Source: Alistipes sp.
Lineage (GTDB): Bacteria > Bacteroidota > Bacteroidia > Bacteroidales > Rikenellaceae
Length of the DNA stretch: 64,000 nucleotides
Assembly (NCBI GenBank): GCA_017936685.1
Contig: JAGBFA010000007.1
Coordinates: forward strand, 1-64,000
Direction of reading: 5' to 3'
The notes beneath the pieces were generated by a model. That model had not been told where the DNA came from and made no database searches. It was given only the letters and a program-made list of their open reading frames with translations. Numbering within the stretch: the first letter of the stretch is position 1; every line of letters begins with the position of its first letter. Made by a program: the position numbers and the translations under genes. This document shows positions 1-64,000 of the stretch, piece by piece.

Positions 1-440
1 ATGTATATCGACCACGCACGTCGTCCCCAACCATATTCTTCACTCCACTATGTTCCGTTCAGAATGACAACCCCGTCATGTCATGTCGAACAAAGTGAGA
101 CATCTGTGGAAGACAAAACTGCCCTGTCACTCCGAGGAGCCAAAGGCGACGTGGGAGTCTCTTCACACACAGCTGTCACTCCGAGGAGCCAAAGGCGACG
201 TGGGAGTCTCTTCACACACAGCTGTCACTCCGAGGAGCCAAAGGCGACGTGGGAGTCTCTTCACACACAGCTGTCACTCCGAGGGAGGGCATACCCGACC
301 GTGGGAGTCTCACCGTCGAGAGCACCGTTTGTCTGCCCGATACACCCATCGACCAAAAGAGAGATTCTCACGTCGCGGCCATCGGCCGCTCCTCAGAATG
401 ACAGGACAGCGAAAATCGCTTACAAAGAATTATGCGCAGA
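1..440. repeat. Interspersed repeat block R1
   Basis: This stretch holds no credible gene. It is built from the repeat modules that recur through the window: a 'CTGTCACTCCGAGG...GTGGGAGTCTC' arm, and a facing 'GAGATTCTCACGTCGCG...CTCCTCAGAATGACAG' arm at about 359-404. The two arms are near reverse complements, so one unit can fold into a long hairpin. A linker (about 405-440) with 'CAAAGAATTATGCGC' joins it to the palindrome that follows. Open frames here encode only repeat-derived peptides and are not genes. Confidence 0.85.
124..270. repeat. 49-bp tandem repeat, three copies
   Basis: Three near-identical 49-bp units begin at 124, 173 and 222, each starting CTGTCACTCCGAGGAGCC and ending CTCTTCACACACAG. 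A fourth, divergent unit starts at 271. Each unit is one arm of the interspersed repeat plus a short spacer, so this is local tandem amplification of that arm. It is not a CRISPR: there are no unique spacers. Confidence 0.85.
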
Positions 441-563
441 TTTTTCGTCAAAAGGCGTTAGTAGCGGTGCCGACATGAAATTGGCGCGGATAGGCTGTAC
501 TAAACGTACTGCCTATTCGCGCCAATGATTGAGGTGACGCTAATGACGACTTTTCACGAAAAA
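441..563. repeat. Stop-codon-abutting palindromic element, copy A
   Basis: An imperfect palindrome with outer arms TTTTTCGTCAAAAGGCGTTAG at the left and, read in reverse complement from the right, TTTTTCGTGAAAAG. The inner stem ATTGGCGCGGATAGGC (480-495) pairs with GCCTATTCGCGCCAAT (511-526) around a loop containing GTAC...GTAC. The only non-Watson-Crick pair in that stem is a G.T seven pairs from the loop. The right end at 563 touches the stop codon of the GH57 gene with no gap. Copy H at 57052 is nearly identical. Confidence 0.8.
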
Positions 564-1745
564 TCAGCGTGCTTTCGACAACTCTATCTCAAAATCAGCC
601 AACACGTTCATGTAGTTGATAAACGCCTCGTAGGCCGAACCGTAAGGATTGAAATAAGAGTGTACGTCGCCGTCAGAGAACCACTTGGTGGCCATGTAAT
701 AGAAGTGATCCGAGGTCTGCATGAAATGCCATACGAACTCGAAATCCTTGTTCTTCAATGCCTTGACCTTAGGCGCAAGGGCATAGAGCTTCTCGAAGGC
801 TTCGTTCTGCAACTCGTTGCCGAGCCATGCCGTCACGTCGCGCTCCTCGTCGGCCCACGACATGGCATGCGGGCAGTGCAGCACGGCTACGGGCTGTGCC
901 TTCTTAGCCGCCTCGCTCACCGTGGCGAACTCGATCTCGCCCGTGGAGAGCATGGCCGAAGGCAGTGCCTTCATAAAGTCGAATATGCCAGTCGAGGCTT
1001 TCTGATGCTCGCCGAATGTCTCGTAGTCCATGAAGAGGTTGACCACGTCGCCGTTCTCCTTGGCCACCCAGCCGGCGAACTTGTCGGCCGTCAGAGGATA
1101 CTCGCCCCAGCCCTCGTTGGAGAAGCGGAAAGCGATATCGTCGGAGAGCTTGTAGTTGCGCAGCAGCAGGCGCAGCTTGTTGTCCGTGGCGTCGGTATAG
1201 ACGAAGTTGGGCGACTTCCAGCCCAATACATGCTTTGCGCCCTCGGCCAGCATGGTCTTGAATCCCATCTTCGACACGGCCTCGCCGATCGCGTCGGAGT
1301 AGATCAGCTCCGTGTTGCGGAATGCCGTGGGCTTGCAGCCGAACTCCTGCTTGATCATGGCCGCATGCAGTTTCACCTGCTCGGCGAACTCCTTGTCCGA
1401 GCGCAACGATGCCAGCGAATGAGAATAGGTCTCGGCAAGAAACTCCACGCAACCCGTCTCGGCCAGAGCCTTGAACGACTCCAACACCTCCGGAGCGTAG
1501 GCCTTGAACTGCTCGACGGCAGTGCCAGTAACGGAGAACGAGCAGCGGAACTTGCCCTTGTTCTCCTTGATGAGCTTCAACAGCAGCGCGTTCATCGGCA
1601 GATAGCACTGACGTGCCACCTTCTGCATGATGGCGCGGTTGGTAAAGTCGTCGAGGTAGTTATGATCCTTGCCCATGTTGAAGAATCGGTAGACCTTCAA
1701 ACGCCAAGGCTGATGTACCTGAAAATAGAAGCAAACTGTCTTCAT
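564..1745 (-). CDS. Glycoside hydrolase family 57 alpha-amylase-like enzyme
   Basis: A 393-residue protein without signal peptide, so probably cytoplasmic, acting on alpha-glucans such as glycogen. It opens with the GH57 'HQP' motif (residues 11-13, FQVHQPWRL). The motif FRNTELIYSD carries the candidate catalytic nucleophile near Glu146, and NLFMDYETFGEH carries the candidate acid near Asp240. It is the last gene of a minus-strand alpha-glucan block and starts 15 bp after the GT4 gene stops. This GH57, GT4 and debranching-enzyme order is common in Bacteroidales. The stop codon is immediately followed by palindromic element A. Family is confident; hydrolase versus glucanotransferase activity cannot be told from sequence. 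Confidence 0.88.
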   Translation of the reverse strand: MKTVCFYFQVHQPWRLKVYRFFNMGKDHNYLDDFTNRAIMQKVARQCYLPMNALLLKLIKENKGKFRCSFSVTGTAVEQFKAYAPEVLESFKALAETGCVEFLAETYSHSLASLRSDKEFAEQVKLHAAMIKQEFGCKPTAFRNTELIYSDAIGEAVSKMGFKTMLAEGAKHVLGWKSPNFVYTDATDNKLRLLLRNYKLSDDIAFRFSNEGWGEYPLTADKFAGWVAKENGDVVNLFMDYETFGEHQKASTGIFDFMKALPSAMLSTGEIEFATVSEAAKKAQPVAVLHCPHAMSWADEERDVTAWLGNELQNEAFEKLYALAPKVKALKNKDFEFVWHFMQTSDHFYYMATKWFSDGDVHSYFNPYGSAYEAFINYMNVLADFEIELSKAR

Positions 1746-1760
1746 ATATTTTGTGTTTTA

Positions 1761-3083
1761 TTATTTCTTTTCGTTGCACTTTTCGATTGCCTGCTCGTAG
1801 ACCCGTTTGATCTTCGCGGCGGCATTGTTCCATTTGAGTCCCGTAACCTCCTTCAAGCCTCTCGACGAGAACATCTTGGCAAGGGCGGGATAGGTAATCA
1901 GACCGTATATGGCATCGGCCATGGCATCTACGTCCCAGTAGTCGACCTTAACGGCATAGTCCAGCACCTCGGCCACGCCGCTCTGCTTGGAGATGATCAC
2001 AGGCACGTTTGAGCGCATGGCCTCCAACGGCGATATGCCGAACGGCTCGGATACCGAGGGCATGACATAGACGTCCGAGAGCTGGAACATTTTCTGCACG
2101 TCGTCGCCGCGCAGGAAGCCCGTGAAATGGAAGCGGTCGGCGATACCCAGAGCTGCCACACGGCGTATCACGTGGTTCATCATATCGCCCGAACCGGCCA
2201 TGACGAAACGCACGTTAGGCACGCGTTTGAGCACCTTGGCAGCCGCCTCGACGAAGTAGTCGGGACCCTTCTGGAAGGTGATGCGGCCCAGGAATGTGAC
2301 GATCTTGTCGTCGACACCGCGCTCGGGCAGCTCCATCTCCTTCTCGGCGAAACGCACGGCATTGTGCACGGTCACCACCTTCTCCGGCTCGACACCGTAG
2401 CGGTTGATGACGATGTTGCGCGTCAGGTTCGACACGGCGATGACCATGTCGGCGGCGTGCATGCCGGCACGCTCTATGGCGTATGTCTGCGTGTTGATGT
2501 TCTCGCCGCTGCGGTCGAACTCCGTGGCGTGCATGTGCACCACTAACGGCTTGCCCGACACGCGCTTGGCTGCGATACCGGCGAAGTAGGTGAGCCAGTC
2601 GTGCGCATGTATCACGTCGAACTGTCCCTCCAAATCCTTGGCCACCTGTGCCGCGACTATGGCATAGCGCGCCACCTCCTCCATCAGATTGGCACCGTAT
2701 TTTCCCGAGAACGTATAACGCTGCGTCCACACGTCACCGGGCACCTCCCACGAACGGCGACCCGTGCGCAGATACTCCTCGCGGTATGTCTCGTAGTCCT
2801 CGGGCGAGAGATAAGGCACCATATTCGAGTCGATATGGATAAACGACATCTTGCTGATGATATCGTCGGCACCCGCGGCCACATCACCCTTGTAGAGAGC
2901 TTCCACATCGCTTGCATTGACGACCTTCACGAATCGCTGGTCCTCGTCGCCCGAAGCCTTGGGCATGACGAAGATCACCTCGACATCGTTGCGAGCCAAA
3001 CCTCTCGTCATACCGTAGCAGGCCGTACCCAGTCCGCCGGCGATATGGGGAGGGAACTCCCAGCCGAACATTAAGACTCTCAT
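1761..3083 (-). CDS. Glycosyltransferase (GT4/GT5-like), probable glycogen synthesis
   Basis: A 440-residue GT-B fold glycosyltransferase. The N-terminus MRVLMFGWEFPPHIAGGLG has the glycine-rich acceptor-side motif of starch/glycogen synthase-like enzymes, and the C-terminal half has the nucleotide-sugar motif SVSEPFGISPLEAM (about residues 342-355) with the paired glutamates of retaining GT-B enzymes. It has no signal peptide. It lies between the debranching enzyme (61 bp upstream) and the GH57 gene (15 bp downstream), which suggests a role in alpha-glucan elongation. The donor (ADP-glucose or UDP-glucose) cannot be assigned from sequence. A different sugar acceptor is possible. Confidence 0.82.
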   Translation of the reverse strand: MRVLMFGWEFPPHIAGGLGTACYGMTRGLARNDVEVIFVMPKASGDEDQRFVKVVNASDVEALYKGDVAAGADDIISKMSFIHIDSNMVPYLSPEDYETYREEYLRTGRRSWEVPGDVWTQRYTFSGKYGANLMEEVARYAIVAAQVAKDLEGQFDVIHAHDWLTYFAGIAAKRVSGKPLVVHMHATEFDRSGENINTQTYAIERAGMHAADMVIAVSNLTRNIVINRYGVEPEKVVTVHNAVRFAEKEMELPERGVDDKIVTFLGRITFQKGPDYFVEAAAKVLKRVPNVRFVMAGSGDMMNHVIRRVAALGIADRFHFTGFLRGDDVQKMFQLSDVYVMPSVSEPFGISPLEAMRSNVPVIISKQSGVAEVLDYAVKVDYWDVDAMADAIYGLITYPALAKMFSSRGLKEVTGLKWNNAAAKIKRVYEQAIEKCNEKK

Positions 3084-3144
3084 AATCAGTAAAAAGTTAG
3101 TTTATTATTTATAGTTTTGTGTTTCGATTCTATCTCGCCGCAGA

Positions 3145-5199
3145 CTACTTACCGCTCTTGGCCGATCTTTTGGCAGCAGGTTTGGCCGTCTTGGTCTTGG
3201 GAGCAGCCGCAGAGGCAGACTCCTTTGCTGCCGTCTTGGCCGACCGTTTGGCCGCAGTCTTTACCGGTGCCGAGTATTTTTCAATCAACCGATTGATATA
3301 GAGCAGACCGCCCACGCTGGTGGCGTGCGACAGAGAGCCGCGGGCTGCAAAGGGAGGATCGGCCTCGAAACGCTCGCTGATCGAACCTATGCAGTGCGTC
3401 TGCAACTCGCCGTCGAAGGCACTCAATATCTCGCGGGCATCGCCTGAGAACTTCTCTCCTCCCAAAGCGAAGCAGCTCTTGACATAGAGCATCAGCGGCC
3501 ATATCCACACCGAGCCGTTGCGCGAGGCGAGATCCTGCGAACGCTGGTCCTCGGCGTATGTCGACTCGAACAGGGGGTTGAGCGGCGAGAGCGAACGCAG
3601 GCCGCGCGGCGTGAGCAGATGCTGGCGCATGACAAGAATCATGTCGACCTTCTGCGAGTCGTTGAGCATCGAGTAGTCCAGACCGCAGGCCACCACCATG
3701 TTGCAGCGAATGAACTTGTTGGTCTCGTATTGATTGACGTAGTCGGCCGCATAGCCCTCCTCTTCGAGCCAGAACTTCTCGACGAAGCTGCGGCGGGTCA
3801 GTTCGGGTATCTCTTTCCAGCGATCGACGAAAGCCTTGTCCTTCTGTTTGCGTGCCAGTTCGAGAGTGTACATCACGGCATTGTACCACAACGCCTCCAC
3901 CTCGACGGCGTAGCCTGCGCGCTGCGTCACGGGACGGCCGTCGACCATAGTACCCATCCACGTCAGCGGACGGTTGTCGGCCGCAGCCCACACCAGACCG
4001 TTGTCGTGCATGACGATCTCGCCGGCGATACCGCGGCGGTAGGCCTCCAATACGGCCTTCATGGCCTCGCCGTAGCGCGACCACAGCTCCTTGGCTCCGA
4101 TATGTTTTTCCAGATGCTGCAACGTCCAGAAGAACCACAGCGGCGCATCGGCCGAGACGCGCGCCGAAGCCGAACCGGCGAAGTCGCCGTCGCGCATCGA
4201 GCGCACCATCGTGTCGAGCACGTCGATGCAATCCTCCTTATAACCCTGCGTCAGCGTAATGCCGGGCAGCGAGATGAACGTGTCGCGGCCTATCGACCCG
4301 AACCACGGGTAACCGGCGATGACCTCCGTGCGCTGCTCGGGGCGGCGTATGACGAACTGTCGCGCCGAGTGTTCCAGGCAGCTCAGAAAATCGATCTTGT
4401 GAGTACGACGCGAGATCGACTGCTCGAACACGGCATCGATAGTCTCGGGCGAGGCCATCATATCGGTCGAAGCCGAGAAGATGACGCTTTCGCCCTTTTT
4501 GATCTTCAACTCGAAATAGCCCGTGGTGAGCAGATCCTCATAGCCGTCGTAGCCGCGCTTCAACTCCTCCTGATACTCGAAGTTGTAGTACCAGTCGGGA
4601 GCGGCCACGAACTCGGCATCGGCGCGGTTGGTCTGCAAATAGAGCCACGGGAATCCCTCGTAGAGGCGGCACTTCACACCACACGGCACATCGTATGAAC
4701 GGCCGTCGGCCTGCATATTGGCCTTCGAGAGCGAATGTTTGTCACGGAAAGCCATCAGCGGACGCAGACGCAGCGTGGTATCCGAGTGGGCATCGACAAG
4801 CGTATAGCGTATCATGAGCTGCGTGCGCTTATGTATCCACAACAGCTCCTTGCGAAGTATCACTCCGCCCACGCGATAGGTGATCGTAGGCGTGGGGGTA
4901 TAGGCGAAATCGGTGATGTATTTGTGTCCTCGCGGCTCGTAGACACCTCTGTAACGGTGCAGAGCCAGATTGAACGACTGGTCGTGCTGAACGATGGTCT
5001 CGTCCAGCGACGAGAGCAGCACGAACGTGCGGTCGCTGTCATCGATCGGCGCAACCATCAGACCGTGATACTTGCGCGTATTGCAGCAGACGATAGTGGT
5101 GCTCATATAGCCGCCGCGGCGATCCGTAGCCAGCATCTCGCGCGAGAGCGAATACTCCAAGTTGCCCAATTCCCGCTTATCGAATGTGAGTCCTGACAT
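3145..5199 (-). CDS. Glycogen debranching enzyme with Lys/Ala-rich tail
   Basis: A 684-residue amylo-alpha-1,6-glucosidase-type debranching enzyme. An N-terminal beta-rich GDE_N-like domain (about 1-230) is followed by an (alpha/alpha)6 GDE_C-like domain (about 280-640), with segments such as GYPWFGSIGRDTFISLPG and the late SLSHATSVGGLLYINRLI. It removes the branch stubs that phosphorylase and amylase leave on glycogen. Residues about 644-684 form an unusual Lys/Ala/Ser/Pro tail (KTAAKRSAKTAAK-type repeats, ten lysines, one acidic residue) that resembles the tail of histone H1-like proteins and lies outside the enzyme fold. The GT4 gene follows after 61 bp. Confidence 0.9.
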   Translation of the reverse strand: MSGLTFDKRELGNLEYSLSREMLATDRRGGYMSTTIVCCNTRKYHGLMVAPIDDSDRTFVLLSSLDETIVQHDQSFNLALHRYRGVYEPRGHKYITDFAYTPTPTITYRVGGVILRKELLWIHKRTQLMIRYTLVDAHSDTTLRLRPLMAFRDKHSLSKANMQADGRSYDVPCGVKCRLYEGFPWLYLQTNRADAEFVAAPDWYYNFEYQEELKRGYDGYEDLLTTGYFELKIKKGESVIFSASTDMMASPETIDAVFEQSISRRTHKIDFLSCLEHSARQFVIRRPEQRTEVIAGYPWFGSIGRDTFISLPGITLTQGYKEDCIDVLDTMVRSMRDGDFAGSASARVSADAPLWFFWTLQHLEKHIGAKELWSRYGEAMKAVLEAYRRGIAGEIVMHDNGLVWAAADNRPLTWMGTMVDGRPVTQRAGYAVEVEALWYNAVMYTLELARKQKDKAFVDRWKEIPELTRRSFVEKFWLEEEGYAADYVNQYETNKFIRCNMVVACGLDYSMLNDSQKVDMILVMRQHLLTPRGLRSLSPLNPLFESTYAEDQRSQDLASRNGSVWIWPLMLYVKSCFALGGEKFSGDAREILSAFDGELQTHCIGSISERFEADPPFAARGSLSHATSVGGLLYINRLIEKYSAPVKTAAKRSAKTAAKESASAAAPKTKTAKPAAKRSAKSGK

Positions 5200-5296
5200 A
5201 TTATTAAGGTATTTATAGGTAATATTTCGACTGTTCCGTATCTGTCAAGTAAATTTACAAAAAAAACTCCGAACTTCCAAATTATCAATCGATAAA

Positions 5297-5314
5297 GGGA
5301 AGGCCGGCCTTCCC
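5297..5314 (-). terminator. GC-rich palindrome downstream of the glycogen fusion gene
   Basis: A perfect 18-bp palindrome, GGGAAGGCCGGCCTTCCC, lies 32 bp past the stop of the 1415-residue gene and is followed on the minus strand by TTTATCGATT. It could end or attenuate transcription before the debranching gene 98 bp further on. The T-tract is weak and a perfect palindrome leaves no free loop, so a protein-binding site is the alternative. Confidence 0.45.
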
Positions 5315-5346
5315 CTCATCGACTCAAATATATGTCTGTCAGAATG

Positions 5347-8300
5347 TTATGCCCACTTAACAAGTGCAAAGTCCATTCTGTAAGGAAGATGCTCGTTGCG
5401 AGGATATACGCGCAGTGCCACATCGAACGATCCGGTGTGCTGCGGAGAGTAATCCAGAGCCATCACCACCGTGCTGCCGTTGACCGACTGCAACTCCAAC
5501 TGCTGCGTCTCCACGACATTGGCACCCTGACCGGCCTCGATCTGCTTGGCCACGACTAACTCGGCACCGATATCCTCCTTCGAGAGGTTGGCCAGATCGA
5601 GCGTGATCTCGAAGCGGTACTTCGATCCGACGAATATCACCTCGCTCTCGATCTCGGCACGTTTCACGTCGAGGATCTTCACCGAATCCCACGCCGCCGA
5701 CACCTTGCGCTTCCAGGCGGCTATGCGGCGAGCCAGCATATAGTTGTCGGCCAGCATCAGCTCCTTGCGCTCGGCGAGCTTGTTGTAGAACCGCTCCTCG
5801 TAGTCGATCAGCATGCGGTTGGTGGTGAAGTTCGAGGCGATGTCGGCTATGCAACGCTTGACCGACTCGACCCAGTTGTGAGGTATACCGTCCTTGGCGC
5901 GATCGTAGTATAGCGGCACGATCTGCTCCTCGATGGTGTTGTATATCATCTCGGCATCAAGCTCGTCCTGGAAGCCCTGGTTGGCGTATGTACGCTCCAT
6001 GGGCAGGCACCAGCCGGCACCCTTCTTATATCCCTCGACCCACCAGCCGTCGAGCACCGAGAACTGCATCACGCCGTTCATCACGCACTTCTCGCCAGAA
6101 GTACCCGATGCCTCCAACGGACGGGTCGGAGTGTTCAACCACACGTCGACACCCTGCACCATGCGGCGCGCAAGCTCCATGTCGTAGTTCTGCAAGAAGA
6201 GTATCTTGCCCACGAACTGAGGCATGGCCGACACCTCGACGATGCGCTTGATCAGATCCTGTCCGGGCTTGTCGTTGGGGTGCGCCTTGCCCGCGAAGAT
6301 GAACTGCACGGGACGCTCCTTGTTGTTGACTATGGCCGACAGGCGGTCGAGATTGGTAAAGAGCAGATAGGCACGCTTGTAGGTGGCGAAGCGGCGCGCG
6401 AAGCCGATGGTAAGCACATCGGGCTTGATGCCCTCGACGACCTGCACCATCTGTCGCGGCGACTCCAAACGCACCTGCGTGGGATCGCTGAAACGCTTGC
6501 GAATGTGATCGATCAGTCGTGTCTTCAACGCCATGCGCTCGCGCCACAGCGTCTCGTCCTCGATCTCGTGCACCTTCTGCCATGCCGGTATGTTATAGGT
6601 GTGACCCTCGAAGCCCTCGGGGAAGTACTTCGCATAGAGACGGCGCAAATTCGATGCCGTCCACGTCGGGAAGTGCACGCCGTTGGTGACATATCCTATG
6701 TGAAGCTCGTTCTTGAAGTATCCGGGCCACATGTTGCCCAATATATCCTTCGACACCTCACCGTGTAGCCACGACACGCCGTTGACCTCCTGCGAGAGGT
6801 TGCATGCCAGCACCGACATCGAGAACTTCTCGCCCGGGTCGTTGGGGTTGGTCTTGCCGAGGTTGATGAACTGATCCCACGTTATGCCCAGCACATCGGG
6901 ATAGTGCGACATGTACTGGCGCAGCATGGCCTCGGGGAATGCGTCGTGACCGGCCGGCACGGGGGTATGGGTGGTGAAGAGCGACGAGCTGCGGATCACC
7001 TCCAACGCCTCCGAGAACGACAGACGCTTCTTGGCGATGAGGTTGCGTATGCGCTCGATGCCGATGAATGCGGCATGGCCCTCGTTGCAGTGATATACCT
7101 GCTGCTTGATTCCCATCTTAACCAACGCGCGGATACCGCCCACGCCCAACAGGATCTCCTGCTTCAAGCGGTTCTCCCAGTCGCCGCCGTAGAGGTAGTA
7201 TGTCACCTGACGGTCCTCCTCCAAATTGGCCTCGTAATCGGCATCGAGCAGGAACAGGTCGGTGCGTCCCACCTGGCACCTCCATACGCGCGCCGAGAGC
7301 GAACGTCCCGGGAATGCTATCTGTATGCTGATCCAGTTGCCGTCCTCGTCGCGCACGGGCGAGATGGGCAGCTTGGTGAAATTCTGAGCCTCGTATGCGG
7401 CCTCCTGCTCACCCTGCGCCGAGAGTCGCTGGGTGAAATATCCGTAACGGTAGAGCAGTCCCACGGCAACCATCGGAACGTTACGGTCCGAGGCCTCTTT
7501 GAGGTAGTCGCCGGCAAGGATACCCAGACCACCCGAATAGATCTTCAACGACGAGTGCAGACCGTACTCCATCGAGAAATAGGCTATCTTGGCCGACTCG
7601 GGCGAAGGCTTTTCAGACATGTACTCGGTGAACTGCTTGTAAACCTCGTCCATCTTCTCCAAGAAACCGGCATCGGCCGAGAGTTGCTTCAAACGCTCCA
7701 CCGAGAGTTTGTCGAGCAGCACTATGGGGTTACGGTCGACCTCCACCCACAGTTTCTCGTCGGCATATTCGAACAGGTCGCGGGCGGCCGGAGTCCAGCA
7801 CCACCACAGGTTGCGCGCCAGCTCCTCCAAAGGTTTCAGACGCTCGGGAATGCTCTTCTCGACCATCAGACGATGCCACGAGGGGCGGTTCGACGTGAGC
7901 TGCTGACGCACGAAGTTGATCTGCTCGTCCTTGGCACCGCCGTCCAATACCACGCGGTTGGTGCGCGATATAGAGTTGTCGATGGCCTCTTCGTAGGCCT
8001 GCTCGTACTCGGCGTAGAGTTTCGACCAGAGTGCCGTATGCGACACCTCCTTGGCCGACGCGCTCAGCGACGCATACTCCTCGGCCGACATATCGAGATA
8101 ACGCTTTATCGTGTCGGTGATCTCCAATGCCACCTCGCGCTCGTTGTAGTCGTCGCGGCGTATTACGTCCACGCCTCCGTGGTGCGACTGTTTCGACACC
8201 CACATGCCGAAGCCCGAGAGGGTCGTGGTGACGGTCGGCACGCCGAATGCCACCGATTCCAGCGGAGTGTAGCCCCACGGCTCGTAGTACGATGCGAAGA

Positions 8301-9594
8301 CCGTAAGGTCCATGCCCGAGAACAGATCGTAGTAAGGCATGTTGAATATGCCGTCGTTGCCCGTAAGATAGGTCGGCACGAACAGCACCTTCACGCGCGA
8401 AGCCTTCGTCGAGAGTATGCTGCCCTCGATGCTCTGGCACACGGCGTCCCACGCCTCGTTCTCGATGTTGTGTGTCAGGAAACGCTTTTGCGACGGATCG
8501 ATCGGCTTCGAAGGATCCTGCAAGTGCGCCTGCAAATCGACGCGCATGCCCACCGTTGCGGCCGGCACGGCTATGACAGCCAGCACCTCACGGTCGTCCG
8601 TTTCGCGCATGGCCAGCTGCTTCAATGCCTCCAAGAATACGTCGATACCCTTGTTGCGGAACTCGTAGCGTCCGCTGGTAGCCACGATCAGCGGCTCCTT
8701 CTCGAACTTGTGATCCCATGCCGCCTCGGCCACGGCGATCATCTTCTCGCGTGCCTGACGACGCTTCTGCGCAAGCACATCGTCCTCGGGCACGAATCCG
8801 TTTTCGAAACCGTTGGGCGTGATGCGCGTCACCTCGCGGCCGAGCAGATACTTGCACTCGTTGGCCGTGATGTCGCTCACCGTGAGGAATGCATCGGCGT
8901 ATGTAGCCGCAGCCTTCTCTATCGAGTGTTTGGCCAGCACGTTGAACTGACGCGCCAGATCGTCGGCGTTGAACTTGTGAAGATCGTTGTAGAGGGGCAG
9001 ACGGTTGCCGGCAATGCAGCGGCCTATGACCGTAGCGTGGGTCGAAAAGACCGTGGCCACATAAGGCGCGTTGTTGCGCAGATGCAGGCTACCCGCCGAG
9101 GTCATCCACTCGTGGAAGTGAGCCACCACCTTATCGGTGGCAGCGCAGAAGTGCTCGACGTAAGAGGTGATCACCTCGCCGGCGGCATAGCCGAACAGAA
9201 CCGGCTCGATATAGTCCCACTGACCCGATATCGAATCGACGTGATACCCGTCCCACAACTTCTTCAATATCTCGTCCTTCTGGCCGAAGAACGACTTGAA
9301 ATCGACGAGTATGGCTATGGGTGAGCTTTCGATCTTCCAGCGGCCGATACGCACACGTATGCCCGTGGCATACAACGACTCGCGCCACGCGCTCATCAGC
9401 GTCGGGTCCTCGTCGAACTCGGGGTTGCCGCCGTCCTGCGTGAAGTCGGGACCGATGGTTATGTATTTATCGCCCATTCGGCGAACCACGGTAGAGGCCT
9501 TTGTGGCAATCACCGTATGTATTCCGCCGACCTTGTTGCAAACCTCCCAACTCACCTCAAAGAGGAAATCGGGAGCCAGATTGACATTACTCAT
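5347..9594 (-). CDS. Fusion of GT3 glycogen synthase and GT35 alpha-glucan phosphorylase
   Basis: A 1415-residue two-enzyme protein. Residues about 1-560 are a GT3 (eukaryotic-type) glycogen synthase: the start FEVSWEVCNKVGGIHTVI matches the family N-terminus, and YYEPWGYTPLESVAFG (about 430-446) carries the catalytic glutamate motif. Residues about 575-1415 are a DUF3417/GT35 alpha-glucan phosphorylase, with NLWWCWTPAARDLF at the domain start, FSMEYGLHSSLKIYSGGLG, and EASGTSGEKCVMNG, whose lysine (about 1169) is the expected pyridoxal-phosphate site. One polypeptide thus pairs elongation with phosphorolysis. It is cytoplasmic and the first gene of the block, with a good promoter 72 bp upstream. 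Such fusions occur in other Bacteroidota, and nothing suggests an assembly artefact. Confidence 0.92.
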   Translation of the reverse strand: MSNVNLAPDFLFEVSWEVCNKVGGIHTVIATKASTVVRRMGDKYITIGPDFTQDGGNPEFDEDPTLMSAWRESLYATGIRVRIGRWKIESSPIAILVDFKSFFGQKDEILKKLWDGYHVDSISGQWDYIEPVLFGYAAGEVITSYVEHFCAATDKVVAHFHEWMTSAGSLHLRNNAPYVATVFSTHATVIGRCIAGNRLPLYNDLHKFNADDLARQFNVLAKHSIEKAAATYADAFLTVSDITANECKYLLGREVTRITPNGFENGFVPEDDVLAQKRRQAREKMIAVAEAAWDHKFEKEPLIVATSGRYEFRNKGIDVFLEALKQLAMRETDDREVLAVIAVPAATVGMRVDLQAHLQDPSKPIDPSQKRFLTHNIENEAWDAVCQSIEGSILSTKASRVKVLFVPTYLTGNDGIFNMPYYDLFSGMDLTVFASYYEPWGYTPLESVAFGVPTVTTTLSGFGMWVSKQSHHGGVDVIRRDDYNEREVALEITDTIKRYLDMSAEEYASLSASAKEVSHTALWSKLYAEYEQAYEEAIDNSISRTNRVVLDGGAKDEQINFVRQQLTSNRPSWHRLMVEKSIPERLKPLEELARNLWWCWTPAARDLFEYADEKLWVEVDRNPIVLLDKLSVERLKQLSADAGFLEKMDEVYKQFTEYMSEKPSPESAKIAYFSMEYGLHSSLKIYSGGLGILAGDYLKEASDRNVPMVAVGLLYRYGYFTQRLSAQGEQEAAYEAQNFTKLPISPVRDEDGNWISIQIAFPGRSLSARVWRCQVGRTDLFLLDADYEANLEEDRQVTYYLYGGDWENRLKQEILLGVGGIRALVKMGIKQQVYHCNEGHAAFIGIERIRNLIAKKRLSFSEALEVIRSSSLFTTHTPVPAGHDAFPEAMLRQYMSHYPDVLGITWDQFINLGKTNPNDPGEKFSMSVLACNLSQEVNGVSWLHGEVSKDILGNMWPGYFKNELHIGYVTNGVHFPTWTASNLRRLYAKYFPEGFEGHTYNIPAWQKVHEIEDETLWRERMALKTRLIDHIRKRFSDPTQVRLESPRQMVQVVEGIKPDVLTIGFARRFATYKRAYLLFTNLDRLSAIVNNKERPVQFIFAGKAHPNDKPGQDLIKRIVEVSAMPQFVGKILFLQNYDMELARRMVQGVDVWLNTPTRPLEASGTSGEKCVMNGVMQFSVLDGWWVEGYKKGAGWCLPMERTYANQGFQDELDAEMIYNTIEEQIVPLYYDRAKDGIPHNWVESVKRCIADIASNFTTNRMLIDYEERFYNKLAERKELMLADNYMLARRIAAWKRKVSAAWDSVKILDVKRAEIESEVIFVGSKYRFEITLDLANLSKEDIGAELVVAKQIEAGQGANVVETQQLELQSVNGSTVVMALDYSPQHTGSFDVALRVYPRNEHLPYRMDFALVKWA

Positions 9595-9662
9595 ACTCCG
9601 TTATTGTTATTTATTTTCGTTATTAATTATTTGCAAATTATTTGCAGAAATTTTTCCCCGTG

Positions 9663-9694
9663 CAAAGGTAATACAAATATTTAATAAAGAACAA
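9663..9694 (-). promoter_or_regulatory. Bacteroidota-type promoter for the glycogen fusion gene
   Basis: On the minus strand the -7 box TACCTTTG (9663-9670) lies 21 bp from a -33 TTG (9692-9694), matching the TTG-N19..21-TAnnTTTG pattern of Bacteroidota sigma-ABfr promoters. It would give a leader of about 60 nt. Confidence 0.7.
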
Positions 9695-9939
9695 CCTTTT
9701 TAAAATTATTTAATATCATTTTTCGACAATCGCTCCGCTACGGCTCTCTCGACGGTGTGCGGCAGGCTAAAATTTAATCTTTCCGTAACATAGCCCACCC
9801 CGACGACCAACAAAAGATATGCAAAAACCGGCACCCGCAGCCGACAACAAGAACAATGGCTAAACCTGTCGCGACAACCCCGCCCGTCACCCCGAGCAGT
9901 GTGTTTTGCACGCGCACGGGAGTCTCCGGACACATTTCT
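9695..9939. other. Spacer without a supported gene
   Basis: AT-rich up to about 9720, then GC-rich. A 61-codon minus-strand frame (9774-9959) has one hydrophobic stretch (VVATGLAIVLVVGCGC), but its start lies inside a repeat module and it has no recognisable start signal. It may be a relic of a small membrane protein. Nothing else is seen. Confidence 0.5.
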
Positions 9940-10614
9940 GTCACTCCGAGGGAGGGCATAGCCCGACCGTGGGAGTCTCGCGGTCGGGAGCGTATTTGCC
10001 GCGCAGGTGTTTGCCGACCAAAAGAGAGATTCTCACGTCGCGATTTGCAATCGCATAACCTATATCGACCACAGAGCGACGGCTTACGCCGTTATACAAT
10101 TCTGACCCTCCCCAAACCCCTCCCTCGGGAGGGAAAACCAATGTCAACCACAAAGCGACGGCTTGCGCCGTTATACAATTCTGACCCTCCCCTAAATCCC
10201 CTCCTCGGAGGGGACTTGGGTCGCGCGATTTATCGCGCTCCATGTGGGGCGTGGCAGGCTAAGTTACGCGTCCCGGGTGGGGCATTGGCAGGTTCTTGTC
10301 ATTCTGAACGTCAGTGAAGAATCTGGTTGGGGAAGACAAAACCGTCAGACTGTCACTCCGAGGAGCCGCAGGCGACGTGGAAGTCTCGCGGTCGGGAGCA
10401 CAGTTTGTCAAACAAAAGAGATTCTCACGTCGGACGTTCCGTCCTCCTCAGAATGACAGAACGGGCATGTCATGTTGAGCGCAGCGAAACATCTGGTTGG
10501 GAAAGATTAGGCTTGTCTTCTTCGCACATCGTCCACAACCAGATTCTTCGTTGCACTACGTTTCACTCAGAATGACAAGACGATGGAAATAGTCAACAAA
10601 GCACTATGCGCCAA
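9940..10614. repeat. Interspersed repeat block R2
   Basis: Three kinds of module are stacked here. First, a CACTCCGAGG/GGGAGTCTC arm with its facing GAGATTCTCACGTCGCG arm (about 9940-10050). Second, two direct copies of 'GCGACGGCTT(A/G)CGCCGTTATACAATTCTGACCCTCCCC' (about 10077 and 10155) running into 'CGCGCGATTTATCGCGCTCCATGTGGGGCGTGGCAGGCT'. Third, further arms and GAAGAATCTGG modules (about 10296-10580) ending in the linker before element B. No gene. Confidence 0.8.
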
Positions 10615-10737
10615 TTTTTCGTCAAAAGGCGTTAGTTACAAGCCGCACGTGAAAAATCCGCAGATGGGCTGTACTCGGCGTACTGCCCATTTGCGGATTC
10701 GAACGAGGCGCAGGAAATGACGCCTTTTCACGAAAAA
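10615..10737. repeat. Stop-codon-abutting palindromic element, copy B
   Basis: Outer arms TTTTTCGTCAAAAGGCGTTAG and (facing) TTTTTCGTGAAAAGGCGTCAT. The inner stem AATCCGCAGATGGGC pairs with GCCCATTTGCGGATT around GTACTCGGCGTAC. Compared with copy A, almost every inner-stem base has changed on both sides, so pairing is kept, including the G.T at pair seven. The right end at 10737 touches the TAA stop of the glutamine synthetase gene with no gap. Confidence 0.82.
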
Positions 10738-12912
10738 TTACCGTAGGAAGAGGAGCTCGCGATACTTAGGCAGCGGCCATAACTGATCGTCGACAATCTC
10801 TTCGAGCTTATCGATGTGAGTGCGAATGTCGTCGAGATAGATGGCGACGGTGTCGTGATAGGCAATGGCCTTGGCGCGTTCATCGGAAAGACGGTTGGCT
10901 ACCTTGCGGGCATCGATCATCTCGCCGCACAGGGCTTGTATGGCAGCGGTATGGGTCTGTATGCGCTTGATCAGCTCTATGTCGGAGGTGGCGGGAATGC
11001 CTAACTCTTTCATTTTGTAGGCCTTGTCGAGAAGCATGCCCTCGTATTTGGAGGCGATGGGCAGAATGTGGTTCATGGCCAAATCGCCCAGCACGCGCGC
11101 CTCGATCTGAATCTTCTTGGTGTAGGTCTCCCACTTGACCTCGGTGCGCGCCTCGACCTCGACACGGTTGTAGACACCCATGCGCTCGAACATCTCGATG
11201 GTGGCCTTGTCGAGATAGCGGTCGAAGATCAGCGGCGTAGAGGTCTGGCAGTCGAGTCCGCGCGCCGCCGCCTCGGTCTTCCACTCCTCGGAGTAGCCGT
11301 TGCCGTCGAAGTGTATGGGGCGGCTCTGCTTGATCATGCGCTTCAACACCTCGTATATGGCGCGCTCCTTACGCTTGCCCGACTCGATGAGGGCATCGAC
11401 CTCGCGCTTGAAGTCGGTGAGCTGCTCGGCCACTATCGTATTGAGTACGATCATGGCCTCGGCGCAGTTGTCCGACGAGCCGACGGCGCGGAACTCGAAG
11501 CGGTTGCCGGTGAAGGCGAAGGGCGAGGTGCGGTTGCGGTCGGTGTTGTCAAGGAAGATGCTCGGTATGTGCTGCACGCCGCTCATCTTGAACACGTTTT
11601 TGGCATCGAAGCGGATCGTGTCGTCGCTTCGGCTGTGCTCCAACTTGTCGAGCACGGTCGAGATCTGTGTGCCGAGGAATGTCGATATGATGGCCGGAGG
11701 TGCCTCGTTGGCACCCAGACGATGGGCGTTGGTGGCACTCATGATGGAGGCTTTGAGCAATCCGTTGTGACGATGCACGGCCGATATGACGTTCACCAGG
11801 AAGGTGATGAATTGCAGGTTCTCGGCCGGAGTGCGGCCGGGGCCGATAAGGTTCACGCCCGTGTCGGTGCCGATCGACCAGTTGCAGTGCTTGCCCGAGC
11901 CGTTGATACCCTTGAAGGGCTTCTCGTGCAGCAGCACGCGGAAGTTGTGGCGGCGCGCCACCTTATCCATAATGGTCATCAGCAGCTGGTTGTGGTCGTT
12001 GGCCAGATTGGTCTGCTCGTAGACCGGAGCCAGCTCGAACTGATTGGGTGCCACCTCGTTGTGGCGTGTCTTCAACGGAATACCCAGCATCAGGCACTCA
12101 TACTCCAAATCGCGCATGAACGACATCACGCGCTCGGGTATGGCTCCGAAATAGTGATCTTCCAGCTGCTGGTTCTTGGCCGACTCGTGTCCCATCAGGG
12201 TACGTCCCGTCAGCATCAGATCGGGGCGCACGGCCCACAGACTCTCGTCGACGAGGAAATACTCCTGCTCCCAGCCCAGATACGAGAAGACCCTCTCGAC
12301 CGACTTGTCGAAATAGCGGCACACCTCCGTTGCGGCGCGGTCGATGGCCGAGATCGAGCGCAGCAGAGGCATCTTGTAGTCGAGAGCCTCACCCGTATAG
12401 GAGATGAATATGGTGGGGATACAGAGCGTCGTGCCGACGATGAATGCCGGAGAGGCGGGGTCCCAGGCCGAGTAGCCGCGCGCCTCGAACGTGTTGCGTA
12501 TGCCGCCGCTCGGGAACGACGATGCGTCCGGCTCCTGCTGCACGAGCAGCTTGCCCGAGAACTCCTCCAACACGCCGCCGGCCGAATCCGGCTCCGAGAA
12601 GGAGTCGTGCTTCTCGGCTGTACCGCCGGTCAGGGGCTGAAACCAGTGGGTATAGTGGTCGGCACCGTTGTCGAGTGCCCACTGGCGCATGCCGGCCGCA
12701 ATGCTGTCGGCGATATCGAGCGTCAGCGGAGTGCCGTTCTCCATGGTGTCGATCAGGGCATCGTAGGTCTGTTTGTTGAGATATTTACGCATCACACCGC
12801 GGCCGAACACCTTTGCCCCGAAGTAGTCCGAGGGCTGTTTGCCCGGTGCCTTCACGTCGACCGCCTTGTGAGAGATGGCGGCATCGACCATTTTAAAACG
12901 CAACAATGACAT
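10738..12912 (-). CDS. glnN: Type III glutamine synthetase (GlnN)
   Basis: Forms glutamine from glutamate, ammonia and ATP in the cytoplasm. I place the start at ATG 12912 (MSLLRFKMVDAAIS), giving 724 residues, the usual GlnN length. An upstream extension to 13068 would run through promoter-like AT-rich sequence and adds a Phe/Tyr/Lys-rich stretch unlike the family. Type III hallmarks include FQPLTGGTAEKHDSF near the N-terminus, YFLVDE, LKTRHNEVAPNQFELAP, and HEKPFKGINGSGKHCNWS. The gene stands alone, with palindromic element B abutting its stop. Nitrogen-responsive control is likely for the family, but no operator is visible. Confidence 0.95.
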   Translation of the reverse strand: MSLLRFKMVDAAISHKAVDVKAPGKQPSDYFGAKVFGRGVMRKYLNKQTYDALIDTMENGTPLTLDIADSIAAGMRQWALDNGADHYTHWFQPLTGGTAEKHDSFSEPDSAGGVLEEFSGKLLVQQEPDASSFPSGGIRNTFEARGYSAWDPASPAFIVGTTLCIPTIFISYTGEALDYKMPLLRSISAIDRAATEVCRYFDKSVERVFSYLGWEQEYFLVDESLWAVRPDLMLTGRTLMGHESAKNQQLEDHYFGAIPERVMSFMRDLEYECLMLGIPLKTRHNEVAPNQFELAPVYEQTNLANDHNQLLMTIMDKVARRHNFRVLLHEKPFKGINGSGKHCNWSIGTDTGVNLIGPGRTPAENLQFITFLVNVISAVHRHNGLLKASIMSATNAHRLGANEAPPAIISTFLGTQISTVLDKLEHSRSDDTIRFDAKNVFKMSGVQHIPSIFLDNTDRNRTSPFAFTGNRFEFRAVGSSDNCAEAMIVLNTIVAEQLTDFKREVDALIESGKRKERAIYEVLKRMIKQSRPIHFDGNGYSEEWKTEAAARGLDCQTSTPLIFDRYLDKATIEMFERMGVYNRVEVEARTEVKWETYTKKIQIEARVLGDLAMNHILPIASKYEGMLLDKAYKMKELGIPATSDIELIKRIQTHTAAIQALCGEMIDARKVANRLSDERAKAIAYHDTVAIYLDDIRTHIDKLEEIVDDQLWPLPKYRELLFLR

Positions 12913-12963
12913 AATTCGATTCGAGTTTAATAAATTATAGATTTTATCAAAAATCCAACGATG

Positions 12964-12971
12964 CAAAGGTA
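12964..12971 (-). promoter_or_regulatory. -7 box upstream of glnN
   Basis: Minus-strand TACCTTTG, followed by GCAT as at the glycogen promoter, 52 bp above the chosen glnN start. No clear -33 TTTG lies at the right distance, so an activator may be needed, or the site may be fortuitous. It argues for the shorter glnN start, because it would lie inside the longer reading frame. Confidence 0.45.
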
Positions 12972-13229
12972 TGAACAAATATCTGTCAGTTTTCCGAAAA
13001 CAGTCATATTTTTTCAACACTTTATCAAATATCACCGTTGATTTTCCGCAATCATAGTAAAAACACATGATGATTTTCGCAAAACCGTGTTAAAAAATCG
13101 CCACTTCCTACAAATTACCGATTTTGCAAAATCGAATATTTCGCAGGAAAATAGGAATATTTTTCAACTATAACACCACAAACACACATATCAAAAGATC
13201 GGACACTGTTAATTTTATAACAATTTTAC

Positions 13230-13259
13230 TTTGTTTTTGATTATAATTTCGTAACTTTG
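13230..13259 (+). promoter_or_regulatory. Promoter of the methylmalonyl-CoA mutase operon
   Basis: TTTG (13230-13233), 18 bp, then TAACTTTG (13252-13259), 88 bp before mutA. The surrounding 12913-13347 spacer is strongly AT-rich and separates two divergent genes. Nothing else is recognised in it. Confidence 0.65.
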
Positions 13260-13347
13260 TATGATTATTTATTAAGGTATTGCAGAAAATAACGAAACTT
13301 TAACATAAAACTTTCACTTAACAATTTAATTAAACTCTAAAACAGTT

Positions 13348-15195
13348 ATGGCAAATACCAAAGAAAAGTTGTTTACGGAGTTCCCGCCGGTCAGCACCGA
13401 GCAGTGGGAGGCCGCGATAACAACCGACCTTAAAGGCGCGGATTACGAGCGCAAATTGGTATGGAAAACGGGCGAGGGCTTCAACGTCCGTCCCTACTAT
13501 CGTGCCGAGAATCTGGAAGGCGTGGACTTCCTCGGCTCTCAGGCCGGCGAGTTTCCCTTCGTAAGAGGCACGCACAACCACAACAAGTGGCTCGTGCACC
13601 AGACCATTGCGGTCAAGTGCCCCGAGGAGGCCAACAAGACGGCACTCAAACTCCTCAACTCGGGAGTCGATTCGCTCGGCTTCTGCATAGGCGAGGCGGA
13701 GGTAACGGAGCAGTACCTCGAAACGCTGCTCAACGAGATCCATCTGCCCGCCATCGAGCTGACGCTCTGCGGCAAGCAGGTATCGGCCTTGGTGGAGCCG
13801 GTTCTGGCATACGCCCAGAAGAAGGGCGTGGCAAAAGAGGAGTTGCACGTCAACTTCTGCATCGATCCCATCATCGGCGACCTGTCGGTCAAGGGTGACT
13901 TCTGCTGCCACACCGGCGAGAAGTGCTTCGCACGCATCGCCGAGCTTATAAAGGCTACCGCCGAGTACAAGCACGTGCGTCTTGTAAACGTATCGGGTGC
14001 CACGTTCAGCAACGCCGGCTCGACCATCGTCGAGGAGCTGGCATTCACCCTGTCGGCCGCTCACGAGTACATAGTACGTCTGATGGAGTTAGGACTGACG
14101 ATCGACCAGGTGGCACGCAAGATCCGCTTCTCATTCGCCGTCACGTCTAATTACTTCCTCGAAATGGCCAAGTTCCGCGCCGCACGTCTGCTGTGGGCCA
14201 ACATCGTCAAGGCATACGCACCCGAGAAGAAGTGCTCGTGCAAGATGTTCGCACACGCCACCACTTCGACCTGGAACCAGACCGTCTACGATCCCTATGT
14301 AAATATGCTGCGCGGCACCACCGAGGCCATGTCGGCTGCCATAGCCGGCGTACACTCGTTGGAGGTGACGCCGTTCGACTACGCCTTCGAGGCTCCCTCG
14401 GAGTTCTCGATGCGCATAGCCCGCAACGCCGAACTGCTGTTGAAGCACGAGGCGCATTTCGATCATGTGGTAGACCCCGCCGGAGGTTCGTACTATATCG
14501 AAAACCTCACCAAGAACATCGCCGAGCAGGCATGGGCACTGTTCCGCGAGATCGAGGATAAGGGCGGCTACATCGAGGCATTCCGCGCCGGCGTGATCGT
14601 CGAGAAGGTGAAGGCTTCGGCCGCAAACAAGGACAAGAACATCTCGTCGCGCCGTCTGATCCTGTTGGGTGCCAACCAGTACCCCAACTTCACAGAGGTT
14701 GCCGACAAGGCCGTCACCGAGCAGACCGTAACGCGCGCCTCGAACGAGGGCAACGTGCTGGTGCCCTACCGCGGTGCCATGGCCTTCGAGCAGATGCGTC
14801 TGTCGGTAGACCGCAGCGGCAAGACCCCCACGGCCTTCATGCTCACATGCGGCTCGCTGTCGATGGCACGCGCACGCGCACAGTTCTCTTGCAACTTCTT
14901 CGCCTGCGCAGGTATCCGCGTGGTGGACAATACGTTCTTCAAGTCGATCGAGGAGGGTGTCGAGGCAGCCGTTGCCTCTAAGGCCGACATCGTCGTTATC
15001 TGCTCGTCGGACGACGACTATGCAGAGCTGGCTCCCAAGATCAAGGAGCTGCTGGCCGACCGCGCCATTCTGGTGGTTGCCGGTGCTCCGGCATGCACAC
15101 CCGAGTTGGAGGCGCAGGGCATCACCAACTTCATCAACGTCAAGAGCAACGTATTGGAGACTTTGAAAGATTATTTGAAAAAACTGGGTATTTAA
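13348..15195 (+). CDS. mutA: Methylmalonyl-CoA mutase small subunit
   Basis: A 615-residue partner of MutB in the B12-dependent interconversion of succinyl-CoA and (R)-methylmalonyl-CoA, on the route to propionate. It has the mutase barrel domain (about 1-480; HATTSTWNQTVYDPYVNMLR aligns with the substrate-binding region) and a degenerate B12-binding-like C-terminal domain (about 490-615). As usual for the small subunit it lacks the DxHxxG cobalamin-ligand motif: the region reads MARARAQFSCNFFACAG. It is non-catalytic but needed for the heterodimer. mutB follows after 12 bp, clearly one operon. No epimerase or decarboxylase gene lies nearby. Confidence 0.95.
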   Translation: MANTKEKLFTEFPPVSTEQWEAAITTDLKGADYERKLVWKTGEGFNVRPYYRAENLEGVDFLGSQAGEFPFVRGTHNHNKWLVHQTIAVKCPEEANKTALKLLNSGVDSLGFCIGEAEVTEQYLETLLNEIHLPAIELTLCGKQVSALVEPVLAYAQKKGVAKEELHVNFCIDPIIGDLSVKGDFCCHTGEKCFARIAELIKATAEYKHVRLVNVSGATFSNAGSTIVEELAFTLSAAHEYIVRLMELGLTIDQVARKIRFSFAVTSNYFLEMAKFRAARLLWANIVKAYAPEKKCSCKMFAHATTSTWNQTVYDPYVNMLRGTTEAMSAAIAGVHSLEVTPFDYAFEAPSEFSMRIARNAELLLKHEAHFDHVVDPAGGSYYIENLTKNIAEQAWALFREIEDKGGYIEAFRAGVIVEKVKASAANKDKNISSRRLILLGANQYPNFTEVADKAVTEQTVTRASNEGNVLVPYRGAMAFEQMRLSVDRSGKTPTAFMLTCGSLSMARARAQFSCNFFACAGIRVVDNTFFKSIEEGVEAAVASKADIVVICSSDDDYAELAPKIKELLADRAILVVAGAPACTPELEAQGITNFINVKSNVLETLKDYLKKLGI

Positions 15196-15207
15196 CGAAA
15201 GTAAGCA

Positions 15208-17343
15208 ATGAGAGCAAAATTTTCAGAATTAGCATATAACGGCGTCGAGGGCAAAGCCTGCTGCGCCGATAAGAGCACTTCGCAGCAAGATTGGCTGACT
15301 GCCGAGAGAATACCCGTCAAGGTCGACTACACGGCAGAGGATCTGGAAGGCATGGAGCACCTCAACTATGCGGCCGGTATAGCTCCGTTCCTGCGCGGTC
15401 CCTACTCTACGATGTATGTGATGCGCCCGTGGACGATCCGTCAGTACGCAGGTTTCTCTACGGCCGAGGAGTCGAACGCATTCTACCGCCGCAACCTCGC
15501 CGCAGGACAGAAGGGTCTGTCGGTGGCATTCGACCTTGCTACGCACCGCGGCTACGACGCCGATCACCCGCGCGTAGTGGGCGACGTGGGTAAGGCCGGT
15601 GTGTCGATCTGCTCGGTCGAGGACATGAAGGTGCTGTTCAACGGCATTCCGCTCGACAAGATGTCGGTGTCGATGACCATGAACGGTGCCGTGCTGCCCG
15701 TATTGGCATTCTACATCGTAGCCGGTTTGGAGCAGGGCTGCACGCTCGACCAGCTGGCAGGTACGATCCAGAACGATATCCTCAAAGAGTTCATGGTGCG
15801 TAACACCTATATCTATCCGCCCGAGTTCTCGATGAAGATCATCGCCGACATATTCGAGTACACGTCGCAGAACATGCCCAAGTTCAACTCTATCTCGATC
15901 TCGGGCTACCACATGCAGGAGGCCGGTGCCACGGCCGACATCGAGCTGGCCTACACGCTGGCCGACGGTTTGGAGTATCTGCGCGCAGGTATCAACGCCG
16001 GCATGTCGATCGACGCGTTCGCACCGCGTCTGTCGTTCTTCTGGGCTATCGGCATGAACCACTTCATGGAGATCGCCAAGATGCGTGCCGCACGTCTGCT
16101 GTGGGCCAAGATCGTCAAGCAGTTCGATCCCAAGAATCCCAAGTCGCTGGCTCTGCGTACACACTGCCAGACCTCGGGCTGGTCGCTTACCGAGCAGGAT
16201 CCGTTCAACAACGTGGCACGTACTGCCATCGAGGCTATGGGTGCCGCTCTGGGTCACACTCAGTCACTGCACACCAACGCACTGGACGAGGCCATCGCAC
16301 TGCCGACCGACTTCTCGGCGCGTATCGCACGTAACACGCAGATCTACATTCAGGAGGAGACCAACGTATGCCGTTCGGTAGACCCGTGGGCAGGTTCTTA
16401 CTACGTGGAGTCGCTCACCAACGAGATCGCCCACAAGGCATGGGAGCATATCCAGGAGGTGGAGAAGCTCGGCGGTATGGCCAAGGCCATCGAGACGGGT
16501 ATTCCGAAGCTGCGTATCGAGGAGGCCGCCGCACGCAAGCAGGCGCGCATCGACTCGGGCAACGAGAAGATCATCGGCCTTAACGAGTTCCGTCTGGAAA
16601 AAGAGGCTCCGATCGACATTCTCGCCGTCGACAACACGGCCGTTCGCGAGAGCCAGATCAAGCGTTTGAAGGAGCTTCGCGCAACGCGCGACAACGCCGC
16701 CGTGGAGAAGGCTTTGGAGGCCATCACCGAGTGCGTGCGCACCGGCAAGGGCAACCTGCTGGCATTAGCCGTCGAGGCCGCCAAGGTTCGCGCCTCGCTG
16801 GGCGAGATCTCTGATGCCTGCGAGAAGGTCGTAGGCCGCTACAAGGCAGTCATAAGATTGAATTCAGGAGTATATAGCGCAGAAGTGAAATCGGATTCTC
16901 AGTTCGCGCACGCCAAGGAGCTGTGCGCACAGTTCGCAAAGAAAGAGGGTCGTCAGCCCCGTATCATGATCGCCAAGCTCGGTCAGGACGGCCACGACCG
17001 CGGTGCTAAGGTAGTAGCCACGGGCTATGCAGATATCGGCTTCGACGTCGATATGGGTCCGTTGTTCCAGACTCCGGAGGAGGCCGCCAAGCAGGCCGTC
17101 GAGAACGACGTTCACGTAGTGGGCGTATCGTCGCTTGCCGCAGGTCACCTGACGCTGGTTCCGCAGATCATCGCCGAGCTGAAGAAGTTAGGCCGCGAGG
17201 ACATCGTCGTTATCGTCGGCGGTGTGATCCCCGCACAGGACTACGATGAGCTCTATCGCGACGGTGCCGCCGCCATCTTCGGCCCCGGTACCCCCATCGC
17301 CGATGCGGCAATCAAGATCTTGGAGATCCTCATGGCCGAATAG
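15208..17343 (+). CDS. mutB: Methylmalonyl-CoA mutase large (catalytic) subunit
   Basis: A 711-residue catalytic subunit. The N-terminal TIM-barrel domain includes [17 protein letters not shown] and [19 protein letters not shown]. The C-terminal cobalamin-binding domain carries [17 protein letters not shown], where D594-G-H596 is the DxHxxG motif whose histidine ligates cobalt. Length and motifs are complete. It is the second gene of the mutAB operon, followed by a strong terminator at 17385-17418. In Bacteroidales the pair serves the succinate-to-propionate pathway. Confidence 0.97.
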
Positions 17344-17384
17344 GCTCCACCCTCTGCTGCGGCCGCCGCGCCGCATAGATCAAG

Positions 17385-17418
17385 GAAGTGTGTCGAAAAT
17401 TTCGGCACACTTCTTTTT
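17385..17418 (+). terminator. Intrinsic terminator after mutB
   Basis: GAAGTGTGTCGAAA pairs with TTTCGGCACACTTC (one G.T pair) and is followed by TTTTT, 41 bp past the mutB stop. A canonical stem plus T-run. Confidence 0.9.
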
Positions 17419-17685
17419 GATATAAGTATGAACCACACAAAGCTGTCTCAGGCAATATCATGCAGAATATCGCCTCTGTATCTTTACTTATGCAACCCTA
17501 TGCCATGGCCGAGATGAGTATCCGGCGGCATGGATATTGTCCGGATATCATGTCGCACCGCTATCGCAACGTCGGTTTTACGCATGACCTAACGGCCACG
17601 GAGAGCCTTTACGAGAAAATATTTGCCGCATGGGAGCGATTTTTTATGCGGAAATTTGGAGATTTGATATTTTTTTATTAATTTA

Positions 17686-17717
17686 TTTGTCTCATAAATA
17701 TAAAATGTATAATTTTG
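17686..17717 (+). promoter_or_regulatory. Promoter of the GAPDH gene
   Basis: TTTG (17686-17689), 20 bp, TAATTTTG (17710-17717): an exact TTTG-N20-TAnnTTTG match, 51 bp before the start codon. The rest of 17419-17685 has no supported gene. Confidence 0.8.
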
Positions 17718-17726
17718 CGGTGTTAA

Positions 17727-18785
<1,059 letters not shown>

Positions 18786-18813
18786 TCTTCGCAAGAGGAT
18801 AAGTCACAAGAGA

Positions 18814-18847
18814 GATCCCCGGACGGCCATGCCGCTCGGGGATTTTT
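18814..18847 (+). terminator. Intrinsic terminator after gap
   Basis: GATCCCCGGACGGC pairs imperfectly with GCCGCTCGGGGATT around a short CAT loop, followed by a T-run. It lies 28 bp past the stop codon. Confidence 0.85.
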
Positions 18848-18967
18848 ATATCTCTCATATATTCGCACGGCTCAAAAAAAGCTGTTCTTCGCAAGCATTT
18901 GCCGCGGCCGCGCACCAACGTAATGATATTTTCATTACTTTTGCCGACTCGAACTTTCAAACGCATT

Positions 18968-19303
18968 ATGAAGGGACTTCTATATATATTGGTATTCTAC
19001 GCCGCCGGAGAGCTTCTGAGCCGCCTTACCGGAGGCATCGTCTCGGGCGGTGTCATAGGCATGGTGCTGCTCTTCGCCGCCCTTGCGTGCGGCGCGGTCA
19101 AGGCAGAACGGGTGCGCGAAGCGGCGCATATACTGCTCTCAAACATGTCGCTGTTCTTCGTCCCGTTAGGTGTCGGCATCATTGCGTCTTACGATCTGGT
19201 CGCCGCCAATTTGTGGAGCATCGTCGTGGCGGCAGCCGTCAGCACACTGTTGGTCATAGCGATCGTGGGCATTGTTCAACAGAAAATGGGACGACGGTTA
19301 TGA
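18968..19303 (+). CDS. lrgA: LrgA/CidA-family membrane protein
   Basis: A 111-residue hydrophobic protein with about four membrane segments, of the CidA/LrgA holin-like family (MKGLLYILVFYAAGELLSRL, then GGVIGMVLLFAALACG, MSLFFVPLGVGIIASYDLV). I use ATG 18968, because the longer frame from 18899 adds an unrelated basic stretch that overlaps a possible -7 box (TACTTTTG, 18946-18953). The stop overlaps the lrgB start by 4 bp (ATGA), so the two are translationally coupled. Family members act in murein hydrolase control or in export of small organic acids such as pyruvate or glycolate; which applies here is unknown. Confidence 0.88.
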   Translation: MKGLLYILVFYAAGELLSRLTGGIVSGGVIGMVLLFAALACGAVKAERVREAAHILLSNMSLFFVPLGVGIIASYDLVAANLWSIVVAAAVSTLLVIAIVGIVQQKMGRRL

Positions 19304-19986
19304 TACACGATTTTCTCTGTTCACGCATATTCCTGCTGGCATTGACCGTCGGCAGTTATGTGCTCGGCACGGCCATATACCGCCGCACACATATAGCCCT
19401 GCTACACCCCGTACTGTTGAGCGTGGCGATACTGGTTGCCATGATGCAGGGTGCGGGTATCGAGTACGAGGCCTATGCCGAAGCCACCGAGATATTCTCG
19501 CTGCTTCTGAACCTCTCTGTGGTGGCGTTGGGCTATCTGCTGTGGGAGCAGGTCGACCGGCTGCGCGCGCACGCCCTGTCGATCGTCACTTCGGTCATCG
19601 TAGGCAGCATCGTGGGCGTAGGCAGCGTGGTGGGCATCGTCTATCTGATGGGTGCCGACGAGGTCATAGCCATATCCATGGCACCCAAATCGATCACCGC
19701 CCCGATCGCCGTCGCCGTCGTGGAACCGTTGGGAGGCATCAAGGCCATCACCTCGGTGGTAGTCATCTGCGTCGGTATCTTCGGCAGCATCGTCGCACCC
19801 AAACTGCTCGACTGGCTCGGCATCAGCGACCCCGTCGCCCGCGGTCTTGCCATGGGTGCCGCAGCACACGGCATAGGCACCGCCCGCGCCATAGAGATAG
19901 GAGCGGTCGAAGGTGCGGTCAGCGGCCTTGCCATGGGACTGATGGGTGCCGTAACGGCATTGATAATACCCCTGTCGTTCTCGTAA
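19300..19986 (+). CDS. lrgB: LrgB/CidB-family membrane protein
   Basis: A 228-residue integral membrane protein with about seven hydrophobic segments. The LrgB signature is clear: MAPKSITAPIAVAVVEPLGG in the middle and MGAAAHGIGTARAIEIGAVEGA near the C-terminus. It starts within the lrgA stop codon and presumably forms one complex with LrgA. Downstream lies repeat block R3, convergent with degQ, without a clear intrinsic terminator. Confidence 0.92.
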   Translation: MIHDFLCSRIFLLALTVGSYVLGTAIYRRTHIALLHPVLLSVAILVAMMQGAGIEYEAYAEATEIFSLLLNLSVVALGYLLWEQVDRLRAHALSIVTSVIVGSIVGVGSVVGIVYLMGADEVIAISMAPKSITAPIAVAVVEPLGGIKAITSVVVICVGIFGSIVAPKLLDWLGISDPVARGLAMGAAAHGIGTARAIEIGAVEGAVSGLAMGLMGAVTALIIPLSFS

Positions 19987-20034
19987 CGACGATGTTCGAC
20001 CTGACACGCCGGCGATCTGAGTACGATACTGCCG

Positions 20035-20364
20035 CTTTGAGGAGCATGATACGCACTCCTAAAAATGACAAGACGGCAGACATGTCGCGCACAGATTTCT
20101 CGCTTGCACTCGAAATGACACGACGAGCGATTTACCTACCCTATTGTCACTCCGAGGAGCCGCAGGCGACGTGGGAGTCTCTTCACACACATCTGTCACT
20201 CCGAGGTCGGGCACATGCCCGACCGTGGGAGTCTCGCGGTCGAGAGTACCGTTTGTCCGCCCAATACACCCATCGACCAAAACAGAGATTCTCACGTCGC
20301 GTGCATAGCACGCTCCTCAGAATGACAGGACAATGGAAATAGTCTCCAAAGAATTATGCGCCAA
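20035..20364. repeat. Interspersed repeat block R3
   Basis: Two CACTCCGAGG...GGGAGTCTC arms (about 20145-20180 and 20193-20236) and one facing GAGATTCTCACGTCGCG...CTCCTCAGAATGACAG arm (about 20285-20330), then the linker GGAAATAGTCTCCAAAGAATTATGCGCCAA. Shorter degenerate pieces lie at 20035-20130. No gene. Confidence 0.8.
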
Positions 20365-20574
20365 TTTTTCGTCAAAAGGCGTTAGTTACAACTTTTTCGA
20401 TAAGCCGGACGAGCAAAGCGAAGTTTACTTCGGCTTTGCCGCGGCGAGAAAAAGTGCATGCAATGAAGCCGCACGTGAAAAATCCGCAGATGGGCTGTAC
20501 TCGACGTACTGCCCATTTGCGGATTTGAACGAGGCGCAGGAAATGACGCCTTTTCACGAAAAATTCACGAAAAA
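20365..20574. repeat. Palindromic element copy C, interrupted by a 76-bp nested palindrome
   Basis: The sequence is nearly that of copy B (inner stem AATCCGCAGATGGGC / GCCCATTTGCGGATT). Between GTTAGTTACA and AGCCGCACG, however, it carries 76 extra bases (20391-20466). The insert begins ACTTTTTC, has GAAAAAGT near its right side, and folds on its own through GCAAAGCGAAGT / ACTTCGGCTTTGC. The right tail is duplicated (TTCACGAAAAA twice). The last base, 20574, touches the TAA stop of degQ. Confidence 0.8.
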
Positions 20575-22071
20575 TTATAGTATGGTATAACTCGACGCAC
20601 GCCCATTAGGATAAATACCGTCGATGGAAGTGACCTTGTCGGTGAGACGATCCAAATCGGCAACGGAGTAGACGGGCTTGTCGTTGATGTGGGTGATGAT
20701 GAAACCCTGCTTGACGCGCGCACGTTCGAGAAGACCGCCGCGCTTGACGGATACGACCTGCACGCCGCCGCGAATATCAAGTTCGTTGCAGAGCTTGGAA
20801 GAGACATCGGCGAACTTACCGCCCAGCGCGGCTGTGACATCGACCTCCTCGCGCGAGAGCAGCTCGGCACGTCCGGCCTTGTTGCGCAACTTGGCGGTGA
20901 AAGTCTTTGTCGTGTCGCCGCGACGCACTTTGAGGGTGATCTCGTCGCCCGGACGACGCTTGCCGATCTGTTCGAGGAATACGGCCGAGGTGTTGACCTC
21001 CACGCCGTCGACGCTCAGTATGACATCGCCCTTGCGCAGACCGGCCTCGGAAGCGGCACCCTCCTCGGTTACGGTGGCCACGTAGATGCCGCCTATGCGG
21101 TCGATACCCGTCTGCTCACCCATCTGATCGATGAAGCTCTGGTCGATGGCGCGGAACGATATGCCCAAAACGGCACGCTGCACAACGCCCGACTCTTTAA
21201 GGTCTACGACCACCTTGCGCACGATAGTCTCGGGCACGGCGAACGAGTAGCCCACATAGCTGCCCGTCGAGGTCTTGATGATGGTGTTGATACCCACCAG
21301 CTCGCCGCGCGTATTGACCAGTGCGCCGCCCGAGTTGCCGGGGTTTACCGCGGCATCGGTCTGTATGAACGACTCGATGCTGAACTCGTTGGGCAATGCT
21401 CCCAGTCTGCGCGCCTTGGCCGATACGATGCCGGCCGTGATGGTCGACTGCAACTCCATGGGATAGCCTATGGCCAGCACCCACTCGCCCAGACGCAGAT
21501 CGTCCGAGCTGCCGAAAGGCAGTGTGGGCAGACCCTCGGCCTCGACCTTGATCAGGGCCACGTCGGTGGCGGGATCGGCACCGATGATGCGGGCATCGAA
21601 CTCGCGGCCGTCGTTGAGCTTCACGCGCAGCTTGGTGGCCGAGTCGACCACATGGTTGTTGGTGACGATGTAGCCGTCCTCGGATATGATCACGCCCGAA
21701 CCTCCGGCACGCGCCTCACGCATATAGGGCTGACCGCCCGAGGGATCCTGCGGGAAGCCGAAAAATTCGAGGAACGGATCGCTGCGGCGGCTCATCTCCA
21801 CCTGCTGAATGGCCTCGATGTTGACAACGGCCTTCACGGCGTTCTCGGCCGCGTATGTCAGATCGGGATAGTCGGCCGAGACCACCGACGAGGCGAATGC
21901 CACGTCGACGGCCGGATTCTGGCGAAATATATCGTTGTCGGCCATAGCGGTGCTCTGCGTCGGAGCCTCGACGTTATCATTGTCGAGCGCACGCATGACG
22001 GCGATAGTCGCAGCACTCGTCACGACGGACAGCGCGGCGACACCCAAAACAAAAAATGCCTTCTTTTTCAT
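20575..22071 (-). CDS. degQ: DegQ/HtrA (Do-family) periplasmic serine protease
   Basis: A 498-residue envelope protease and chaperone. The N-terminus MKKKAFFVLGVAALSVVTSAA is a signal peptide or anchor. The trypsin-like domain has the full triad: His140 (IVTNNHVVD), Asp170 (DPATDVALI) and Ser247 (DAAVNPGNSGGAL). Two PDZ domains follow (about 290-380 and 400-490), with the C-terminal segment VQVVSVKRGGLLERARVKQGF. The gene is monocistronic and converges on lrgB across repeat block R3. Element C abuts the stop codon, and the last residues (ASSYTIL) are encoded right up to it. Confidence 0.95.
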   Translation of the reverse strand: MKKKAFFVLGVAALSVVTSAATIAVMRALDNDNVEAPTQSTAMADNDIFRQNPAVDVAFASSVVSADYPDLTYAAENAVKAVVNIEAIQQVEMSRRSDPFLEFFGFPQDPSGGQPYMREARAGGSGVIISEDGYIVTNNHVVDSATKLRVKLNDGREFDARIIGADPATDVALIKVEAEGLPTLPFGSSDDLRLGEWVLAIGYPMELQSTITAGIVSAKARRLGALPNEFSIESFIQTDAAVNPGNSGGALVNTRGELVGINTIIKTSTGSYVGYSFAVPETIVRKVVVDLKESGVVQRAVLGISFRAIDQSFIDQMGEQTGIDRIGGIYVATVTEEGAASEAGLRKGDVILSVDGVEVNTSAVFLEQIGKRRPGDEITLKVRRGDTTKTFTAKLRNKAGRAELLSREEVDVTAALGGKFADVSSKLCNELDIRGGVQVVSVKRGGLLERARVKQGFIITHINDKPVYSVADLDRLTDKVTSIDGIYPNGRASSYTIL

Positions 22072-22235
22072 AACACAAAATTTAGATAATCACAATTCGT
22101 TTATAATTCAGTAGGCTATTTTCATCATAGGCAAATCTTATATATGCTTCATTAAACGGTTATTCGATCAACTGCGGCGGGGGTGTTTTCTCCGCCGCTC
22201 GGATATATAACGGCCGTGTGCGGGATAATATTATA

Positions 22236-22266
22236 TGCCGCGCACGAAAAAATTTCGCACGCGGCA
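22236..22266 (-). terminator. Hairpin after the Ehr operon
   Basis: On the minus strand TGCCGCGTGCGAAA pairs with TTTCGTGCGCGGCA through 12 normal and two G.T pairs, 42 bp past the last operon stop. No T-run follows. A second GC-rich stem (GCGGCGG...CCGCCGC) lies at about 22172-22197. The spacer also contains the degQ upstream region, where I see no convincing promoter. Confidence 0.5.
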
Positions 22267-22307
22267 TTGCAAAGCTGTCATGCAGCCTCCGGTTTCGGCA
22301 CTACCGG

Positions 22308-23075
22308 CTATCTCTCCGAAGAGGCCTTGCCGCGCAGGCGGGTGACAGCCTCGATGAATGTCATGGGGTGTGTAGGCGCGCCGGGCAGCCACAGATCGAC
22401 CGTGTGACGCTCGAAGAAGGAGCGGTCGACGGCGCGGCTCTCGGCGAACAGTCCGCCCGAGCAGGCCTCCGAGCCGCAGACGACGAGCAGCTTGGGCGTG
22501 GGTATCGAGTCGTAGCATATCTCCAATGCCTCGGCCATATTGGACGTTACGGGACCGGTCAGCACCAATCCGTCGGCATGGCGCGGCGAGGCGGTGAAGC
22601 GCACACCGAAGCGGCCGAAGTCGAAGTTGACATTGCCCGTGGCACCCAACTCCATCTCGATCGAGGCATCGCCTCCGGCCGAGACCTCGCGCAGTTGCAG
22701 CGAGCGCGAAAACATGCGGCGGATATCCGCGCGCACCGCACCCTCGAAGAAAGGCACGGCGGTCTGTCCGGGACGCACCACGAGATCCTCGCGCCGCGTG
22801 GCACCCATGCGGTAGTCATTGGTGAAACGTATGTTGTGCTGCGCACAGCGGGCACACTCGCCGCAGAAGAGGCAGCGTCCCAGATCGAGCGTGAACGGAG
22901 AGACCGATATGGCCCCCATGGGGCATATCGCGGCGGCCTGCTCCACCTGCGACATGTCGTCGGTGAGCGTCAGTTCCGGGCGGCCGCGGAAACGCTCCGC
23001 AAGCTCCACGCGGCTGAGATCGGGTATGGCCTGACGGCCATGGCTGTGCAATATTCTGAGTTTTCCAAATATCAT
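22308..23075 (-). CDS. Hydrogenase-4-like small subunit (HyfI/HycG/NuoB-like) fused to a ferredoxin domain
   Basis: A 255-residue protein, started at ATG 23075 because the frame upstream overlaps the large subunit. Residues 40-85 form a ferredoxin-like domain with Cys51 (ICP) and Cys68, 71, 74 and 77, enough for one [4Fe-4S] cluster. Residues about 125-245 match the NuoB/HyfI fold (FGRFGVRFTASPRHADGLVLTGPVT). The proximal-cluster ligands of that family are replaced: the CxxCxxC region reads AGGDASI (133-139), the next cysteine is shifted (CGSEACSGG), and PGCP reads PGAP (231-234). It is the last gene of the operon, 13 bp after the large subunit. It is a member of an Ehr-type complex rather than an active hydrogenase. 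Confidence 0.87.
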   Translation of the reverse strand: MIFGKLRILHSHGRQAIPDLSRVELAERFRGRPELTLTDDMSQVEQAAAICPMGAISVSPFTLDLGRCLFCGECARCAQHNIRFTNDYRMGATRREDLVVRPGQTAVPFFEGAVRADIRRMFSRSLQLREVSAGGDASIEMELGATGNVNFDFGRFGVRFTASPRHADGLVLTGPVTSNMAEALEICYDSIPTPKLLVVCGSEACSGGLFAESRAVDRSFFERHTVDLWLPGAPTHPMTFIEAVTRLRGKASSER

Positions 23076-23088
23076 AACGTCTACATGT

Positions 23089-24606
23089 TTAGAGGTCGTG
23101 ACCGCAGTACGACAGATTGAAACTCTTGTTGCAGATCGGGAAATCGGATATGCCCTCGCCGCGCACGGCAAGTGCCAGCGCAAACCAGTTGTGCAGGCTC
23201 GGGTCCTTGATCTTGTACTTCACGATGCGTCCGCCGGCATCGGTCAGTGCCACATGGCAGATCTCGCCTCGCCAGCCCTCCACGAGCGCGAACGAGAGCG
23301 ACTCGGCCGCAAGCGGAGAATGGTAGTCGGGGCGCGGCATGTCGTCGAGGGGTGTGTACGCAGAGAGTATCTTCTCGATGTAGTCGGCACTCTGCAACAT
23401 CTCGCGGCAGCGCATCATCAGTCGTGCCATCACGTCGCCGTGACGCTTGACGATGGGTTCGTGGCAGATATCCTCGGCGTAGACGCCCGAAGGGTGCGAC
23501 GCACGTATGTCGCGGCACAGGCCGCTGGCACGTGCCGCCTGGCCCACACCGCCTATGCGCCGCATCTCCTCGCGCGGCACCACGCCGCACTGCTCGAATC
23601 GCGCCAGCAGCGACGGCGACTCCTTCATCTCGCAACGCACCTCGTTGTAGCGGCGGCGTATCTCACCGACATTGCGGCGTATCATCTCCACCGTCTCGGC
23701 CGTCAGCGGGAAGTTTGTGCCGAACGGACGTATCAGTCCCTTGCCGAAGCGGTTGCCGCACCACGCCTGAGTGGTGTTGATGGTCATCGTGCGCAGAGCC
23801 TCACAGGCCACCTGATAGAGCTGGAAGCCTATGTCCATCGACAGGGCTCCCGTGTCGGCTATGTGCATGGCCATGCGTTCGAGCTCCAAGGCTACGGCGC
23901 GCTCGCGTTCCAGATGGGTGCTGCGACTGCGCGACGATAGTTTCTCCACCAATTCGGCGTATGCCGTAGCGTGAGCCACTGCACTGTCGCCGGCCACAGC
24001 CTCGGCCAGCACGCTCTGACGCAGACGGTTCGTAGAGCGCGTCATCTCGCTCTCCACGCCGCGATGCTGATAGCCCAAAGCTATCTCCAAATGGAGCACC
24101 TGCTCGCCGTTGCAGATGAAACGGAACGCCCCCGGCTCGATGATGCCGGCATGTATGGGACCTACGTTGACCTCATGCAGCGAGCTGCCGCTCATCTCGT
24201 AGAAGGGGTAGTTGTGCATGGTGGAGTTGCGATCATACCTGTCGAAGGGGAATCGCAGCGGCTTGCACCACGGGTGGGCGTTGAACCTGATGCCGTAGAG
24301 TTCGTGTATCTCGCGCTCGAAGGGGTGGAAAGCGGGGTGCACGGCCGTAAGCGAGGGCAGCCCCTCCTCCGAGTAGTAGTCGGGCACGAACGAGGAGATC
24401 ATCACCTTCGACTCGCCATCGTCGAGCAGCAGCAGATAGAATCTGAGACCGCCGCCGGCAACCTGCGCGGCAAAGTAGTGCGCCACGTGGTATCGCTCGT
24501 GCTTCATGCGCTCGCAAAGATCGTTATAGAGATCCATGTAGTCTACTACGGGGATCCGGGCAATGGGCACGGCCGAAGCCGTGTTATCGGTTATAAGGTA
24601 AATCAT
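23089..24606 (-). CDS. Hydrogenase-4-like large subunit (NuoC-NuoD fusion) lacking NiFe ligands
   Basis: A 505-residue protein with a NuoC-like domain (1-125; HPFEREIHELYGIRF) and a NuoD/HyfG-like domain (about 145-505; VNVGPIHAGIIEPGAFRF, HLEIALGYQHRGVE). In NiFe hydrogenases the segment after this reads RVCGICG; here it is AVAGDSA (203-209), so both cysteines are absent (Ala205, Ser208). The C-terminal DPCxxC motif is likewise replaced by SFNLSYCGHDL. It therefore cannot bind a normal NiFe centre. Its start codon directly follows the stop of the upstream membrane subunit. Complex I NuoD also lacks these cysteines, but the subunit set and fusions follow hydrogenase-4. Confidence 0.9.
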   Translation of the reverse strand: MIYLITDNTASAVPIARIPVVDYMDLYNDLCERMKHERYHVAHYFAAQVAGGGLRFYLLLLDDGESKVMISSFVPDYYSEEGLPSLTAVHPAFHPFEREIHELYGIRFNAHPWCKPLRFPFDRYDRNSTMHNYPFYEMSGSSLHEVNVGPIHAGIIEPGAFRFICNGEQVLHLEIALGYQHRGVESEMTRSTNRLRQSVLAEAVAGDSAVAHATAYAELVEKLSSRSRSTHLERERAVALELERMAMHIADTGALSMDIGFQLYQVACEALRTMTINTTQAWCGNRFGKGLIRPFGTNFPLTAETVEMIRRNVGEIRRRYNEVRCEMKESPSLLARFEQCGVVPREEMRRIGGVGQAARASGLCRDIRASHPSGVYAEDICHEPIVKRHGDVMARLMMRCREMLQSADYIEKILSAYTPLDDMPRPDYHSPLAAESLSFALVEGWRGEICHVALTDAGGRIVKYKIKDPSLHNWFALALAVRGEGISDFPICNKSFNLSYCGHDL

Positions 24607-26013
24607 CTATCGGAGTGTTATTATCGTGTCGATGGCACGGTTCAACAAATCGGGCTGCCACAGTCCCAGCACCATGGCCGCCACGAGCAGCACCAATGCC
24701 GAGTAGGACAACCGGCGGTTGACCTGCGAGAGATGCAGCTCGTCCTGATTGGGTTGGTAGTTGAGTCGCAGCATGCGCGACCATACGGCATATATGACTA
24801 TGCAGAGCAGCATCAGCATCACGGCAATGAGCCACCACTGCCCCGAGGCCACGATCTCGCGGAATATCATCAGCTCCGAGACGAACAGCGGCGATGGCGG
24901 AAAGGCCAGCAGCACCACGGTGCCGACCATGAATCCTATGGCTCCCACACGGTTGATATTGATATAGTTGCCTATGCGGTTGATGCGGTAGCTGTTGTAT
25001 ATGTGGCGCACCACGCCGATCTGCAAGAACAGGCTGCTCTTGATGAGCGTGTGGCAGGCCACATGGAATACGGCCGCCCACAGTGCCGCCCCGCCGACAC
25101 CCATGCCGATGGCGGCGATACCCATGTTCTCGATGGTCGAGTACGACAGGAACCGCTTGTAGTTGTTGGTGCGGCGCAGGAACATGGCACCCACGGCCAA
25201 TGTGACTATGCCTATCAATATAAGCACGTGGCGGGCCCATACGAAGACCTCGCCGCAGCGGGCGTAGAGCAGATATATGCGCAGCACGGCCACGAAACCG
25301 GCGTTGACCAGAGCCGTCGAGATGAATGCCGAGGCGGGCGCGGGGGCGGCGAAGTTGGCATCGACACCCACCGTATAGAGCGGGAATATCTCCATCTTGC
25401 AGCTGTAACCGGCCACGATCAGCAGGAAAGCCACTTTCAGATAGAGCGGATTGCCGTCGGCGATCGTGGCGGCCAGCGACGCATAGTCGAGCGAGCCGTC
25501 ATGCACCACGGTGCAGAGCAGCAGTATGCCTAAATAGGCCATGGCGATACCCGTCGAGCAGACGAATATGTATTTCCATGTCGCCTCCAACGCTGCCTCC
25601 GAGTGTCGGTGATAGATGATGCCGGCCGAACAGATGGTCGTGGCTTCGAGAAATATCCACGTCAATGCGGCATTGTTGGCGTAATAGACGCAGGTGATGG
25701 CCGTCGAGAGCAGCATAAGCAGCGTGAAGAACCGGCGATACGACCCGACGGGTTCGTCTTTGAGATATTGCCGGGCATGTACTATGACGAAGCCCAGCGT
25801 CACGACCATCAACACATGGAACACCATGCCGAGCGTATCAAATGTGAAGATGCCCAACTGCGTCGAGTCCAGCGCACCGCCCGCCGCGAGCCATACGGCG
25901 AACGCCGCCTGCACGCCGAAGAAGAGCGTCGAGAAGACATCGACCCACCGGCGGCTGCTTACCGTCAGAGCGGCGAGAGCCAATACGGACGAAAGAACTA
26001 TATAGTATATCAT
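24607..26013 (-). CDS. Proton-translocating membrane subunit, HyfF/NuoN-like
   Basis: A 468-residue antiporter-like subunit with about 13-14 membrane helices. It has the family features: WIFLEATTICSAGIIYHRH with the helix-5 glutamate, KMEIFPLYTVGVDANFAAPAP with the helix-7 lysine, and AVFHVACHTLIKSSLFLQIG with a conserved His/Lys helix. LSYSTIENMGIAAIGMG is typical of Hyf/Mrp-type subunits. It lies between HyfE-like (6 bp upstream) and the large subunit (no gap). By homology it should move protons or sodium. Confidence 0.92.
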   Translation of the reverse strand: MIYYIVLSSVLALAALTVSSRRWVDVFSTLFFGVQAAFAVWLAAGGALDSTQLGIFTFDTLGMVFHVLMVVTLGFVIVHARQYLKDEPVGSYRRFFTLLMLLSTAITCVYYANNAALTWIFLEATTICSAGIIYHRHSEAALEATWKYIFVCSTGIAMAYLGILLLCTVVHDGSLDYASLAATIADGNPLYLKVAFLLIVAGYSCKMEIFPLYTVGVDANFAAPAPASAFISTALVNAGFVAVLRIYLLYARCGEVFVWARHVLILIGIVTLAVGAMFLRRTNNYKRFLSYSTIENMGIAAIGMGVGGAALWAAVFHVACHTLIKSSLFLQIGVVRHIYNSYRINRIGNYININRVGAIGFMVGTVVLLAFPPSPLFVSELMIFREIVASGQWWLIAVMLMLLCIVIYAVWSRMLRLNYQPNQDELHLSQVNRRLSYSALVLLVAAMVLGLWQPDLLNRAIDTIITLR

Positions 26014-26019
26014 AGCGGA

Positions 26020-26649
26020 TCAATCTTTGACTGAGGTCAACGCATCGGCCTCGTCGGTGTGAATGTTATTGTCGAGTTTGCGCAGGAACATGCCCAACAG
26101 CAGTATGGAGATCATGATGTCGAGCATGATGGCCAGATTTATCATCATGGGCATCTCCACGCCTATGGCCATCGAGAAGAGGAACACGCCGTTCTCGATG
26201 ACGAGGAATCCCACCAGGTGGGCGAACACGCGCTGCCGCACCACGATCATTATCAGTCCCGACAACAGCGCGTACAGTGCCACGCCGAAGAAGATCATGT
26301 CGATACGCTCGTCGGCCATGGCCGAGGTTATCCAGCAGCTCAACGCCAGAGCCACTATCGACAGCAGCAGCGAGTTGAACTGCGACGAGCCGGAGCTGCG
26401 CACGCGGTTGATCTTGGTCTTGCGTATCACGCGCAGCAGTATGGCCGGCACGATGACGGCCTTGAACAACAGCGTCTCGACGATGATGAAAGCCAGCTCG
26501 ACGGCATCTAACGAATGCAGCCGGAGCAGGGCTATGCCTAACAGGATAACGCCCTGCAACGCTATCAGGGAGGCATGGTTGCGGAAACGCTCGGTGATCG
26601 AGAGATAGATCAGCGTGATGACATAGAGTATTACGAGCGATAGTATCAT
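26020..26649 (-). CDS. Membrane subunit, HyfE/NuoK-like
   Basis: A 209-residue protein with about six membrane helices, matching the hydrogenase-4 HyfE subunit (HLVGFLVIENGVFLFSMAIG, with the conserved glutamate in VIENG, and AFIIVETLLFKAVIVP). The start overlaps the stop of the HyfC/NuoH-like gene by 4 bp. The C-terminal tail is hydrophilic (DNNIHTDEADALTSVKD). Confidence 0.9.
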   Translation of the reverse strand: MILSLVILYVITLIYLSITERFRNHASLIALQGVILLGIALLRLHSLDAVELAFIIVETLLFKAVIVPAILLRVIRKTKINRVRSSGSSQFNSLLLSIVALALSCWITSAMADERIDMIFFGVALYALLSGLIMIVVRQRVFAHLVGFLVIENGVFLFSMAIGVEMPMMINLAIMLDIMISILLLGMFLRKLDNNIHTDEADALTSVKD

Positions 26650-27566
26650 ACGATTTCGATGTTTTTCATAAGCAGATAACCCACGAACAGCACCAGAGCC
26701 GACATGGCCGTGACGGTGAGTATGTAGGTGGTGTTGCGCGCGAGCTTGTTACGCGCTCTGAGCGACTCGGTGATGCCCACCGACAGACCGGCGAGCAGAA
26801 CAGCCGCCGGTGCGGCGAACTCCCAGCGGAAGCAGACGGCCACAGCCACGGCATCGGCCGCAATGACCGCCATGACGGCATTTTTCAGCCAGCCGCCGAT
26901 GTGGATCATGGCCAGATCGATGCCCGAGAAGTCGAGACACATCACCTCGTGCACCATCGTAAGTTCCAGGTGCGTGCGCGGATCATCGACCGGAACGCGT
27001 CCCGCCTCGACGAACATTATCTTGATGAAGACGTAGCCCAACAGCAGCATGACGATCGTCAGGTTGACATCTAACGAGCGCGCCGTGGAGAATATGTCGG
27101 CCAGCGACGAGTAGCCGCAGAACATGGCCAGCGTGGCCATGGCGAGCATTATGGCAGGTTCGATCAGCGCGCCGTACAGCGCCTCGCGCGAGGCACCCAT
27201 GCCCTCGAACGAACTGCCCGTATCCAACGCCGCAAGGATCAACGCCACACGCGACAGCGCGAGCAGATAGGCCACCAGCACCACATCGCCGTGGAACGAC
27301 AGCAGAGGATCGAGATCGGCCACCGGCACGAACAGGAGAGCCAGAAGCGACGCGCCTAAATAGACGCACGGAGCTATGCGGAACAGCGTACCCGTGACAT
27401 CGGAGTAGACCGCGCCCTTGCGCAGCAGCACACTTATATCCATGACGTGCTGGAAGAAGCGCAACCCCTTGCGGCCGGCCAGCACCGCACGCGTGCGGTT
27501 GATAACGCCGGTGACAGTCAGTGCCACCAGCAGCATTAACAGCGTATTGAGTAGTTTTACAGCCAT
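26646..27566 (-). CDS. Membrane anchor subunit, HyfC/HycD/NuoH-like
   Basis: A 306-residue protein with about eight helices. The signature loops are present: GASREALYGALIEPAIML, and the charged EAGRVPVDDPRTHLELTMVHE segment that in this family lines the quinone-like cavity beside the hydrophilic arm. It starts 4 bp after the HyfB-like stop and overlaps HyfE by 4 bp. It would dock the small and large subunits to the membrane pumps. Confidence 0.93.
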   Translation of the reverse strand: MAVKLLNTLLMLLVALTVTGVINRTRAVLAGRKGLRFFQHVMDISVLLRKGAVYSDVTGTLFRIAPCVYLGASLLALLFVPVADLDPLLSFHGDVVLVAYLLALSRVALILAALDTGSSFEGMGASREALYGALIEPAIMLAMATLAMFCGYSSLADIFSTARSLDVNLTIVMLLLGYVFIKIMFVEAGRVPVDDPRTHLELTMVHEVMCLDFSGIDLAMIHIGGWLKNAVMAVIAADAVAVAVCFRWEFAAPAAVLLAGLSVGITESLRARNKLARNTTYILTVTAMSALVLFVGYLLMKNIEIV

Positions 27567-27570
27567 AGCG

Positions 27571-29553
27571 TCATAACAGATTCAACAGCGTCAGCAGCAT
27601 CACCGCAGCCAGCAATGCCAACGCATACATTATATAGTGATTGATCTTGCCCGTGCGCAGGCGCATCACGCCCACATTGATGCGGTGCATCAGCTCCACC
27701 CACCACGCGGCGAACAGGCGGTCGATCTTGTCCTTGTGGTGCACGTCGTAACTGTGCTGCGACGGGAATATCTCGCCCTTGTCGATGGTGCGGCCGTCGA
27801 CCGTATTCTGCGTCAGCGACGTGGCGATGTTCTCCAAACCCTCGGAGTAGGATTCGCCCGTATATTGCATGCGCGTGTTGACAGCCGTGAAGCCGCAGCC
27901 CCATGTGGGCGACGAGGAGACGGTGCGCTTCGACTGCGCGCGCCGTTTGAGCACATAGAGCAGTGCCACCACGGCAAGCAGCGCGAAGCCTATTGCGCTG
28001 AGCGTCGACAGCACGGGTGTGAAGTGCTCCATAGCCGTTGCGTAGTCGCCGCCGATGATCCCGGAGGCCACCTCCACCACAGGCCTTACGGCATATTGCG
28101 GCAGCAGGCCTATGATCAGAATCATGGCCGCAGGCAGTGCCATGGCAGCTATGCGGCAGTTGTCGACCTCGGTACACTCGGCCACATGCGTCGAGCGCGG
28201 CGAGCCGAGAAAGACTATGCCGTAGAGCTTGGTGAATGCCAACACGACCACGCCGCCGATGAGCGACAGCGCGATGATGGCCGCCACCGAGTAGAGCACC
28301 TCACCGCCTTCGCCCACACCGTTGAACATGCCCAGATAGATCAGCAGCTCCGACACGAAGCCGTTGAGCGGCGGCAATGCGCAGATGGCCACCGTGGCCA
28401 CGATCATCAGCAGTGCCGTCACGGGCATGTGGCGCGACAGGCCTCCCATCTCATCGAGCGAGGTGGAGTGCATCGCAGAATATATATTGCCCGCACCGAA
28501 GAACAACAGCGTCTTGAAGAGCGAGTGGTTGACCGCATGCAGCAGCGCACCGCACATGCCGCACATGGCCACCAGATCGTTGCCGGCGGCGCGGCCTATG
28601 TAGGCTATGCCCATGCCTATGAGGATCACGCCGATGTTCTCGATGCTCGAATAGGCCAGCAGACGCTTCATGTCGTTCTCCACGGCAGCCAGTATCACGC
28701 CCCATAGGCCCGTGACAATACCGGCGAAGAGTATGATGATGCCCACCGTCGAGAGCATCTCTACGGACTCGATCTCGGCCGCCACGCGCAGAATGCCGTA
28801 GATGCCGGTCTTGATCATCACGCCCGACATTATGGCCGACACGTGCGACGGTGCCGCAGGGTGCGCCTCGGGCAGCCACACGTGCATGGGGAACATGCCG
28901 GCCTTCATGCCGAAGCCGACGATGAACACGACAATGACTGGCAGCGGCGCGTGCAGGCGGAAGTATTCACCCAGCGCATCGAACGATGCCGAACCGGTCG
29001 CATCATACACCGCCACGAAGCCTATGACTAAGAAGATGAAGCCTATGTGCATCATCACCAGATAGTTCAGGGCTGCGCGGCGCACCTCCCTGCGCTCGGC
29101 CTCGAACAGTATCAGCAGAAACGAGGCGATGGTCATCAACTCCCACGCCATCAGGAACGAGAATCCGCCGCCCGAGACGACGACCGTCATCATCGAGCCG
29201 ACGAGCGTAACGAGCGAGGTGTAGTGCAGTGCCACATGCGCCGAGGAGCTGCGCGCGAGATAGTGCTCGGCATAGCCCTTCGAATAGATCACCGTCGCCA
29301 CCGAGGCCACGGCTATTATCAGCAGGAACAACGCCGAGAGCCGGTCGACAGCAAGACGTTCGGCACCGAACATCGCCGTGGAGAACTCGGCCAGCACCAC
29401 CTCACCGCCGCACAATGCCTCGACGGCAACCACAGCGGCAGCGGCGGCAAGTGCGGTCACTATGGCTGCGGCCACCCACACCTTATGATGTTTGGGCGAG
29501 GCAAACAGCGCAGCGACGGCCATGGCCGCAAATAAGATCAGATATGGATACAT
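27571..29553 (-). CDS. Proton-translocating membrane subunit, HyfB/NuoL-like
   Basis: A 660-residue protein with about 14-16 helices. It carries the pump residues of the family: FLMAWELMTIASFLLILFE (helix-5 Glu), GFGMKAGMFPMHVWLPEAHP (helix-7 Lys) and LLHAVNHSLFKTLLFFGAGN (His/Lys helix). The hydrophilic C-terminal part (about 545-640; SSPTWGCGFTAVNTRMQYTG) is characteristic of HyfB/HycC. It is the first Ehr gene, 16 bp after rsmE, so the operon runs rsmE then B, C, E, F, G and I homologues. No hydrogenase maturation gene is in the window. Confidence 0.93.
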   Translation of the reverse strand: MYPYLILFAAMAVAALFASPKHHKVWVAAAIVTALAAAAAVVAVEALCGGEVVLAEFSTAMFGAERLAVDRLSALFLLIIAVASVATVIYSKGYAEHYLARSSSAHVALHYTSLVTLVGSMMTVVVSGGGFSFLMAWELMTIASFLLILFEAERREVRRAALNYLVMMHIGFIFLVIGFVAVYDATGSASFDALGEYFRLHAPLPVIVVFIVGFGMKAGMFPMHVWLPEAHPAAPSHVSAIMSGVMIKTGIYGILRVAAEIESVEMLSTVGIIILFAGIVTGLWGVILAAVENDMKRLLAYSSIENIGVILIGMGIAYIGRAAGNDLVAMCGMCGALLHAVNHSLFKTLLFFGAGNIYSAMHSTSLDEMGGLSRHMPVTALLMIVATVAICALPPLNGFVSELLIYLGMFNGVGEGGEVLYSVAAIIALSLIGGVVVLAFTKLYGIVFLGSPRSTHVAECTEVDNCRIAAMALPAAMILIIGLLPQYAVRPVVEVASGIIGGDYATAMEHFTPVLSTLSAIGFALLAVVALLYVLKRRAQSKRTVSSSPTWGCGFTAVNTRMQYTGESYSEGLENIATSLTQNTVDGRTIDKGEIFPSQHSYDVHHKDKIDRLFAAWWVELMHRINVGVMRLRTGKINHYIMYALALLAAVMLLTLLNLL

Positions 29554-29569
29554 AATAAGCCTAACTTTT

Positions 29570-30283
29570 CTATTTCAACGAGTTGATCATCGATACCATG
29601 ACCGTGGCGGTCACGGCGGCCGTCTCGGTACGCAGACGTTGACCGCCCAGCGAGATCTGCTCGAATCCGTTTGCGAGCGCAAAGGTAATCTCTTCGGGCG
29701 AAAAATCACCCTCCGGACCTATTAAAATAAGCACATTCTCCTCTTTTTTCAGAATATCGCCCATATATGGCCGCTCGCCCGTAGAGCGGTCGCAGTGGGC
29801 GATGAAGCGGCGGCCGTCGAACGGCATCGTGATAACCTGCCTTACCGGCGTCAGCTCGTGCAGCGTGGGGTGATAGGCTTTGAGCGACTGCTTGACGGCC
29901 GAGGTGATGACGCGCATCTCACGCTCGGGCTTGATCGAGCGACGCTCGCTATGGTCGCACTCCAACGGATATATCTCGCTCACACCCACCTCTGTAGCCT
30001 TCTCCATGAACCACTCGTAACGGTCGATGTTCTTGGTCGGAGCCACGGCCATCGTCAGACGATAGGGCATCTTCTCGAACTCCTCCTGCCGCGAAACCAC
30101 CTCGACGGCGCAGCGGCGCGGGTCGGCCGAAGTGATGCGCGCCGTGTAGAGCGTGCCGCGGCCGTCGGTCAGGTTGAGCATATCGCCATCGGTCATGCGC
30201 AGCACGCGAATGCAGTGGCGCGACTCCTCCTCGGGAAGAATATAGTGCGGCGGCACGATATCGGGGGTATAAAAAAGTTGCAT
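29570..30283 (-). CDS. rsmE: 16S rRNA (uracil-1498-N3) methyltransferase RsmE
   Basis: A 237-residue SPOUT-family methyltransferase that modifies U1498 of 16S rRNA. The N-terminal PUA-like domain (EEESRHCIRVLRMTDGDMLNLTDGRG) precedes the knotted SAM domain, with VAPTKNIDRYEWFMEKATEVG, LIGPEGDFSPEE and ISLGGQRLRTETAAVTA. It is the promoter-proximal gene of the Ehr transcription unit, an apparently functionless neighbourhood link. Its start is only about 25 bp from a -7 box shared with the divergent peptidase gene. Confidence 0.96.
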   Translation of the reverse strand: MQLFYTPDIVPPHYILPEEESRHCIRVLRMTDGDMLNLTDGRGTLYTARITSADPRRCAVEVVSRQEEFEKMPYRLTMAVAPTKNIDRYEWFMEKATEVGVSEIYPLECDHSERRSIKPEREMRVITSAVKQSLKAYHPTLHELTPVRQVITMPFDGRRFIAHCDRSTGERPYMGDILKKEENVLILIGPEGDFSPEEITFALANGFEQISLGGQRLRTETAAVTATVMVSMINSLK

Positions 30284-30315
30284 TATATATAATAATTTTT
30301 AACTTTGCAAAGTTA
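30278..30315. promoter_or_regulatory. Divergent promoters sharing a palindromic -7 region
   Basis: The perfect 16-bp palindrome TAACTTTGCAAAGTTA (30300-30315) gives an exact TAnnTTTG -7 box on each strand. The plus-strand box (30300-30307) has a -33 TTG at 30278-30280 with 19-bp spacing and faces the first peptidase gene at 30335. The minus-strand box (30308-30315) faces rsmE, but no clear -33 is seen. The two polymerases could not bind at the same time. Confidence 0.68.
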
Positions 30316-30334
30316 ATTAAAAATAATGTAACCG

Positions 30335-32581
30335 ATGAAGCGATTGATACTATTATCGACAATGGCATTGATTATGACAGCCAACAACTCATGCAAGGAG
30401 AGTCAGGCCGAGAGCGGCAACCCGCTGCTCGAAGAGTGGCAGACCCCCATGGGCGTACCTCCGTTCGACAAGATACGCCCCGAGCACTACAAGCCGGCCT
30501 TCGAAGAGGCCATCGAGGAGCATCGTGCGCAGATCGATGCCATAAAGGCCTCGGACGAGGAGCCTACCTTCGATAACGTGATATTGGCCTTAGACAACGC
30601 CGGACAGCGGCTTTCGGAGATCTCGCTCATCTTCGAGATGATATCGTCGGCCGACACCAACGAGCAGTTGCAGGCCGTCGAGGCGGAGATGCTGCCCAAA
30701 ATAGAGGAGCACCGCAACGCCATACTGCTCGACGCGGCACTGTTCGACAAGATACGCAGCGTCTACGAGCGTCGCGGCGAGCTGAAGCTCGACGATTTGC
30801 AGATGCGCCTGTTGGAGAAGACCTACCGCCGCTTCGTCAGGGCGGGAGCACTGCTCGACGAGGAGCAGAAAGCGCGGCTGAAAGAGATCAATTCGGAGCT
30901 GGCGCGGCTGACCATACGTTTCGGCAACAACCTGCTGGCCGAGAACGGCGACTTCACGATGCTGCTGACCGATGACGACATAGCCGGTCTGCCCGAAGCC
31001 GTGCGCACGGCCGCAGCCGAACGCGCCGCCGAGAAGGGGCAGAGCGGCTATCTGTTCACGCTCGACAAGCCGAGCATGCTGCCATTTCTTACCTATTCGC
31101 CGCGCCGCGATCTGCGCGAGCAGCTCTACAAGGGCTATCTCTCGCGCTGCGACCGTGGCAACGACCGCGACAACAACCAGATAATAAAGGACATAACGCG
31201 CCTGCGCACGGAGAAGGCCCACATCTTGGGCTACGGCTCGTATGCCGAGTACGTCATATCCGATGAGATGGCCTCTACGCCCCGCGCGGCATACACGCTC
31301 TTGGAGGAGATATGGACTCCGGCCCTGGACAAGGCCAAGGAGGAGCTGGCGCAGATGACCGAGCTGCTGCATGCCGATGTGCCCGATGCCGAGTTCGAGT
31401 CGTGGGACTGGTGGTACTATGCCGAGAAGGTGCGCAAGCAGAACTACCAGTTGGACGAGTCGGTCGTAAGCCAATATCTCTCGGCCGAGAATGTCCGCAA
31501 CGGCATATTCTTTCTGGCCAACCGCCTCTACGGCATCACGTTCCGTCCGGCGGCACTGCCCAAATATCACCCGGAGTGCTCGGCCTACGAGGTGCTCGAT
31601 GTCGACAACTCGCACCTCGGCGTGCTGTACTTCGACCTCTTCCCGCGTCAGGGCAAGAACGGCGGCGCATGGTGCGGCTACTTCACCGAACAACGCTATG
31701 AGAACTCAGAGCGCGTAGCACCCGTGGTGGGCATAGTCTGCAACTTCACCCGCCCGACCGAGGATACTCCGGCACTGCTCTCCATCGACGAGACGCAGAC
31801 GCTGTTCCACGAGTTCGGCCACGCGCTGCACTTCCTCTTCGCCGACGTGCGCTACCGCGGTCTGGCCGATGTGGAGGGTGACTTCGTCGAGCTTCCGTCG
31901 CAGATCATGGAGAACTGGGCTTTCGAGAAGGAGATACTCCGACAGTATGCCACACACTACAAGACGGGCGAGACGATGCCCGACAACCTGATCGGCAAGA
32001 TACACAACGCCGCGCTGTTCAACCAGGGCTTCGCCACCACCGAGCTGACGGCGGCGGCTCTGCTCGACCTCGACATACACTCGATCGAGACATACGCCGA
32101 CTTCACACCGGCCGACTTCGAGAAATACTCGCTCTCGACGCGCCGCGGTCTGATCCCGCAGATCGAACCGCGTTACCGGCTGCCCTACTTCTCGCACATA
32201 TTCAACGGCGGCTACTCGTCGGGCTACTACTTCTACCTCTGGGCAGAGGTGCTCGACAAAGACGCCTTCGCCGCCTTCAAGTCGGGACGCGACATCTGCG
32301 ACAAGCATCTGGCCGAGAGCTTCCGCCGCGATCTGCTGGCGCAGGGAGGCCAGCACGACGGCATGACGATGTACCGCAAGTTCCGCGGTGCCGACCCCGA
32401 CAAGGTGCACATGCTGCGCGCACGCAGCCTGTGGAACGAACCCGAGCAGCCCGTCGACTCGCTGCAAATGTTGCAGGAGAGTCTCGACCAGTTCGCCCCC
32501 GAGCGCGACATGCGCATCATCAGATTCGACGACATGGACGAGATGACACCCGACGAACGTAAAAGAAGATCAATCAGATAA
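30335..32581 (+). CDS. dcp: M3-family peptidyl-dipeptidase (Dcp-like), exported
   Basis: A 748-residue zinc metallopeptidase of the thimet oligopeptidase/Dcp family, releasing C-terminal dipeptides from peptides. The zinc site HEFGHALH starts at His492, with the third ligand glutamate in the following helix (LADVEGDFVELPSQIMENWA). The N-terminus MKRLILLSTMALIMTANNSC looks like a lipoprotein or secretory signal (imperfect lipobox NNSC), so an envelope location is likely. The mature start NPLLEEWQTPMGVPPFDKI is typical. A paralogue follows after 11 bp. Confidence 0.93.
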   Translation: MKRLILLSTMALIMTANNSCKESQAESGNPLLEEWQTPMGVPPFDKIRPEHYKPAFEEAIEEHRAQIDAIKASDEEPTFDNVILALDNAGQRLSEISLIFEMISSADTNEQLQAVEAEMLPKIEEHRNAILLDAALFDKIRSVYERRGELKLDDLQMRLLEKTYRRFVRAGALLDEEQKARLKEINSELARLTIRFGNNLLAENGDFTMLLTDDDIAGLPEAVRTAAAERAAEKGQSGYLFTLDKPSMLPFLTYSPRRDLREQLYKGYLSRCDRGNDRDNNQIIKDITRLRTEKAHILGYGSYAEYVISDEMASTPRAAYTLLEEIWTPALDKAKEELAQMTELLHADVPDAEFESWDWWYYAEKVRKQNYQLDESVVSQYLSAENVRNGIFFLANRLYGITFRPAALPKYHPECSAYEVLDVDNSHLGVLYFDLFPRQGKNGGAWCGYFTEQRYENSERVAPVVGIVCNFTRPTEDTPALLSIDETQTLFHEFGHALHFLFADVRYRGLADVEGDFVELPSQIMENWAFEKEILRQYATHYKTGETMPDNLIGKIHNAALFNQGFATTELTAAALLDLDIHSIETYADFTPADFEKYSLSTRRGLIPQIEPRYRLPYFSHIFNGGYSSGYYFYLWAEVLDKDAFAAFKSGRDICDKHLAESFRRDLLAQGGQHDGMTMYRKFRGADPDKVHMLRARSLWNEPEQPVDSLQMLQESLDQFAPERDMRIIRFDDMDEMTPDERKRRSIR

Positions 32582-32592
32582 AACAACAATTT

Positions 32593-34716
<2,124 letters not shown>

Positions 34717-34756
34717 TTTGCCACTGCACGCGGCACTCCGCCGCCGCTTTATACAC

Positions 34757-34790
34757 AATCGCCCGAGCAACTACCTGCCCGGGCGATTTT
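34757..34790 (+). terminator. Intrinsic terminator after the peptidase pair
   Basis: AATCGCCCG pairs with CGGGCGATT around AGCAACTACCTGCC, ending in TTTT, 40 bp after the stop codon. Confidence 0.8.
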
Positions 34791-34831
34791 CGCTGCATGC
34801 CGGAATACTATTATCGAAGCACCTCCTCGGC

Positions 34832-35560
34832 TTAGGGTATATCGCTGATAATCATATCGCGCGAGCGGCCGGGGACTTGCAGACACCTGCGCTGAATCTC
34901 CTCGCGTTCATCATCGCGATATGAATAGAGACATATCATCGGAAAATACCATGAAGCATAGAGGATAGAGAAACTGGCGAAATCGGCGATATGAGAAACC
35001 CAATCGCCAAAATCGACTCTCGTGTCGAAAGCATAGGCCAAACGTGCTATATCGGCAGCATCGATGGTATCCTCCATACCCTCTTTATACCAGTATTCCA
35101 CTGCCCAATGGCGCAAATGAGAGTGACGGTCGAGCGTAATTCTAAATCTTAAAACAGGATTGAGATTGTACAGCTTGTCGCGGCTTATAACCGTCGTATC
35201 GCTGAATACCCTCTCGGCACCGCCGCCCTTGACTCTTTTTTCAATATAGCGGCCTGCGACATTACACACATATTCATACGGGTCTACAACAAAGTATGTG
35301 TCGGTATCTCGTGGGATAAAGCGGCGTATGGAATCGCGGAAAAAACGGTTTTCCGCATTAATGACATAGTCGTGGGAAAAGTTATCGAAATATACGTCCC
35401 AAGATGTAGATCTTGCGCTTCTGCCATAGCTTTTTACGATAACCATATTGGCTACCGTGTCGCGGCTGACCTCTCGATTCCACGCTGTGGTATCTTTCGT
35501 CTGCGCCGACAAGCTCTGCACCAACAAAACTAACGATAATAAAAATGCTGATCTTTTCAT
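34832..35560 (-). CDS. Exported protein of unknown function
   Basis: A 242-residue protein with a clear signal peptide (MKRSAFLLSLVLLVQSLSAQ, cleavage after about residue 20). The mature part is mixed alpha/beta, rich in Arg, Asp and aromatic residues, and has no motif I recognise. It ends with the polar tail QVPGRSRDMIISDIP. GC content is lower than in neighbours. It is monocistronic, convergent with the peptidase genes, and bounded upstream by repeat block R4. Probably a family restricted to Bacteroidales. Confidence 0.75.
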   Translation of the reverse strand: MKRSAFLLSLVLLVQSLSAQTKDTTAWNREVSRDTVANMVIVKSYGRSARSTSWDVYFDNFSHDYVINAENRFFRDSIRRFIPRDTDTYFVVDPYEYVCNVAGRYIEKRVKGGGAERVFSDTTVISRDKLYNLNPVLRFRITLDRHSHLRHWAVEYWYKEGMEDTIDAADIARLAYAFDTRVDFGDWVSHIADFASFSILYASWYFPMICLYSYRDDEREEIQRRCLQVPGRSRDMIISDIP

Positions 35561-35639
35561 AACCGATGATTATTGTACAATATACGAATAAGTTATGACA
35601 ATACCAAATTTATTCGAGTATTGCCCGGCTGAAGTTTGT

Positions 35640-36288
35640 CAACCACAATAGAGATTCTCACGTCGGACGTGCCGTCCTCCTCAGAATGAAAAACAAACGT
35701 CGACCACAGAGCTACGGCTTGCGCCGTTATATAATTTTGACCCCACCCCAACTGCTGCGACAGGCGAGTGCAATCGCTTGCGAATTGCCGAGCCGCCAAA
35801 GCAGTCACGACGCAAAAAGTCGCGCAGCGACGCGGCGTACCCCCTCCCTCGGGAGGGGCTTTTGTCGCGCGATTGATCGCGCTCCATGTGGGGCGTGGCA
35901 GGCTCCGCTACGCGTCCCGTAGTGGGGCGTTGGTAGGTTCTTGCTATTCTGAACGTAGTGAACCAACACCAAGTCGAGAGCAGAAGAAATTTATTTCTTA
36001 TGCCGAGACGCGAAGGAGGAAGACCGCGGTCAAGAATCTGGTTGGGGAAGACATGGCCACCCATCTGTCACTCCGAGGGAGGGCATTGCCCGACCGTGGG
36101 AGTCTCGCAGGCGGGAGCGCAATTGCCGGCCAAAAGAGAGATTCTCACGTCGCGGCCGATGACCGCTCCTCAGAATGACAGGGTGAGCATATAGACCTCG
36201 CACATATTCCACAACCGGATTCTTCGCTACGTTACACTCCGCTCAGAATGACACGCAACAAAAAAGTTTCCAAAGAATCATGCGCAAC
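35640..36288. repeat. Interspersed repeat block R4
   Basis: Contains a degenerate copy of the third module (about 35700-35935: ACGGCTTGCGCCGTTATATAATTTTGACCCC..., then GTCGCGCGATTGATCGCGCTCCATGTGGGGCGTGGCAGGCT, as in block R2), a CACTCCGAGGGAGGGCATTGCCCGACCGTGGGAGTCTC arm (about 36069-36107) and its facing arm (about 36137-36180), then CGGATTCTTCG and CAGAATGACA pieces leading into element D. The spacer interrupts the module-3 copy with an extra 60-70 bp. No gene. Confidence 0.78.
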
Positions 36289-36408
36289 TTTTTCGTCAAA
36301 AGTGGTATTATACAACGCGACAACAGAGCGAGACGATGGGCTGTACTGGCGTACTGCCCATTGTCGAGCGACAAGGAGCGGCAGTAGAATGCCGCTTTTC
36401 ACGGAAAA
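36289..36408. repeat. Palindromic element copy D
   Basis: Outer arms TTTTTCGTCAAAAGTGG and (facing) TTTTCCGTGAAAAGCGG. The inner stem GACGATGGGC pairs with GCCCATTGTC around GTACTGGCGTAC, again with G.T at pair seven. This copy is not directly at a stop codon; it is the outer member of a tandem pair with copy E. Confidence 0.78.
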
Positions 36409-36431
36409 CCTCCAAAGAACCACCAACTCCC

Positions 36432-36563
36432 TTTTTCGTCAAAAGTGGTATTATACAACGCGACGACAGAGCGAGACGATGGGCTGTACTGGCGTACTGC
36501 CCATTGTCGAGCGACGAGGAGCGGCAGTAGAATGCCGCTTTTCACGAAAAAGTCACGGAAAAG
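36432..36563. repeat. Palindromic element copy E, with tail repeats reaching into the rSAM stop
   Basis: Almost identical to copy D and 23 bp from it. Its right tail TCACGAAAAAG is followed by two further TCACGGAAAAG units, and the TGA stop of the radical SAM gene (36564-36566) lies inside the last of these. The final residues of that protein (Ser-Phe-Pro) are thus encoded by element-like sequence. Confidence 0.78.
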
Positions 36564-37640
36564 TCACGGAAAAGATCGGTAGTGACAATGCATCAAATGC
36601 CCATCATTGTCCCGCAAATGCATGCCGCCGCCGCGACAAAACTGCCACGCCTTGCAGTCGGCACACTCGCCGGTATGCGCCCACTCGCGATTGCGGAACG
36701 GGAGAAAACGGTTTTGCCATACGTCCCAGAAGTCGTCGTGATAGATATTGCCCTGGGTGTAGTTGGCGCGAACGCTCGTGCAGCCCGATATATCGCCATT
36801 GACACGGATAGAGGCGACGGAGACACCGGCGGCACACATGTAGAAGTGGTCGCGCACCTCGGCCTCGTAACCGCCCAAGAAGCCCTCGCAGGCATAGCAG
36901 AGATCGATTTTGCCCTCGCGGCGCGTGCGGCGGATAAACTCCAACACGCGGACGAACTCCTCCTCGCTGAGCAGCAGGCCGCTGTCGGCAGCGGCACGGC
37001 CGGCAGGAAAGATAGTGAATATGCGCCAATGGCGGACACCTCGATCGATAAGCAACTGCTTGAACTCCTCCAAACGATCGACCATCGACGGCGTTACGCA
37101 CGTTATGACATCGTATGCAAGATCGGGGTACTCCAAGATGTGATCCACAGCCTCCATGGCGCGGGCATAGCTGTGGGGATTGCGGCGTATGTAGGTGTGC
37201 GAAGGCTCGAATCCGTCGATGCTGACCGATATCGAACGCAGCCCCGCAGCCACGAGCGACGCAAGCCGTTCGCGCGTGAGTGCCAGGCCGTTGGTGACCA
37301 TGCCCCACATATATCCGCGTCGCGTGACCTCCTCGCCGGCGCGTTCCAGATCGTCGCGCACGAGCACCTCGCCGCCCGAGAATATGACGAGCACTTCTTG
37401 CGGGGTGACATGCGGCGTGATCTGCTCATCGAGCACGCGCAGGAAATCGTCGAGCGGCATATCCTGCTCGGCAACATCTGCCCGGCAGTCGCTGCCGCAA
37501 TGACGGCACGCCAGATTGCACCTCAACGTGCACTCCCAAAAGAGCGTCGACAGGCGGTGACGGGCGACGGTGTCGTCGTAGAGTTGTGAAAAGAGTTTCA
37601 GTGCGAGTCTCTTGCGAAGACCCAATCGACGGCCGCTCAC
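36564..37640 (-). CDS. Radical SAM/SPASM enzyme of an rSAM/lipoprotein pair
   Basis: A 358-residue radical SAM enzyme. The [4Fe-4S]/SAM motif CxxxCxxC is Cys41, Cys45, Cys48 (CNLACRHC), followed by FSGGEVLVRDD. The C-terminal SPASM-like region has many cysteines (YMCAAG, GDISGCTS, GECADCKAWQFCRGGG, LMHCHY), enough for auxiliary clusters. Such enzymes usually modify peptides. Its start codon overlaps the stop of a small lipoprotein gene by 4 bp, the arrangement of the radical-SAM-associated lipoprotein systems known in Bacteroidales. The modification and purpose are unknown. The last residues come from palindromic element E. Confidence 0.9.
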   Translation of the reverse strand: MSGRRLGLRKRLALKLFSQLYDDTVARHRLSTLFWECTLRCNLACRHCGSDCRADVAEQDMPLDDFLRVLDEQITPHVTPQEVLVIFSGGEVLVRDDLERAGEEVTRRGYMWGMVTNGLALTRERLASLVAAGLRSISVSIDGFEPSHTYIRRNPHSYARAMEAVDHILEYPDLAYDVITCVTPSMVDRLEEFKQLLIDRGVRHWRIFTIFPAGRAAADSGLLLSEEEFVRVLEFIRRTRREGKIDLCYACEGFLGGYEAEVRDHFYMCAAGVSVASIRVNGDISGCTSVRANYTQGNIYHDDFWDVWQNRFLPFRNREWAHTGECADCKAWQFCRGGGMHLRDNDGHLMHCHYRSFP

Positions 37641-37891
37641 TTCGTCTCGGCATTATCGGTTGCGACCGTGGCACGACGGTCGGTCTGTGCCTCCTCGTCA
37701 GACAGCACGCGCGAGGTGCTGCCGTCGGGCATGGGCACGCCGTACATCAGTCTGATGCGCGCCTCGACAGTATCACGCTCGATGACGGGCGATGAGGCAT
37801 CTCCGTCCTGTTTTACACCCTTGCGGGTGGCGCAACATGCCGTAGAGAATCCCAAAAGTGCTATGGCTGCTATTTTCAGTCTGTTTTTCAT
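37637..37891 (-). CDS. Small radical-SAM-associated putative lipoprotein
   Basis: An 84-residue protein with a lipoprotein signal (MKNRLKIAAIALLGFSTACC; lipidation Cys at about 19 or 20). The mature part is short and charged, with RIRLMYGVPMPDG (about 46-58) followed by an acidic, Thr/Ala-rich tail. The MYGVP-type motif is shared, as I recall, with lipoproteins paired with this class of radical SAM enzyme, which makes it the likely substrate or partner. It is shorter than most such partners. It overlaps the enzyme gene by 4 bp and has its own strong promoter 36 bp upstream. Confidence 0.78.
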   Translation of the reverse strand: MKNRLKIAAIALLGFSTACCATRKGVKQDGDASSPVIERDTVEARIRLMYGVPMPDGSTSRVLSDEEAQTDRRATVATDNAETK

Positions 37892-37926
37892 AATCGTCCG
37901 GTTTTATGCGTTGCACATACTCAATG

Positions 37927-37958
37927 CAAATATAACACCTATTTGCGAGAAACGCAAA
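37927..37958 (-). promoter_or_regulatory. Promoter of the lipoprotein/rSAM operon
   Basis: Minus strand TTTG (37955-37958), 20 bp, TATATTTG (37927-37934): an exact consensus match. The start codon lies 36 bp downstream. Confidence 0.8.
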
Positions 37959-38117
37959 TCGATCGCACTTATAAAGCGGCAGGCCGATAGCGCGAGGCAC
38001 CTCTCCCGACAAAAAAACGCCCTATCTCCGCCCCATGCAAAGTACCGTACACCGCAGCGCAGGGGCAGCGCAAACGGCACAACGACACGACAAGCACATT
38101 TTTATTTCGAAAAACTT

Positions 38118-38148
38118 GCATATTACATTATTTATCAGTATATTTGAT
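38118..38148 (+). promoter_or_regulatory. Promoter of the cold shock gene
   Basis: TTG (38118-38120), 20 bp, TATATTTG (38141-38148), 37 bp before the start codon. The 5' leader is short, about 30 nt, so a long thermosensing leader like that of E. coli cspA is absent. Confidence 0.78.
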
Positions 38149-38184
38149 ACGGGTATATCCCAATTACTCTAAACATTATATTTT

Positions 38185-38388
38185 ATGACTGGCAAAGTTA
38201 AATGGTTCGATAGCAAGAAAGGCTACGGATTCATTATCGGCGAAGACGGCAAAGAGATCTTCGTGCATTTCTCCGGAATCGTCAAAGATGGTTTCAAATC
38301 GCTCGTAGAGGGACAGACCGTCACCTACGAGGTTGGCGAGGGCGCAAAAGGCGCGCAGGCTGTAAACGTAAACGTAGTCGAAAGATAG
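38185..38388 (+). CDS. cspA: Cold shock domain protein
   Basis: A 67-residue single-domain CSD protein that binds single-stranded RNA or DNA. Both nucleic-acid motifs are present: KGYGFI (RNP1) and IFVHFS (RNP2). Length is standard. It is monocistronic, with its own promoter and a strong terminator 34 bp downstream. Confidence 0.96.
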
Positions 38389-38421
38389 TGGCGACACTAC
38401 ATCGATAAATTCTCGGAAAGC

Positions 38422-38456
38422 ATTACGGGACGGATCGCGATCCGCCCCGTAATTTT
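38422..38456 (+). terminator. Intrinsic terminator after the cold shock gene
   Basis: ATTACGGG...GGATCGCGATCC...CCCCGTAAT forms a long stem with an inner GGATC/GATCC helix, followed by TTTT. Confidence 0.88.
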
Positions 38457-38807
38457 ATAATATCCTACACCACATGGTACAATAACTGACGGAAAAGGTC
38501 GGTCATGACATTTTGCAACAAGATAAATAGGTATGGAGGCAAAACGCAATCTCCTCAAATCTCCGGCATTCAAATAGACCGATAGTCGCATACTACCACA
38601 CAGGTAAATCAATATCAAGACCAGCGGGGTTTATCGTCTGCACCACAACCAGCAAATAACATCGCACCGGTAAGCCTATACGACAGGAATTCCCTTCCCG
38701 AAAAAAAAATGCAGTCCTTGTTTTCTTACAGAAAATGCTTATTGTACTATACGATACACAAAAGCCAAACCGAACGCCACACGTTCTATCCTTACTAATT
38801 TTAGCTT
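38457..38807. other. AT-rich spacer, no gene seen
   Basis: 351 bp, clearly lower in GC than coding DNA, without a plausible reading frame, RNA motif or repeat module. It separates the cold shock gene from the convergent small acidic-protein gene. Confidence 0.55.
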
Positions 38808-39101
38808 CTATTCAGTATCTTCGGTATACTCGTTATCTTCGGGGTATTCGCGACATTCGGTATATTCATTATAGGCGTTTTTGTCATCTGTACTTCGGGC
38901 ATCATTGGAATCGTCCGTGTCGTCATCTTCAGATGCGTCTAAAGATTTGTCAGTAGATGCCTCATAACCATTGATTTGATTCTCCCATGCTGTTTGATTG
39001 GAGGATAAAGTCGAGGGGCTTACATTTTCCATGATATCTTTCAAATTTTGAGCGGATATTTCCGCTATTATGTCTCTGGCATAATCAGATCTTTTGCTCA
39101 T
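38808..39101 (-). CDS. Small hypothetical protein with acidic tail
   Basis: A 97-residue protein not assigned to a family. The N-terminal third (MSKRSDYARDIIAEISAQNL) is amphipathic, and the C-terminal half is strongly acidic and low in complexity (SEDDDTDDSND, then repeated EY.ED/TE units such as EYPEDNEYTEDTE). No signal peptide or cysteine cluster. Low GC relative to neighbours and an isolated position suggest a lineage-specific or acquired gene. That it is a real gene rests on the open frame and a fair ATG context only. Confidence 0.5.
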   Translation of the reverse strand: MSKRSDYARDIIAEISAQNLKDIMENVSPSTLSSNQTAWENQINGYEASTDKSLDASEDDDTDDSNDARSTDDKNAYNEYTECREYPEDNEYTEDTE

Positions 39102-39494
39102 AGTTTTAGGGTTTTAAATTCTAAATATATAATAATATCGTATCGGAATCCGATATGCTTCAATGGCTCCGAATCTTCTCTATGTCTTGACTTTCTAAGT
39201 GATCTGTGTTTGACGTATTAAAGATACAAAATTAAAAACAAAACACAGCAATCTTTGGAAAGAATTCCACAAGATTTCAGTATACTATGCGAAACATAAT
39301 TTTCGTCTGTGCCTACCAGGAAAATTGCCTTATACAAGACATTTTGCCATTATGTAACAAGAATTATTTGAGAGAAGCACTTGTAATTATTTACAAGTGC
39401 TTCTCTCATAAATACCGAGTAATATCATTACCCGTTATTATTTACGCAGAAATTTATTTCGACCTAAACGGAAGAGTTATTTCATCGTAACGGG
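39102..39494. other. AT-rich spacer containing a perfect 17-bp-stem hairpin
   Basis: No gene is supported. The notable feature is GAGAGAAGCACTTGTAA (39370-39386), TTAT, TTACAAGTGCTTCTCTC (39391-39407), a mismatch-free stem 88 bp downstream of the lipoprotein gene stop at 39495. Neither side has a T-run typical of intrinsic termination, but it may still end or stabilise that transcript. Confidence 0.65.
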
Positions 39495-39965
39495 TTATTG
39501 GAGATTTTCAGGAATAAATCCTCGTTGATATTTGACTGTCGCACCGATAATACCTCCTCCGGTTGATACTATGTAATCTACAATATATATACGCATATAA
39601 CTACTACCGCTACCATACCGGACAAAATATCCGTTATGTGGAACTACTGCTACCGACTCGCTCCATCCATATTCAGGCAGATTGCGGACATCTTTCAATC
39701 CGTTTACTCGTCCTACCGAAATGAAACTCACATAAGCACTTCCTGTAAAATTATTTCCACTGTCGATATAAAACCAGCCGCCACGGTTACCTTCTTCCAT
39801 ATATACTTCTGTGCGTCCATAATCTCGATTTCTCATTTGGACTAATACGGTTCCTTCGGGATCAGGAATAGGATTATCATTCAACTCATCTTGATCGCAG
39901 GCCGACATAAAAAACATAACCGTCAACAGTAATGCGACTACATTCCAATACTTTAATTTGTACAT
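39495..39965 (-). CDS. Small lipoprotein of unknown function
   Basis: A 156-residue protein with a convincing lipoprotein signal (lipobox FMSAC, Cys about 23) followed by the acidic linker DQDELNDNPIPDPEGT. The mature part appears all-beta and rich in Gly, Tyr and Asn (GGWFYIDSGNNFTGSAYVSF, NLPEYGWSESVAVVPHNGYFVRYG). This resembles small DUF5036-like lipoproteins of Bacteroides, an assignment from memory and tentative. Probably outer-membrane or surface located. Monocistronic; GC lower than average. Confidence 0.78.
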   Translation of the reverse strand: MYKLKYWNVVALLLTVMFFMSACDQDELNDNPIPDPEGTVLVQMRNRDYGRTEVYMEEGNRGGWFYIDSGNNFTGSAYVSFISVGRVNGLKDVRNLPEYGWSESVAVVPHNGYFVRYGSGSSYMRIYIVDYIVSTGGGIIGATVKYQRGFIPENLQ

Positions 39966-40333
39966 AGCATTTATTTTTATGCCCTCCGGCTACTCGAAGG
40001 CAATTTATAAAAACAGAAAGTGTGGAGTCCGTTCGTTTATCTGACAGAAGGTTCTGACAAAACCCAAGCACAAATAAACATCGGCAATACCCCACACCTG
40101 AACGATATATGTGGGGCAATGACAATGCCGCATATACACGATCAGATGATGCGAGTGCCACTCGATCCTTGTGCTTTATTGAACTGTCAGATTCTCTGTC
40201 AAGGACAAAAGCGAAACACTTTCATCAATATGTAACGTCCCGAGGGACACTACAAAGATAGAAAATATTTCCCAAAGTAGCACTACGGGTATTACCGAAT
40301 CGGCAATATTATGGATATTTACGCGAATTATCA
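39966..40333. other. Spacer without recognised features
   Basis: Between the lipoprotein start and the terminator of the large AsmA-like gene. Several short open frames exist on both strands but none has a credible start, composition or family motif. No promoter could be fixed for the lipoprotein gene. Confidence 0.5.
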
Positions 40334-40373
40334 AAAAAATAAGCCCTCGCAGCGTTGGCAATGCTGCGAGGGC
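40334..40373 (-). terminator. Intrinsic terminator of the AsmA-like gene
   Basis: On the minus strand GCCCTCGCAGC pairs perfectly with GCTGCGAGGGC around a 9-nt loop, followed by TTATTTTTTT, 22 bp past the stop codon. Confidence 0.92.
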
Positions 40374-40395
40374 CGGAATAAAATCTGACGATATG

Positions 40396-43065
40396 TTATA
40401 AACCGGCAACAGCGGATTCGGCGGATTCAACAGAATCGGCGGACACGGCGGCATCGACCGGAGCAATCGGGTCGACGGGATCGGTAGCCTCAACCGGATC
40501 GGCAGCTCCGGCAGGCTCGACCTGCTCGGGGCTATCGGCAGTTGCGGAATCGACGGCGGAAATATCGGCATCGTCGGCAGACGTGGCCGGCGTAGTTAGT
40601 GCGGCCGGTGTAGCAGCCGTGGCAGCCGCAGGATCATCTTCGGCAAGGCCGGTATTCTCTTCGGTCATGGCATCGTCTTCGTCGGCAGAGTCGGCATCAT
40701 CTTCCGAGCCGACCTCGACCTCCTCGTCGTCGACGATGATGGTCACCGTATAGCGGTCCTTGCCCGTGTAGTGGCGCACGTCGTCGACGGTCACGGTGTT
40801 GACCGTAAAGGCTCCGGCAGGCATATCGGCGTGCTGGAATGCCATATACTCGGCGATTGCCTTGTTGCGTGCATCGATGATGCGCTGCAACTGTCCGTCG
40901 ACATGCTCTCCGTAGAGTGCCATGGCCTTCTCGTCGGAGGACATGTGGCGCGGATCGACACCTTTGACCACCAACTGCGAATCGGCGAACTCGGCCACCT
41001 GACGCGACGAGAGCTTCATCTCGGCGATACGGTCGAAATCGAGCATGTCGAGACGGTGTCCAGGCTCGGCCTGCGTGGAGTTGTAATATGCGATCTTCAT
41101 ATCGATCTGCGCAAGACGCTTGACGGCCTTGGCATAGTTGATACGCTGCACCACACGCACCTTCATGTCGCCCTCCTGCTTCAGCTCCTCGGCCATGCGG
41201 TCGAAGCGCGAATACTGCTCCGAATCGAAGCCCATGGCAAGCGCATCGATATCGACATACTTGAATACGTCCTGCTTGCCCGACGAGAGCCATGCGAACG
41301 GGGCCGAGACCACCTTCAACATCAGGTTGCCGATACCCTTCATGATGATCTTGCGATAGGAGAACTCCGGCGAATCGATGCTGCCCGTCACGGGAAGATC
41401 GATGTTGATATGCTTCTTGCGGTCGGTGAGGATAAACACGCCGAGTTTGAGCGGTATCTTGAACTCGGGTGTCAGGCTCTTGTCCTTCTTGCCGACCGTG
41501 AAGTTATAGGTATCGAGATGATTGACACCCTTCAAGTAGCCGTTTACGATGATGTTCTGGCTGCGGAACGTAAGATTGCCGCCCGTTATCGGAAATGCGG
41601 TATAGTGCTCGCAATAGGGCGTAAAGTCGTTCATGTCGACATTGGTCAGCACCGACAGCAGATTCTGGTTGTGAAAGTCGTTCAGAGAGCCTTGCCAGCG
41701 GATCATGGCCGTGCCCTGCTTTTGCAGAGATGCTTTGAGCGAAACGGTGTTGACCGCCGCAATGTCGAAGTTCGAGGATTTGACCTCCACATTGCGCAGC
41801 GTGTAGCTGAACGGCTTGTGCATCTGGTTGTCCTCGTAGTAGATACGGCCGCCGCGCATATCGAGATCGGCCACCTTGAATACCAGATTGCCGAACAGAG
41901 GCTCGGCCGTAACGGTCGAGTTGAGCGACACCTGCTCGCGGACGTCGTACAGCGCGGCATCGGCGGCCACGGCACGCTCCGAGGTCGACACCTCTATCTT
42001 CGGATCGTCGTAGAAGAGCGGATCGACATTGGTAGTACCGTCGGCCAGCAATATATATTGTGCGCGATAGCCCGATGCACGGAGAGAGTTGAATACGAAA
42101 CGCTCGCGGTCGATATTCACCTCGGCCATGTCGGCCTTCATGGAGTTGCATGCCACAAGCTCCGCGCCGCGCGAATCGGTTATGGCAAAGCCCTCGACCT
42201 CGGCCGCACCCTTGATGTTCATGGCCATGATATCGAAGACATTGCCCTCGGCCGATACGTCGGCCGCAGCCACGCCCGCAACGCTGCGTATGTTGAGATA
42301 GGGAGTCCAGTATTTATAGGTATCGGCCAGATCGAAATCCGACACCGTGCCCTCGAACGTAAAGTCGCCGTTATCGTAGTTGTAGCTCAGCCGTCCCTCG
42401 ACCGGCGCGCGGCCGTTGATGACCATCGAGGCATCGACCCATGTGGCCGTATCGCCTAAAACCACACTGTTCGAGAGCAGATTCATCGACGACAGCTCCC
42501 ACGTCTGCCCCATCTCGGCATCGTAATACAGCAGATGCCCCTCTTCGACGGATATGTCGTTGAGCGTGATCAGCCACTCGGTATCGCTGTCCGACTCGTC
42601 CATGAGGTATGTCTCCACGATGAACTCCAACAGATCATCGAAGTTGAACCGCTCGCCGTTCTGTGTCAGGCGTATGTCGGGACGCACGAAGCGGGCATGC
42701 TTCACCAGTATGTGGTCGTCGAACAGCTCGCCCAGATCCACCTCCATGTCGAAACGGCCGATGCAGACGAAGTTGGTCGTATCGTCCTGCTCGTACATCA
42801 CTATGTCGTCGACCGACACCTTGCCCGAGAGCAGGTCGATATCCAGCCCCTCCATGCGTATCAGACGGCCGGTCAGCTCCTTGCAGTTCTTCTCGACATA
42901 CCATTTGGTCACCGGCGAGATGCCGTATATGATGGCGAAGAACAACCCCACAAGCAGCACGATCACCACCGACGTCCATATAATCGCCCGACGGCGGCGG
43001 CGGTGCCTCTTTCCGGAAGCGTTATCGGCCGAGGCCTGCGCCAGGGCGTGTTTCTCTTTACTCAT
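40396..43065 (-). CDS. AsmA/DUF748-like inner-membrane anchored protein
   Basis: An 889-residue protein. A basic N-terminus (KRHRRRRR, about 19-26) precedes one membrane helix (about 27-50), then a long periplasmic beta-rich region of repeated AsmA/DUF748-type segments (for example GRLIRMEGLDIDLLSGKVSV and KKHINIDLPVTGSIDSPEFSY). The part near 590-780 is helical. The last 110 residues are a low-complexity Asp/Ala/Pro/Val tail (DPVEATDPVDPIAPVDAAV). Relatives are proposed to move lipids across, or organise, the envelope; no function is proven for this branch. Monocistronic with a strong terminator. Confidence 0.82.
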   Translation of the reverse strand: MSKEKHALAQASADNASGKRHRRRRRAIIWTSVVIVLLVGLFFAIIYGISPVTKWYVEKNCKELTGRLIRMEGLDIDLLSGKVSVDDIVMYEQDDTTNFVCIGRFDMEVDLGELFDDHILVKHARFVRPDIRLTQNGERFNFDDLLEFIVETYLMDESDSDTEWLITLNDISVEEGHLLYYDAEMGQTWELSSMNLLSNSVVLGDTATWVDASMVINGRAPVEGRLSYNYDNGDFTFEGTVSDFDLADTYKYWTPYLNIRSVAGVAAADVSAEGNVFDIMAMNIKGAAEVEGFAITDSRGAELVACNSMKADMAEVNIDRERFVFNSLRASGYRAQYILLADGTTNVDPLFYDDPKIEVSTSERAVAADAALYDVREQVSLNSTVTAEPLFGNLVFKVADLDMRGGRIYYEDNQMHKPFSYTLRNVEVKSSNFDIAAVNTVSLKASLQKQGTAMIRWQGSLNDFHNQNLLSVLTNVDMNDFTPYCEHYTAFPITGGNLTFRSQNIIVNGYLKGVNHLDTYNFTVGKKDKSLTPEFKIPLKLGVFILTDRKKHINIDLPVTGSIDSPEFSYRKIIMKGIGNLMLKVVSAPFAWLSSGKQDVFKYVDIDALAMGFDSEQYSRFDRMAEELKQEGDMKVRVVQRINYAKAVKRLAQIDMKIAYYNSTQAEPGHRLDMLDFDRIAEMKLSSRQVAEFADSQLVVKGVDPRHMSSDEKAMALYGEHVDGQLQRIIDARNKAIAEYMAFQHADMPAGAFTVNTVTVDDVRHYTGKDRYTVTIIVDDEEVEVGSEDDADSADEDDAMTEENTGLAEDDPAAATAATPAALTTPATSADDADISAVDSATADSPEQVEPAGAADPVEATDPVDPIAPVDAAVSADSVESAESAVAGL

Positions 43066-43119
43066 AGTTCTGTATTATTATCTGACAAACGATTTGCACG
43101 AATCATTCCACCGGCCGCA

Positions 43120-43932
43120 CTACTTCTGGAACTTCATCGTAAAGCGGCGCAGCCACCCCACCACCGGACGCGGCAGGCACATGCAGACGGGAATGAAGAG
43201 CCGGAACCACCAGTCGGGCACCACGCAGCGACGCCCTTTCCACATGGCCCTCAGCCCTCTGCGCGCACAGCTGTCGGCCGAGGTCAGCACGCCTATGCGC
43301 AGGCCTATGCGCTGCCAATAGGGTGTCAGACCGTAGAGATCGGTGGCTATGCCTGCCGGACATATCGCCGTCACGCTCACGCCGCGCTCGCGCATCTCCT
43401 TGGAAAAGGCCACCGAAAAACTCTTCAAATAGGCCTTGCTCGCACTGTACAGCGACAACCCCGGGAACGGCATCCATATCGAATAGGACGACATGTTGAG
43501 AATGCGTCCGCCGCCGCGCCGCGCCATAGCCTCGCCATAGAGGCGGCACATGAGCGTGGAGGTCACGTCGTGCAGCAGTATGATGCGTTTGATGCGCTCC
43601 TCGGGGGTGTCGAGTATGTCGCAGAAGGAGAATATGCCGGCATTGTTGACCAGCACGTCGATCTGCAAGCCCTCAGCCTCGGTCCATGCGAACAGCTCCT
43701 CGGCTGCCGTCACCCTCGCCATGTCGCACACGCGGCACACCGTCCTTACGCCATGCTCGCGGCCGATGCGCTCGGCCACCTGCTCCACGGCGGGGTTGAC
43801 GTCCACCGCCACGATGTTGTATCCGAGTGCCGCCAGCCGTGCGGCATAGCAGCTGCCTATGCCGGTGGCCACACCCGTAACCAATGCCGTGCGCGAGCCA
43901 CGCTCGACCTCTCCTCTGCGCCTGCGTGCCAT
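43120..43932 (-). CDS. Short-chain dehydrogenase, candidate 3-beta-hydroxysteroid dehydrogenase
   Basis: A 270-residue classical SDR: cofactor motif TGVATGIG (19-26), NNAG (95-98), catalytic Ser147/148, Tyr161 and Lys165 (YSASKAYLK). The C-terminal 60 residues add a hydrophobic stretch (WWFRLFIPVCMCLPRPVVGWL) suggesting membrane association. It is last of a tight three-gene set, 6 bp after an OYE-family flavoenzyme and downstream of a steroid-5-alpha-reductase homologue. That company, known from isoallolithocholic-acid clusters of gut Bacteroidota, suggests 3-oxo to 3-beta-hydroxy reduction of bile acids. Without the context it would be only a generic SDR. Confidence 0.85.
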   Translation of the reverse strand: MARRRRGEVERGSRTALVTGVATGIGSCYAARLAALGYNIVAVDVNPAVEQVAERIGREHGVRTVCRVCDMARVTAAEELFAWTEAEGLQIDVLVNNAGIFSFCDILDTPEERIKRIILLHDVTSTLMCRLYGEAMARRGGGRILNMSSYSIWMPFPGLSLYSASKAYLKSFSVAFSKEMRERGVSVTAICPAGIATDLYGLTPYWQRIGLRIGVLTSADSCARRGLRAMWKGRRCVVPDWWFRLFIPVCMCLPRPVVGWLRRFTMKFQK

Positions 43933-43938
43933 CGCTAC

Positions 43939-45183
43939 CTACTTTATCTTGTTCAACTCACGCCACAGACGATCGGGGATATGCTCCTTGCAGTTGTGGC
44001 AGCACTGCATGTCGACCGAATACATGCGCGCCATGCAGTAGTCGCGATGGTCGCAGCCGCTGCGCGTCGACATGTCGCCCTCGCGCAACTTGTTGACGAA
44101 GGCCGGATCGTTGACCAGCGCACGCGCCATCTGCACCATCTCGAAGCCTGCGTCCAGCACGCGCTCTATACCCTCGCGCGAGACCAGACCGCCGACATAG
44201 ACCAGCGGGCATTTCAACTCGGCGCGGAACTTCTTTGCATTTTCCAGGAAATAACACTCCTCGAAGTCGTATTGCTTGATCATCTGCTTGCCGAAGAGGT
44301 TGACCACGATCTTCTGCGGCCACGACGACCACGGCATGTAGTAGCTCATGGTCTTGGTCGGGATACGGCCGCGCATCACAGCCATCGGTGCCTTGCTCAC
44401 GAAGCCCGAGGTAAGCACGATGCCGTCGACGCCGAAGCTCTCGATGCGCCGCGCTATCTCCAAACTCTCGGGGATCTGTATGCCGCGCTTGAAGCCGTCC
44501 TCCATGTTGTGCTTCACCAGCACGGCCATGCCCAAACGCTTGGCCTCGGTAATCACCTCCTCCAAGCACATCGACATGAAGCGCATGCGGTTTTCGAGCG
44601 AACCGCCGTACTCGTCTCGGCGATGATTGGTGTATGGAGACAGGAACTGCGAGATGAGGTAACCGTGGCCGGCATGCACCTCCACGCTGTCGAAACCGGC
44701 CTCGTGCGCCGTGCGGACGGCACGTCCGAAATCCTTGGCGAACTCCACGCACTCGCTGCGCTTCATGCCGCGCACGAACGTGGGCGAATAGAGGTTGAAG
44801 CCCGTCGATGCACCCACGGGGAAGCAGCCCGCCGTCGACCAGTGGGTCATGTTTCCGCAGTGGCCTATCTGTATGCCGGCCGCCGCGCCCTCGGCGTGTA
44901 TGGCATCGGTCATATCCTTCAACTGCGGCACGATCTCGTCGCGCAGCCACAGCTGCTTGTTGAACGAGATGCCGCTGCGGTTGACCGAAGCGTAAGCCAC
45001 CGTGGTCATGCCCACGCCGCCGCGGGCGACGCTGACATGATAGTTTTTAAGTTGCTCGGTGGGACCGAAATCCTTACCCATCGACTCGAATGCCGCCGAG
45101 CGGATCGTGCGGTTGCGCAGCGTGACGTTGCCGAGCCGATACGGAGTGAACAGCTTCGACTCCTTAGGTTGTTGCTCTTTCAT
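43939..45183 (-). CDS. OYE-family NADH:flavin oxidoreductase, candidate bile-acid 5-beta-reductase
   Basis: A 414-residue FMN TIM-barrel enzyme related to 2,4-dienoyl-CoA reductase and BaiCD/BaiH (IQIGHCGNMTHW, VEVHAGHGYLISQFLSPYTN, RRDEYGGSLENRMRF, GGLVSREGIERVLDAGFEMVQMARAL). It lacks the C-terminal NAD-binding domain of full-length relatives, but its end keeps Cys377, Cys383, Cys394/395 and Cys398, a plausible [4Fe-4S] site. By context it would reduce or oxidise the steroid C4-C5 double bond (5-beta face). It starts 7 bp after the 5-alpha-reductase homologue stops. Confidence 0.88.
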   Translation of the reverse strand: MKEQQPKESKLFTPYRLGNVTLRNRTIRSAAFESMGKDFGPTEQLKNYHVSVARGGVGMTTVAYASVNRSGISFNKQLWLRDEIVPQLKDMTDAIHAEGAAAGIQIGHCGNMTHWSTAGCFPVGASTGFNLYSPTFVRGMKRSECVEFAKDFGRAVRTAHEAGFDSVEVHAGHGYLISQFLSPYTNHRRDEYGGSLENRMRFMSMCLEEVITEAKRLGMAVLVKHNMEDGFKRGIQIPESLEIARRIESFGVDGIVLTSGFVSKAPMAVMRGRIPTKTMSYYMPWSSWPQKIVVNLFGKQMIKQYDFEECYFLENAKKFRAELKCPLVYVGGLVSREGIERVLDAGFEMVQMARALVNDPAFVNKLREGDMSTRSGCDHRDYCMARMYSVDMQCCHNCKEHIPDRLWRELNKIK

Positions 45184-45190
45184 GCGAATA

Positions 45191-45967
45191 TCAATATATG
45201 AACGGTATTATCTTTTTGCGCTTCAACGAGGTGAACTCCTCGCCGAACTCCTTTTCGTAGCGGCGGTAGAGCGATGCCGAACGAGGTGCCAGATTGGCGA
45301 ACGTCCACCATGCGAAGACCGCTCCGGCCCACGACCACGATGCCACGGCGAAGCCCACCCACTCGGTCAGCTCGCCGAAGTAGTTGGCCGACGAAACGTA
45401 GCGGAACATGCCGCCGCGCGGGATATAGTGACGCGTATCGCCCGGCTTGCGCAGATGGCGGATTATGTGGTCCGATTGCAGGTTGATGAAGAATCCCGCG
45501 AGGAATATCGCCGCTCCGATGTAGAAATAGGGCTTCGAGAACCAGTTGTCGTAATAGCCCATTCGAGGTGCGAAGTAGAATATCCAGCCGCCCTGCATGC
45601 AGGCATTCAACGTGTTGAAGACCATGCCCATAATCACTATGCCCAACGGCATCTTCGAATTGCCGCGCATTCGCAGCGGGAAGATGAACGAACGCTGGAA
45701 GTAGTGCATCTCGAACAGCAGCAGCAGTGCCAGCGGTGCCGCCTGCCACTTGTAGTCCGACAGCAGCCACAAGGCCGCCATGGCGAAAAACACGGGCGAC
45801 TCCATCACCACCCACCCCACTTTATTGGGTATCGGACGGCCGTATTTGGGATTGAACAGATAACCGTAACCGGCCTCGAAGAAGTTGAGTGCAACGTACA
45901 CCACCAACGCCAAGGCCGCCATCACGATAAGAAACACATTGTAAGTCTGCAAAGTAATCATCTCCAT
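45191..45967 (-). CDS. SRD5A-like 3-oxo-5-alpha-steroid 4-dehydrogenase family protein
   Basis: A 258-residue membrane enzyme with about six helices, of the steroid 5-alpha-reductase family. The C-terminal half has the family signature: FFINLQSDHIIRHLRKPGD, YIPRGGMFRYVSSANYFGE, WVGFAVASWSWAGAVFAWW, and the terminal RRYEKEFGEEF...KKIIPFIY. I choose ATG 45967 (MEMITLQ); ATG 45961 is also possible, and the longer frame begins with GTG. It is first of the three-gene set and follows a -7 box. It is expected to reduce 3-oxo-delta4 bile acids or steroids to 5-alpha (allo) products. Confidence 0.9.
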   Translation of the reverse strand: MEMITLQTYNVFLIVMAALALVVYVALNFFEAGYGYLFNPKYGRPIPNKVGWVVMESPVFFAMAALWLLSDYKWQAAPLALLLLFEMHYFQRSFIFPLRMRGNSKMPLGIVIMGMVFNTLNACMQGGWIFYFAPRMGYYDNWFSKPYFYIGAAIFLAGFFINLQSDHIIRHLRKPGDTRHYIPRGGMFRYVSSANYFGELTEWVGFAVASWSWAGAVFAWWTFANLAPRSASLYRRYEKEFGEEFTSLKRKKIIPFIY

Positions 45968-45999
45968 CACGCTTTTACACACAAAGCATATAAATTATA

Positions 46000-46007
46000 C
46001 AAAGTTA
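46000..46007 (-). promoter_or_regulatory. -7 box of the steroid-reductase operon
   Basis: Minus-strand TAACTTTG, 33 bp upstream of the chosen start. A TTTG lies only 12 bp further up (46020-46023), too close for the usual spacing, so this may be a weak or activated promoter. Confidence 0.5.
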
Positions 46008-46079
46008 CACAATTTTCACCAAATGCCGGCCATTAACGACAAAAAAGCCACTTCCGCCGACATTTATGCGTCATACCTG

Positions 46080-46465
46080 TCAGCACCGTGCGGAGTAAAA
46101 CATCTGGTCGGGGAAGATAAGGCTGCCCGCCCTGTCACTCCGAGGAGCCAAAGGCGACGTGGGAGTCTCGCGGTTTAAACTGTCACTCCGAGGGAGGGCA
46201 TAGCCCGACCGTGGGAGTCTCACCGACAGGAGTGCAGTTGCCCGTCCAATGATGCACTTGCCTACCAAAACAGAGATTCTCACGTCGCGATTTACAATCG
46301 CTCCTCAGAATGACAGGATAGTGGAAATGATCGCGCACAGATTTCTCGCTTGCGCTCGAAATGACACGGCGACGTTTTGATATTCCCAAACCGGATTCTT
46401 CACTTCGCGATGCTTCGTTCAGAATGACAAAACAGTGGAAATAGTCTCCAAAGCACCACAACCCC
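46080..46465. repeat. Interspersed repeat block R5
   Basis: Two forward arms (CTGTCACTCCGAGGAGCCAAAGGCGACGTGGGAGTCTC at 46132-46169, and a GAGGGAGGGCATAGCCCGACC variant at about 46180-46222), one facing arm (about 46272-46316), and degenerate GATTCTTCACTTCGCGATGC...CAGAATGACA pieces, ending in the GGAAATAGTCTCCAAAG linker. No gene. Confidence 0.8.
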
Positions 46466-46586
46466 TTTTTCATCAAAATGCCGCAGATGCGACTCTCCGA
46501 CAGAGCAAGACGATGGGCTGTACTGAGTGTACTGCCCATTGGTAAGCGACGAGGAGAGGAAGCAGGTGCGGTATTTTCATGGAAAA
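46466..46586. repeat. Palindromic element copy F
   Basis: The most degenerate copy: arms TTTTTCATCAAAATGCCGC and (facing) TTTTCCATGAAAATACCGC, so both arms carry matching changes. The inner stem CGATGGGC/GCCCATTG surrounds GTACTGAGTGTAC and keeps the G.T at pair seven. It is the outer member of a tandem pair with copy G. Confidence 0.75.
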
Positions 46587-46608
46587 CAACCAAAGAACCA
46601 CAACTTAA

Positions 46609-46730
46609 TTTTTCGTCAAAAGCGGTATTATACAACGCAAACGAAAAATGCCCGGACAGGTTGTACTGATCGTACTACCTGTTCGGGCAGTTGAGTGCGC
46701 GGCAGTAGAATGCCGCTTTTCACGTAAATA
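46609..46730. repeat. Palindromic element copy G
   Basis: The inner stem TGCCCGGACAGGT pairs with ACCTGTTCGGGCA around GTACTGATCGTAC, a stem sequence unlike all other copies yet fully paired, with the G.T again at pair seven. The outer right arm reads CTTTTCACGTAAATA, and its last base touches the TAA stop of the zinc-ribbon gene at 46731. Confidence 0.8.
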
Positions 46731-47492
46731 TTACTCTTCCGACTTGTCCGCCACCAATATACGTCCGCAATACTCGCAGACGATGAGCTTCTTTCCCTGA
46801 CGAATATCCACCTGACGCTGAGGAGGTATGCGATTGAAGCAGCCGCCGCATGCGTCGCGGGTAACGGTGACTACGGCAAGGCCGTTGTGCACATTGCTGC
46901 GGATACGGTTGTAAGCTGCCAAAAGACGCTCGTCGATGGGAGACTTGGCCTTTGCGGCCTTGGCCTCCAAGTCGGCCACCTGCTGTGCGGTCTCGGCCTC
47001 GATCGACTCCAACTCCTCCTTCTTGGCGTTGTAGTCCACGGTGCGCTCCTCGACCTGGGTCTGAGTCTGCTCGACCTGCGCCTTCTTGGCCTTGATGCCT
47101 GCGGCATACTCCTTCAAACGCTTCTCGGCCAGCTCGATCTCCAACTCCTGATATTCGATCTCCTTGGAGATGGCATCGTACTCGCGGTTGTTGCGTACAT
47201 TGTTCTGCTGCTCCTTGTAGTTGCCGATCATGATCTTGGCCTGATCCACCTCGCGCTTACGCTGACGAGTGAGCGTATTGAGCTCCTCGATCTCGGCATT
47301 GATGTTCTCGATACGAGTGTTCAAGCCGGCAAGTTCGTCTTCAAGATCCTGAACCTCCAACGGAAGCTCGCCCTTCACCTTGTTGATCTCATCGATCTGA
47401 GAATCGATCTTCTGCAACTCGTAAAGAGCCAGTATCTTCTCCTGCATCGAGTAGTCAACGTCGCTTGTCTTCTTCTGTGCCATATATGTCAT
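46731..47492 (-). CDS. Coiled-coil protein with C-terminal C4 zinc ribbon
   Basis: A 253-residue (250 if started at the second ATG, MAQKKTS) cytoplasmic protein. Residues about 20-190 form a long coiled coil with heptad Leu/Ile/Val and many Glu and Lys. The C-terminus has two Cys pairs, CGGCFNR and CEYCGRIL, making a zf-RING_7-type C4 zinc ribbon. Family members are widespread but poorly understood, possibly nucleic-acid binding. It is the last gene of a run of five with 3-12 bp spacing. Palindromic element G abuts its stop. Confidence 0.9.
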   Translation of the reverse strand: MTYMAQKKTSDVDYSMQEKILALYELQKIDSQIDEINKVKGELPLEVQDLEDELAGLNTRIENINAEIEELNTLTRQRKREVDQAKIMIGNYKEQQNNVRNNREYDAISKEIEYQELEIELAEKRLKEYAAGIKAKKAQVEQTQTQVEERTVDYNAKKEELESIEAETAQQVADLEAKAAKAKSPIDERLLAAYNRIRSNVHNGLAVVTVTRDACGGCFNRIPPQRQVDIRQGKKLIVCEYCGRILVADKSEE

Positions 47493-47501
47493 AAAGTTAT
47501 T

Positions 47502-48290
47502 TTAGACCAAGTAATTTACCGGATTGCAAGAGCATAAACTCTTGCGAACGGCAAAGGTACATAAATTTTTCGATAAAATATCAAATAAAATCTGAATTGC
47601 GCAAATTTCGCTTTCGAAATGACCGATATCGGCTATTATCATACCTTTCTCGCCGCGCATGAAGTCGTTGTAGCGCAGGTCGGCCGTAAGGTAGAGATCG
47701 GCTCCGGCGGCCACGGCAGTGTCGATGAGCGAGCCTCCGGCACCCGTGCAGACGGCAATGCGCCGCACCGTGCGTCCGGCGGCTATGGCGTTATGCCGCA
47801 CGGCACCCACCTCGAACAGAGCCTTCACTCTGCGCAGGAAGGCCACGGCATCTTCCGCCGCGGGCAGCTCGCCCACCACGCCGAATCCGACCGTATCGTC
47901 GGCCGGCGAGGGTTGCAGCACCCGCATCTCGGCAAGACCCGTCATCTGCCCCACGCGCCAGCTCATGCCGCCGCGCGCGCTGTCGAGATTGGTGTGGCAT
48001 GCGTAAAGCGCGATGCCGCTGCGTATGGCACGCTCGACGCAACGCTCCACATACGATGCCGAATTGAACCGCTTCAATGCGTGGAAGACTATGGGGTGGT
48101 GCGTGATGATCATATCGCACCCCTCGGCCTCGGCCTCGTCGATAACCGCTTCGGTCACATCGACTGCCAGCAATGCGCGGTGCACCTCGTCGTCGTCGCG
48201 ACCCACGACGAGTCCCGAATTATCGTAAGACTCCTGCAACGACAGCGGGGCAAAACGCTCGATGACGGTGGTTATATCTTTGATCTTCAT
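47502..48290 (-). CDS. Nif3-like dinuclear metal-centre protein
   Basis: A 262-residue member of the NIF3/YbgI (DUF34) family. Metal-binding motifs are present: MIITHHPIVF, ACHTNLDSARGG and ADIGHFESE. This is the short form without the inserted PII-like domain. Proposed activity is as a cyclohydrolase or metal chaperone-like enzyme; the true substrate is unsettled. The extended C-terminus (KNLCTFAVRKSLCSCNPVNYLV) is a little Cys-rich. It starts 3 bp after the MerR gene stops and is followed by the zinc-ribbon gene after 9 bp, a pairing common in Bacteroidota. Confidence 0.92.
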   Translation of the reverse strand: MKIKDITTVIERFAPLSLQESYDNSGLVVGRDDDEVHRALLAVDVTEAVIDEAEAEGCDMIITHHPIVFHALKRFNSASYVERCVERAIRSGIALYACHTNLDSARGGMSWRVGQMTGLAEMRVLQPSPADDTVGFGVVGELPAAEDAVAFLRRVKALFEVGAVRHNAIAAGRTVRRIAVCTGAGGSLIDTAVAAGADLYLTADLRYNDFMRGEKGMIIADIGHFESEICAIQILFDILSKNLCTFAVRKSLCSCNPVNYLV

Positions 48291-48293
48291 AGG

Positions 48294-48935
48294 CTAAAAC
48301 AGCGATTGTTCGTAAAACGGGAACAGCTCCTTCTCCTCGTCGCTTTTGCGGCGGCGACGCTTGGGCGCGGGTTTGCCGACAGGGTTCTCCACCTCCGGCA
48401 ACTCCACGTCCGACGGCTCCACGGCACTCTGTTCCTCGGACGGCTGCTCCGGCTCGGGATCGAGCATATCGCCGACCGCCCGATTAGCGGAGATCGGCCT
48501 CGACGGCTGCTGCGCAGCGGCTGCGGGCGTCTCCTGCACCGGTATCATCTCCTCCGCGCCCTGAGGATCGGGCTGGTCGACCGGCTCGTCGGGCTGCACG
48601 TATGCGGCCTTGCCGTCATCTTTGAGCGACTCTCGCACCTCTACCAGCATGGCCCGGATATTTTGCAGACGCTCCAACAGCGAAGCATCGCCCGCCACTG
48701 CGCGGCGGTTGTGCTTCATCGTGCGGTTGGCACCCTCCAATGTCATGCCCTTCTCCTTGACCAGATGGTAGATCAGTTTCAGATTTTCGACATCTTCGGG
48801 TGTGAACAACCGGTTGCCCTTCTTGTTTTTCCGCGGTCGGATACAGTCGAACTTCGACTCCCAGTAACGTATGAGCGACGCATTTACGTCGAACATCTCC
48901 GTCACCTCGCCCATCGTGTAGAGTAATTTAGCCAT
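48294..48935 (-). CDS. MerR-family transcriptional regulator
   Basis: A 213-residue protein. The N-terminal winged-helix domain (about 1-75; LLYTMGEVTEMFDVNASLIRYWESK and NRLFTPEDVENLKLIYHLVKEK) is MerR type. A short helical linker follows, then about 90 disordered residues rich in Glu, Pro and Ala, ending in a basic KRRRRKSDEEKE patch. No effector-binding domain or metal cysteines are visible. Its place between rRNA methyltransferase and Nif3 genes suggests a housekeeping role; the target is unknown. Confidence 0.88.
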   Translation of the reverse strand: MAKLLYTMGEVTEMFDVNASLIRYWESKFDCIRPRKNKKGNRLFTPEDVENLKLIYHLVKEKGMTLEGANRTMKHNRRAVAGDASLLERLQNIRAMLVEVRESLKDDGKAAYVQPDEPVDQPDPQGAEEMIPVQETPAAAAQQPSRPISANRAVGDMLDPEPEQPSEEQSAVEPSDVELPEVENPVGKPAPKRRRRKSDEEKELFPFYEQSLF

Positions 48936-48939
48936 CTTA

Positions 48940-50307
48940 TCAGTTTTTAATAATTCTCAAATCCTTGGGGTACATGTTATTGCACCTTGCCCCTATGCGC
49001 TTGACGAAACCTATCGGCAGGCCGTCGCACACCACGGCATTGATGCCCTCGCAGAAGCCTGCGGCCGCGATATCCGCACGCCGCAGGTATGCCAGAGCCT
49101 CGTCGCGGCTCACCTCCGTTCGCGGCACGGCATCGGGATCCAGCCCGACATAGAGTGCCAGCGCATGGTCGGGGCGCAGCACCCCCTTGAATATCTGTCC
49201 CATGGCCACCCCCGAGTATATCACCGACAGCGACTCCGACAGCGACCTCACGTCGTCGAACGCTGCCGTCCGGTAGCCGTATATCGTATCGCCCGCGCTG
49301 CGGAATGTCATCTGCCCGGCATCGCGCACCCATCGCGCAAGCTCCGCCGCCGACCTCCTGTCGACCGGCGCGAAGACCGACCGGCGCGCCTTGACCGTGG
49401 CACGGCCGCGCGCATCGTCGCCCCTCTTGCGCGCCACGGCCACGAAGAAACCTTCGCCGCGCGCACTGCCCGGATAGAAGTGGAACGTCTGGAATGCACC
49501 CACATGCGAGGCCACGATGCCCCACTGCGGCCGACACTTCAATTCGGCCGTCGGTTCCAGCTCGCCGCCCCACTGCTCCATGATCCATTTCACCACCTCC
49601 TCGTCCTCGGTGCGGTTGAACGTGCAGGTGCTGTATATCAGTATGCCGCCCCTGCGCAGCGTCCGCCACGCCTCGGCCACGATCTGCCGCTGCCGACGGG
49701 CGCACATCTCCACCGCGCCCTGCGACCACTCCGAGCGAGCCTCCTCCATCTTGCGGAACATACCCTCGCCCGAGCACGGCGCATCGACGGCCACCACGTC
49801 GAACCACTCCTCGAATGCCGCCACGTGCTGCGGTTCGTTGCACGTCACGACCACATTACCCAAGCCCCAGCGGCGCACGTTGTCGGCCAGTATCGCGGCG
49901 CGGCTGCGGTTGATCTCGTTGGCCACCACAAGCCCCTCGCTACCCACGAGCGTCGAGTAGATGGTGCTCTTGCCGCCCGGTGCTGCACACATGTCGAGCA
50001 CGCGCGCCCCGTCGAGCGGCTCGTCGCGCAAGATGTAGTCGACGAACTGCGACGAGGCCTCCTGCACGTAGTAGGCACCGGCATGCAATGCCGGATCGAG
50101 CGTGAACTGCGGCCGCTCGTCGAGGTAGCGTCCGTAGCGGCTCCACCCTATCGGCTCGCCCGCAAGCGTCGAGCGGCAGGGCTTGGCCGCATTGAGTCGG
50201 TACGACACCGTGGGCGGCGTATCGAGTGCGCGGCATAACGCCTCGGCGCGCTCGGCACCCATCTCGCGGCGCATGGTCTCGACGAATCTTTCAGGCAGGC
50301 TGATCAT
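48940..50307 (-). CDS. rsmF: rRNA cytosine-C5 methyltransferase (RsmF/NOL1-NOP2-Sun family)
   Basis: A 455-residue SAM-dependent RNA m5C methyltransferase. The Rossmann core has VLDMCAAPGGKSTI (SAM binding), VDAPCSGEGMFRK (first catalytic Cys) and LIYSTCTFNRTEDEEVV (second Cys of the NSUN pair). The C-terminal 150 residues form an RsmF-type PUA-like extension (GEGFFVAVARKRGDD onward). It is co-oriented and spaced by 12 bp from the deoxynucleoside kinase gene and 4 bp from the MerR gene. Confidence 0.94.
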   Translation of the reverse strand: MISLPERFVETMRREMGAERAEALCRALDTPPTVSYRLNAAKPCRSTLAGEPIGWSRYGRYLDERPQFTLDPALHAGAYYVQEASSQFVDYILRDEPLDGARVLDMCAAPGGKSTIYSTLVGSEGLVVANEINRSRAAILADNVRRWGLGNVVVTCNEPQHVAAFEEWFDVVAVDAPCSGEGMFRKMEEARSEWSQGAVEMCARRQRQIVAEAWRTLRRGGILIYSTCTFNRTEDEEVVKWIMEQWGGELEPTAELKCRPQWGIVASHVGAFQTFHFYPGSARGEGFFVAVARKRGDDARGRATVKARRSVFAPVDRRSAAELARWVRDAGQMTFRSAGDTIYGYRTAAFDDVRSLSESLSVIYSGVAMGQIFKGVLRPDHALALYVGLDPDAVPRTEVSRDEALAYLRRADIAAAGFCEGINAVVCDGLPIGFVKRIGARCNNMYPKDLRIIKN

Positions 50308-50319
50308 TCGGCATAGCGT

Positions 50320-50928
50320 TTATCGGCCGGCACGGGCATCGAGCTGCTCGCAGATGCGGTCTATGATAGAGGGATCGCGCACGAAGTCGTCGACGTCCTT
50401 GTCGATTATCATCACCTCGCCGTCGTATATGTTGTCGATCCAGTTGTCGTACTTCTCGTTGAGACGGCGCAGATAGTCCTCGTCGATGTTCTGCTCGTAA
50501 TCGCGGCCGCGCAGCTTGATCTGCGATATGAGCGTAGGCACACTCGCTTTAAGATAGATCAGCACGTCGGGGCGCGGTATGATATGCGACTGTATGTCGA
50601 ATATCTTCATATAGGTGCCGAAATCGCGGCTCGACATGAGTCCCATCTGATGGAGGTTGTCGGCGAAGATATGTGCGTCCTCGTAGATCGTGCGATCCTG
50701 AAACACGTTGGGCGAGCCGTCCGAGAGCATCGTGACGGTCTGCTGTATGCGGCTGCCGAGGAACCACATCTGAAACTGGAACGCCCAACGGCTCATATCC
50801 TCGTAGAAGTCGCCGATATAGGGGTTGTCAACATCTTCATAATAGGCCTTTGCGCCGTAACGCACCGTCAGAATCTCCGTCAGCGTGGTCTTCCCGCTGC
50901 CGATATTGCCTGCAATAGCGATGTACAT
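50320..50928 (-). CDS. Deoxynucleoside kinase
   Basis: A 202-residue dNK/dGK-family enzyme that phosphorylates deoxynucleosides for salvage. The P-loop AGNIGSGKTTL is at residues 6-16. The DRTIYEDAHIFA segment provides the catalytic DRS-like motif, and LRGRDYEQNID the lid region. Substrate preference cannot be fixed by eye. It is the likely first gene of the run ending at 46731; no convincing promoter is visible in the 74 bp before it. Confidence 0.93.
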   Translation of the reverse strand: MYIAIAGNIGSGKTTLTEILTVRYGAKAYYEDVDNPYIGDFYEDMSRWAFQFQMWFLGSRIQQTVTMLSDGSPNVFQDRTIYEDAHIFADNLHQMGLMSSRDFGTYMKIFDIQSHIIPRPDVLIYLKASVPTLISQIKLRGRDYEQNIDEDYLRRLNEKYDNWIDNIYDGEVMIIDKDVDDFVRDPSIIDRICEQLDARAGR

Positions 50929-51002
50929 AAATATAGTCTGAGGTTAATAATTATTTCATTTCCGTTTTACAATATATATCAATCAGGCCGATGCCGCGAG
51001 CA

Positions 51003-52460
51003 TCAAACATACTCGGCCAGCGACTCGGCCACACGCCTGTCGTTCGACAGGCGAGGCACCTTGTTGCGCCCGCAACCTTTCAACCAGCGTTCGAACCCGC
51101 CGCGCGGCACCTCCACCACCTCGGCCACAGAAAGCGTGCTGCGGCGTTTGGCATCGTAGTCGGAGTTTATGCGCCGCAAAGCCCCGTCCAGCACCTCGGC
51201 GAACCGCGCCATGTCGTCGGGACGACGGCCGAACTCCACATACCACTCGTGCGCACCCGGCCGCAATATGGTCATATAGCGCGGAGCCACGCTGTACTCC
51301 TCCACGCGGCAGCCGCACTCGCGGCACGCCTCCATCAAGGCGCGTTCGGCATTCTCGGCCACCACCTCCTCGCCGAAGACGTTGATATACTGCCGTGTGC
51401 GCCCCACCACCTTCACTCTGTAAGGCCTCACGGAGGTCACCCTCACCACATCGCCTATCTCGTAACGCCACAGCCCGCCGCAGGTGGTTATCACCGGGGC
51501 ATACTCCACACCCTCGGCCACGCCCTCCAACGGCAGCACCTCGTCGCCGCGGCGGAACTCGTAGTAGATGCCGTAGTCCATCATCAGCAGCATGTCGTCG
51601 CGACGCTCGTCGTCGGCAATGGCGAAGAAGCCCTCCGAGGCGTTGTAGGTCTCCACGTAGTGCATCTGCTGCGAGGGTATCAGCTCCTCGAATGCCTTGC
51701 GATAGGGCGCGAAGCTCACTCCGCCGTGCATGAACAGCTCCATGCCCGGCCACACCTGACAGATGTCGGCCTTGCCCGTCGACTCCAACACCCTGCGCAT
51801 CAGAGCCAGATTCCACGACGGCACACCGGCCAACGCCCGTATGTCGCACCCGACGCACTCTCTGACGATGGCCTCGCACTTGCAGTCGAAATCCTCCATC
51901 AGAGCCGTCCGCATCGAGGGACGACGCAACGGCGACGCATAACGCGTGTTGTGCAGTAGCAGCCCCGACAGATCGCCCGTCAGATAGCCCTGCTCCTGCA
52001 AGCACGAGCCGCCGAGCGTCAGCGTCCGGCCGCGGAACATCTGCGACGAGGGGTTACCCGCAAGATACAGGGTCACCACGTCGGCCATACCGCGCAGATG
52101 ACACCTCCACTGCGACTTGCGCGTCAGCGGTATATACTTGCTGCGCGACGAAGTGGTGCCCGACGAACGGGCGAACATATCCACCCTGCCGCGGCACGCC
52201 ACCATCTTCGCCCCCGACATCATGCGGTCGATATAGTAGCCGTAGGAGTCGTAATCCGTCGGAGAAACCCGACTCCGAAACTCCTCCTCGCTGCAATTCT
52301 CCCCCAAGCCGTGCCTTAGGGCGAACTCCGTGGAGCGCGCATCGTGCAATATGGCATGCAGTGTATCGCGCTGCACCTGCCGCGGATCGTCGCGCCACCC
52401 GTCTATGGCACGCAGACGATGCGAAAACACACTTTTAAGAACTCTCTCCTTAACCGACAT
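51003..52460 (-). CDS. GH3 auxin-responsive-promoter family protein (acyl-adenylate forming)
   Basis: A 485-residue protein (487 if started at ATG 52466) of the GH3 family found in many Bacteroidota. The adenylate-forming signature is ARSSGTTSSRSKYIPLT (about 97-113). Later motifs are HYVETYNASEGFFAIADD and WRYEIGDVVRV, typical of the ANL/GH3 ATP site. Plant GH3 enzymes join acyl acids to amino acids; the bacterial substrate is unknown. It lies 74 bp upstream of the deoxynucleoside kinase gene and may be co-transcribed with it. Confidence 0.9.
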   Translation of the reverse strand: MSVKERVLKSVFSHRLRAIDGWRDDPRQVQRDTLHAILHDARSTEFALRHGLGENCSEEEFRSRVSPTDYDSYGYYIDRMMSGAKMVACRGRVDMFARSSGTTSSRSKYIPLTRKSQWRCHLRGMADVVTLYLAGNPSSQMFRGRTLTLGGSCLQEQGYLTGDLSGLLLHNTRYASPLRRPSMRTALMEDFDCKCEAIVRECVGCDIRALAGVPSWNLALMRRVLESTGKADICQVWPGMELFMHGGVSFAPYRKAFEELIPSQQMHYVETYNASEGFFAIADDERRDDMLLMMDYGIYYEFRRGDEVLPLEGVAEGVEYAPVITTCGGLWRYEIGDVVRVTSVRPYRVKVVGRTRQYINVFGEEVVAENAERALMEACRECGCRVEEYSVAPRYMTILRPGAHEWYVEFGRRPDDMARFAEVLDGALRRINSDYDAKRRSTLSVAEVVEVPRGGFERWLKGCGRNKVPRLSNDRRVAESLAEYV

Positions 52461-52602
52461 AAGCATTCCCTATTAGTTCAACCCAACGTCGGTCTCTTCA
52501 TCTATATCTCGTCGACCGTTCGGGACGGTCTTGTCAAATATACTCTTTAAATTCGTACAAAAATTCGTCCGCACGCAAGCCGCAGCTGCTCAGTTCCCCG
52601 TC

Positions 52603-52729
52603 TGCAAAACCGGCACCGCACGTATGCACCGCGCCACGATCGGCAAAAGCTCTTGCTCAGAACACCTGCCCCGCCTACAAAACCGTCACACTGCACGTAT
52701 GCACCGCGCAAGGTACGCAAAGGCTCTAA
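52603..52729. repeat. Imperfect direct repeat of about 50 bp, two copies
   Basis: 'CAAAACCG' then 'GCACGTATGCACCGCGC' and 'GCAAA.GCTCT' occur in the same order at about 52603-52655 and 52677-52729. The second copy overlaps the trkA stop codon (52726). The two differ by small insertions, and this is a different family from the palindromic elements. Confidence 0.6.
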
Positions 52730-54066
52730 TTAAAATAATCGCCTATGCGCGTCACCGACTCGGGCATGGCGAATACCACCACGCGGTCGTAGGCGTTGAT
52801 CTGCGTGTTGCCCACGGCGATAAACACCTTGTCGCCGCGCACAATGCCGCCCACGACGGCATCGGAGGGCAGACCCAGATCGCGTATGCGCGACTTGGTT
52901 GCGGGCGAATTGGGCTTGACGATGAACTCCAACACCTCGGCCTGACTGCCCGTCAGACACTTTATGGCCTGCACGTCGGTCGACATCGTGAAACGGAATA
53001 TGTTAGATGCCGTCACCAGCTTCTTGTTGATGATCGTATCCACGCCCACGCTCTCGGCCAGCGAGATGTAGTTGATGTTCTCCACCTCGGCTATAACCTT
53101 CTTCACGCCCATGCGCTTGGCCAGCATCGCCGCGAGGATATTGGTCTCGCTGCGCCCCGTTACGGCCACAAACGCGTCCATACTCGACAGATCCTCCTCG
53201 ACCATGGCTTCGGTATTGCGCCCGTCCTCGTTGATGATAAGCGTGCGGTCGAGCATCTCGGCCAGACGATAGGCCTTGTCGGCGTTGTAGTCGATGAGCT
53301 TTATGTTGACCTCGTCCTGCAATTCGGTGGCTATGCGCACGCCGATGCGCGAGCCGCCCAATATCATCATGTTCTTGATCGCCACGCCGCGACGTCCCGA
53401 CAATGCAAGCACCTCATCGGCGGCACTGTGGCGCGCTATGGCATAGACCATGTCGTCCTCCTCGAAGCGGTCGTCGGCAGTGGGTATTATCGTGTGGCTG
53501 CCGCGCACGATGGCCACCGTGCGATAGTTCAGCTCGGACTCGTCGCCGCCGAAATCGAGCACTCCGCGCCCCAGAAGCGGCGAGGTAAGCTCCAAACGGA
53601 ATGCCACCAGCGAGAGTTTGCCTCCCGAAAAATCGACATACTCCGTCGTCGACGAGTGACCCAGCAGGTTGATCACCTCGCGTGCGGCGATCTGCTCGGG
53701 ATAGAACAGGTAGTCGATGCCCATGTTGATGAATACCTCCTTGCTGTTGGGTTCCAGATACTCGTTGTTGTCGACGCGGGCGATCGACTTCTTGGCACCC
53801 AGCTGCTTGGCCATCACGGCCGAGAGAATGTTGTCGTTCTCAACCGAGTGCACGGCGATGAACAGGTCACACTTGCGCGCACCCGCCTTGCGCAACACGC
53901 TGAACGAGGTGGTGTCGCCCTCGACGGTGATCACATCGGCCAGATTGCCGATCTCGGCCAGAGCCTTCGTATCTATGTCAGCCACCGTAATATCGTGTCC
54001 GTTGCCGCTCAACATCTTGGCAAGATGGCTGCCCATGTCGCCCGCTCCGGCTATCACTATCTTCAT
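52726..54066 (-). CDS. trkA: TrkA-type K+ uptake regulatory subunit
   Basis: A 446-residue cytoplasmic NAD-binding regulator of a Trk/Ktr potassium transporter. It has two RCK units: the first TrkA-N with GAGDMGSHLAKML (7-19) and a TrkA-C near 150-220 (KLSLVAFRLELTSPLLGRGV), the second starting at MMILGGSRIGVRIA (about 232-245) with its TrkA-C near 370-440. Length is typical of full TrkA. The membrane partner (trkH) is not next to it in this window; the downstream gene is GH3. It is divergent from the small membrane-protein pair. Confidence 0.94.
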   Translation of the reverse strand: MKIVIAGAGDMGSHLAKMLSGNGHDITVADIDTKALAEIGNLADVITVEGDTTSFSVLRKAGARKCDLFIAVHSVENDNILSAVMAKQLGAKKSIARVDNNEYLEPNSKEVFINMGIDYLFYPEQIAAREVINLLGHSSTTEYVDFSGGKLSLVAFRLELTSPLLGRGVLDFGGDESELNYRTVAIVRGSHTIIPTADDRFEEDDMVYAIARHSAADEVLALSGRRGVAIKNMMILGGSRIGVRIATELQDEVNIKLIDYNADKAYRLAEMLDRTLIINEDGRNTEAMVEEDLSSMDAFVAVTGRSETNILAAMLAKRMGVKKVIAEVENINYISLAESVGVDTIINKKLVTASNIFRFTMSTDVQAIKCLTGSQAEVLEFIVKPNSPATKSRIRDLGLPSDAVVGGIVRGDKVFIAVGNTQINAYDRVVVFAMPESVTRIGDYFN

Positions 54067-54132
54067 AACTCCCTACTGTATAACTGAATATAACCCAGCA
54101 TCGGCCACGCGTGAAATATCGCGGCCGACAAG

Positions 54133-54164
54133 TTTGCATATTACCCTGCAAATATATAAATTTG
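54133..54164 (+). promoter_or_regulatory. Promoter of the small membrane-protein pair, overlapping a trkA -7 box
   Basis: Plus strand TTTG (54133-54136), 20 bp, TAAATTTG (54157-54164). Directly beside it on the minus strand is TATATTTG (54149-54156), a good -7 box for trkA but without a clear -33. The two -7 boxes are back to back, as between rsmE and the peptidase gene. Confidence 0.68.
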
Positions 54165-54226
54165 CGGTGAATTTACGAAAGTAAAATCCGATTTTTAGAG
54201 TTCGTATCCGAGTAAAAAGTTAGAGT

Positions 54227-54478
54227 ATGCCGAGCTGGTTGACCGTATTCCTGATAGCACTTGCCGCCGTGGCCTTCTTCACGCTGGCCATGTCGCTGAC
54301 ACTCATATTCAAAGGCCATAACATCGACTCCGAGATAGCCACCAACAAGAACATGCAGCGATTGGGCATAAAGTGCGCCGTGCAGGAGTCGCGCGAAGAT
54401 ACGGGCACGGACAACTGTCACGGCGTGGGCTGCACGGGCAACTGCTCGGCCTGCGACATAGAACAACCGGCAAAATGA
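54227..54478 (+). CDS. Small single-span membrane protein with Cys-rich tail
   Basis: An 83-residue protein: one hydrophobic helix (about 4-28, WLTVFLIALAAVAFFTLAMSL), then a polar region, then a Cys cluster CHGVGCTGNCSACD (about 64-77) with spacing C-x4-C-x3-C-x2-C that could hold a metal. I do not recognise the family; such short Cys-tailed membrane proteins do occur in Bacteroidales. Its stop overlaps the start of the next gene (ATGA), so the two are coupled. The Cys tail probably faces the cytoplasm if the short N-terminus is outside, which is inference. Confidence 0.78.
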   Translation: MPSWLTVFLIALAAVAFFTLAMSLTLIFKGHNIDSEIATNKNMQRLGIKCAVQESREDTGTDNCHGVGCTGNCSACDIEQPAK

Positions 54479-54954
54479 TGAACACCGACAACCACAACCC
54501 CAAGCAGCCGAGCGGCCGCACCGCCGAGTGGCTCTGCCGCAACTGCAACTCTCTCAACGCAGCGGAGGCTCCGGCGTGCGTCTACTGCCATGCCGACCGC
54601 CCCGAGGAGCAGACGGTCGAGAAACAGCCGGCGACCGATGAGCAGGCTGCCGAGGGAGAGCAACAGCCGATTATCCGCCGCGAGTCGTACTCCAACCCCG
54701 CACCCGCCGCGCCGGCGAAATACACCTTCCGCGAGAGCGTGCTCATAACCTCGGCCGACATCATACTATTCGTAGGTCTGTTCTGCGCGTTCGCCGCCTT
54801 GATAGCTCCGGCTTTCATCGACGGCGACATACCCAACCTGCATCTCTACTCCATCGTCGGAGCCATAGCACTCTTTGCGTGGGGCATGATCTCGTGGGCA
54901 CTGCTGCGATGCGTAGCCGACATCTCACGCCGTCTGCGCCACAACGACAAGTAG
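54475..54954 (+). CDS. Membrane protein with N-terminal RanBP2-type zinc finger
   Basis: A 159-residue protein. Residues about 18-40 (WLCRNCNSLNAAEAPACVYC) have the C-x2-C-x10-C-x2-C spacing of RanBP2-type zinc fingers. A disordered Gln/Glu/Pro linker follows (about 45-80), then two hydrophobic helices (about 90-112 and 124-145), ending in a basic tail. The zinc finger would be cytoplasmic. It is coupled to the upstream Cys-tailed membrane protein, so both may work together. Function unknown. Confidence 0.78.
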   Translation: MMNTDNHNPKQPSGRTAEWLCRNCNSLNAAEAPACVYCHADRPEEQTVEKQPATDEQAAEGEQQPIIRRESYSNPAPAAPAKYTFRESVLITSADIILFVGLFCAFAALIAPAFIDGDIPNLHLYSIVGAIALFAWGMISWALLRCVADISRRLRHNDK

Positions 54955-54959
54955 CCAAA

Positions 54960-55360
54960 AGATTTCTCGATTACGCTCGAAATTACAATCCTCAACATGT
55001 CGTCGGTTCACTCCACTACGTTACGCTCAGAATGACAGGACGCATATTGCTGTCACTCCGAGGAGCCGCAGGCGACGTGGGAGTCTCGCCGTCGGGAGCA
55101 CGGTTTGACATATGGGAGTCTATCGACCGAAAAGAGCGTTTGTCGTCCTCAAACAGAGATTCTCACGTCGCGATTTTTAATCGCTCCTCAGAATGACAAG
55201 CCCTCCGTGTCATTCTGAACGAAGTGTAACGCAGTGAAGAATCTGGGGACGACAAGGCATATTGACCACGCACGTCTTCCCCAACCAGATTCTTCGTTTC
55301 ATTTCATTCCACTCAGAATGACACAATAGCGAAAATACACTCCAACGAGTTATACCCACT
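54960..55360. repeat. Interspersed repeat block R6, with linker but no palindrome
   Basis: A CACTCCGAGGAGCCGCAGGCGACGTGGGAGTCTC arm (about 55051-55087) and facing GAGATTCTCACGTCGCG...CTCCTCAGAATGACA arm (about 55155-55198), then TGTCATTCTGAACG...GAAGAATCTGG and its facing CCAGATTCTTCG...CAGAATGACA. At 55317-55354 the usual linker is recognisable (AATGACACAATAGCGAAAATAC...CCAACGAGTTAT), but the TTTTTCGTCAAAAGG palindrome that should follow is missing before the Sel1 gene stop. Confidence 0.78.
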
Positions 55361-55387
55361 TATTCGCTATCGGCACGCCTGCCCAAA

Positions 55388-56293
55388 CTACTCTTGCGAC
55401 TTTTTCAGCCAATATTCCGCCTGCGAATCATCTTTTTCAACACCCCAGCCGTTTTGATAGCAGAGTCCTAAATTATGTTGCGCATTACTGTATCCTTGTT
55501 CCGCTGCCTTGCGAAACCAATATACAGCCTGAGAGTCATTCTGCTCAACACCTTGACCTTGCGCATAACAAATTCCTAAATTACATTGTGCTATATCATA
55601 TCCTTGTTCAGCTGCCTTGTGAAACCAATATACTGCCTGCGAGTAATTCTGCTCAACACCTTGACCTTGCGCATAACAAGTTCCTAAATTACATTGTGCA
55701 TCACGTTGTCCTTGTTCCGCAGCCTTACGATACCAATATACAGCCTGAGAGTAATTCTGTTCGACACCTCGACCGTTTTTATAGCAGTAGCCTAAATTAT
55801 ATTGCGCATAACTGTCGCCTTGTTCCGCAGCCTTGCGATACCAATATACTGCCTGCGAGTAATTCTGCTCAACACCTCGACCGTTTTGATAGCAGAGTCC
55901 TAAATTATATTGAGCATAACTGTCGCCTTGTTCAGCGGCTTTACGGTACCAATATACTGCCTGAGAACAATCCTGTTCAACACCTCTGCCGCTCTCATAG
56001 TAGAATCCTAAATTAAATTGCGCAGCACTGTTGCCTTGTTCCGCTGCCTTGCGATACCAATATACCGCCTGCGGATAATCTTGTTGCCGATCATAACTTT
56101 GGCCAATATTGTATTGACATGCAGGGTTATTACCTCCTGCAAGGTCATTGGCTTTTTTGAAGCAAGCGATGGCATTGGTATACTCTTTCGACGAGAAATA
56201 ATTCATGCCCGTGTCAAAATACTCCTGTCCCGTTTGGGCTTGGGCAGAGAACAGGCACATGAGTGCGAATAACGAGAATAAAAGTTTTTTCAT
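55388..56293 (-). CDS. Secreted Sel1-repeat protein
   Basis: A 301-residue protein started at ATG 56293 (MKKLLFSLFALMCLFSAQAQ, a clean signal peptide); the longer frame upstream is not supported. A first TPR-like unit (about 22-75) precedes six near-identical 36-residue Sel1 repeats (76-291) with the consensus AVYWYRKAAEQG...AQ.NLG.CY..G.GVEQ..SQ, and a short cap AEYWLKKSQE. It should fold as an alpha-solenoid for protein binding in the periplasm or at the surface. The near-identity of repeats suggests recent expansion. It is lower in GC than neighbours and has no co-directional neighbour. Confidence 0.92.
   Translation of the reverse strand: MKKLLFSLFALMCLFSAQAQTGQEYFDTGMNYFSSKEYTNAIACFKKANDLAGGNNPACQYNIGQSYDRQQDYPQAVYWYRKAAEQGNSAAQFNLGFYYESGRGVEQDCSQAVYWYRKAAEQGDSYAQYNLGLCYQNGRGVEQNYSQAVYWYRKAAEQGDSYAQYNLGYCYKNGRGVEQNYSQAVYWYRKAAEQGQRDAQCNLGTCYAQGQGVEQNYSQAVYWFHKAAEQGYDIAQCNLGICYAQGQGVEQNDSQAVYWFRKAAEQGYSNAQHNLGLCYQNGWGVEKDDSQAEYWLKKSQE
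55421..56068 (-). repeat. 108-bp tandem repeat, six units, within the Sel1 gene
   Basis: Six in-frame 108-bp units encode residues 76-291. Nucleotide identity is high across most units, with differences clustered in the variable loop codons, so copy number could change by slippage or recombination without breaking the frame. Confidence 0.88.
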
Positions 56294-56699
56294 CGTACTG
56301 TATGTTAGTTGTTTATAAATAAGAAGCACGGACAAATCCGATATCCGTCTCTGTGGCCTTGGACTGCCATACAATAAGATATAGATAAATGCCCGTGCCG
56401 GAAACAGCACGAGCATCAACTTTAATTCCTTATTGCATGCCGAAATTGTCCAAGTTTCAGAGACAAGAAGAAAAGCCGATGCGCTTTGATATGTTTGTGC
56501 CGTCGCTTTCATTGCGTCGCGGCGAGGCGATCCTCACAAGGATCGTGCATGTTTCATATTATATATTCTCCATAGGCATGTCGATTTTTCTATTTGCAAA
56601 TATACGTCAAATATACGAGAAATCCTACTTGAAACCTTACGCCGATAACAAAAGATATGTAACCGTGTCACCACTGCCGGAATAATCGTGCAAGTAGAT
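56294..56699. other. Upstream region of the Sel1 gene, no gene seen
   Basis: AT-rich parts alternate with short GC-rich stretches. Minus-strand TATATTTG boxes occur twice near 56594-56615, but they are about 300 bp from the Sel1 start, so a long leader or another promoter is implied. A 98-codon plus-strand frame (56389-56685) has no family likeness. Confidence 0.45.
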
Positions 56700-57051
56700 G
56701 CGGTGCTATCACAGGCGAGATTCTCACGTCGCGCGCCGCACTCCTCAGAATGACAGGGTGGATCTGTCGTCCTCGCACATAGTCCACAACCAGATTCTTC
56801 GCTATCGCTCAGAATGACAGGACGCATATTGCTGTCACTCCGAGGGAGGGCATATGCCCGACCGTGGGAGTCTCGCCGTCGGGAGTGCGGCTGTCTTTTC
56901 AGAAATGTCCTTGTCGGCCATAAAATGAGATTCTCACGTCGCGGTCTATGACCGCTCCTCAGAATGACAGAGTGGGCTTGTCTCGCACAGATTCTTCGCT
57001 TACGCTCAGAATGACAGGGTGGAAATAGCCTCCCAAGCACCACTACCACAT
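56700..57051. repeat. Interspersed repeat block R7
   Basis: A facing arm fragment (56719-56757), an AGATTCTTCGC...CAGAATGACAGG module, a full CACTCCGAGGGAGGGCATATGCCCGACCGTGGGAGTCTC arm (about 56833-56873), its facing arm (about 56927-56971), another CAGAATGACA module and the linker GGAAATAGCCTCCCAAGCACC. No gene. Confidence 0.8.
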
Positions 57052-57174
57052 TTTTTCGTCAAAAGGCGTTAGTAGCGGTGCCGACATGAAATTGGCGCGG
57101 ATAGGCTGTACTAAGCGTACTGCCTATTCGCGCCAATGATTGAGGTGACGCTAATGATGCCTTTTCACGGAAAA
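57052..57174. repeat. Palindromic element copy H
   Basis: Nearly identical to copy A although 56 kb away: the same inner stem ATTGGCGCGGATAGGC / GCCTATTCGCGCCAAT, and a loop with one base changed (TAAGC for TAAAC). The right tail CTTTTCACGGAAAA is separated from the galactokinase TAG stop (57178-57180) by only GAG. Confidence 0.82.
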
Positions 57175-57177
57175 GAG

Positions 57178-58329
57178 CTATAATTTTCGCGCACCGTCTG
57201 ATATCACTACATCGTAAACCTTGGGCTGATGTCCCCATCGGCTGGCGAAGCGGTCCTTGGCTGTGGAGATGAAGTTGTCGTACAGATCGGCCTTGACAAG
57301 ATTGATCGTGCAGCCGCCGAAGCCGCCGCCCATGATGCGCGAACCGGTCACGCCGCACTCGCGCGCAATCTCGTTGAGATGATCCAGCTCCTCGCAGCTC
57401 ACCTCGTAGTCCTTCGACAGCCCCTCGTGGGTCTGATACATGCGCTCGCCCACGGTCTGGTAATCGTCTCGTTCAAGCGCGTCGCACACGTCCAAAACAC
57501 GCTGCGTCTCGCCGATGACGAAACGGGCACGCCGACGGTCCTCCTCGCTGATCTCGCCGCTCACCTCGTCGAGCATCTCCATCGTGGCATCGCGCAGGAA
57601 CTCCACCTCGGGGTGACGCTTGGCAATGGCAGCCACCACGCGCTCGCACGACTCGCGACGCTTGTTGTAGGGCGAGTCCACAAGTTCGTGCTTGACCACC
57701 GAATCGAGCAGCACCAGACGATAACCGTGCGACTCGGGATCGAAGGGGAAGTAGCGGAACTCCATCGAACGGCAGTCGAGACGCATCAGGTGTCCGGCCT
57801 TGCCGAATACCGATGCGAACTGATCCATGATGCCGCAGTTAACGCCGCAGTAGTTGTGCTCGGTCGACTGACCTATGCGCGCCAGCTCGAAGCGGTCGAT
57901 ACCCAGCGAGAATATCTCGTTCAGCGCATTGGCGAATGTCGACTCCAAGGCTGCCGACGACGACATGCCGGCACCCAGAGGCACGTCGCCCGAGAATGCA
58001 GTGTCGAAACCGGCGATCCGGCCGCCGCGCTTCTCTATCTCGCGGCACACGCCGAAGATGTAGCGCGCCCAGCCCTGCGAGGGTGCGTCCTGCTCACGCA
58101 GGCCGAACTCGGCATAGTCGTCGAGATCGACCGAATAGACGCGCACGCGGTCGGTGCCGTTGAGACGGATCTCGGCCACCATGCCCTTGTCTATCGCGCC
58201 GGGGAATACGAAGCCGCCGTTATAGTCGGTATGCTCGCCGATGAGGTTGATACGGCCGGGCGAGGCGTACAGCTCGCCCGACGAGCCGAAGTGCTCGGCG
58301 AACTTCTCGTTGATAAGTTTAGTGTTCAT
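57178..58329 (-). CDS. galK: Galactokinase
   Basis: A 383-residue GHMP kinase that phosphorylates galactose to galactose-1-phosphate in the cytoplasm. The galactokinase signature GRINLIGEHTDYNGG is at residues 25-39, the ATP-binding PLGAGMSSSAALE at about 116-128, and SRIMGGGFGGCTINLV near the C-terminus. It is the last gene of a galactoside operon (GH2, mutarotase, galK with 10-12 bp gaps). No galT or transporter is adjacent. Confidence 0.96.
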   Translation of the reverse strand: MNTKLINEKFAEHFGSSGELYASPGRINLIGEHTDYNGGFVFPGAIDKGMVAEIRLNGTDRVRVYSVDLDDYAEFGLREQDAPSQGWARYIFGVCREIEKRGGRIAGFDTAFSGDVPLGAGMSSSAALESTFANALNEIFSLGIDRFELARIGQSTEHNYCGVNCGIMDQFASVFGKAGHLMRLDCRSMEFRYFPFDPESHGYRLVLLDSVVKHELVDSPYNKRRESCERVVAAIAKRHPEVEFLRDATMEMLDEVSGEISEEDRRRARFVIGETQRVLDVCDALERDDYQTVGERMYQTHEGLSKDYEVSCEELDHLNEIARECGVTGSRIMGGGFGGCTINLVKADLYDNFISTAKDRFASRWGHQPKVYDVVISDGARKL

Positions 58330-58341
58330 CGTCTATCAGGT

Positions 58342-59487
58342 TTATTTGGTTGAAAACTTATATATACATGTCTGCCGGTAGCAATCCCCGGGCAGCAACT
58401 CTATCGACGGGAAATCGGCATGGTTGGGCGCATCGGGATAACGCTGCGTCTCCAACACCACCGACTCGCGCCAGGCCAACGCCCGCCCCGACTTGCCGCG
58501 TGTCGACGAGTCGAAGAAGTTGCCGCTGTAAAACTGCAATCCTATCTGGTCCGACAGCACCTCCATCACTCGCCCCGACTCGGGATCGTACAGCTCGGCC
58601 ACCTTCCGTACCTCGCCGTCATCGGCACGGTCTATACACCAGTTCATGTCGTAGCCGCCGCCTATGCGCAGCTGCTCGTTATCAGAGTCGATGCGTGCGC
58701 CTATGGCCGTGGGCGTGCGGAAGTCAAACGGCGTGCCCTCGACCGGCATCAGCTCACCCGTGGGTATGAGCCGCCCGTCGACAGGGGTTATATGCGAAGC
58801 CGGGATCGTCAGCAGATGGTCGCAGATCGAGCCGCCGCCCTCGCCCCGCAGATTGAAGAACGAGTGATGCGACAGATTTATTACGGTCTTGACATCTGTC
58901 CACGCCGAATAGTCTATGCGGAACTCGTTGTCGGGCGTGAGCGTGTATGTCATGCGTATTATGCGATTGCCGGGGAACCCGCCCTGCCCGTCGGCCGCGG
59001 CACAGGTCATTACGATATGGTCGTCGGCCGCCTCGTCGACGCGCCACGCCATCATATCCAAACCGCGGTAGCCGCCGTGCAGCGTCTGTCCGTTGTCGTT
59101 GGCCGTGAGCGTGTACTCCACACCGTCGAGGCTGAAACGCGCATCGGCTATGCGGTTGGCCACAGGTCCCACCACGGCCCCTAAGAAACGCTCGCCGGGG
59201 TTGTCTATATACTCGGCCAGATTGTCGTAGCCCAGCACCACATCGGCCATGCGGCCGTCGCGGTCGGGTGTCCACAGTGCCACCACACGCCCGCCGAAGT
59301 TGGTCACCTGCATAGTAAGATCGCCGCTCCGGAGCGTGTACAACGACACGGGCACCGAATCGACGACGGCTTCGAAGCGCGAAGCGGGGATCAGCTCCAC
59401 CCCGCCATCGGAGTTGTCGGCGCAGCCCGCCGCGAACATGGCACAGGCCGCTGCGGCCGCCATCTTGATATTGTGTTTCATGATCAT
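58342..59487 (-). CDS. galM: Aldose 1-epimerase (mutarotase), lipoprotein
   Basis: A 381-residue mutarotase (379 from the second ATG, MKHNIKM) that interconverts alpha and beta galactose or glucose. The signal peptide ends in a lipobox (MFAAGC, Cys about 22), so it is anchored in the envelope. Catalytic residues are in place: INLSHHSFFNL (histidine acid, near 205) and VVLETQRYPDAPNHADFP (glutamate base, near 347); NGQTLHGGYRGLD is also typical. It sits between an exported GH2 enzyme and galactokinase, fitting conversion of freshly released beta-galactose. Confidence 0.94.
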   Translation of the reverse strand: MIMKHNIKMAAAAACAMFAAGCADNSDGGVELIPASRFEAVVDSVPVSLYTLRSGDLTMQVTNFGGRVVALWTPDRDGRMADVVLGYDNLAEYIDNPGERFLGAVVGPVANRIADARFSLDGVEYTLTANDNGQTLHGGYRGLDMMAWRVDEAADDHIVMTCAAADGQGGFPGNRIIRMTYTLTPDNEFRIDYSAWTDVKTVINLSHHSFFNLRGEGGGSICDHLLTIPASHITPVDGRLIPTGELMPVEGTPFDFRTPTAIGARIDSDNEQLRIGGGYDMNWCIDRADDGEVRKVAELYDPESGRVMEVLSDQIGLQFYSGNFFDSSTRGKSGRALAWRESVVLETQRYPDAPNHADFPSIELLPGDCYRQTCIYKFSTK

Positions 59488-59497
59488 ATCGTTTCAG

Positions 59498-61366
59498 TCA
59501 TCGGTCGGCAGACGGGTTTTCGATCGGCATCGAGAATATCTCGCGGAGTCGGTCGGAGTCGTATTTCTCAGTGCGGTCGTAGTAATAGATGCCGTTCTGC
59601 TCCTGCTCGACATCGGTCAGCTGCGTATAGCAGAATCCCCATATATGATCCGACAGATCGAGCAGCGCGCGCACCTGCGAGCGCAGACGCTCGTAGAACT
59701 CCTCGCGCGTGCGGGCGGCATCGCCGTAGCCCCACGCATCGCCCTGCGGAGGATTGACCTCCAAGCAGCGTATGCCGCCGAACTCGTCGACGAAATAGGG
59801 AACAGAGCCGTCGTACTCGGGGAAGTCGTAGCGGTAACGCGAGGCGGTATTGTTGAAGCCCGTGCTGCCGCGGCTGTCGTCCTGCACGGTGCAGGGAGTC
59901 TTGAAGAAACGTCCCTCGTCGTAAAATATCTTCGCCAGCCGCTCGGCATTCTGCTCGTAGTTGTGCACCGTCCATATATCGCTGACGATATGCGTGCCGC
60001 CGCTGGCACCGTTCACCGGACGCGACGGATCGATGCGGCGGGTGAGATCGTAGATGTCACTCATCAGCCGCGGATAGTTGCGCGCATCGGGCCACCACTC
60101 CTCGTTGACCGGCGTCCACACCACGATCGAGGGGTGGTTGCGGTCGCGCTCCACGATGCCGCACCACTCCGCAATGAAGTTGCGCGCCGCAAGCTCGTCG
60201 CTGGTGTTCATGCCCCAGCTCGGATACTCGCCCCACGTCAGATAGCCCAAACGGTCGGCCCAATAGTGGAACCGCTCCTCGAAGACCTTTTGGTGCAGAC
60301 GCGCGCCGTTGAATCCGGCAGCCTTCGACAGCTCTATGTCGCGGCGCAGAGCCTCGTCGCTCGGTGCCGTCCACACGCCGTCGGGATAGAATCCCTGGTC
60401 GAGCACAAGACGCATGTAATAAGGCTCGTTGTTGAGATATATGCGATTGCCCTCGACATGTATCTTGCGCATGCCGAAGTATGATTTCACGCGGTCGATG
60501 CACACTCCGCCGGCATCGCGCACCTCGAACACGACATCGTAGAGGTGCGGATCCTCGGGCGACCACAGGCGGGCGTTCTTCAACGGCACCACAGCCACGA
60601 CACCCTGCGCCGCAGGTACGCTACGGCGCGCCACGCGGCGGCCGTCGTCCCATACAGATATGTCGACCGTACAGCCGCTCTTCACACGCCGCATCGACAG
60701 CGTGAAGGCCACCTGCGACTGGTCTATATCCGTCTGGGTGTGTACGCCCGCAAGTGCGCATTCGTCGGCCGCTTCCAGCCACACGGTCTGCCATATACCC
60801 GTGGTGCGCGTGTACATGCAGCCGTAGGAGTACTCTCTGAGCGACTGTTTGCCCGCGCCCTGCACTCCGCTGCGCACGTCGCTCGAAGCGCACACCACAA
60901 GCGAGTGGCGGCCTCCGGCCTCGACTAACGGCGTGATGTCTAACGAGAAAGAGCCGGAGCCGCCGAAGTGACGCCCCGCGAAACGGCCGTCGATGTAGAC
61001 CTCCGACTCATAGTAGACGGCACCGAAGTTGAGCAGCACGCGCTTGCCGCGCCACGCCTCGGGCACCTCTATCTCGCGCTGATACCAGATGCAGCGAATG
61101 AAATCCTTGTGTCCTACGCCCGACAGTTCGCTCTCGGGTGCGAAAGGCACCACGATACGGCCGTCGAAGCCGCCGCTCTCGAACAGCTTGCGGTCCCAGC
61201 CCGACATGGAGGGATCCAGTTCGAATGTCCATTCGCCGTTGAGATTCACCCACTCGTCGCGCTCGAACTGCGGACGCGGATACTCCGCACGCGGCGTGGC
61301 CGCCGAAGCGGCCGTCAATGCGCACACGACGCAAAGCAACGCCAGTATAGAAGCTCGTTTCATCAT
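59498..61366 (-). CDS. Exported glycoside hydrolase family 2 (beta-galactosidase/glucuronidase-like)
   Basis: A 622-residue secreted enzyme: signal peptide (MMKRASILALLCVVCALTAAS), jelly-roll domain (about 30-200; LNGEWTFELDPSMSGWDR), immunoglobulin-like domain (200-300) and TIM barrel (300-615). The acid/base is in VVWTPVNEEWW (Glu about 419-420) and the nucleophile in PYFVDEFGGIR (Glu about 527). It is short for a LacZ-type enzyme and lacks the large C-terminal domains. The operon with galM and galK argues for galactoside cleavage, although glucuronidase-like relatives share this architecture. A good promoter lies 34 bp upstream. Confidence 0.92.
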   Translation of the reverse strand: MMKRASILALLCVVCALTAASAATPRAEYPRPQFERDEWVNLNGEWTFELDPSMSGWDRKLFESGGFDGRIVVPFAPESELSGVGHKDFIRCIWYQREIEVPEAWRGKRVLLNFGAVYYESEVYIDGRFAGRHFGGSGSFSLDITPLVEAGGRHSLVVCASSDVRSGVQGAGKQSLREYSYGCMYTRTTGIWQTVWLEAADECALAGVHTQTDIDQSQVAFTLSMRRVKSGCTVDISVWDDGRRVARRSVPAAQGVVAVVPLKNARLWSPEDPHLYDVVFEVRDAGGVCIDRVKSYFGMRKIHVEGNRIYLNNEPYYMRLVLDQGFYPDGVWTAPSDEALRRDIELSKAAGFNGARLHQKVFEERFHYWADRLGYLTWGEYPSWGMNTSDELAARNFIAEWCGIVERDRNHPSIVVWTPVNEEWWPDARNYPRLMSDIYDLTRRIDPSRPVNGASGGTHIVSDIWTVHNYEQNAERLAKIFYDEGRFFKTPCTVQDDSRGSTGFNNTASRYRYDFPEYDGSVPYFVDEFGGIRCLEVNPPQGDAWGYGDAARTREEFYERLRSQVRALLDLSDHIWGFCYTQLTDVEQEQNGIYYYDRTEKYDSDRLREIFSMPIENPSADR

Positions 61367-61399
61367 ATATTCGTTTTAGGATTACGCATATTCATCTTT

Positions 61400-61430
61400 C
61401 AAAGTTAACGATTATTCTGAAAACATGCAA
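61400..61430 (-). promoter_or_regulatory. Promoter of the galactoside operon
   Basis: Minus strand TTG (61428-61430), 20 bp, TAACTTTG (61400-61407). The leader to the GH2 start would be under 30 nt. No operator is evident. Confidence 0.78.
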
Positions 61431-61509
61431 TATCCGTCCATATTAAATTTACCGCCGGTGCAGGCCGCACCCTACGCCACGATCATACTGCGCCGCAGCA
61501 CATAGCGCA

Positions 61510-61940
61510 GCTCTGTCATTCTGAACGCAAGCGAGAAGTCTGCGCGTGATTATTTCCGTTGTTATATCTTCCACAGATGTTTCGTTTCGCTCAACATGAC
61601 ATATTGCGTGCTGTCATTCTGAGGAGAACGGAACGTCCGACGTGAGAATCTCTCTTTTCGGTCGACATGTGTACCATTTGGCTGACAACCGCGCCCCAGC
61701 CCGCGAGACTCCCACGTCGCCTACGGCTCCTCGGAGTGACATAGTGGTTAAATCGTCCCCAACCAGATTCTTCACTACGTTTCCACTTCGTTCAGAATGA
61801 CATTCGTTGTGTTCTGTCATTCTGAGGAGCGATTGCAAATCGCGACGTGAGAATCTCTATTTATAATTTGGCTGACAACCGCGCTCCCGCCCGCGAGACT
61901 CCCACGGTCGGGCATACTCCCTCCCTCGGAGTGACATTAA
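61510..61940. repeat. Interspersed repeat block R8, opposite orientation
   Basis: The same arms as elsewhere, reversed in order: TGTCATTCTGAGGAG...CGACGTGAGAATCTC comes first (about 61613-61652 and again 61817-61858), and GCGAGACTCCCACG...CTCGGAGTGACA follows (about 61699-61741 and 61894-61936). It thus holds two complete units in tandem. The linker and palindromic element found at other blocks are absent. No gene. Confidence 0.8.
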
Positions 61941-61958
61941 TTCAACACGACACGACAA

Positions 61959-61988
61959 GCGGCCGCTCCACCTTGAAGGAGCGGCCGC
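61959..61988 (-). terminator. Strong GC hairpin downstream of cysQ
   Basis: GCGGCCGCTCC (61959-61969) pairs perfectly with GGAGCGGCCGC (61978-61988) around an 8-nt loop, 42 bp past the cysQ stop. No T-run follows on the minus strand, so it is a terminator-like stem of uncertain efficiency. Confidence 0.6.
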
Positions 61989-62030
61989 CGTCTATAATGT
62001 ATGCGTCGATTCGCGCAATCAGGCTGATCG

Positions 62031-62897
62031 TCATTCGGCAGCGCGGCAGCCGATGCACTCGAACCACGGATTGTGCAGATCGCGTTTGTTGTAGCTGAGT
62101 TTGGCCGAATCGGGATAGGCACGTGTCGAGCCGCCGGCCTCCGAGAGGATCAGTTCGCCGGCCGCCGTATCCCACTCGTAGGTATGCGTGGTGCGCACAT
62201 AGTAGTCCACCGCGCCCTCGGCCAGCAGACAGAACTTATATGAACTGCCCTGCTCGACCACCTCCAAATCGGCATGCGACAGACGCATATTGTCGATGCG
62301 CGCATGCGTCTCGGGAGTCTGGTGCGAGCGCGATACGGCCACACGGAAAACCGTGTGAACGGTCGACGGCAAAGGCAGCCGCGTCAGGGCATCGTGTATC
62401 TCTTCGTAACCGTAATCGGCATCGGCATCGGGTGTCACACCGGTCATCACGTATGATCCGGCACCGCGTTCGGCCACATACATCTTCTTATGATAGGGCA
62501 CATATATCACCGAGCTGATACACTCGTTATCCTCCATGAGAGCTATGTTGACCGTAAACTCGTTGTTGCCCTTGATGAACTCCACCGTGCCGTCCAGCGG
62601 ATCCACCAGCCAGAACAGCTCCCAGTTGCAACGCTCGTCGTATAGCATCTCGCGACCCTCCTCGCTGAGGATAGGTATGCGCGTCTGGCCGAGCGACTTC
62701 TTTATCGTGTCGTGCGCCAGCCTGTCGGCTACGGTTATGGGTGTCTTGTCGCTCTTTATGGCGATGTCGTAATCGTCGCGGTTCTTGTATATCTTCATTA
62801 TCGCGGCACCGGCCTTCACGGCGGCATTGAAGGCCTGCGGCAACAGATATTCTCGGATCTCCTTATTTATCATCAAACAAGTGGTTTTTAAATTCAT
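62031..62897 (-). CDS. cysQ: 3'(2'),5'-bisphosphate nucleotidase (CysQ-like)
   Basis: A 288-residue (281 if started at MINKEIRE) inositol-monophosphatase superfamily enzyme. By family it would hydrolyse 3'-phosphoadenosine-5'-phosphate from sulfate assimilation or cofactor turnover. Metal-binding motifs are complete: ILSEEGR, WLVDPLDGTVEF and YEWDTAAGELIL. The alternative, an inositol-phosphate phosphatase, is less likely given DKTPITVADRLAH and EFTVNIALM. Only a partial promoter-like TAACTTTA box is seen upstream. No sulfate genes are adjacent. Confidence 0.92.
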   Translation of the reverse strand: MNLKTTCLMINKEIREYLLPQAFNAAVKAGAAIMKIYKNRDDYDIAIKSDKTPITVADRLAHDTIKKSLGQTRIPILSEEGREMLYDERCNWELFWLVDPLDGTVEFIKGNNEFTVNIALMEDNECISSVIYVPYHKKMYVAERGAGSYVMTGVTPDADADYGYEEIHDALTRLPLPSTVHTVFRVAVSRSHQTPETHARIDNMRLSHADLEVVEQGSSYKFCLLAEGAVDYYVRTTHTYEWDTAAGELILSEAGGSTRAYPDSAKLSYNKRDLHNPWFECIGCRAAE

Positions 62898-63050
62898 CTG
62901 ATCTTTTCTATTGTAAAGTTAATAACTTATTTCGACTCTGTGAAATTTTTAACACTAAATTTATACCCCCACGGCAATATATTTCACAAAACCTCTCCGC
63001 AGGTGTGCCGGAGCCTATGTCGCGGCATCGGGCACATTGCCGTGCAACGC

Positions 63051-63929
63051 TCAATCGCGGCAGCGGCGGCAGCGTCCGGCATAGCTCCTGCTCGCCGCCA
63101 CCAGCACGACCGTCGCGGCCGAAGCTGCGCCCAGAGCCATGTCGCCGGCTACCACTCCCACTATGACAAACGCCGCGGCGACAGCCGTTATTATGGCCGC
63201 ATAGTGCACGATCGTGCTCCTTGTGCCCACGATTCGATATCTGTCGACCGCACACCCCCGCCTAAGAGCTATGCGCGAGAGCTTCATATAGCGCATGCCG
63301 GCATAGCCGCCGTGCTCGACGGCCATGTCGCGCGACACGACACGACCGCCCGCCCCTGGGCATTGCAGCATGTCGACCTCACCCGGCTCCCACTCGCCGA
63401 TCTGCATGGCGAGCATGTCGACGGCATCGGCATAGAGATACTCGTCGCGGCCGACCGAGGTCACATAGTCGAACGAGGCGATGTTGACACAGGCATCGAG
63501 AGCATCTTCGTGCGAGGTGAAGCGTTTGTCGATCAGCGTCACGCGCCGCATGGCACCGTGCGGCGTGCGATACATGGCTCTCACGCCCACCACAGGCAGA
63601 TCGTTATGCAGAGGCAGAGCCACCTTCAACAGCCGGTAACGCGATACGATATGGCGCATGCGGGCGGCCGAGCGCGCCGAGTCGAGGCACAGCACCACCT
63701 CGTAGTTGTCGTATTCGGGCGAGACGAGATTCTCGATCTGCGCCATGTTGTCGACATCGCTGCACACAACGCTTATGCCCACATGCCCCACGCCGCCGCA
63801 GCGCATCATCGACGAAGAGGAGATCAGACGCCGGCGGCCGGCATCGCGCCGGCTGCGCCACACTTCGCAAAGAGCCGCAGCAGCCACAGCCGCCAATATC
63901 AAGAGGATAGTTACATGTAAAACAGTCAT
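63051..63929 (-). CDS. Membrane protein with degenerate GT2-like domain
   Basis: A 292-residue protein. One N-terminal helix (about 4-22) and a C-terminal pair of helices (about 235-285) flank a domain of about 170 residues that resembles glycosyltransferase family 2 (GISVVCSDVDNMAQIENLVSPEY...YEVVLCLDSARSA; SFDYVTSVGRDEYLYADAVDM). A DxD motif and the usual catalytic aspartate are not obvious, so it may be inactive. The tail is Arg/Cys-rich (RSYAGRCRRCRD). Its start overlaps the stop of an upstream gene (ATGA), so it belongs to an operon that continues beyond the window. Function not assigned. Confidence 0.68.
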   Translation of the reverse strand: MTVLHVTILLILAAVAAAALCEVWRSRRDAGRRRLISSSSMMRCGGVGHVGISVVCSDVDNMAQIENLVSPEYDNYEVVLCLDSARSAARMRHIVSRYRLLKVALPLHNDLPVVGVRAMYRTPHGAMRRVTLIDKRFTSHEDALDACVNIASFDYVTSVGRDEYLYADAVDMLAMQIGEWEPGEVDMLQCPGAGGRVVSRDMAVEHGGYAGMRYMKLSRIALRRGCAVDRYRIVGTRSTIVHYAAIITAVAAAFVIVGVVAGDMALGAASAATVVLVAASRSYAGRCRRCRD

Positions 63930-64000
63930 GCCATAATATATTTGTATGATTCGACAAGCGATTCGACATATTCGCGGTCGCCCTGACCGAGCAGCTCTCC
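63926..64000 (-). CDS. Partial gene at the window edge, C-terminal 24 residues only
   Basis: The minus-strand frame ends ...GELLGQGDREYVESLVESYKYIMA and stops at 63926-63928, overlapping the next start by 4 bp. The 5' part lies outside the window. The fragment is too short to assign a family; the overlap shows it is the upstream operon partner of the GT2-like membrane protein. Confidence 0.7.
   Translation of the reverse strand, partial: GELLGQGDREYVESLVESYKYIMA

Follow-up and report, generated by a model that had tools for sequence, protein, structure and literature searches.

Hairpin palindromes at stop codons in Alistipes as possible structure-recognized mobile elements

In the window, by which we mean the whole 64,000-nucleotide stretch of Alistipes DNA that was analyzed, an imperfect palindrome of ~121 bp recurs eight times and ends, again and again, where a gene ends. 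The question that this locus raises is what such a palindrome is doing directly behind the stop codons of unrelated genes and how it came to be there.

The window copies and their family

All eight palindromes of the first-pass annotation were recovered and aligned at the sites it had given, but two of its ends (20574 and 36563) take in a partial terminus repeat of 11–12 nt, and the palindromes themselves stop at 20563 and 36551. The outer arms, which it described as common to all, are TTTTTCGTCAAAAG in 7/8 copies, but the copy at 46466 has TTTTTCATCAAAAT. The strand given below for a copy is the one with the G.T pair, and the neighboring gene lies on the other strand.

441..563, plus strand: element copy 1, gap 0 to the GH57 stop at 564
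564..566, minus strand: TGA stop of the GH57 gene (564-1745)
10615..10737, plus strand: element copy 2, gap 0
10738..10740, minus strand: TAA stop of the type III glutamine synthetase gene (10738-13068)
20365..20563, plus strand: element copy 3 (20435-20563 in the scored listing)
about 20392-20454: second, smaller palindrome in the left arm of copy 3, with TTTTTCG...CGAGAAAAA ends
20564..20574, plus strand: 11-nt partial terminus repeat TTCACGAAAAA, between copy 3 and the stop
20575..20577, minus strand: TAA stop of the trypsin/PDZ protease gene (20575-22071)
36289..36408, plus strand: element copy 4, distal in a tandem pair
36432..36551, plus strand: element copy 5, gene-proximal in the tandem pair
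36552..36563, plus strand: 12-nt partial terminus repeat, between copy 5 and the stop
36564..36566, minus strand: TGA stop of the radical SAM/SPASM gene (36564-37640), the codon lying within a further partial terminus repeat
46466..46586, plus strand: element copy 6, with variant ends, distal in a pair; outside the 150 scored candidates and found by script
46609..46730, plus strand: element copy 7, gene-proximal
46731..46733, minus strand: TAA stop of the zinc-ribbon protein gene (46731-47492)
57052..57174, plus strand: element copy 8, gap 3
57178..57180, minus strand: TAG stop of the galactokinase gene (57178-58329)

The six minus-strand genes (by Pfam GH57, type III glutamine synthetase, trypsin/PDZ protease, radical SAM/SPASM, zinc ribbon and galactokinase) do have their stops 0–3 nt from an element, as had been noted, when partial repeats are counted in with the element where present (gene ends at 564, 10738, 20575, 36564, 46731 and 57178). 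Rfam gave 0 matches above the gathering score in the window, and one copy searched alone had hits only far below the cut-off, mostly to miRNA precursors.

The palindrome family has at least 164 copies in the 2.28-Mb genome, on both strands and over many contigs. Of these, 150 come from the model listing, for which 150 of 661 first-look candidates were scored, and 14 were found by script; the total is thus a minimum, and some array members may be missing. A 14-mer terminus matches at 135 + 145 places in this genome, where the reversed control has 0 matches, and at most once per strand per genome in 60 congeners. Model matches with other arm sequences are found in 38 of the 61 genus genomes searched (own included; 63–99% complete, with at most 58 candidates scored per genome). 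At the level of the order 3/149 genomes match, the own one and, weakly, two of genus g29. By eye, the g29 matches and the family have the outer motifs GTGATAA/TTCTGAC in common. The nearest relative of a copy is in its own species in 61/85 cases, compared with 12% in shuffles. The loop is hypervariable, 149/205 near-identical copy pairs differing there. Mosaic copies are also present. Identical flanks occur in three pairs of units (C2:148450/C6:176951, C2:172215/C6:153186 and C13:34594/C16:22989), and a few counts therefore include duplicated segments.

Fold, covariation and fixed mismatches

When folding was compared with shuffles, 0/200 were as good for seven of the eight strands tested and 1/200 for the eighth. 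Together with the terminus counts and the one-sided stop adjacency described below, this speaks against a chance pattern. The GTAC...GTAC loop seen at first has the core GTAC-N-GTAC in 150/150 copies listed, and the G.T pair that was called invariant is kept in 149 of these, with A.T in the remaining one. A C.C mismatch also sits at a fixed place in 132 of the 139 copies among the matches listed. The proposal that the stem sequence changes together with its partner was borne out for 21/40 predicted pairs on the eight copies and for 27/40 on a wider alignment of 91 copies, fitted to the model; covariation was seen over 88 sequences from 20 species. Paired cells make up 95.5%, against 36.6–47.7% with slid partners; there are 717 cells with a two-sided change against 227 in shuffles, and the covariation score is 0.558 against 0.168. 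Two of the five covariation measures did not stand out from shuffles, namely pairs with a two-sided change (27 against 24.3, reached by 13/500) and pair types (79 against 77.7, reached by 188/500). The lack of covariation that would speak against a folded strand was not what the comparison with these slid and shuffled controls gave. Covariation that exceeds them, together with mismatches that persist while the adjoining pairs change, argues for selection on a folded single strand, as the first-pass annotation had suggested.

The strand antisense to the neighboring gene is the better folder in 139/142 copies, and the gene-sense strand has A.C where the other has G.T. The selected strand may be RNA or DNA.

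Placement behind stop codons, arrays and flanks

In the own genome, 61 of the 116 copies or arrays have their R end no more than 12 nt from a stop, against 0/150 listed copies with the L end near a gene 3' end, so that the proposed link to gene 3' ends is one-sided. The same can be seen in 81 congener copies, picked from the best-scoring matches listed and not randomly: at the R end 45 lie 0–3 nt from a stop, 5 have the stop inside, 10 lie at 4–12 nt, 1 lies beyond and 20 have none, compared with 3/81 at 0–3 nt for the far end and 3/405 for random positions. Gene ends were taken from a purpose-made gene caller. This one-sided adjacency is not the random placement that would count against the proposal. 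Not every copy is at a stop codon: 66/112 units are filed as stop-adjacent, and the other 46 follow T-runs or terminators, sit close to promoter-like boxes or behind another element, or are unclassified. Partial terminus repeats are found on the gene side in 23/112 units. By eye, the called stop is the TGA of such a repeat in at least five units. Random insertion followed by selection alone predicts distances spread over the 3' UTR, and the own and congener distances argue against it. One-sided trimming of the flank up to the stop may be the cause of the abutment.

In 28/38 arrays, the copy nearest the gene has a better fold than the outermost one, a weaker polarity than the 26/31 obtained on a smaller set before the recount. 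Stacking reaches three copies. The two bases that immediately flank an element, one at either end, are complementary to each other in 66/66 congener copies tested (66 of the 81) against 47.0 in shuffles. In the own genome, where 143/164 copies were used, this pairing holds for 52/70 singles (26.4 shuffled) and for 27/36 first copies of arrays (13.4), compared with 5/37 later array copies (5.2); the outer flanks of whole arrays pair in 21/28 (11.8). The complementary flank is often two bases long, and it may represent a palindromic target or a copied flank base. Direct duplicates of 2 nt flank 8/75 singles and of 3 nt 1/75, against 32 and 3 for inverted ones (141 of the 150 listed copies entered this test).

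Orthologous sites were also compared. In genomes G000 and G054 an element abuts the glnN stop precisely, but the two are of different types, which points to independent arrivals. Between the close species G017 and G051 three orthologous stops were compared and all are filled in both; at one of the three, a shared TAA, the element types differ, and orthologous copies are separated by one paired double change and a loop change. A clean empty site was not found in these comparisons. Since three sites are filled in both genomes and no insertion was caught, the data also fit long-lived positions with a converting sequence. In G046 one copy lies behind a displaced gene tail, which indicates that some spread occurs through recombination of the flanks.

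Possible mechanism and alternative explanations

Which process can place a structured element so precisely? There is almost an even chance that the copies are ~121-bp non-autonomous, structure-recognized mobile hairpins that target the ends of open reading frames through a putative enzyme. Such a trans-acting, structure-specific enzyme would recognize the folded strand, with the mismatches as its reading marks, and new copies would be joined directly behind the stop codon while older ones would be displaced away from the gene and degenerate. The last base of the target, in many cases the A of TAA, would either take part in the outermost base pair or serve as the template for it. Within a species, template switching or conversion, from arm to arm and from copy to copy, would keep the arms complementary and homogenize the copies. 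We infer the mobility, the enzyme and any role at 3' ends. If the hairpins are mobile, target choice at ORF ends, which we did not find described in the literature searched, would let a selfish repeat gain high copy number without breaking genes, and finding the enzyme would yield a structure-guided DNA integration system.

A rather doubtful, though not far-fetched, option is that the hairpins transpose as single strands by a mechanism of a new class, whose enzyme would lie outside the tested families and be steered to the end of translation or to DNA that transcription has opened (at a stop codon, a terminator end or a promoter edge). The hairpin would be joined at the last stop-codon base, which would close or extend it, and arrays would grow inward.

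The families tested as movers gave the following. The RAYT-like (Y1) transposase that had been suggested was not found, PF01797 being absent from all 61 genus genomes with 5/14 control genomes positive. PF05598 (DUF772), which we take to be the mark of the IS1182/IS1272-type transposase family, was likewise found in 0/61 genomes and 3/14 controls. The integron integrase model TIGR02249 had 0/61 genomes above its curated cut-off, with weaker hits in 61/61 and in 14/14 controls. RVT_1 is present in 21/61 genomes; a reverse-transcriptase mover was rejected as RVT_1 is absent from G017, G035, G038, G044, G051, G056 and G059, each with 36 to at least 58 element matches. A Y2 (IS91/Helitron-like) search gave 0/61 genomes, but 0 controls were positive too, so that this zero carries no information. 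Among the ORFs of C4:122500-128500, which has unpaired termini, no transposase was recognized by eye.

MITEs are short, non-coding elements with inverted-repeat ends, many copies and a target-site duplication. The hairpins are similar in their terminal inverted repeats, small size, multiple copies, non-coding nature and one-species terminus. Unlike MITEs, each element forms a single covarying hairpin over its full length and has no regular target duplication, and no autonomous copy or parent transposon with the same ends was recognized among the first 100 terminus places listed.

It is unlikely, though less so than what follows, that the hairpin functions as RNA at the 3' ends of mRNAs (as a stabilizer, processing site or terminator), selected behind stops, spread by recombination and retained for its function. 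The placement, the covariation and the invariant pair (G.U in RNA) agree with such a role, and so does the lower frequency of terminator-like hairpins, which a crude finder located just downstream of elements in 6/52 cases within 200 nt and 1/52 within 60 nt (52 of the 81 congener copies), against 18/80 and 12/80 behind element-free gene ends. Yet the gene-sense strand, that of the mRNA, is the poorer folder and has the A.C, and the copies read have no U-run behind the hairpin. Nor does a role as RNA call for a 0-nt gap, stacks of up to three or copies near promoter-like boxes, and orthologous genes manage without the element, which was found at 3/29 glnN and 2/30 galK loci read. In any case, a hairpin of at least 120 nt directly behind many stop codons bears on the reading of Alistipes transcript ends.

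Less likely again, template switching or gene conversion in replication would both multiply the palindromes and keep them paired, without a dedicated transposase. According to PMC8794818, stems can arise and be repaired through template switching, which can also yield compensatory double changes; the likeness to such hairpins lies in the compensatory multi-base changes, as in the paired double change and loop change between G017 and G051, and the mosaic copies and differing loops agree with it. However, correction between arms should erase mismatches such as G.T and C.C, and these hardly vary; nor does it explain why the elements abut the stops of unrelated genes so precisely. With at least 164 copies here and matches in 38/61 genus genomes, the family is a large natural data set on which one could ask whether covariation arises through selection or through template switching, since mismatches that stay fixed adjoin pairs that change.

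Another, distinctly improbable, explanation is an IS1272-like transposition in which each incoming copy takes the place of a stem-loop already present; this would leave the flanks complementary and exchange one element for another behind a given stop. According to PMC5678879, IS1272 (IS1182 family) uses inverted-repeat targets without target duplication and tandemly duplicates one end, in which the hairpins resemble it, and it swaps one stem-loop for another, as may have happened where G017 and G051 have unlike types behind a shared stop; the gene-side partial terminus repeats fit as well. IS1272 differs in that it has its own transposase, measures 1.9 kb and accepts any hairpin, whereas here we see ~121 bp, no DUF772-type transposase in the 61 genomes and a stop codon as the site. 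Moreover, none of the 18 terminator-like hairpins behind element-free stops starts at 0–3 nt (8 start 16–26 nt away), and in G054 an apparent native terminator, intact by eye, still lies downstream of the glnN element.

REP/RAYT or other Y1 (IS200/IS605-like) elements are very improbable: the hairpin with conserved mismatches, the few direct flank repeats and the strand asymmetry would suit them, and REP/REPIN sequences are also high-copy extragenic palindromes with tandem pairs and probable single-strand recognition (cf. PMC2817692, PMC3116915 and PMC3733652), but those measure 20–40 bp, and here a 121-bp element has a conserved GTAC loop core and precise stop abutment in a genus with Y1_Tnp in 0/61 genomes. 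Spread by phages or plasmids was rejected, as the one congener copy searched had no match in either. In viral contigs the arm pattern had 0 matches and the own-terminus pattern two.

In integrons, attC sites act as a folded antisense strand of sequence-tolerant shape at gene ends. The hairpins share these features, as well as the imperfect palindrome behind a stop codon, but they can hardly be attC-like, with no integrase above the cut-off in the 61 genomes and no cassette array, the copies being scattered over contigs and, in the window, behind unrelated genes.

Copy number and hairpin structure

The eight palindromes that the first-pass annotation placed in the window (starting at 441, 10615, 20365, 36289, 36432, 46466, 46609 and 57052) are all present there, and a covariance model built from them, R1, gave at least 150 matches in the 2.28-Mb genome that holds the contig (scoring covered 150 of the 661 first-look candidates). 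A script run on fetched DNA found 14 copies beyond these 150 listed matches, and therefore this genome holds at least 164 copies of the element. The 14-nt terminus TTTTTCGTSAAAAG has 135 forward and 145 reverse matches in it, against 0 for the reversed control; among the congeners this exact terminus is nearly missing (one match each in 4 of 60, zero in the rest). The R1 search found the hairpin shape in 38 of the 61 genomes of the genus, own genome included, with 1 to at least 58 matches per genome, and the congener matches carry different arm sequences. Among named records the closest are MAGs of Alistipes from the gut of water buffalo, with a galactokinase identity of 80%. Order-wide, R1 matched 3 of 149 genomes, two of them weakly. 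Small contigs of G202, from another family of the order, carry hairpins every ~149 nt (L347-L349) and share the outer motifs GTGATAA/TTCTGAC. An Rfam scan of the window gave zero matches above the cut-offs.

The element folds as a hairpin with fixed mismatches. Covariation was scored on 91 copies (88 distinct) from the own genome and 19 congeners, in an alignment that was fitted to the model and so favours structure. The covarying stem proposed earlier is borne out: 95.5% of cells are standard-paired, compared with 36.6-47.7% when the partners are slid by 1-3 columns, two-sided change occurs in 717 cells (shuffles, 227), and covariation scores 0.558 (shuffles, 0.168), while the pairs with two-sided change (27 versus 24.3) and the pair types (79 versus 77.7) are barely above shuffles. 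The G.T pair that had been called invariant is a G.U pair in 88/88 aligned copies and G.T in 149 of the 150 listed own-genome copies, where a C.C mismatch at nucleotide 9 is also kept (132/139) and the better-folding strand is antisense to the neighbouring gene (139/142). The loop between the GTAC words is hypervariable, differing in 149 of 205 copy pairs that have three or fewer differences outside it, and in most listed copies it reads T-N-R-N-Y. Some copies (e.g., C5:110311 and C6:37063) are mosaics: the inner arm left of the loop belongs to one subfamily and that on the right to another, and this switch at the loop breaks the inner stem.

Placement behind stop codons

Together the 164 copies make up 116 units, of which 78 are single copies, 28 pairs and 10 triples; their neighbouring genes were positioned with a home-made gene caller. 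The element is placed one-sidedly. At its R end, which adjoins the gene, a stop codon lies at 0 or inside the element in 25/116 units and at 1-3 nt in 18/116; the earlier claim that the elements abut stop codons thus describes many units but not all, since the stop is at 4-12 nt in 18, at 13-40 in 7 and beyond in 14, while 26 point at the start of a gene and no gene was called beside 8. On a first count of 112 units, 20 had the stop at exactly 0 and 5 had it as a TGA within the terminus. At C4:48385 and five further units the gene apparently ends on such a TGA (TTTTTCG-TGA); by eye we take the C4:48385 frame to be adenylate-kinase-like. At the opposite L end of the 150 listed copies, a gene lies within 12 nt in 0 and within 40 nt in 1, with 6 lacking a called gene. 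Between element and gene, 23/112 units carry partial terminus repeats of ~11 nt. Of the 112 units, 46 were not filed as stop-adjacent. A script assigned 11 of these to promoter context (by a -7 box), 8 to positions following a T-run, 7 to positions following another element and 1 to the end of a tRNA, leaving 19 as other; by eye, several of these 19 are preceded by element remains, terminators or a tRNA. Among 81 congener copies from 20 species the stop lies at 0 in 32, at 1-3 in 13, at 4-12 in 10, inside in 5 and beyond in 1, with none found for 20; at the far end, this test found the stop at 0 in 3, inside in 2 and beyond 12 nt in 4, with none for 72, and random positions gave a stop at 0-3 nt in 3/405.

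The stop codon beside the element is native. We compared 29 of 45 glnN (type III glutamine synthetase) and 30 of 56 galK (galactokinase) loci of the genus; the element is present at 3/29 and 2/30, and the genes end at the identical position with or without it. Some element-free ends have a terminator-like hairpin shortly downstream, and others enter the next gene or have no hairpin. The glnN elements of the own genome and of G054 are of different types, each abutting the stop, and behind the latter, by eye, a T-run and a large inverted repeat are still in place, probably the native terminator. With a crude finder, terminator-like sites lie within 200 nt of 6/52 elements versus 18/80 element-free gene ends.

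The junction is complementary. In single copies the first outside bases at the two ends pair in 52/70 (26.4 in shuffles) and the second in 34/70 (22.4); in congeners the figures are 66/66 (47.0) and 51/66 (47.2, matched by 67 of 2000 shuffles). Gene-proximal array copies pair in 27/36 (13.4), later copies show no excess (5/37 versus 5.2), and beyond the last copy the far flank is again complementary to the flank next to the gene in 21/28 arrays (11.8; first count). This pattern fits repeated arrival at a single point behind the stop. Direct duplications at the flanks are rare. The 20 stops at gap 0 are TAA 16, TGA 4 and TAG 0, against TAA 120, TAG 80 and TGA 71 in called genes (Fisher p 0.002), and therefore the A of the stop behaves as the outermost element base; either the target would supply this final A or the element would replace it.

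Arrays, turnover and possible transfer

The gene-proximal copy is more stable in fold than the most distal one in 28/38 arrays (26/31 on the first count, when odd element types were also commoner among distal copies). This polarity is moderate, and it suggests that arrays gain new copies next to the gene. The nearest relative of a copy is in the same species for 61/85, versus 12% expected. Between G017 and G051, which share long blocks at 85-93% identity, three orthologous sites were compared, and both genomes carry an element at each. At one site the two element types differ behind a shared TAA; at another the element is the same, apart from a paired double change and an altered loop; the third is nearly unchanged, with four additional bases ahead of the element. 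At these sites, therefore, positions are stable and sequences turn over. In G046 (L047 1624-1802) a ~20-nt copy of a gene tail stands directly before the element, ~176 nt downstream of where the gene really ends, and matches a gene, presumably CoA-transferase-like, whose stop bears a similar element in G022; this points to transfer by recombination. Three site pairs have identical flanks (C2:148450/C6:176951, C2:172215/C6:153186 and C13:34594/C16:22989), which may be either duplicated segments or redundancy of the draft assembly.

Possible movers and neighbouring repeats

From these patterns we infer that the element is mobile, as well as the strand used, an enzyme and a way of finding the stop. 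One possible option for the paired changes is template switching, which could produce them (PMC8794818), yet it offers no explanation for the kept mismatches. Reverse transcriptases occur in 21/61 genomes of the genus but are missing from several copy-rich ones. The RAYT-like (Y1) transposase suggested earlier was not found in the 61 genomes, and neither were a DUF772 transposase of an IS1182/IS1272-type mover nor an integron integrase above the cut-off; a Y2 search gave 0 matches in them, but the control genomes likewise gave none. In the literature, IS1272 with its stem-loop-replacing transposition behaves most like this element (PMC5678879). A mostly open-access literature search returned no description of such an element. 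We place it among the mobile extragenic palindromes, as a hitherto undescribed form; a new transposition class is possible, depending on the putative enzyme.

A second element type, with TTTTxGATT...AATCAAAAA ends, is seen in G040, G054, G041 and G035 (e.g., L221, L146, L224 and L217); it too is found directly at stop codons and in stacks with the main type. Other repeats lie in the window:

Other repeats in the window
20392-20454: smaller palindrome (~63 bp) inside the left arm of the element; ends TTTTTCG...CGAGAAAAA, then GTGCATG.AATG
1-440: other-repeat array behind hairpin
9930-10600: other-repeat array behind hairpin
20085-20350: other-repeat array behind hairpin
35620-36260: other-repeat array behind hairpin
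46130-46450: other-repeat array behind hairpin
54950-55350: other-repeat array behind hairpin
56680-57020: other-repeat array behind hairpin
61560-61940: other-repeat array behind hairpin
55301-56140: 108-nt-period repeats within ORF 55388-56512, minus strand; repetitive protein

The smaller palindrome also lies inside left arms of some other own-genome copies (e.g., C5:217782, C12:71181, C1:29635 and C10:254861), and the flanks of its window copy likewise finish in complementary C/G. The arrays are stereotyped, with repeats TGTCATTCTGA..., GAGATTCTCACGTCGCG... and TGTCACTCCGAGG... and small hairpins with variable but still complementary stems, and their order looks alike at several loci.
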